IMG/VR virus record: IMGVR_UViG_3300032282_003780 | Span: 1 to 23,509 of that record | Direction: 5' to 3' (one strand) | Source of the DNA: a virus | DNA length: 23,509 nt | Part shown: positions 1 to 23,509 of the stretch, in pieces | Layout: each line of letters begins with the position of its first letter | Numbering within the stretch: position 1 is the first letter of the stretch | The notes under the pieces: generated by a model | Seen by the model: the letters and a program-made list of their open reading frames with translations, nothing else | What the model was told of the DNA's origin: nothing | The model's database searches: none | Made by a program: the position numbers and the translations under genes

Positions 1-208
1 CAACCGTGTCATTAATAATCTTTTGTTGTTTTTCAATAACCGGACCGATGAGAGTCATATCTTCAGGTTCTTTCATCATATTCAACATTTTATTTTGAAT
101 TCTGATTGCAGTATTTCTCTGTTCTACAAGTTCATTGTAAATTTCTTGCATCAAAGAAAGCATGGATTCTTTTGATAAATTAATCTCTTTTCTTCCTGGT
201 CTTGGCAT
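1..208 (-). CDS. Small hypothetical protein, C-terminus cut by window edge
   Basis: I do not recognise this protein. An open frame starts with ATG at 208-206 and reads 69 codons without a stop to the left edge, so the C-terminus is missing. The product begins MPRPGRKEINLSK and continues as a hydrophilic, probably helical protein rich in Met, Gln, Asn and Glu (residues about 14-45 could form a coiled coil). It lies 21 bases downstream of the sigma-factor gene, on the same strand, so it is likely co-transcribed. It has no Shine-Dalgarno sequence; the upstream stretch is A/T-rich as for its neighbours. The short basic N-terminus could contact nucleic acid, but this is only a guess. It is a real gene by strand, spacing and start context; its function is unknown. 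Confidence 0.6.
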   Translation of the reverse strand, partial: MPRPGRKEINLSKESMLSLMQEIYNELVEQRNTAIRIQNKMLNMMKEPEDMTLIGPVIEKQQKIINDTV

Positions 209-229
209 ATAAGATAAATATTGCTTTTT

Positions 230-970
230 TTATTTTAACATTTCTTCTAAAAGTTCACTATAAATGAACTTAAATTTTTTCATTGACCCTCTTATTTCTT
301 TTGTTGAAAGATTTGTCATATCTCTTAGAGAAAGTAAAATAATGTTTTTATTGAATTTATTGTTTGATGATGCCAAAAAGATTGTTTCGTAGTTATCAAA
401 TAAATCATACAACGCTTGACCTAACTTTATTTCATTATCATTTAAACTTTCATTTTCTAAAAAACCATCCAGTTTTACTAAAAAATTTTTTATGATTAGA
501 GTTGTGTCAACTTCATGAACGTCGATTGAATAAGATAATTCAAAATTATTTTCTAAGTCAGAAGAAATATCTTCATAAGAAATTTTACGATTCATTTCTT
601 TTTGGTCTTTGATTATTTGACCCATCAAATAGTTCTTACAAATAGTTCCGAAGTAAGAATAAGCCTTCTTTTCTTTAGAAGGCTTAAACTTATCAATTTT
701 TGTCATCAAGAAGGAGTGAGTATCTACATGAATTTCTTCAAAATCCATATCTTTTCTATACAATTTGTATCGTCTAATAATTGACGATATCATTTTGTCT
801 AAAGGTTTTCTAAGAAATTCATTGTATATTTTGTTCTTTTCTTCAGTGGAGGTTGCGATTAAAAATTGTCTAACCGCTTGTTCCTCCCTTACATCAAAAT
901 AGTTAACTGGTTCTTTTTCACCTTTCTTTTGCAACTCATCATTTTTCTGAGATGTTGCTTGTTTACTCAT
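230..970 (-). CDS. Late-transcription sigma factor, T4 gp55-like
   Basis: Predicted phage sigma factor (246 aa) that would direct host RNA polymerase to phage late promoters. Residues about 82-134 resemble sigma-70 region 2 as found in T4 gp55: a KAYSYFGTICKNYL segment (102-115) followed by a basic/acidic helix IIKDQKEMNRKISYED (119-134). The T4 protein has a similar '[21 protein letters not shown]' pattern there. The C-terminal part (about 213-245, LRDMTNLSTKEIRGSMKKF...) looks like a helix-turn-helix reminiscent of sigma region 4. T4 gp55 is shorter (185 aa) and lacks such a domain. The N-terminal 25 residues are polar and probably disordered. The ATG overlaps the stop of the upstream glycosyltransferase by one base (TAATG), so the two are likely translationally coupled. 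Family assignment is by motif resemblance only. Confidence 0.7.
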   Translation of the reverse strand: MSKQATSQKNDELQKKGEKEPVNYFDVREEQAVRQFLIATSTEEKNKIYNEFLRKPLDKMISSIIRRYKLYRKDMDFEEIHVDTHSFLMTKIDKFKPSKEKKAYSYFGTICKNYLMGQIIKDQKEMNRKISYEDISSDLENNFELSYSIDVHEVDTTLIIKNFLVKLDGFLENESLNDNEIKLGQALYDLFDNYETIFLASSNNKFNKNIILLSLRDMTNLSTKEIRGSMKKFKFIYSELLEEMLK

Positions 971-1776
971 TAATTTTCAGTTGATACATATTTTATGTCT
1001 CTGTCTTGTGTAAAGTAACATTCTTTTTTTGCGGATTCAACCCAAAACTTAACTTCAGTCTCAGTCATAACTTCAGAACCATTTTTGTAATTCCAAAAAA
1101 TACCGCCTTCTCTCATATTCATATGTTTGTAACCAATTTTAGGAATTGTCATAATACGAACATTGTTATATGTCAAACGTAAAAATAACTCATAACCAAA
1201 TGTAAGCCTGAATGATTTTTTGAAACCCCCAAAATCATCAATAATTTGTTTTTTAATAACCATTCCAGAGGTTTGGAAGTTTTGATAATTTAACAATGTT
1301 TCGTTAGTTAATATACCAATTTCAGATGTCATATTAGCAGCGAATGTCGCCTCATTTGTAAAACCTTTAAAAGTATTTTTTTCATCTACATCAATTACAA
1401 GTGGTAAAAATGCGTCAACTTGTGAATATGAATTAATATATTTTTGTACATTTTTAAACCAAATAGTTGCGTATTCATCATCAAATTCAAAGAAAGAAAT
1501 GTATTTACCCTTAGATTTTTTAACACCAGCATTAATCTGCTCCGAATAATTAGGATTATCTTTATATTGTACTAAAACTACTTTTAAGTTTTCAAAATCA
1601 TAAGATTTTAGATGGTTAACCAAATTTTCTTCTGATGAATGAACAACTATTAATTCTTTAAAACCAATTTGTTGATTTTTTAATGATTTGATTGCCTTAT
1701 CAAAATAATCCGCAAAATCTCTTGTAACTGAGGATTTTATAGGCAAAATAACTGATAAATCTAATATTTTTTCCAT
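970..1776 (-). CDS. Family 2-like (GT-A) glycosyltransferase
   Basis: Predicted nucleotide-sugar-dependent glycosyltransferase of 268 aa with a GT-A fold. The N-terminus LDLSVILPIKSS (5-16) is the usual first strand of GT2 enzymes, followed by a helix and a second strand ELIVVHSS (41-48). The metal/nucleotide-binding acidic cluster is EFDDEY (97-102), after the typical 'N-A-G-x(n)-G-K-Y-I-S-F-F' lead-in (82-96). A later segment around 170-200 (TSGMVIKK... FGGF) fits the acceptor-binding half of GT2 proteins. There is no membrane segment. It starts by TAATG overlap with the GT-B gene upstream and overlaps the sigma gene by one base downstream, so this pair of sugar transferases is wired into the same transcript as the late sigma factor. 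Donor and acceptor are unknown. Confidence 0.8.
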   Translation of the reverse strand: MEKILDLSVILPIKSSVTRDFADYFDKAIKSLKNQQIGFKELIVVHSSEENLVNHLKSYDFENLKVVLVQYKDNPNYSEQINAGVKKSKGKYISFFEFDDEYATIWFKNVQKYINSYSQVDAFLPLVIDVDEKNTFKGFTNEATFAANMTSEIGILTNETLLNYQNFQTSGMVIKKQIIDDFGGFKKSFRLTFGYELFLRLTYNNVRIMTIPKIGYKHMNMREGGIFWNYKNGSEVMTETEVKFWVESAKKECYFTQDRDIKYVSTEN

Positions 1777-2843
1777 TATTTACTTGTTTCTGTTTCTTGA
1801 AGTTTATTTAATTGTTCTTTAAAGTTATTAAATCTTGCGTATGTATAACGCTCAAATAACGACTTGATATTTTTATTAAAATTAGCCACATCAGAAAATT
1901 GAGAGACTGTTTTTTCCATACCTTCATATAATTTGTCGGCAATGTTATCTTCTAACCAATTATGTAGAAATTCAACCATAACATCTAATACTTGGTTTCT
2001 GTTACCAACCCAAATACCATTATCTTCATTCATCCATTCCGGAACCATAGATGGTGCAAAACCAATCACAGGTACCCCACATTTCATTGATTCTAATGGG
2101 AAAGTACCAAATGAACTTGTTGGGTCAATCCAAACAGAACAAAAACATTCAGATAACGCATTTGCAAATTCTTTTTCACTTAAACCTCTCATATCCCTAA
2201 ATGTTACCCATCTGTATTGTGGATATTTAACATAGAAAGTTTTAATGAAATTTGCAGTATCTCTTTGGTCTCTTGTATGGATTGCAAAAATAGGTTTTGG
2301 TGGTAATGATTGTTTTACAAATGATTCACTAATAACCGGTTCAATTATATCGAAAGACACTCCTTTCATAATTGAATCTAAATATTTTCTTTGATTTTCA
2401 GAAGTAGTAATACATTTTGTAAATCCTAATTCAGCCCAACTTTCACCAGGTTGTAATGTTTCCATAATGTGGTCATAAGCTTGACTAAAAACAATTTTAG
2501 CACAAGGTAATTTAGAAACTTGAGGCATTACATATCCAAAAATTTCAGGGATGATTAAGAAATCTTCCGGAGAAATTTCTAAATTTTGATTTTCTAAACT
2601 TTTGTGAGGTATTTTCATATACTCTTCACCCAACCATCCTGACACACCTACGTAATCGTTTTTTTCATGAAGGATGTTTACATTATACCCTTCATTGAAC
2701 AAAACATTAGCCGTTCTGTAAATCATTGCAATTGATGCCTTAGCGTTACCTTTGGTATCCAAAACCATAAAGTAAATTCTTTGTTTTTTGTCTTTCAAAA
2801 TCTCAATTGACTTTTCTAACTTTGAAATCGTTTCGTTTGTCAT
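1776..2843 (-). CDS. GT-B glycosyltransferase, family 4-like
   Basis: Predicted GT-B glycosyltransferase of 355 aa. The C-terminal Rossmann domain carries the GT4 donor-site signature SFGTFPLESMKCGVPVIGF (244-262), where F-G-x4-E corresponds to the second part of the E-x7-E motif. The first acidic residue is not obvious, since the equivalent stretch reads WIDPTSSFG. The N-terminal domain (20-165) has alternating strands (RIYFMVLDTKG, NVNILHE, FLIIPEIFG, AKIVFSQAYDH) as expected. The enzyme would act in the cytoplasm; no hydrophobic helix is visible. It lies four bases downstream of a small unknown gene and overlaps the next glycosyltransferase by one base. It is separated from the main sugar cassette by PhoH, an HAD-like protein and the small gene. 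Substrates cannot be inferred. Confidence 0.85.
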   Translation of the reverse strand: MTNETISKLEKSIEILKDKKQRIYFMVLDTKGNAKASIAMIYRTANVLFNEGYNVNILHEKNDYVGVSGWLGEEYMKIPHKSLENQNLEISPEDFLIIPEIFGYVMPQVSKLPCAKIVFSQAYDHIMETLQPGESWAELGFTKCITTSENQRKYLDSIMKGVSFDIIEPVISESFVKQSLPPKPIFAIHTRDQRDTANFIKTFYVKYPQYRWVTFRDMRGLSEKEFANALSECFCSVWIDPTSSFGTFPLESMKCGVPVIGFAPSMVPEWMNEDNGIWVGNRNQVLDVMVEFLHNWLEDNIADKLYEGMEKTVSQFSDVANFNKNIKSLFERYTYARFNNFKEQLNKLQETETSK

Positions 2844-2847
2844 AAAA

Positions 2848-3108
2848 TTAATATTTGTTTATTATTTTTTTATTTAATAATGTATTGAAGGCTAATTTGA
2901 AAGGAATTGTAAGTTCATTACTTTTTTCCCCTAAAGTTTCATCAACAATATCATTTTCCGTTAGTAGTACTTCCATCATAACTTTAATCATATCGTACTT
3001 TACAACACTGATGTGATTTTCAGAGTCTCCGGAAGGTTGAGGTATATTAACATATTGTTCCAACCTATCTAAGTCTACATAATAATGTTCATTTAAGATT
3101 TTTAGCAT
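2848..3108 (-). CDS. Small hypothetical protein (86 aa)
   Basis: Not recognised. An 86-residue, slightly acidic soluble protein with no signal peptide or membrane helix. Visible features are a Tyr/Leu-rich start (EHYYVDLDRLEQYVN, 7-21), a helical Met/Val-rich centre (VVKYDMIKVMMEVLL, 35-49) and an amphipathic C-terminus ending KKIINKY. Its ATG overlaps the stop codon of the HAD-like gene by one base (TAATG) and it ends four bases before the GT-B gene, which supports it as a genuine coupled gene rather than a chance frame. Position between PhoH/HAD and the sigma-factor end suggests a phage-core accessory protein, but nothing in the sequence gives a role. Confidence 0.6.
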   Translation of the reverse strand: MLKILNEHYYVDLDRLEQYVNIPQPSGDSENHISVVKYDMIKVMMEVLLTENDIVDETLGEKSNELTIPFKLAFNTLLNKKIINKY

Positions 3109-3773
3109 TATAAAAGTTGTTTAAGTTTATCTTCAAATTCAGATAATGACTTGATGGAATACTCCGATTCAATCGTTGAGTTATAAACAGATTCAAACTT
3201 TATAACTTTTGTCTTATCGTATTTTTTTAATAATAAGTTAGGATTTGCAGTAAGTAAAATGTCTAAGTCATTTATAATATTGTTTTCTGTGATAGTGTTG
3301 AAAAATTTAATTTGTTCTAACAAACAACCAAATTTGGACAAAAAAAACAAAGTTGCTGGTTTAGATTTACCCATCTCATCACTAACAATAATTAACTCAT
3401 GATTATCCCTTAAATTAGTATAAATTTCATTGAGAAAATTAAAAGTTGAGTACTCAGAAGAACCTGCATGACCAAAAACGGCCATTGCAAATTCTTCATA
3501 CATAAAATTATAATATTCTTCTTTATCTTTGAATGAATAGTGACTAATCAAGTTCAAAGACGTTATTTCAGACAATTTTTCATATTTAAAGTCGGACTTC
3601 TTTATTTCGTCAATGACTTCAAAAGATTCTTCATTAAACGTATCCCCACTTAATTCAAGAGTCATAAGGTTATCCATTTCCTCATTCTTCTCAATTAAAA
3701 ATTTTTCATAAGTTTGTTCAAACTTACCAATAGTGTCTCTCAAAACACCATTAATATCAATACCTATTTTCAT
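3108..3773 (-). CDS. HAD-fold protein, probably catalytically altered
   Basis: A 221-aa protein with a haloacid-dehalogenase-type N-terminus, GIDINGVLRDT (4-14), resembling 5'(3')-deoxyribonucleotidases and related phage HAD proteins. The nucleophile position is D6, but the +2 residue, Asp in phosphatases of the family, is Asn (N8). Motif II fits LIIVSDE (127-133; S131) and a following Lys (K136 or K138) can serve as motif III. The motif IV region reads DILLTANPNLL (171-181) and lacks the usual Asp pair seen in 'IDD-x-P' versions. A helical cap insertion occupies about 15-110. The fold is reasonably clear, but activity is doubtful: it may be a binding or regulatory relative of nucleotidases. 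It overlaps PhoH by ATGA and the small 86-aa gene by TAATG. Confidence 0.6.
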   Translation of the reverse strand: MKIGIDINGVLRDTIGKFEQTYEKFLIEKNEEMDNLMTLELSGDTFNEESFEVIDEIKKSDFKYEKLSEITSLNLISHYSFKDKEEYYNFMYEEFAMAVFGHAGSSEYSTFNFLNEIYTNLRDNHELIIVSDEMGKSKPATLFFLSKFGCLLEQIKFFNTITENNIINDLDILLTANPNLLLKKYDKTKVIKFESVYNSTIESEYSIKSLSEFEDKLKQLL

Positions 3774-4513
3774 TCTTCGTATTTTCTTAACAGCTTGGTA
3801 ATTAATGGATTTCTAACAATATCACCATCACCAAATTCAAAAGTACCGACATTATCGTTTTTCATACCTTTAAAACGCTTTAACGCATCGTATAGACCGG
3901 AATGTGTTTTATCTTTATATCTGTCAGTTTGCTCCAAATCACCTGAAATAAAGAACTTACTATTAAATCCAATACGGGTTAATAATAGTTTCATTTGGTT
4001 TGGAGTTGAGTTCTGAGCTTCCTCAAAAATAAGGATTGAATTATCAATATTCATACCTCTCATATATGCAAGAGCAAACACCTCAATAATATCAAACGCT
4101 TTAAGTTGTTCACGTGCCTCTTTACCAATAATTTTGTTTAATAAGTAATAAGTCGGGAAAATATAAGGGTCTAATTTTTCTTCAACATTTCCTGGTAAAG
4201 AACCTAATTTTTCTTCAGCCTCAACAGCGGGACGAACAATAATAATCTTTTCATAACTATTGTTTTCGTCTAATAATAAATCGACGGCAGCTTTCATTGC
4301 AACGTAACTCTTACCAACACCGGCAGGACCAGAACAAATGGTAATCTCGTTTGTTGTTAATTCGTTGTAGTAATGTTTCTGACTTTCACTTAAAAACTTA
4401 TTTTTTGGTTTTTTTGTGATGATACTATTAATTAATTCTTTTTTACTACCAAATGTTCTAACAGGTTCTTTAGGTTCCTGTTTAGGTGTTGTTTTTCTTT
4501 TTGATGTTGGCAT
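3770..4513 (-). CDS. phoH: PhoH-like ATPase
   Basis: PhoH-family P-loop ATPase, 247 aa from the ATG at 4513. Walker A is GPAGVGKS (62-69). The PhoH signature RPAVEAEEKLGSLPG lies at 94-108, Walker B plus sensor-like residues at ILIFEEAQN (160-168), and SGDLEQTD follows near 190-197. PhoH domains are often fused to or associated with RNA-binding or nuclease domains and are common in large lytic phages; their exact role there is unsettled. The first about 35 residues are Lys/Pro-rich and likely disordered. Start choice: an in-frame ATG at 4522 would add Met-Val-Asn and overlap the epimerase gene by 8 bases, whereas the ATG at 4513 follows the upstream TAA by one base. I prefer the latter, weakly. 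It ends by ATGA overlap with the HAD-like gene. Confidence 0.95.
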   Translation of the reverse strand: MPTSKRKTTPKQEPKEPVRTFGSKKELINSIITKKPKNKFLSESQKHYYNELTTNEITICSGPAGVGKSYVAMKAAVDLLLDENNSYEKIIIVRPAVEAEEKLGSLPGNVEEKLDPYIFPTYYLLNKIIGKEAREQLKAFDIIEVFALAYMRGMNIDNSILIFEEAQNSTPNQMKLLLTRIGFNSKFFISGDLEQTDRYKDKTHSGLYDALKRFKGMKNDNVGTFEFGDGDIVRNPLITKLLRKYEE

Positions 4514-4514
4514 A

Positions 4515-5405
4515 TTAACCATTTTTTAGTTTATTAGTTAACCAATCCCCAACTGAAATTGAAGGAGACCAACCTAACTTGTTTTTTAATTTTGAACAAT
4601 CACTTAAAGTTTCGTTAGGTTCTATTCTTTTACCAATATAAGTTATTTCAGAGTTAAAGTAATTAGCAATATCATTTACCGACATATTTTCACCAAAACC
4701 AACATTAAAAATGTCAAAATTTCCAGTATCGTTTAAACAGGATAAATAATTGGCAATAACAACATCTTTTACGTTAATAAAGTCTCTTCTTTGATTACCA
4801 TCATTTGTTATTGTTAAAGGTTTGGATTGTCTGTATTGTTCCATAAAAATAGATATAACTGATTTATAAGCACCCTCAGAAGTCATCCTTTCTCCAAAAA
4901 CATTAAAATATCTTAAACAAACCGCTTTTAAACCATACAATTCGGTAAACATTTTTATGTATTGTTCTGAACATAGCTTTTGCAAAGCGTAAGGAGATAA
5001 AGGATTTGGTTCAAACGATTCTTTAACCGGAAATTCTGTTGGGTTCCCATAAATTGCAGACGTTGATGAAAAAACTATTTTTTTTATGTTTGGGAATTTT
5101 CTTATTGAATTAAGTAATTTTATTGTCGCAACCAAGTTATGTTCAGAAGTAAACAAAGGTTGGTCAATTGATTGTTGAACATTTGGTACTGCCGCCATAT
5201 GTATAACATAATCAATATCAATTAATATACTGTCTATTTTTTGTTGATATAAATCTAAATTATAAAATTTGGCTTTTGGATTTAAATTTTCAATTTTACC
5301 TGTTGTTATATTATCAACTATTACAACGTTATGTCCGTGATTAATTAAAAAATCAACCATATTGGAACCTATAAACCCGGCACCTCCGGTTACTAAAAAT
5401 TTCAT
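4515..5405 (-). CDS. NAD-dependent sugar epimerase, GalE/WbpP-like
   Basis: Extended short-chain dehydrogenase/reductase of 296 aa, most like UDP-hexose 4-epimerases. Cofactor loop GGAGFIG (7-13); D31 in VIVDN would bind the adenosine ribose of NAD. The catalytic set is SSTSAIYG (113-120) and YALQK (Y139, K143). NVFGER (168-173) and the RRDFINVKDVV stretch later on are typical substrate-side motifs of GalE-type enzymes. It is at the short end of the family (about 300-340 aa usual). It would interconvert a UDP-hexose or UDP-HexNAc at C4, but other nucleotide-sugar epimerases/dehydratases share these motifs, so the substrate is open. Its ATG overlaps the stop of the GDP-fucose synthase gene (ATGA). 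It is the last sugar gene before PhoH. Confidence 0.85.
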   Translation of the reverse strand: MKFLVTGGAGFIGSNMVDFLINHGHNVVIVDNITTGKIENLNPKAKFYNLDLYQQKIDSILIDIDYVIHMAAVPNVQQSIDQPLFTSEHNLVATIKLLNSIRKFPNIKKIVFSSTSAIYGNPTEFPVKESFEPNPLSPYALQKLCSEQYIKMFTELYGLKAVCLRYFNVFGERMTSEGAYKSVISIFMEQYRQSKPLTITNDGNQRRDFINVKDVVIANYLSCLNDTGNFDIFNVGFGENMSVNDIANYFNSEITYIGKRIEPNETLSDCSKLKNKLGWSPSISVGDWLTNKLKNG

Positions 5406-6307
5406 TTTCTTAATGTTTTATAATTTTTTATGAAGTGTTCTATAGTTTCTTCTAAACCATCTTTCAAAGGAGTAAAATTATAGTCTCCAATAATAGATTT
5501 CAAATATTCATTACTTGAAGGTTTTCTAAATTGACCTTCTGGTTTAGTTCTATCGAAGACAATGTTTTTTTTAAATTTAAAAATATCGCATATGGTTGTT
5601 ATTAATTCCTCAATAGAGACTTCTTGATTAGTTGCGGAAATAATAATTGGTTTAGTGTCTTCATATTTATCAATTAAAATGTTTGTAATATCTGCAACAT
5701 CTTTCGAATAAATAAACTCCCTCATAGGTTTACCGGAACCCCAAACTTCGACATCTTCGTTTTTTAACATAGATAAATAAACTTTATGTATTAAAGCCGG
5801 TACAACATGCCCCTTTTCTAAATTGTAGTTGTCATTAAACCCATAAACATTTGCGGGAATTACTGAAAAGTATTTAGTACCATATTGTTGGTTATATGCT
5901 TGTATTTGCACATCGGCCATTCTTTTTGCGTGTGCGTATGCGTAATTTGTTTCATGTGGGGGACCTAAATGAATTTTATCCTCCGTTAATGGTAAGTCAA
6001 CTTTATCCGGAAAAACACACGTTGATGTAAAACAAACAAATTTTTTAACGTTGAATTCTTTTGCATAATGAATTGTTGATGTGTTCATTTTAATATTGTC
6101 GTAAAAAAAATCTGCTAGAGCGTCCATATTAGCCTTTACACCACCAACTTTTGCCGCAGTATGAACTACAACATCCGGTTTAATTTCTTGATACATTTTT
6201 ATAACATCATCCTCTTTCAATAAATTATATTGAGAACTGTTAATTTTTATTCCATCTCTGAATTCAGAACCAATTAGTCCTGAACCACCTGTTATTAATT
6301 TTATCAT
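5402..6307 (-). CDS. fcl: GDP-L-fucose synthase (GDP-4-keto-6-deoxy-D-mannose 3,5-epimerase-4-reductase)
   Basis: Bifunctional NADP-dependent epimerase-reductase (301 aa) that turns GDP-4-keto-6-deoxy-D-mannose into GDP-L-fucose. Family landmarks are all present: cofactor loop GGSGLIG (7-13), AAKVGGVKAN (51-60), the active-site STC (95-97) in a 'TSTCVFP' strand, Y124-x3-K128, and NVYGFNDNYNLEKGHVVPALIHK (153-175) with H167. These correspond to Ser/Cys/Tyr/Lys/His residues described for the E. coli WcaG/Fcl enzyme. Length is close to the usual 310-320 aa. The gene starts one base after the GDP-mannose 4,6-dehydratase gene and overlaps the epimerase gene by four bases, giving a dehydratase-synthase pair in biosynthetic order. 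The product would feed the two GT11 fucosyltransferases encoded in the window. Confidence 0.93.
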   Translation of the reverse strand: MIKLITGGSGLIGSEFRDGIKINSSQYNLLKEDDVIKMYQEIKPDVVVHTAAKVGGVKANMDALADFFYDNIKMNTSTIHYAKEFNVKKFVCFTSTCVFPDKVDLPLTEDKIHLGPPHETNYAYAHAKRMADVQIQAYNQQYGTKYFSVIPANVYGFNDNYNLEKGHVVPALIHKVYLSMLKNEDVEVWGSGKPMREFIYSKDVADITNILIDKYEDTKPIIISATNQEVSIEELITTICDIFKFKKNIVFDRTKPEGQFRKPSSNEYLKSIIGDYNFTPLKDGLEETIEHFIKNYKTLRK

Positions 6308-6308
6308 A

Positions 6309-7322
6309 TTATCGTCTTAAATATTTTCTTCCTGATTTAACTTTATTTCTCCAGTAATTTAATAAGTCATCCATAGTTCGCTCAAAACTATACTCAGGTT
6401 CCCATCCTGTATGTTTCTTAAATTTGTTTGTATCCGGTATTTGTAATACAACATCAACAGGTCTTAATCTTTCAGGGTCAACAACAATTTCGATACTTTT
6501 TACCGTGGATTTACTAATTAAGTAATTTAACATTTCTTTTACGGAACAAGTGTATTGACCTCCTATGTTATAATATTCACCTGAAATAGGATTTATTGTT
6601 ACCAACATATAGTAAGCTTTAACGGCATCTCTAACGTCAGCATACGTCCTTAAAGACTCTATGTTACCAACATATATTTTGGGCTCCTGTAATCCTGACT
6701 CAATCATGGCAATTTGTTTTGCAAATGTAGATTCTGAAAAAACATCACCTCTTCTTGGTCCTGTATGGGTAAACATTCTTGTTGTCATAATAGTCATATT
6801 GTAAGCTTCCGCATAGTATCTACCAATTAAATCTGTTCCTACTTTTGAAATTGCATATGGTGACGCCGGATAAAAAATACAATCTTCACTAATTGGTATT
6901 TTATCTTCAGTTACTTTCCCAAAAACTTCACTTGAAGCACAAACATGAATTGTTGCATTTTTATATTCAGAGCGACGTAATGACTCTAATAAATTTGTTG
7001 TTCCAATTATGTTTGTTTGTAAGGTTTCAATAGGGGCGTCAAAACTTGTTTGAGGATAAGATTGTGCCGCCAAATGAAAAACATAATCCGGTTTAGATTT
7101 TTCAACACAGGCAATCAAAGAAGATAAATCATTTAAATCCCCATAAATAAGGTGTACTCTATTTTTATCATTTATTCTTTGTGTTAGATGTTCTAAATTT
7201 TCAAAATTATCATTCCATCTACAAAAACCATATATTTCCCAATCAGTATTTTGTAATAGGAAATCAACTAAGTGAGAACCTACCATTCCAGTAATTCCTG
7301 TTATTAATGCTCTTTTTTTCAT
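6309..7322 (-). CDS. gmd: GDP-mannose 4,6-dehydratase
   Basis: Extended SDR of 337 aa predicted to convert GDP-D-mannose to GDP-4-keto-6-deoxy-D-mannose in the cytoplasm. Seen: cofactor loop GITGMVG (9-15); R35 and neighbours in GFCRWNDNFENLEHL, the place where GMD enzymes bind NADP phosphate; GDLND (61-65); HLAAQSYPQTSF (83-94); SSEVFG (130-135), with E132 as the dehydratase glutamate; Y156-x3-K160; and THTGPRRGDVF (185-195). PERLRPVDV near the C-terminus is typical of the GMD/Rmd group. The related reductase Rmd shares several of these motifs but usually has Gly-Asp rather than Ser-Glu at the active site, so GMD is favoured. It lies one base upstream of GDP-fucose synthase, which supports the assignment, and 17 bases downstream of the GT17 gene. 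Confidence 0.9.
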   Translation of the reverse strand: MKKRALITGITGMVGSHLVDFLLQNTDWEIYGFCRWNDNFENLEHLTQRINDKNRVHLIYGDLNDLSSLIACVEKSKPDYVFHLAAQSYPQTSFDAPIETLQTNIIGTTNLLESLRRSEYKNATIHVCASSEVFGKVTEDKIPISEDCIFYPASPYAISKVGTDLIGRYYAEAYNMTIMTTRMFTHTGPRRGDVFSESTFAKQIAMIESGLQEPKIYVGNIESLRTYADVRDAVKAYYMLVTINPISGEYYNIGGQYTCSVKEMLNYLISKSTVKSIEIVVDPERLRPVDVVLQIPDTNKFKKHTGWEPEYSFERTMDDLLNYWRNKVKSGRKYLRR

Positions 7323-7339
7323 TTTTTAGTTAATTTTTA

Positions 7340-8194
7340 TTATTTTATCATATTTTTAAGTTTACTTACATTTTTTTGTACGTACTCAGGAAAACTTTCA
7401 TCAATTTCTACTAACGTTAATCTACTTCTAAAAAATGGGTCAATGTTATTATAAATGTTAGATTCAATACTTTGTAATACATGTGTACTTGCTAAATCCC
7501 TTGCGGAATAATTTAGTAACTTATTTATAATCATTTCTTTATTTCCTTGAAAACTAAAATGCCACCCTCCATTTGGTATTTTTATTGATAAATTTTCATC
7601 ACCTCTTAATTCATTCAATGATATGTTTTTGATATTTTTGTATTTTGTAATTTTTGTACCATACCAATCAGTTTGTTTTAATAGATTTAAATAATAATAG
7701 TAAGTAATTTGATTTAATGAATATCTATTATTTTCTAAATCTAATTCTGAAATATTTACTATTATTTTTGGATTTGGGATTTCATCAGCATCTGAAAAAA
7801 ATATAATATCATCATCTTGACAATTAATTAATGCTCTTCGTACAGATTCTTTTTGAAAAAAGTCTCTACCATAATCCGGTTGAGTTAATCTATTAAATCT
7901 ATTATTTTGTAATTTTATAAAATCATAAATTTTATTTAATTCCGAATCAGAAGTTGTTTGTAGATTTACAAAATCAGTTGGATTATCGGTAATTTTGAAA
8001 TTTATAATTTTATCTAAAAATTTTTTAAACCTTTCTTTATTTTCTTCAAAATAAAACGGTTTTATAACTCCTGAATGTGTTAAATCGGACTCAACAATAA
8101 CAAAATAATCAACATAATCGTATAATGTATTCAATCTTATTTCTAAGATGTCAAGTTCATTGTAGAAATTGAAACAATCATAAATTTTACTCAT
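7340..8194 (-). CDS. Glycosyltransferase family 17-like
   Basis: Protein of 284 aa resembling the GT17 family (beta-1,4-N-acetylglucosaminyltransferase type III relatives, common in phages and giant viruses). Diagnostic segments: YDCFNFYNELDILEIRLN (5-22), VDYFVIVESDLTHSG (28-42) with KPFYFEENKERF (45-56), RRALINCQDDDIIFFSDADEIP (119-140) whose DADE (135-138) is the metal-binding DxD, and GGWHFSF further on. There is no transmembrane helix, unlike the Golgi enzymes of eukaryotes. The sequence is very rich in Asn, Ile, Lys and Tyr, reflecting the strong AT bias here. It follows the GT11 gene with a two-base gap. The family is well supported; the transferred sugar in this phage is not known. 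Confidence 0.88.
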   Translation of the reverse strand: MSKIYDCFNFYNELDILEIRLNTLYDYVDYFVIVESDLTHSGVIKPFYFEENKERFKKFLDKIINFKITDNPTDFVNLQTTSDSELNKIYDFIKLQNNRFNRLTQPDYGRDFFQKESVRRALINCQDDDIIFFSDADEIPNPKIIVNISELDLENNRYSLNQITYYYYLNLLKQTDWYGTKITKYKNIKNISLNELRGDENLSIKIPNGGWHFSFQGNKEMIINKLLNYSARDLASTHVLQSIESNIYNNIDPFFRSRLTLVEIDESFPEYVQKNVSKLKNMIK

Positions 8195-8196
8195 TT

Positions 8197-9108
8197 TTAT
8201 ATATTTTTTGTTTTATAATAATTTTCAGCCTCATATACACATGTGTTATAATTTAGAACTTCACCGTTCCTGTCAACATAATGAAAATTTGTTGTGTAAC
8301 TTTCCCCAACACTCCAAAAACCATCACTAAAGTTATGTGAAGCCCAATATTTCGGAGCAAGTATTTTGTTTGCTTTGGTATTTAACCATGCGGCCCACCA
8401 ACCAAACGTTGAATTTGATAAAATAACCCATTTTGATTGATTTATTGTGTAAAAATCACACCCAATATCAAAATGATAACAAGGGATGTCAAATGGCATA
8501 TACATTTTTGCGTAATGTGGGTCGTCTGTAATTACAATAAATTTAATGTCTTGATTAATCGACTTAATGTGGTTAATAGAATCTCTCCAGTATTCTCGTC
8601 TACACAAAACATGTGGTATATTTCTATATTCACCACCTCTAAAATTAATTACACATAAATTGTCATCCACTATAATTCCATTTGAAGATAATATTTTATT
8701 ATATTCCTCAACAAATTCGGGTTTTATTTTAAACCAATTTTTCACATCCTGCTTATTATCCTCAAAATATTTTTCAGATTGGTAGATACCGCCAAATGCT
8801 CCATTATCACCAATTAAACGAGTATTATCATCAATGTCATAAATTCTATGGTCTAACTTTGTAACATTAATTATTTGTCCGTTATAATTATAATTTGTCC
8901 ATTTTTCGTGAAAATCAACAAATTGACCAACAACAGGTTTACCAAAATCAACATCCATAAAATACATTTGATTCATACCGTTATGATAATCATGTGTTGG
9001 TGAAGAATTAATACCCCATTCATATCCTAATTTTTCGGCAATAGTCCTACAAACGGCGTATTGCCACATGTGGTTACCCAAATTTCCTGTTAAGTTTGCA
9101 GTAATCAT
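8197..9108 (-). CDS. Alpha-1,2-fucosyltransferase-like protein (GT11), divergent
   Basis: GT11-like protein of 303 aa; the family transfers L-fucose from GDP-fucose. The N-terminus TGNLGNHMWQYAVCRTIAEKLG (7-28) matches the family's 'G-G-x-G-N-Q-M-F-Q-Y-A' start, GGIYQSEKYF (106-115) matches the 'G-Y-F-Q-S-E-K-Y-F' block, and SNSTFGWWAAWLN (231-243) the conserved C-terminal block. The donor-site motif H-x-R-R-G-D-Y is altered to NFRGGEY (155-161): one Arg (R157) is kept, while His, the second Arg and Asp are changed. It may therefore have a different donor or reduced activity. It overlaps the RmlD-like reductase gene by ATGA and is followed by the GT17 gene. A second, canonical GT11 protein is encoded at 17991-18755. 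Confidence 0.82.
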   Translation of the reverse strand: MITANLTGNLGNHMWQYAVCRTIAEKLGYEWGINSSPTHDYHNGMNQMYFMDVDFGKPVVGQFVDFHEKWTNYNYNGQIINVTKLDHRIYDIDDNTRLIGDNGAFGGIYQSEKYFEDNKQDVKNWFKIKPEFVEEYNKILSSNGIIVDDNLCVINFRGGEYRNIPHVLCRREYWRDSINHIKSINQDIKFIVITDDPHYAKMYMPFDIPCYHFDIGCDFYTINQSKWVILSNSTFGWWAAWLNTKANKILAPKYWASHNFSDGFWSVGESYTTNFHYVDRNGEVLNYNTCVYEAENYYKTKNI

Positions 9109-9905
9109 TTTAATTTAAAATTTTTCATTTCTTTTATTTGTAAAAATAACTCTTTTTTTATTGGATTTACAAATTTTGTGGATAAATTTCTAAAACATTT
9201 TTCATCAGTTTCTTTTGGAGTTACTAAAATATTTAAATCGTATATTTCATTAATGAAATTAACCAATTCATATTTAGAAACTGTTGTTGGGGAGAAAATG
9301 TGATTAACCCCTTTCCAAAAATTATTTGTTGAAACTATTATATCAATAAATTTTGATAATTCTAAACAAGTTATACCATTCCATAAATGATTTGTGTACC
9401 CAAAAATCTCTTTGTTTGATTGTGTTTTTACCCATTCAACTAACGACTTTTGATTTTTTAACTCTTCACCAATAATTGATGTTCTAATTGTTGTTATTTC
9501 ATCATTTTCGCCTAAAGATTTAGTTTTACCGTATTCGTCGTAACAATCGTGTTTGTCATCTTCAGTATAATTACCAATCAACCCATTGAATACGCAATCT
9601 GTTGTAATGTGAATAACTTCACAATTTGATATTTTTTTAAATTTGGCTAAATAGTTAGGGAATAAACTATTAACTATAATCATATCACATATATCGTATT
9701 CTCTTTGTTTAATAATTCCGGAAGCATTAATAATAACATCACCTTTTGAAACATTATTTTCTAAAAAATTAAATATTTCTTTTTCTGAGGTTTTTGTAAC
9801 ATCAATATTTTCTCTAGTCAAAGGAACTACATTGTATTTAACACTTAAAACTTTTGTAAGGTATGTTCCTAACATACCATTTGCCCCGAAAATTATAATT
9901 TTCAT
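9105..9905 (-). CDS. RmlD-like nucleotide-sugar 4-reductase
   Basis: Short-chain dehydrogenase/reductase of 266 aa from the dTDP-4-dehydrorhamnose reductase (RmlD) group. Seen: FGANGMLG (6-13) cofactor loop, NASGI (60-64), VNSLFPNYLA (78-87), HITTDCVFNG (99-108) with T102/D103, and Y125-x3-K129 (YGKTK). These match the RmlD pattern 'STDYVFDG...YGKTKLxGE'. It overlaps the PseB/CapE-like dehydratase gene upstream by ATGA. The likely job is therefore to reduce the 4-keto sugar made by that enzyme, as in the WbvB-WbvR or CapE-CapF pairs for 2-acetamido-2,6-dideoxy-L-hexoses. This pairing is inferred from gene order. A stand-alone dTDP-rhamnose role is less likely because RmlA, RmlB and RmlC are not in the window. 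Confidence 0.8.
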   Translation of the reverse strand: MKIIIFGANGMLGTYLTKVLSVKYNVVPLTRENIDVTKTSEKEIFNFLENNVSKGDVIINASGIIKQREYDICDMIIVNSLFPNYLAKFKKISNCEVIHITTDCVFNGLIGNYTEDDKHDCYDEYGKTKSLGENDEITTIRTSIIGEELKNQKSLVEWVKTQSNKEIFGYTNHLWNGITCLELSKFIDIIVSTNNFWKGVNHIFSPTTVSKYELVNFINEIYDLNILVTPKETDEKCFRNLSTKFVNPIKKELFLQIKEMKNFKLK

Positions 9906-10828
9906 TTGAAAAAGTTTTTACTATTTAAATAATTGTATAATTCTTGTTTAGTTAAACAATTATCTTTTGAAGAATATTCGTTATTACTAAAATAAACTTT
10001 ATTTATAATTTTATTAGGGTATAGTAAGTATATGTTATCTTTCTCAATAAAATCCATTCTTCTTATTTCTTCAGATGATGACATTATTTCATGAATTTTT
10101 TCTCCGGTTCTTTCATTTGTTATTTTATATTTTAAACCAAAATTTTCTTTATAAATGTCAAATAAATCTTTTATTAAAAAAGACTTGGTAACAGGTATTA
10201 CATTACAATTTTTGTAATCCATAGACTTTAATATTAAATCAATTGCATCATCAACATCTAATAAAAATCTTGTCATATCAGGATTATATAACTCTATTTC
10301 TTTATCATTTTTTATAAAATTCCATATTAATGGGATAATTGAACCGGTTGAATTTGTTACATTACCGTAAATTGCTGTAGTTAAATTACATTCCGAGTTA
10401 TTAGCTATGAATGATTCACCAGCAACGTATTTCATTGCCCCGTATATAGTTGTTGCAGCTCTACTTTTGTCGGATGAAATAAAACAACCTGATTTAAATT
10501 GATTTGTTTCTGCAGCAATTCTTGAATTAATTGCCCCGTCAACTATGATAGATTTAGCCTCTTCAAAATTATCGTTACAAGCTTCAATTTGTTTGAGTGA
10601 GGCGGCAAAAATACCAACAGTATGACCCTGACTTTTTCTTGTAAGTAAATCTCTATTTCTCACATCTCCAATTACAAAATTTACTTTTGGGTAGTATTTT
10701 TTCAAATAATAATGTTTTGATTCATCTCTTGAATAAACAGTTATTTCGTTATTGGGATATAATCTCTCAATTAAATTTTTACCCAAAAACCCAGCACCAC
10801 CTGTTATAAATATTTTTTCATTCTCCAC
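9902..10828 (-). CDS. UDP-GlcNAc 4,6-dehydratase-like enzyme (PseB/CapE/WbvB group)
   Basis: Polysaccharide-synthesis SDR of 308 aa. Seen: GGAGFLG (10-16) cofactor loop; GDVRNRDLL (54-62); AASLKQIEACNDNFEEA (75-91), matching the family's 'A-A-A-L-K-Q-V-P-x-C-E-x-N-P' block; SSDKSR (118-123) with D120 and K121; YGAMK (129-133); and DMTRFLLDVDDAIDLIL (184-200). The family inverts C5 while dehydrating UDP-GlcNAc to a UDP-2-acetamido-2,6-dideoxy-L-hexos-4-ulose. Size is near that of CapE/PseB (330-345 aa) and far below membrane CapD/PglF, which fits a soluble enzyme. The start is GTG, overlapping the TAG stop of the methyltransferase (TAGTG); no ATG lies nearby upstream in frame. It overlaps the reductase gene by ATGA. 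The exact stereochemistry of the product is not predictable here. Confidence 0.85.
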   Translation of the reverse strand: MENEKIFITGGAGFLGKNLIERLYPNNEITVYSRDESKHYYLKKYYPKVNFVIGDVRNRDLLTRKSQGHTVGIFAASLKQIEACNDNFEEAKSIIVDGAINSRIAAETNQFKSGCFISSDKSRAATTIYGAMKYVAGESFIANNSECNLTTAIYGNVTNSTGSIIPLIWNFIKNDKEIELYNPDMTRFLLDVDDAIDLILKSMDYKNCNVIPVTKSFLIKDLFDIYKENFGLKYKITNERTGEKIHEIMSSSEEIRRMDFIEKDNIYLLYPNKIINKVYFSNNEYSSKDNCLTKQELYNYLNSKNFFK

Positions 10829-11385
10829 TATGGTAAATAAATTAATTGTTTAGTTCTATTAATTTTTTTAATTATTGTTACACCTGGGTTAATTGGTAGT
10901 GTTACAATTTCAAATTCGTCTATAAAATTTTGCTTAATGTATAGTGCTGTTTTATAGACATCATTACATGCGTGTTTATCAAAAAAAACAGGGTCATAAG
11001 GATATGTATCGTGCATAAAAATAAAACCATCTTCAATAACTCTATCTTTAACGTTCATAAAATCTTTTAAAGATTGTTCATGTGAATGGTCTGCATCTAT
11101 AAAAACAACATCAAACATAATATTTTTATCTAATTTATCAAAATATTCGTCTGTTGACATAGTGTAGTATTCCATATTAGAATTTAGTGGAAAGGCTGGC
11201 GGTGCAATATCAACCGCAATTGCTTTTTCACAATGTTGAGCAACAACTTTAAAATTAGAACCGTCTCTAACACCAAGCTCTAAATAACACTCCGGTTTTA
11301 TCCAATAAAGTAGTGTATCAAAAAAATCAACATGATTGAAGGTTTCTGCGGGGGGAGGAATGTTTCGTAAATGAATTTGTTTCAT
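10828..11385 (-). CDS. SAM-dependent methyltransferase (Methyltransf_24-like)
   Basis: Class I methyltransferase of 185 aa. Motif I is LELGVRDGS (35-43), the acidic ribose-binding residue follows at IAVDIA (56-61; D59), and FDVVFIDADHSHEQSLKDF (91-109) plus EDGFIFMHDTYP (118-129) form the hallmark block of the Methyltransf_24 group. That group includes sugar O-methyltransferases such as those acting on macrolide sugars, and it may bind a metal through the Asp/His residues of the DADHSHE and MHDTYP segments. In a glycosylation cassette the likely substrate is a sugar hydroxyl, which would cap or modify the glycan; this is inference. The stop is TAG, shared with the GTG start of the next gene. 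The leader consists of an A/T-rich repeat (11387-11408). Confidence 0.85.
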   Translation of the reverse strand: MKQIHLRNIPPPAETFNHVDFFDTLLYWIKPECYLELGVRDGSNFKVVAQHCEKAIAVDIAPPAFPLNSNMEYYTMSTDEYFDKLDKNIMFDVVFIDADHSHEQSLKDFMNVKDRVIEDGFIFMHDTYPYDPVFFDKHACNDVYKTALYIKQNFIDEFEIVTLPINPGVTIIKKINRTKQLIYLP

Positions 11386-11386
11386 A

Positions 11387-11408
11387 TTTTTTATTTATTT
11401 TTTATTTA
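11387..11408. repeat. Two-copy 11-bp A/T tandem repeat at gene junction
   Basis: The unit TTTTTTATTTA occurs twice back to back (11387-11397 and 11398-11408) and a shorter T5 run follows. On the coding strand this reads as AAATAAATAA-type sequence directly before the methyltransferase ATG, and the stop codon of the upstream glycosyltransferase lies inside the second unit. It serves as the A/T-rich start context seen throughout the window; copy-number slippage here would also move the start context. There is no sign that it is more than local simple sequence. Confidence 0.6.
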
Positions 11409-12199
11409 TTTTTATAAAAATTTAATGCGTATAAATCTTCAACATCATTAAAGTTATGTGTAAAAAAAGCCTCGTATGGGTTTTTCATCCAATCTCCTTC
11501 GGCTCTTGTTTTGTCAAGTTTCATTAACCATTCAGGAAAAGTCTTAGTATAGTAATGATTTAATTGTGCTTTATCAAAAGAAATTGGTCTATCAGATTTT
11601 GCTCTACCGGTACCCACGTATCCATCAACATCAATCCACTCACCGTTAACGAAATGTATTGAGTGGCAACAAAAATTTTCATGTAATTTACAAATTGGTA
11701 AAAACTGATAATAAGAATCGGTATATGGTTTATCCCATCTTTTAGTAAATCTTTCTAAGACACTTGTATTGTTTTCATTAAATGTTTCATGACCGTTATC
11801 ACCAAAGAATGCAAAATTTATAACTAATTGTGGTTGTGAAATATTGTCATAATCAGCAATAAATGTTTTAACATCATCAGTTTGTTTTAAAACTAAAAAA
11901 CAATCTACATCAATAAACGCAGCCCACTCATATTTAGAATGATAATCTTTTCCAAATTTACTGTAACATTTGGAATGTCTATTCCATTCCCACGTTGCTT
12001 GACCTTCAATAGGAATTGTTGAATCAACATCCCATTCCATAAAATGGACTTGATTATGATTAATTTTATTTTTAAATCTCCAATTATTTTGAAAAATATA
12101 AATGTCATCAAAACCTAATTTTAGATGATAATCAATCCACTCTTGTAAATAAAAATCCTCATCTTTAGCCATCGTTACTAAGGCAATCTTTTTTTTCAT
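11402..12199 (-). CDS. GT92/PF13704-like glycosyltransferase
   Basis: GT-A-type glycosyltransferase of 265 aa from ATG 12199. The N-terminus KKKIALVTMAKDEDFYLQEW and DYHLKLGFDDIYIFQN (24-39) matches the pattern 'KNE-x-YL-x-EW-x-x-YH-x-x-G-x-x-x-x-x-IYDN' of the Glyco_tranf_2_4 and GT92 families. The metal-binding triad is DVD (97-99) in WAAFIDVDCFL, and HYYTKTFPEW near the C-terminus fits the family's late 'HY-x-x-KS-x-E' block. A TTG at 12205 would add Met-Lys and overlap the upstream stop by four bases; the ATG two bases after that stop is preferred. The same broad family appears again at 19500-20231. Proteins of this type occur in polysaccharide clusters and in large phages. Substrate unknown. 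Confidence 0.82.
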   Translation of the reverse strand: MKKKIALVTMAKDEDFYLQEWIDYHLKLGFDDIYIFQNNWRFKNKINHNQVHFMEWDVDSTIPIEGQATWEWNRHSKCYSKFGKDYHSKYEWAAFIDVDCFLVLKQTDDVKTFIADYDNISQPQLVINFAFFGDNGHETFNENNTSVLERFTKRWDKPYTDSYYQFLPICKLHENFCCHSIHFVNGEWIDVDGYVGTGRAKSDRPISFDKAQLNHYYTKTFPEWLMKLDKTRAEGDWMKNPYEAFFTHNFNDVEDLYALNFYKNK

Positions 12200-12201
12200 T
12201 T

Positions 12202-13011
12202 TCAATCTTTTATTTGTTTATATTTTTCTAAAATATCTGTAGTCTCTAAAAACGGTCTTTGGGGTCCGAAAGCATAATGACAAAATAATGATTTACCAAA
12301 AATAATATTTGGTTTATTTAACTGTTTTGGTTTATCTGATGATAACCAAGTTTCTTCTGCTGGGTCAACTTCACCATTAAATTCTTTAAATGTTTTACCA
12401 ATCCACGAAATACTATTAATAGAGCATCTTTCAAAATTTTCTAAAACCCAATTATTAATAAAAAAATCTTCAATTTTTTGAGATTTTTGTTTATCTAAGA
12501 AAAAATTATGTAATTGTAAAGAAAAATGTGAATTTAACCAACCATTACTATCTAAACAATCATACCCAACAGGTGGAAAATCTTTAAGTAAATTATTTCT
12601 TTGATATAAGTTTGTAATAATAGCGTTATTGAGTATATTACCAAACACTAAAAAATAATCTTTGTTTTCAATTCTGAAATCAAATAAATCTTTTATTGAG
12701 TTTTTGTGAATATATACAATATCATCATCTAATCTCAAATAAACCGAATTTTCATCAACACATTTTTTAAAAAAATGACATATTGTTGCTGTGTGACTAC
12801 CATTTGGGTCAATAGGGAATTCTGAATATTGCAATTTAATGTGTTCGTAATTTTTTTCTAAATCTTCAAGGTATTTAACATCCTCATCATTTGTTGTGTT
12901 TACCCAAATAATCCACTCATCAAACTCATCTTTACATTTAAATAAATTTTTATGTAAAATTTCTAAATATCTTTTTCTACCAGCTGGAGTTACAATTATT
13001 TTATTCATCAT
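12202..13011 (-). CDS. Putative GT-A glycosyltransferase with RLDDDIV motif
   Basis: Protein of 269 aa, probably a GT-A glycosyltransferase, though I cannot place it in a numbered family. It begins KIIVTPAGRKRYLEIL (4-19), has a second strand EWIIWVNTT (32-40), and carries an acidic YLRLDDDIVYI (91-101) triad with D95-D97 in the position expected for the DxD metal site. A C-terminal aromatic/His block LFCHYAFGPQRPFL (about 242-255) may contribute to the active site. The ATG is followed directly by a second ATG (MetMet), and the ATGATGA sequence overlaps the stop of the gene upstream. It lies within a run of four adjacent GT-like proteins (12202-15311). No membrane helix is seen. Cytosolic sugar transfer is the most reasonable role. 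Confidence 0.65.
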   Translation of the reverse strand: MMNKIIVTPAGRKRYLEILHKNLFKCKDEFDEWIIWVNTTNDEDVKYLEDLEKNYEHIKLQYSEFPIDPNGSHTATICHFFKKCVDENSVYLRLDDDIVYIHKNSIKDLFDFRIENKDYFLVFGNILNNAIITNLYQRNNLLKDFPPVGYDCLDSNGWLNSHFSLQLHNFFLDKQKSQKIEDFFINNWVLENFERCSINSISWIGKTFKEFNGEVDPAEETWLSSDKPKQLNKPNIIFGKSLFCHYAFGPQRPFLETTDILEKYKQIKD

Positions 13012-13952
13012 TTATTGTATACTATTTTTTTTATTTGTTCTAATTTATGAAAATTATTTTTATTGGTGTCCATACTTCCAGATTTGAAATGAAAAATAAA
13101 GGCCTGTTCAATCGGTTCATCTAAAACTTGTATCCAATCACTATGAACAGGACTTATAAAATCGTATGGGTCAATAAAAATTTTTTTAATTTCCAAAGAT
13201 TTTTCAATAATATACGATTCATAATCCGATTTATCAGTTTCATATGGAAAACTTTTATTTCCCATTTGAAATGGAGTTTCTATTTTTTTATCGGTTACAT
13301 TAATTGTAAATCCAACACCTCCGTTTAATCCGGTTGTAAGAACATTATCTTTTAATTCGTGGTATGTCCAAAACTCAAAAAACCCAACCTCTTCTTTTGA
13401 TAGTGATTTTAACAACTTAGTTGTTTGACCACCAACATCTAGAACACCTTGAACCATACCCCAATCAAATAATTTTGTTAGATTTTTTTCATTAAAATAT
13501 TGACTGTCAAATAATAAAATCCCATCCCACATATAGTAATAATTAAAGTTACCATGAGTTATTTTATAAAACGGAGTATCTCTATATTGAGGATTAATTA
13601 TTATATTATATTTTGATAAAAGTTTTTTATAGTCTAATTTATTTATAAAAAACATGTCAGAATGAATAATTAAAATATAATCTTTTGTGTTTGATTGAAT
13701 TAATTCTCTAAACCAAGCATACTGTTCCACAACATAATGCGGGAAAGGAGTTACAATTCCCGTATATTTCATAGATTGTATATTATTTTTTTCACAAATT
13801 GACTCTATTTCTGAAAAGTTACTTGTTGATGCATTAATAATAATAAAATCTGTATTACCGTCATCCATATGTAGTTTAAAAGAATCTATCTGTAGTTGAA
13901 TAAATTCAGGATTTTTATCTGCAAAAGTATAAATTTTTAATCTTTTTTCCAT
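13008..13952 (-). CDS. Putative GT-A-like glycosyltransferase with HSDMFF motif
   Basis: A 314-aa soluble protein that I recognise only by shape. It has a GT-A-like N-terminal half: first strand LKIYTFADKN (5-14), second strand TDFIIINAST (34-43), and a strand ending in an acidic cluster YILIIHSDMFFINK (92-105), where HSDM (97-100) occupies the place of the DxD motif. The region WDGILLFDSQYF (about 142-153) could be the acceptor-side strand. It contains one of the most AT-rich stretches counted: 13621-13680 has 8 G/C in 60. It overlaps the next gene by ATGA and follows the DUF3431-like gene with a three-base gap. Position in a row of sugar transferases supports the call; sequence evidence alone is modest. 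Confidence 0.5.
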   Translation of the reverse strand: MEKRLKIYTFADKNPEFIQLQIDSFKLHMDDGNTDFIIINASTSNFSEIESICEKNNIQSMKYTGIVTPFPHYVVEQYAWFRELIQSNTKDYILIIHSDMFFINKLDYKKLLSKYNIIINPQYRDTPFYKITHGNFNYYYMWDGILLFDSQYFNEKNLTKLFDWGMVQGVLDVGGQTTKLLKSLSKEEVGFFEFWTYHELKDNVLTTGLNGGVGFTINVTDKKIETPFQMGNKSFPYETDKSDYESYIIEKSLEIKKIFIDPYDFISPVHSDWIQVLDEPIEQAFIFHFKSGSMDTNKNNFHKLEQIKKIVYNK

Positions 13953-13955
13953 TAA

Positions 13956-14642
13956 TTAAAGTTTTGTTTTAATTTTATTATCAAATATGTAACATTCTAA
14001 TCTTTCTATATTCCAAGGCATTGTTTCATTTGATTCTAACAAAAATAGTATTTTTTCGTAGAATTGTAAACTTCTCAATAATATTTGTTCTTTCGTTATT
14101 GAAAAATGTCCTCCGGGTACAAATTCATAATATGGTGGATATGGGGTTGCAAAAATTTCAGACCAAACGTTATTAACGTTTATATTTGGATTTAAATCGT
14201 GAGGGAGACCATTACTATAACATTTTAAAACTTTCCCATTTTCATTAAAATGTGATGAAGGTAATAAAGTATGCATAATACCAGCTCTCGGAGTTGGAAC
14301 TGTAACACTATTCCAATGATATCCATAATATCCTCCAACATTAACAATTGAATTATCTTGACAAGATTTTATGTTTCCGTTAATGATATCAATATAATTT
14401 TCAACATGGTCAAAAGGATAATCTTGAGAGAAAAAAATCATATCGGATAAATTATTATAATTTAAACAAATATGCTTAAAAAATGTATGAACATCCCTCC
14501 CAACATTAGGTTCTAATTTTATTTCACCATCTAAATTATTGTATTCGCCTTTTCTATAAACAGTTATTTTAACATCTGAATTTACATTAGAAATCCAAGA
14601 GTAATCTTCATTATAAGCCGCAATTACTAATTCTTTATTCAT
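13956..14642 (-). CDS. DUF3431-family protein, likely sugar-transfer related
   Basis: A 228-aa protein matching the DUF3431 pattern. Seen are ELVIAAYNEDYSWI (4-17), PNVGRDVHTFFKHI (45-58) after a KITVYRKG strand (25-32), FFSQDYPFDH (70-79), and the C-terminal PWNIERLECYIF (about 208-219). DUF3431 proteins occur in fungi, bacteria and large viruses without a biochemically defined activity that I know of. The 'VxxYNEDxSWL' opening is like the first strand of GT-A enzymes, and several residues (N47, G49, R50, H52, and the D/H of PFDH) look like a conserved polar site. Lying between two GT-like genes, it is likely a glycosyltransferase or a glycan-modifying enzyme. Family assignment is fairly sure; activity is inference. 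Confidence 0.72.
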   Translation of the reverse strand: MNKELVIAAYNEDYSWISNVNSDVKITVYRKGEYNNLDGEIKLEPNVGRDVHTFFKHICLNYNNLSDMIFFSQDYPFDHVENYIDIINGNIKSCQDNSIVNVGGYYGYHWNSVTVPTPRAGIMHTLLPSSHFNENGKVLKCYSNGLPHDLNPNINVNNVWSEIFATPYPPYYEFVPGGHFSITKEQILLRSLQFYEKILFLLESNETMPWNIERLECYIFDNKIKTKL

Positions 14643-14651
14643 TATTTTTTT

Positions 14652-15311
14652 TTAAAATTTAGGGTATTTTTGATTTGACCCCCAATAATTATGAAATGCA
14701 AAAGGGGTAATACCTTGTATTTCAGGTATCATAGCTTCATGTGAAAAATATTTAGCAATATCAATATCCGCAAATTTACAACCTTCTTCTATATACTTAT
14801 GTCTGTAGTTAACACAGATATATCCATCTTCATTTGTAAATCCATGAAATGCTTTCCACTCCAAGTTCAATTTAATTGGAACGTCTAAAAGTTTTTTACT
14901 TCTAATTGAAACACTATTTCCTTGTCTAATCAGATTATTATCTATATCTCTGTAAGAAAAATCATCATTTGGTAAAGGCCATGGAGCTCCGATATAATCA
15001 TAATTTAAAAAATCTTCTCTCCAAGATTCAGGATTAACAATAAAACCGTTATCGTGTATTAATATACAATATTCAGTATCAACATGTTTTGGTAAATTAT
15101 AAATAATATTATAATTCCACTCATCAATATTAGAACTCTTAGGGGTATATTCATGTTCAATATATGACGGTAAATTGTCCGGTTTAATATCGGACGCTAT
15201 TTTAACCTTACCAAATTGTATTCCTCTACAACTATATTCTAACGCTTTAATTGTTTGAGGTATTCTAACACTCGTTAACGCAATTAACGTAACATTAGGC
15301 AAATGAAGCAT
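14652..15311 (-). CDS. DUF5672-family protein, putative glycosyltransferase
   Basis: A 219-aa protein with the DUF5672 signature: YCILIHDNGFIVNPESW (81-97) in place of the usual 'LIxQxDGFxLxxxxW', YDYIGAPWP (104-112), GNSVSIRSKKLLD (131-143), EDGYIC (161-166), KFADIDIAKYFSHE (179-192) and PFAFHNYW (203-210). The family is found beside sugar genes and is thought to be GT-A related. H86/D87 in HDNGF and the E161/D162 pair are the best candidates for catalytic or metal residues. Its first 17 bases overlap the 3' end of the GT2 gene upstream, the longest overlap in the window. No later ATG leaves the first conserved strand intact, so this start is well supported. Donor and acceptor unknown. Confidence 0.78.
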   Translation of the reverse strand: MLHLPNVTLIALTSVRIPQTIKALEYSCRGIQFGKVKIASDIKPDNLPSYIEHEYTPKSSNIDEWNYNIIYNLPKHVDTEYCILIHDNGFIVNPESWREDFLNYDYIGAPWPLPNDDFSYRDIDNNLIRQGNSVSIRSKKLLDVPIKLNLEWKAFHGFTNEDGYICVNYRHKYIEEGCKFADIDIAKYFSHEAMIPEIQGITPFAFHNYWGSNQKYPKF

Positions 15312-16002
15312 ATCTTATGTTTAAAACTTTATGTTCTTTTAATTTTTCTTCTTCAGTTATTGTATCACTTAGTCTATTCCCCCACGTTCTGTTTACGACG
15401 GTTATTATATCAAAAAGTTGTGGTGGTCCGTATTTAATGAATAATTTTTGATAATAATCACAATCCATTAACCAATTTAACTCCTCATCAAAAAAAATTA
15501 AATCTTCATTTTTAATCGTCAAAACACTTGGACATCCTAAAGTGTTATGTCCAGCCCAAACTCGATTATTCCACTCCGGCATATATAAACGATAAAAATT
15601 TATACCATCATTACTGTGATAAAATTTGGTGAAAAACCATTTTATGGAATTTTGATTATTTTTTATAAAATTGTATTGGTTTTCTAACGAAAATTCATTA
15701 AATAAAAAATCGTCTTGAAATAAAATTTTAATCCACTCACCAGAACATCTTTTTAGTGATTCGTTAATGTTAGGAGATATAATTCCTCTACCTCTATCGT
15801 TGAAAGAATGTTTTATGTTAAGTTTATCTGACCATTTATCACAAATATCTTTAATAGTATTATCAATACTATGGTCTGAAATCACGATTTCAAAATCTTT
15901 AAATGATTGGTTTAATATTTTTTCGAAACTAAATTCTAAAAATTCCGTTCCTTTTCCATTATATCCGTATGTGGGTATTGCTATTGAAAAAAATGGATTC
16001 AT
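15295..16002 (-). CDS. Family 2 glycosyltransferase
   Basis: GT2 enzyme of 235 aa. Classical layout: FFSIAIPTYGYNG (4-16) first strand; FEIVISDHSIDNT (37-49), where D43 binds the nucleotide; NINESLKRCSGEWIKILFQDDF (78-99) with the QDDF metal site (96-99); and LNWLMDCDYYQKLF (about 175-188), the usual 'ED-x-D' type catalytic segment, here MDCDY. It is soluble, with no hydrophobic helix. The start overlaps the stop of the RmlD-like gene by ATGA, placing it immediately after the 3-dehydratase/reductase pair. This suggests, as inference only, that it could transfer the sugar made by that pair. Confidence 0.88.
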   Translation of the reverse strand: MNPFFSIAIPTYGYNGKGTEFLEFSFEKILNQSFKDFEIVISDHSIDNTIKDICDKWSDKLNIKHSFNDRGRGIISPNINESLKRCSGEWIKILFQDDFLFNEFSLENQYNFIKNNQNSIKWFFTKFYHSNDGINFYRLYMPEWNNRVWAGHNTLGCPSVLTIKNEDLIFFDEELNWLMDCDYYQKLFIKYGPPQLFDIITVVNRTWGNRLSDTITEEEKLKEHKVLNIRYASFA

Positions 16003-16676
16003 ATTATTGATTTTAGTTTTTCTAAATTCATCGTTGTATCTGAAGGAACTTCAGATGGTTTAAATATAGGTGTAACGTTCCTTGTTTTAAAGGCTAAATC
16101 ATATATTGATTTAGATTCAGTTCCTACATTATATACGCCATTACAATTAGAATTAATCAATTTAATAACTAATGAGGATATAACATCAACATAATCACAA
16201 TTTGTTTTGATATCCACCCACGCCTTTTCATACGGAAAAGGGTTTGGTTTATGTGATAATCGACAAATTAGATAATTTTTAGATTTTAATTGTACATGTG
16301 AATCACCTAAAAGTTTAGTATATCCATACCACGTTGGTAAATGACAAGGAACATCAGCTTCGGACGAATTTTCAATAGAATATGTGTATATGTAATCAGT
16401 TGAAATGTGTACTAATTTTATATTATTATCATTACAGTAATTTACCAAATTATCAACAAAAACGTAATTAACATTCCAATGAGATTCTCTATCCTTTGAA
16501 TAGGTATCGGTATTTGCAATACAATTTACAATTGTGTCATATTCTAAAAAAAATGAACTATATGAATTAATATCATTGATATCAAAGTTTATTTTTTTTC
16601 TTGAAATAAAATCCCAACCTGTTTGTCTAACAATCTCGGAACCCAATAAACCATCACCTAAAACTAAAACCTTCAT
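15999..16676 (-). CDS. RmlD-like short-chain reductase
   Basis: Compact SDR of 225 aa in the RmlD group. Seen: LGDGLLGSEI (6-15) cofactor loop, NCIANTDT (51-58), VNYVFVDNLVNY (69-80), HISTDYIYTYS (90-100) with S92/T93/D94, and Y117-x3-K121 (YGYTK). It is shorter than typical RmlD (about 290 aa), mostly in the C-terminal substrate-binding part. It overlaps the RfbH-type 3-dehydratase gene upstream by ATGA, so the two are probably coupled. The natural hypothesis is that it reduces the 4-keto group of a 3-deoxygenated sugar nucleotide, as the SDR enzymes for abequose, paratose or colitose do. The reduced C-terminus could reflect a different nucleotide substrate. Confidence is high for the fold and moderate for the pathway role. 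Confidence 0.78.
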   Translation of the reverse strand: MKVLVLGDGLLGSEIVRQTGWDFISRKKINFDINDINSYSSFFLEYDTIVNCIANTDTYSKDRESHWNVNYVFVDNLVNYCNDNNIKLVHISTDYIYTYSIENSSEADVPCHLPTWYGYTKLLGDSHVQLKSKNYLICRLSHKPNPFPYEKAWVDIKTNCDYVDVISSLVIKLINSNCNGVYNVGTESKSIYDLAFKTRNVTPIFKPSEVPSDTTMNLEKLKSII

Positions 16677-17959
16677 TTGAATTTTTTTACCACTTCCTCG
16701 ACATAATCAAATACGTTTTCGGTATAGTGAGGTGCCGCTCCAATAAAGAAAACATTATCTAAAACTTTGTTTGAATTTGGATAATTTTTATAATCATCTA
16801 AAAAACTATACCCCGGATGAAGTAAAATATTACCTGCAAAATAGTTTCTTGTTTGAATTTTGTTAGATTCCAAATAATCAACTAATCTGTGTTTAAGTCC
16901 CTCTTCTTCACAAATAAATGGAGTTCCAAACCAACAAGTATCTGATTTATCTAAAGATTTAACACCTCTAATACCTTTAATATTTTCAGTAAAAATCTTT
17001 TCTAATCTATCTTTAGAAACACGTCTTCTCTCTTCAATTTCATCTAATTTTTCTAATTGAACTAAACCTATAGCACCTTGTAAATCTAAAGGTTTTAAGT
17101 TGTAACCCATACTTGAAAAAATATATTTATGGTCTATTGGTTTGTCGTATGATTCTAACCATCTATCAAATCTGTTACCGCAAGTACCACAAGAAAGAAG
17201 ATTTTCTGACCCAACACAATAACAATCTCTACCCCACCAAGCCATACTGACAATCAACTTTTTTAATTCTTCATCATTAGTACAAACCATACCACCTTCA
17301 CCGGTTGAAATATGGTGAGCGGGATAGAATGAGTTTGAAAATGCGACATAATATTCATTTAAGTACTTACCGTCCCATTTTGAACCTAAACTATCGCAGT
17401 TATCCCCAATTAATTTAAGGTCATATTTTTTACAAATTTCGATTAAAACATCCATATCAGGAGGATTACCCAATACCGGTGAAACAAAAATTCCTTTAGT
17501 TTTTGTACTTATTTTTTCTTCAATTTTTGTTAAATCAAAATTTAATGTTTCCATTTCAATATCAACAAAAACCGGTTTTAGTCTATTTTGATATAAAACC
17601 GAAATTGTGGTTGCAAAACCAACTGGTGAGACAATAATTTCATCATCATCATTCCAACCAAATCTTTTCTTTAGGGCCGCAATAAGAGCTAAATTAGCAG
17701 AAGACCCTGAATTTACCATTGTTGAATATTTAACGTTAAATCTTTTGCTAAATTTTTTTTCAAAATTATAAACGTTTTCACCTGAACTAATCCATTTTCC
17801 ATTTAATAATGCATTAATTGCTGCCTCTACTTCCATATTATCCCAATATGGTCCTGAGTAATAGATAGGTGTTTTACCTGGCTCAAAGTTTTTTGAGTTG
17901 TAAATGTATGGTGCAACGTGGTTGCCGACCAACTTTTGTATATCAGTATTTAAAATCAT
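16673..17959 (-). CDS. rfbH: RfbH-like [2Fe-2S]/PLP nucleotide-sugar 3-dehydratase (DegT fold)
   Basis: DegT/DnrJ/EryC1/StrS-fold protein of 428 aa. In aminotransferases of this fold the PLP lysine sits in 'SF-x-x-x-K-x-x-x-x-GEGG'. Here it reads SFYPAHHISTGEGG (210-223), with H215 at the lysine position, as in RfbH (E1, CDP-4-keto-6-deoxyglucose 3-dehydratase) and ColD. E1 holds a [2Fe-2S] cluster through a C-x57-C-x-C-x7-C pattern. Here C188 and C246 are spaced exactly that way, C248 follows, and C260 precedes GNRF as in E1, with four extra residues in the last loop (C257 is an alternative ligand). Length agrees with RfbH (about 437). The reaction removes the C3 hydroxyl of a 4-keto-6-deoxy sugar nucleotide and needs a reductase partner (E3), which is not encoded in the window. 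It overlaps the SDR reductase gene by ATGA. Confidence 0.88.
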   Translation of the reverse strand: MILNTDIQKLVGNHVAPYIYNSKNFEPGKTPIYYSGPYWDNMEVEAAINALLNGKWISSGENVYNFEKKFSKRFNVKYSTMVNSGSSANLALIAALKKRFGWNDDDEIIVSPVGFATTISVLYQNRLKPVFVDIEMETLNFDLTKIEEKISTKTKGIFVSPVLGNPPDMDVLIEICKKYDLKLIGDNCDSLGSKWDGKYLNEYYVAFSNSFYPAHHISTGEGGMVCTNDEELKKLIVSMAWWGRDCYCVGSENLLSCGTCGNRFDRWLESYDKPIDHKYIFSSMGYNLKPLDLQGAIGLVQLEKLDEIEERRRVSKDRLEKIFTENIKGIRGVKSLDKSDTCWFGTPFICEEEGLKHRLVDYLESNKIQTRNYFAGNILLHPGYSFLDDYKNYPNSNKVLDNVFFIGAAPHYTENVFDYVEEVVKKFK

Positions 17960-17990
17960 ATTAAAAATATAGGTTAGTTTTTTTTCAAAA

Positions 17991-18755
17991 TCAAATTTTT
18001 ATCCAACTTTCCGGAAGTACATCATGTGTATCTTTGTGTCCTATCGGACCGAACCATTTTTTAGGTCCTATAACAATTTTATTTGGGTTTGAATTTAAAT
18101 ATCCTCCCCACCAACTGAAAGTGCTGTTTGATATAATGTTATTATGACAGTTTACCATTAATGATAAATCTTCTAATTCGGTGGTAAATGGTGAATACAA
18201 AATGTTATCACCTTTAAAATTATTTTTAACCCATTCCATATCATCAGATAACAATATAAATTTAGTATTAGGTATTTTACTCATGGCCTCGAGGTAATAT
18301 TCAACATTACAAACCGAATGAAAATTTATAAATTGAGGTTTAAGATAGTCACCTCTTCTGAAATGAACGGAAGTGTATGTGAAACTTTTATCCAAACTAT
18401 TTAAGTATTCATCAATATTTGATAAAACGAAAAGTTTTTTTATGTCATCGATGTAGTTTGAAAAATATTTTTCACTTTGAAAACTTCCGGTCAGAATTAA
18501 ATCCGAAGAATATGGTATTTTTGTAAATGAATGTTTAGGTTCAGTATAACCATATTTAAATCTATAATTTTTTACTTCCGGTATATTTTGGAAAATATTA
18601 TTTCTATAATGATTTGATGTTTTACCCTGTTGTGGTGTGTAACAGTCATCAAAATCAAAACCAAAAGTATCGTTATTTTCTTTTGCAAGCGCGTACGCAA
18701 CAGCTATTTGAAACATTTGGTTTCCTAATCCACCTTGTAGTTTAGTTGATATCAT
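17991..18755 (-). CDS. Alpha-1,2-fucosyltransferase (GT11)
   Basis: Canonical GT11 protein of 254 aa, predicted to transfer L-fucose from GDP-fucose in alpha-1,2 linkage. Seen: LQGGLGNQMFQIAVAYALAK (6-25), GSFQSEKYF (90-98), the full donor-site HFRRGDY (131-137), a KFILLSDD strand, and SNSTFSWWGGYLN towards the C-terminus. It is soluble and slightly shorter than bacterial homologues (about 280-300 aa). It ends with TGA 31 bases before the dehydratase gene, the longest gap in the window, and its start overlaps the GT2 gene by ATGA. Together with the GDP-fucose pathway at 5402-7322 it makes a coherent fucosylation module. It is much closer to the family consensus than the paralogue at 8197-9108. 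Confidence 0.92.
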   Translation of the reverse strand: MISTKLQGGLGNQMFQIAVAYALAKENNDTFGFDFDDCYTPQQGKTSNHYRNNIFQNIPEVKNYRFKYGYTEPKHSFTKIPYSSDLILTGSFQSEKYFSNYIDDIKKLFVLSNIDEYLNSLDKSFTYTSVHFRRGDYLKPQFINFHSVCNVEYYLEAMSKIPNTKFILLSDDMEWVKNNFKGDNILYSPFTTELEDLSLMVNCHNNIISNSTFSWWGGYLNSNPNKIVIGPKKWFGPIGHKDTHDVLPESWIKI

Positions 18756-19477
18756 TTTTTTATTAATCTTGTGTATGGTTTTTTATTTCTAATTCTTTCT
18801 GCATGATTATTAACCATTGTCATATCAACTTTGTGTTCATTAATTGGATTTTCGGCGTTATAAACATAGTTAACATCTTTCATAAAACGATAGTGTTGAG
18901 GTCCGGACATTTCTAACATTGGGAACATAAAACACAGGTCCCCACTCCATTGCCAATAGTTACCATCTTCATCTCTCAAATCTTCTTCTTTAATATTTCT
19001 CCAAAGAAAGGCTCTCCAAGTTCTAATATGAGATGCGGTAAATCTTGAATTTCTTAAATTGTCGAAATCTGTTTGAGGACTTGAGAACCCTGGCTGACCA
19101 TTTGAATATTTAAACGACCCATTAGCAATCCAAACATTTTTATCTTTGTATAAGTTATGAATACGTTCAAAAACTTTAGTATCGGGTAGCCAATCATCAC
19201 CATCAACTTCTATAATAACCTCGTCATCACTTATTTTTGAGTTATTTCTGATAGTTCTATCAAAATTACCTGCTTGGTATAATTTTTTATCATATTCGTC
19301 AACAAGAATAAATCTCGGGTCATTTTTAATCAACTCTTTGATAATTTTTACAGAATTATCTGTTGACATATCATGAGTTATGTAACAGGTAAAATCTTTA
19401 TGTGTTTGTGTCATTATTGATAATATGCTTTTCGCAACATATTGTTCTGCGTTGTAAAAACCGGTAACGATAACCAT
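18752..19477 (-). CDS. Family 2 glycosyltransferase (DGDDWL type)
   Basis: GT2 enzyme of 241 aa. The first strand VIVTGFYNAEQYVAKSILSIMTQ (2-24) and DMSTDNS (36-42) form the nucleotide site, and VIIEVDGDDWLPD (87-99) contains the metal-binding DGDD (92-95). The C-terminal half carries TWRAFLWRN and NYWQWSGDLCFMFPMLEMSG, a Trp-rich block of a kind I associate with phage-borne GT2 proteins, where the SGD-containing segment probably supplies the catalytic acid. There is no membrane segment. It overlaps the GT11 gene downstream by ATGA and follows the next GT gene with a 22-base A/T-rich gap. Substrate not predictable. Confidence 0.88.
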   Translation of the reverse strand: MVIVTGFYNAEQYVAKSILSIMTQTHKDFTCYITHDMSTDNSVKIIKELIKNDPRFILVDEYDKKLYQAGNFDRTIRNNSKISDDEVIIEVDGDDWLPDTKVFERIHNLYKDKNVWIANGSFKYSNGQPGFSSPQTDFDNLRNSRFTASHIRTWRAFLWRNIKEEDLRDEDGNYWQWSGDLCFMFPMLEMSGPQHYRFMKDVNYVYNAENPINEHKVDMTMVNNHAERIRNKKPYTRLIKK

Positions 19478-19499
19478 TTAATTTTATTTTTTGTGTTTA

Positions 19500-20231
19500 T
19501 TATATAATTTCAATATTTTGTTTTATTAAATCTTCCATATAATCATAGGTTTCCTGAACAACTTTATAATGTTCCCCTAATTTATATTGTTTGTTAAATT
19601 GTGATAATCTTTTTAATCTATCATCGTATAATTTTTTAACGTAGTCTTTACCTAAAAATTTATAGTGTAATAATTTTAATTCCGCTTCTTCACCTCTAAC
19701 ACAATCTTCACAAAAACTTTGATGTGCTCCCATACCGAAAGAAACTTCTTTTTCAGGATTAAACACAATATTTTTACACATAGGTTGATATGTTGAAGGT
19801 GAACCCACTTTTAAAATTTCCGTAATTAATCTACCGTCATATGTCGGAAATTTATCTGATACAATATTTCTTCCATCTATTTTTGGTATGTCAATACCTT
19901 TTTCTTTATATTCTCTCAATTTTTCAATTAAATTAGGGTGATATAATAATTCGTCACAGTCAGACACAATAACCCAATCCACACCTTGATTTCTACTATT
20001 TAATTTATACCCCATATTCTTCATTTGTGAGTTAAGTCCATCGTGAAACTCATTATTACTACTCCATTTTATAACTTTTACTTTAGGATATTTCGCGTAA
20101 ATTTTGTCTGACCCATCAGTTGAGTTATTGTCGTAAACAAATATTTTTTCACAGATACTACTATGATAATCTAATACGAATGGAAGTATTTTTTCTTCAT
20201 TCCATGCTAAAATATGTGAATGTATTTTCAT
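19500..20231 (-). CDS. Glycosyltransferase, Glyco_tranf_2_4-like
   Basis: GT-A enzyme of 243 aa. It opens KIHSHILAWNEEKILPFVLDYHS (2-24) and IFVYDNNSTDGS (30-41), the standard signature of the PF13704-type group, and has the metal site WVIVSDCDELLY (86-97) with DCDE at 91-94. The C-terminal block KLLHYKFLGKDYVKKLYDDR is the family's 'H-Y-K-x-L' region. Four cysteine/histidine residues near 179-190 (HQSFCEDC) could hold a small metal site, but the spacing is not diagnostic. It begins by ATGA overlap with the three-domain glycosyltransferase gene, so the two products are probably made in step. A relative with the same architecture lies at 11402-12199. Confidence 0.87.
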   Translation of the reverse strand: MKIHSHILAWNEEKILPFVLDYHSSICEKIFVYDNNSTDGSDKIYAKYPKVKVIKWSSNNEFHDGLNSQMKNMGYKLNSRNQGVDWVIVSDCDELLYHPNLIEKLREYKEKGIDIPKIDGRNIVSDKFPTYDGRLITEILKVGSPSTYQPMCKNIVFNPEKEVSFGMGAHQSFCEDCVRGEEAELKLLHYKFLGKDYVKKLYDDRLKRLSQFNKQYKLGEHYKVVQETYDYMEDLIKQNIEII

Positions 20232-22360
20232 AATTCTAATAATTTAATCCATTTATCTAAAATTTCGTCATGCGTCAATTTTATATTTTTGTGTGATGTT
20301 GATGATGTACCAAAAAATTTAGTACCAGTTAATTCACATTCATCTTTTACAAGTGATGCAACCTCACTTAATGAAGAAAGATATACCCTACCAATCATAT
20401 TGTACATGACTTGTTTATCAGAATAAAAACCTTTTACTTCAACTTTATCTGATAATAAAGGTTTTACAAATTTTTCATAATATTCTCCGAATGGTTCTCC
20501 AAATAAATAAACTTTTTCACAACCATCATTCAAGGCTCTTTCAATTGAAATGTGTGTTTGCTTATTATAGTCAAAAGACCCGATAATACCCGCAATTTTA
20601 TCTAAATCAGGTTTATTTTTATAATCTAATTTTTGTGTCAAATTAGGTATAATTGACCACTTACCATTATATTCTTTATGATACTCTCTATGTTCCGGAT
20701 TTAAAAAAACAACTTCATCCCAATATTGTTTTATAAGACCAACTTTAAATAAATCTTTTTCATGACAAGATAGAATTACTTTTTTAACTTTTGGTCTTTG
20801 TGGAAAATTTAAAAAATGAGTTATTAAAATATCATCATCTTCAAATCTACAATTCATCAATAAATCGGAATCACACTTATCTAAATGCCATTTATGTGGA
20901 CCGTAAAGAGTTGTCTCAATACCTTTTTCATTTAAAAAATTGACTAAATTGACAAACGCAAAGGTTGAACCTCCTTTATTTGAATACCCTGTTAAAACTT
21001 TAACTTTATTCGTTTTTTTAATTTCTTTACAAACTAAAGAACCATCAACAAAATTTTTAAATTTTTTGTTTTTAAGACCTATAGTAAATTCAATATCTTC
21101 TGTACCACTTAAATTGTTTTCGTTAAAAGAGTTATTTTTAAGAAATAAATCTTTTCTAAACATTATCATACTAGAAATATTACCATCAACTTCATCTAAT
21201 GTTGTTGTAAAATTAAAAAAATTATCTTTGTTTTTTATATATGGTTGATTTTCTTTTGATAAAATTACACCGTTATACATTACAAGATTATCTGAATAAT
21301 GTATTCTACACCCTATTGTCCCAACTGATGACATAGTTTTGAAATGTTTTAACATACCATGTATAACATCATTAAGTACTATAATATTTTCTCTACCTAA
21401 AAATATAAATTCATATTGTAAGTCTAAATTCTTAATAACATCATTGTATACTTCATTGATATATTTTTTCTGAGATATAATCAGATTGAAATTATTTGAA
21501 GGTTCTATAATACCGGAACCATAATTTACTACAAAAATATCATAAAAATTTTTATCACAGTTATCTAAATAAGATTCTATGATTTGATTTAATTTAGTAT
21601 AGTTATTTTTTACAGGAATTATTATTGCAACTTTACCAATATTTTTTATTGGTTTTACTTTATGTGTTTCATAAAACACATCGTTAGGATTTAATTTTAA
21701 GGGTAAATGTGAAATATATTTTTTAACAAACTCATTTTTACTAATCCAAAATTCATCATTTGGCTGACCAATAGATTCGTGAGTAATTTCAAAAGAAGAA
21801 GTTACACCTAATTTAATACCGTCTAAATAATTTGGTACTGTAAATCCGTGGTCGTAAAAATGAAATTTACCTAAATTTTCATCAAAAAAATGTTTAATTT
21901 TTGTCTTGTTGAAAGACAAGAATAACCCATCTAATGTAACAACAGGGATTAAAAATGGGAGTTTTGGTGAATATTTATTAATCCATTTTTTTTGGTTTTC
22001 AGGGTGGTGATACACCTGACCAACCATTGTTTGCTGCATATTCTCCCAATAAACACCACTTTCAGGGAAATAACAAGAACCGGCTTTTCCAATTATACCA
22101 TAATCAGGATTAAGCTCAAAATCGTTAATTAGTTTTTTTCCCCATCCTGATTCGAGTTTAATATCATTATGACAGCACACAATAATATCATACTTGGATT
22201 CTAAAATACCTTTATTATAAATCTGTGGTAATGAAAATTGGTTATTATTTTGATACTCCAATATTTGAACATCTTTTAATCCAACAGAATTTAAAAGATG
22301 CTTTTTGAAGTTGTCGTTATAATTTTTATCCTTATGTGTGGAGTATACTATTGTAATCAT
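20228..22360 (-). CDS. Three-domain glycosyltransferase (GT-A, GT-A, GT-B)
   Basis: The largest gene here, 710 aa, with three glycosyltransferase-like domains in series. Domain 1 (about 1-235) starts MITIVYSTHKDKN and carries CCHNDIKLESGWGK (62-75) with the HND acidic site and VVTLDGLFLSF (140-150), like the Glyco_tranf_2_5 group. Domain 2 (about 241-450) starts GKVAIIIPVKNNYTKL (242-257) as GT2, but the expected DxD reads FLGRENIIV (320-328), while GTEDIEF (419-425) is kept. Domain 3 (about 453-710) starts KVLTGYSNKGGSTFAFVNLVNFL and looks like a short GT-B protein, with SEVASLVKDECELTGTKFFGT (665-685) as the GT4 donor loop. It could add two or three sugars in succession. It lies two bases after the dUTPase gene, making it the first gene of the cassette. 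Confidence 0.85.
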   Translation of the reverse strand: MITIVYSTHKDKNYNDNFKKHLLNSVGLKDVQILEYQNNNQFSLPQIYNKGILESKYDIIVCCHNDIKLESGWGKKLINDFELNPDYGIIGKAGSCYFPESGVYWENMQQTMVGQVYHHPENQKKWINKYSPKLPFLIPVVTLDGLFLSFNKTKIKHFFDENLGKFHFYDHGFTVPNYLDGIKLGVTSSFEITHESIGQPNDEFWISKNEFVKKYISHLPLKLNPNDVFYETHKVKPIKNIGKVAIIIPVKNNYTKLNQIIESYLDNCDKNFYDIFVVNYGSGIIEPSNNFNLIISQKKYINEVYNDVIKNLDLQYEFIFLGRENIIVLNDVIHGMLKHFKTMSSVGTIGCRIHYSDNLVMYNGVILSKENQPYIKNKDNFFNFTTTLDEVDGNISSMIMFRKDLFLKNNSFNENNLSGTEDIEFTIGLKNKKFKNFVDGSLVCKEIKKTNKVKVLTGYSNKGGSTFAFVNLVNFLNEKGIETTLYGPHKWHLDKCDSDLLMNCRFEDDDILITHFLNFPQRPKVKKVILSCHEKDLFKVGLIKQYWDEVVFLNPEHREYHKEYNGKWSIIPNLTQKLDYKNKPDLDKIAGIIGSFDYNKQTHISIERALNDGCEKVYLFGEPFGEYYEKFVKPLLSDKVEVKGFYSDKQVMYNMIGRVYLSSLSEVASLVKDECELTGTKFFGTSSTSHKNIKLTHDEILDKWIKLLEL

Positions 22361-22362
22361 AT

Positions 22363-22971
22363 TTAAATTCCTGTTGAACCAAAACCATTTGAATTTCGGT
22401 CTTTTTCATTTATATCATCAACTTTGATTAAGTTTAACCATTCAGAACTTGTAATTGGACAAACAACCCCTTGTGCCACTTTCATCCCTTTTTTAATAGT
22501 AACTTCAGTATTATTAGTGTTAAAAATAATTACTTTAACTTCACCAGTATAACCCGCATCAACAGTTCCTGGAGAGTTTAAAACAAATAATCCCTGATTA
22601 ATCGCTAAACCACTTTTACTTCTTACTTGAATTTCTTGTCCTTTAGGAATATCAAAACATAACCCAGTCGGAACTAAAGCTCTCCCAAAAGGAGAAATGA
22701 TTATTTCCTCCACCGAATGTAAATCAAACCCAGAATCCGTGACATAATTGTATTTTGGTTCCACAGCATCAGGGTGAATAACTCTATACCCCAATTTAAA
22801 TTTAGTAATTGTTGGGTTTAACATTTCTTCTTCTAATTTATTAAAATCAAACTCTATTCCAGCATCACTCAAAATTTTATTAATATCTAAAGCCTTATTT
22901 TCAATACCTAATTCTTTTTCCATTTGTCTGAACTCTTCAGACAATTTTTCAATATCTTTTGAATCTAACAT
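22363..22971 (-). CDS. dut: Deoxyuridine 5'-triphosphate nucleotidohydrolase (dUTPase)
   Basis: Trimeric-type dUTPase of 202 aa that hydrolyses dUTP to dUMP and pyrophosphate, keeping uracil out of phage DNA and supplying dTMP synthesis. All five motifs are intact: DSGFDLHS (79-86), RSKSGLA (117-123), GTVDAGYTGEVKVIIFN (135-151) with D138 and Y141 as the catalytic Asp and uracil-contacting Tyr, GMKVAQGVV (162-170), and RNSNGFGST (192-200). Typical enzymes are 140-160 aa; this one has a roughly 55-residue N-terminal extension that is charged and helical (LSEEFRQMEKELG). Start ATG at 22971 overlaps the exonuclease stop (TAATG). A DNA genome with ordinary thymine is suggested, but not proven, by its presence. 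Confidence 0.96.
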   Translation of the reverse strand: MLDSKDIEKLSEEFRQMEKELGIENKALDINKILSDAGIEFDFNKLEEEMLNPTITKFKLGYRVIHPDAVEPKYNYVTDSGFDLHSVEEIIISPFGRALVPTGLCFDIPKGQEIQVRSKSGLAINQGLFVLNSPGTVDAGYTGEVKVIIFNTNNTEVTIKKGMKVAQGVVCPITSSEWLNLIKVDDINEKDRNSNGFGSTGI

Positions 22972-23509
22972 TATAGTAATTCTTTTAATTTTTTTATTAT
23001 TTGTACTAATACATCTACATCTCTTTCACAATACTCTTTTATTTCTTCTAATTTACCATTCACCCAATAAGATTCATGAACTCTATTTCCCGTAACCTCA
23101 CCTTCTTTTGATGATTCAACACCTAATGATGAACACATTAGTTCTAATGATGCCAAACTTGAAGGATTACCAAACTTCCAAATCTCAAGGGTGTCAACCA
23201 CTTTCATTTCCCAAGGTTTTGTATTATAACTTGGTAAAAACGAACTTGGTTTTATCCCATTAATAATCATTCGTTTTTGAATGTATGGTATGTCAAAATT
23301 TTTAACGTTATGACCACACAAATGGTATCTTCCAGTATTAACCTTATTAAGTAAATTATTTAATTCTGTCAATATTGTTTTCTCATCATCTCCGTAGAAA
23401 CTTTGTTTTCTAATTTCACCTGATGACATAACTAAACCAACTGATACACAAACAATTTTACCAAATTCCGGTATAAGTGCCGATATTTTGTAAAATATCC
23501 CATCCAATG
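22971..23509 (-). CDS. DnaQ/PolB-like 3'-5' exonuclease, N-terminus cut by window edge
   Basis: C-terminal 179 codons of a DEDDy-type 3'-5' exonuclease, most like the stand-alone exonucleases related to the proofreading domain of family B DNA polymerases. The ExoII motif is LCGHNVKNFDIPYI (63-76 of the visible part; D72 catalytic), and ExoIII is YCERDVDVL (159-167; Y159-x3-D163). ExoI ('D-I-E-T') is not visible and must lie upstream of the edge. The first complete codon in the window is TTG at 23507, which is best read as an internal Leu rather than a start, because a complete enzyme needs the missing motif. A role in DNA replication, repair or nucleic-acid degradation during infection fits the dUTPase gene that follows by TAATG overlap. 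Confidence 0.88.
   Translation of the reverse strand, partial: LDGIFYKISALIPEFGKIVCVSVGLVMSSGEIRKQSFYGDDEKTILTELNNLLNKVNTGRYHLCGHNVKNFDIPYIQKRMIINGIKPSSFLPSYNTKPWEMKVVDTLEIWKFGNPSSLASLELMCSSLGVESSKEGEVTGNRVHESYWVNGKLEEIKEYCERDVDVLVQIIKKLKELL

Follow-up and report, generated by a model that had tools for sequence, protein, structure and literature searches.

An exchangeable sugar-gene cassette between dUTPase and PhoH as a candidate virion-glycosylation locus of a T4-type phage

Where would a phage that carries a whole set of sugar genes assemble its glycan, and on what acceptor? The question is raised by a viral DNA stretch of 23,509 nucleotides (IMG/VR record IMGVR_UViG_3300032282_003780, hereafter the window), for which a first-pass annotation had proposed that the glycan is built in the cytoplasm, with a virion protein, DNA or a host-supplied carrier as acceptor. 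These three are still the right list of options. We give slightly better than an even chance to the reading that a T4-type jumbo phage glycosylates its virions with this locus, combining a conserved core with exchangeable decoration.

All 28 genes of the window lie on the minus strand, with intergenic gaps of -17 to +31 nt; promoter and terminator counts are at the level of shuffled sequence. At the upstream end, g28 (22971..23507) encodes a 3'-5' exonuclease (Pfam DNA_pol_B_exo2, PHROG 25228) that is truncated by the contig end and precedes dUTPase in the relatives. The slot is bordered upstream by dUTPase (g27; 22363..22971) and downstream by PhoH (g06; 3770..4522; PF02562, PHROG 170), and all three flank identities are supported by Pfam and PHROG. 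Beyond PhoH follow two conserved backbone proteins, g05 (3108..3773), possibly HAD/5'-nucleotidase-like given a weak NT5C match (E=0.08), and g04 (2848..3108), assigned by synteny; then two glycosyltransferases (GTs), the GT-B enzyme g03 (GT1; 1776..2843) and the GT2-family enzyme g02 (GT2; 970..1776; PF00535); and finally g01 (230..970), a probable late sigma-like factor with weak matches (Sigma70_r2, E=0.05; a relative's match to a PHROG late sigma, E=0.015). Comparison of backbone genes beyond g01 with PHROGs yielded a capsid protein as the sole structural annotation, and no near-identical phage record was found for the window.

Between the two borders lie 20 consecutive same-strand genes, and the count, order and split originally reported for them (12 GT or GT-like proteins, seven nucleotide-sugar enzymes and one methyltransferase) proved correct, with the classes mostly backed by Pfam: all seven nucleotide-sugar enzymes, the methyltransferase g14 (10828..11385; PF13578), eight GTs above cut-off and two DUF families. 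The first island gene, g26 (20228..22360), encodes a 710-aa GT with a GT2_5 domain (PF13712) and a further region. It is joined by the GT2 enzymes g24 (18752..19477) and g20 (15295..16002; both PF00535), the GT2-like g25 (19500..20231) and g15 (11402..12205; both PF13704), the fucosyltransferase-type GT11 enzymes g23 (17991..18755) and g11 (8197..9108; both PF01531) and the GT17 enzyme g10 (7340..8194; PF04724). The DUF proteins are g19 (14652..15311; DUF5672, PF18922), which is GT-like, and g18 (13956..14642; DUF3431, PF11913), putatively so. No Pfam match was obtained for g17 (13008..13952) or g16 (12202..13011), which are probable GT-A enzymes: both carry GT-A-like acidic motifs, HSDMFF in g17 and LDDD in g16, the latter (DDD) being invariant across four homologues. 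The best structural matches of the g17 AF2 model in VIA-align were mostly GT-A enzymes (Z about 10); the model has a mean pLDDT of 52.7 and low confidence outside its better predicted N-terminal part, and thus lends the GT-A assignment only weak support.

The nucleotide-sugar enzymes point to 6-deoxy- and 3,6-dideoxysugars. Annotated as DegT, g22 (16673..17959) is better described as a PMP-dependent sugar 3-dehydratase of the RfbH/E1 type, which belongs to the 3,6-dideoxysugar pathway. It scores 367 bits against NCBIfam RfbH, under the cut-off of 423, and matches PDB 3bcx/3bb8 with E=2e-77. Its SFYPAHH motif aligns to His220 of E1, so that His replaces the PLP lysine as in RfbH/ColD sugar 3-dehydratases, and C188, C246, C248 and C260 align to E1 C193, C251, C253 and C261, which we take to be the iron-sulphur cysteines of the E1 subtype. 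Additionally, the cassette encodes two RmlD-like reductases, g21 (15999..16676) and g12 (9105..9905; both PF04321), a PseB/FlaA1-like UDP-GlcNAc 4,6-dehydratase, g13 (9902..10828; PF02719; NCBIfam PseB 150 bits, below cut-off; PDB 4tqg, 2gn4), and a GalE-like epimerase, g07 (4515..5405; PF01370; galE 175 bits, cut-off 262). GDP-fucose is probably among the cassette products, given the Gmd-like NDP-sugar 4,6-dehydratase g09 (6309..7322; PF16363; NCBIfam gmd 193 bits, cut-off 415) and the Fcl-like GDP-fucose synthase g08 (5402..6307; NCBIfam GDPFucSynFcl 230 bits, cut-off 500). A fucosylated product, as first suggested, is likely on these grounds, though unproven because both matches fall below the curated cut-offs.

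We then asked whether the island has the membrane parts of a surface-polysaccharide locus. None of its 20 proteins has a predicted transmembrane segment, as the first-pass annotation had noticed; the same prediction gave 5-9 segments for each of five control proteins from E. coli (Wzx, Wzy, WcaJ). Likewise, none of 203 island ORFs from 25 relatives exceeded one marginal membrane segment. Family searches covered 31 related contigs of up to 304 kb, the window's own genome being incomplete. With positive controls detected, they found no Wzx flippase (PF13440), no Wzy polymerase (PF04932, Wzy_C) and no initiating transferase of the WecA/WbaP type (PF00953 and PF02397). The window contains no polytopic protein, and the three largest related contigs (261-304 kb) encode no protein with at least five predicted helices, the one scan here that bears on ABC-type O-antigen export. 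The original remark that export machinery is missing thus extends to the relatives. The island shares GTs and nucleotide-sugar enzymes with Wzx/Wzy-type O-antigen or capsule loci and lacks their flippase, polymerase and initiating transferase; nor does it resemble a seroconversion gtr cluster of temperate phages (membrane flippase GtrA, GtrB, polytopic Gtr), since it has no membrane proteins. This suggests that the sugar chain is assembled inside the cell.

Cells, however, also routinely use soluble GTs in their lipid-linked pathways, so a host carrier could serve. Phage GTs and sugars might then supply a lipid carrier, flippase and polymerase that belong to the host and alter its LPS or capsule while the infection proceeds, perhaps to exclude superinfecting phages or to keep progeny from re-adsorbing to debris. 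Such remodelling would fit a gene content like that of O-antigen loci stripped of their membrane parts, and comparable cyanophage clusters have been termed LPS genes (PMC3037559). We nevertheless regard it as unlikely: besides the missing carrier-pathway families in the 31 contigs, two GTs are fixed in the phage backbone, and a cassette that relied on a host carrier would be confined to certain hosts, yet the same cassettes turn up in different phage lineages, as described below.

The order exonuclease-dUTPase-[island]-PhoH-g05-g04-GT1-GT2-sigma-like gene is common to dozens of independent viral contigs. GT1 and GT2 are kept even where the slot is empty (contigs L044/L052, which are identical, L046 and L080). 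The two further GTs at 970-2843 had been listed alongside the island; their GT identity holds, and counting them as island genes is rejected, as they belong to a conserved backbone block that persists without it. The slot itself is hypervariable, ranging from 0 to about 20 kb and absent in some relatives, and a g26-like GT was present in 34 of 34 filled islands measured. Against the close relative L002, BLASTN homology breaks at window position 5413, just beyond the 5' end of g07. In the distant phage L173, PhoH is only 36% identical to that of the window, yet 13 of 13 island genes are collinear at 38-74% identity, g24 being 74% identical; the g19 homologue in L017/L128 is 83% identical. Cassettes therefore move horizontally between phage lineages, and the island is a swappable module, a feature beyond the first-pass view. 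As for bacterial donors, a single genome-contig scan with g22 identified none, because its one good relative comes from a contig that is labelled as part of a Woesearchaeota MAG but shares 99% identity with viral contigs.

These data also bear on two trivial explanations. The hypothesis that the assembly wrongly joined phage to bacterial DNA in this contig, for which we found no evidence, is refuted by the recurrence of frame and cassette in independent viral contigs, such as G007 (L128/L129), where eight island genes in common with the window, in the same order, stand between dUTPase and PhoH; GC content is also even along the window. We consider a chimera practically negligible, and the case survives this objection. 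Functionless filler DNA for headful packaging would agree with the variable slot length and with relatives that lack an island. Yet the genes are intact, operon-packed and collinear across large distances, and dN/dS of island genes is about 0.03-0.18 (the misframed g22 pair L156-L157 left out), purifying selection that makes filler highly improbable. Together, the retained order of 13 genes at 36% PhoH identity, the purifying selection and the fixed GTs favour a real, selected pathway.

How might such a pathway work on a virion? The soluble GT1 and GT2, encoded downstream of PhoH, and a g26-type GT would build a core glycan on a virion protein in the host cytoplasm. The cassette between dUTPase and PhoH would make 6-deoxy- and 3,6-dideoxysugars, and probably GDP-fucose, from host precursors, and these would be added to the core as decoration of a single glycan. 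Swapping cassettes by recombination would then alter the coat sugar, much as O-antigen locus swaps do in bacteria. In support of this reading we also count the retention of GT1/GT2 at empty slots, the g26-like gene in every filled island measured, the chlorovirus precedent and the resemblance of g03 to AmGGT. Specifically, g03 has a profile match to 8xsg (AmGGT) with E=9e-15, and its AF2 model (pLDDT 86.7) adopts a GT-B fold with Z 29.1 against 8xsg. Agt homologues of AmGGT extend peptide-linked glucose. By this analogy g03 was considered as a protein-linked glucosyltransferase, and membership in the AmGGT/Agt group was rejected because one residue of the donor-site pair differs: E231 is retained (window E251), and the E223 position is Ser. 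Judging from this alignment, the chemistry of GT1 may differ from that of AmGGT, which counts against this reading. Among annotated phages searched, g26 and g03 had no match and g02 weak matches only.

Alternatively, the GTs might build oligosaccharides on modified phage DNA bases as a defence against restriction. DNA glucosylation is the best known use of phage GTs, and it was the first suggestion made for the GTs of moraphages (PMC12619734). A thymidylate-synthase-family protein (PF00303) occurs in 8 of 31 related contigs, the G023 copy being divergent, which keeps DNA modification among the candidates. Against this, the window has no base-modifying gene, the G003 protein carries the canonical thymidylate synthase motif, and the 270-kb contig G028 has g26, GT1 and GT2 but no protein of this family. 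To our knowledge, twelve diverse GTs with dideoxysugar enzymes exceed any known DNA-modifying system. A Tet/JBP search (PF12851) was run without a positive control and is hence uninformative. Overall, DNA hypermodification appears quite improbable, more so than host-surface remodelling.

The phages in question are large freshwater phages with T4-type capsids and are probably close to the moraphages, which are jumbo phages of 200-307 kb, mostly from freshwater (PMC12619734). The moraphage core comprises dUTPase, PhoH, a sigma factor, ClpA, T4-type structural genes and four unexplained putative GTs (PMC12619734). In the window lineage we found dUTPase, PhoH, a T4-type capsid, ClpA, several core GTs and a large genome, with weak matches only for the sigma factor. 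Among the 31 contigs, of which many are fragmentary, two had Lys-tRNA ligase (PF00152), as judged by a Pfam model that is not equivalent to the VOG present in 24 moraphage genomes (PMC12619734). Both groups are large aquatic phages with variable islands, and the likeness is one of gene content; the dUTPase-PhoH slot, its cassettes and their exchange are not described in the moraphage study (PMC12619734).

An island of this kind had been called unusual for a phage, yet this phage is not alone in having one: it is a variant of phage sugar clusters already known, and moraphages have core GTs (PMC12619734). The T4-type cyanophages P-SSM2, S-SSM7 and S-SM2 carry LPS gene clusters at variable sites, one of them, in P-SSM2, near phoH (PMC3037559). 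Hosts and backbone differ and the location is only partly alike; these clusters were once proposed as packaging filler, and whether phage 'LPS genes' are functional or stuffer DNA was left open (PMC3037559).

A functional parallel lies in chloroviruses, where the capsid glycan of PBCV-1 is proven and glycosylation is autonomous and independent of organelles (PMC4691112, PMC7826918). Virus-encoded GTs, a multidomain core GT, Gmd with an epimerase/reductase for GDP-fucose and, on the reading proposed here, a conserved core with variable decoration are common to both (PMC4691112, PMC7826918), as are nucleotide-sugar enzymes without membrane carrier steps. PBCV-1 is, however, a eukaryotic virus with a proven capsid glycan, whereas that of the window phage is a proposal. 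Tentatively, at somewhat less than an even chance, the locus could be a jumbo-phage 'serotype' locus, a counterpart of chlorovirus glycosylation in which fixed GTs build a core on virion proteins and the slot swaps whole decoration cassettes. Among phages, mycobacteriophages are cited as bearing glycans on subunits of both the capsid and the tail tube (Freeman 2023, as cited in PMC12619734). Few GTs are involved there. We know of no dedicated nucleotide-sugar cassette in that system.

If the product does reside on virions, the phage would wear a coat that resembles an antigen and is altered whenever cassettes are exchanged, with effects on adsorption, defence recognition and phage ecology. This can be put to the test in a cultivated phage with a comparable island. 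Flavobacterium phage vB_FspM_immuto_2-6A (NC_055915) has a gp23-type capsid protein with about 40% identity across the half that aligns, and an 11-kb island (49172-59988) with GTs, aminotransferases, an epimerase and a methyltransferase. It differs in its 160-kb genome, in an island away from PhoH and in encoding 7-deazaguanine DNA modification, a non-sugar change to be expected given its dpdA genes. As in the window, the 12 island genes scanned gave no predicted membrane helix.

All 28 genes of the window, which spans the whole of one IMG/VR contig (23,509 bp), lie on the minus strand almost without gaps, and 20 of them (4515-22360) are flanked by dUTPase (22363-22971) and PhoH (3770-4522). 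Pfam and NCBIfam recognise seven nucleotide-sugar enzymes in this island (GalE-like, Fcl-like, Gmd-like, two RmlD-like, PseB-like and an RfbH-type dehydratase), and Pfam one methyltransferase. The other 12 products are glycosyltransferases (GTs) or GT-like: eight score above Pfam cut-offs, two are DUFs, and two have no family, namely g16, with an invariant DDD motif, and g17, with an HSDMFF motif and a low-confidence GT-A-like predicted model. By families and motifs, the first-pass annotation had thus counted all three classes correctly.

Along its length the dehydratase, g22, aligns with E1/RfbH, a dehydratase of 3,6-dideoxysugar synthesis; both the His found in place of the PLP lysine and four cysteine positions of E1, which we take to have an iron-sulphur role, are retained. 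Given also the two GT11 proteins and the enzymes resembling Gmd and Fcl, a glycan containing fucose and a dideoxysugar is plausible. Since the NCBIfam equivalog scores of the island enzymes all fall below curated cut-offs, the exact sugars are tentative. No nucleotidyltransferase was seen in the window, and the host would supply the sugar precursors.

We collected related contigs of up to 304 kb by PhoH, dUTPase and GT scans of IMG/VR. Their gene order is fixed: exonuclease, dUTPase, the island, PhoH, g05, g04, two GTs (GT1, 1776-2843; GT2, 970-1776) and g01. Among the loci of the first two scans, the window's own included, PhoH is present in 90 and the complete PhoH-to-g01 block in 81. The two GTs at 970-2843, formerly counted alongside the island, are therefore backbone genes and part of the fixed frame. 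The last gene of the block, g01 (230-970), encodes a conserved backbone protein, the lineage's probable late sigma factor, with weak matches to sigma-70 region 2 and late sigma. A gp23-type capsid is encoded by 27 of 31 related contigs; among the closest annotated capsids are those of a 484-kb uncultured phage, a Microcystis phage and Flavobacterium phage immuto.

Within this frame the slot varies widely. It has zero length in five loci (L044, L046, L052, L055 and L080, with L044 and L052 identical), spans 1.9 to 9.7 kb in the remaining 34 loci with both borders fetched, near-duplicates among them, and reaches ~20 kb in the related contig G003. A GT like g26 occurs in all 34 filled islands, and the main Pfam families among 94 proteins of nine islands are GT, epimerase, dehydratase, methyltransferase, hexapeptide and aminotransferase.

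Judged from gene order and identity, the island is a moving cassette. The close relative L002 (PhoH 99%) shares 88% DNA identity with the window as far as position 5413, slightly beyond the 5' end of g07, after which no match follows; in place of the window's Fcl and Gmd it has genes for a cupin and a PfkB-type sugar kinase, the latter perhaps heptose-related (L002:366-1521). The distant phage L173 (PhoH 36% in a global alignment; GT1 42%) keeps the same order for 13 of the island genes, at identities of 38-74%. Collinearity holds for 11 of 11 island genes in L157 and 11 of 13 in L174, and none of 100,000 permutations matched that of these three loci. Single genes have, by their identities, conflicting histories: window g10 is 69% identical to L173 versus 44-48% to its backbone kin L030 and L017, and g11 of L030 is 85% identical to L173 versus 59% to the window. 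The islands of L156 and L157 likewise read as a mosaic, with g11 near-identical (dS 0) and g24 at dS 0.97. Values of dN/dS of 0.03-0.18, rough where dS exceeds 1, indicate purifying selection on the island genes.

None of the 20 island proteins has a transmembrane segment by a Kyte-Doolittle scan that called 5-9 in each of the E. coli controls Wzx, Wzy and WcaJ, a result that bears out the first-pass claim of an island free of membrane proteins. The exonuclease g28 received a single segment call, which is probably spurious. In the islands of 25 relatives, the 203 ORFs gave at most one segment each, a marginal one in six of them. The proposed check for a flippase or polymerase beyond the window was run on the relatives: Wzx, Wzy_C, WbaP-type and WecA families were absent from all 31 related contigs, of uncertified completeness, with positive controls detected. 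Three related contigs of 261, 270 and 304 kb, likewise uncertified as complete, contain no ORF with at least five predicted helices. Against this background, remodelling of the host surface appears a rather unlikely use of the sugars.

We propose instead that soluble GTs would glycosylate a cytoplasmic acceptor with special sugars made by the phage, which fits the soluble GTs, the phage-made sugars, the lack of a recognised export path and the GTs fixed in the backbone. Virion proteins would be the likeliest acceptor, because they are cytoplasmic during assembly and because chloroviruses offer a precedent: these viruses encode fucose synthesis and multidomain core GTs, and assembly proceeds independently of organelles (PMC4691112, PMC7826918). 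The predicted structure of GT1 is of good confidence and shows a GT-B fold, with AmGGT as the nearest match (Z 29.1; profile E=9e-15); the Agt homologues of AmGGT add to glucose that is attached to peptides. One donor-site residue differs between GT1 and AmGGT, so that an Agt-like activity on peptide-linked glucose is a lead only. Modification of DNA as the purpose of the slot we regard as improbable. The 304-kb relative G023 encodes a divergent thymidylate-synthase-family protein of 277 aa (G023:C1:31482-32312), possibly a nucleotide hydroxymethylase, with IQRSNDYLVAGYINKIQY replacing the usual LGLPFNIASY motif.

Phage-borne glycan clusters have precedents. Cyanophage P-SSM2 has LPS clusters, one of them near phoH, whose function was left open, and the cultivated phage immuto has an 11-kb glycan island, of which the 12 scanned genes show no predicted membrane helix. 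Moraphages resemble the phages studied here in size, dUTPase, PhoH, ClpA and several core GTs, whereas their Lys-tRNA ligase marker finds a poor match in the window's relatives; their variable islands were noted and deferred to future study (PMC12619734). What our analysis adds to these precedents is that the slot is fixed, that its content is exchanged between lineages with the gene order conserved, that it is under selection, and that long relatives lack recognised export genes. From the likeness to moraphages, rather than from the window itself, we infer a freshwater habitat. Full-length Hsp70 (DnaK) genes, reported for some moraphages, occur in two related contigs (G012:C1:182315-184096 and G014:C1:152787-154565).

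Among annotated phage records, the protein closest to g22 is an RfbH-type dehydratase of a 642-kb uncultured huge phage (LR756502, 445123-446385; 66% identity). The g22-g21-g20-g19-g11-g10 cassette is also present on BPGB01000006.1 (L175), filed as a Woesearchaeota archaeon MAG, which is >99% identical to the viral contigs L167 and L172 across 8.6-12 kb and belongs either to a misbinned virus or to one that infects archaea.
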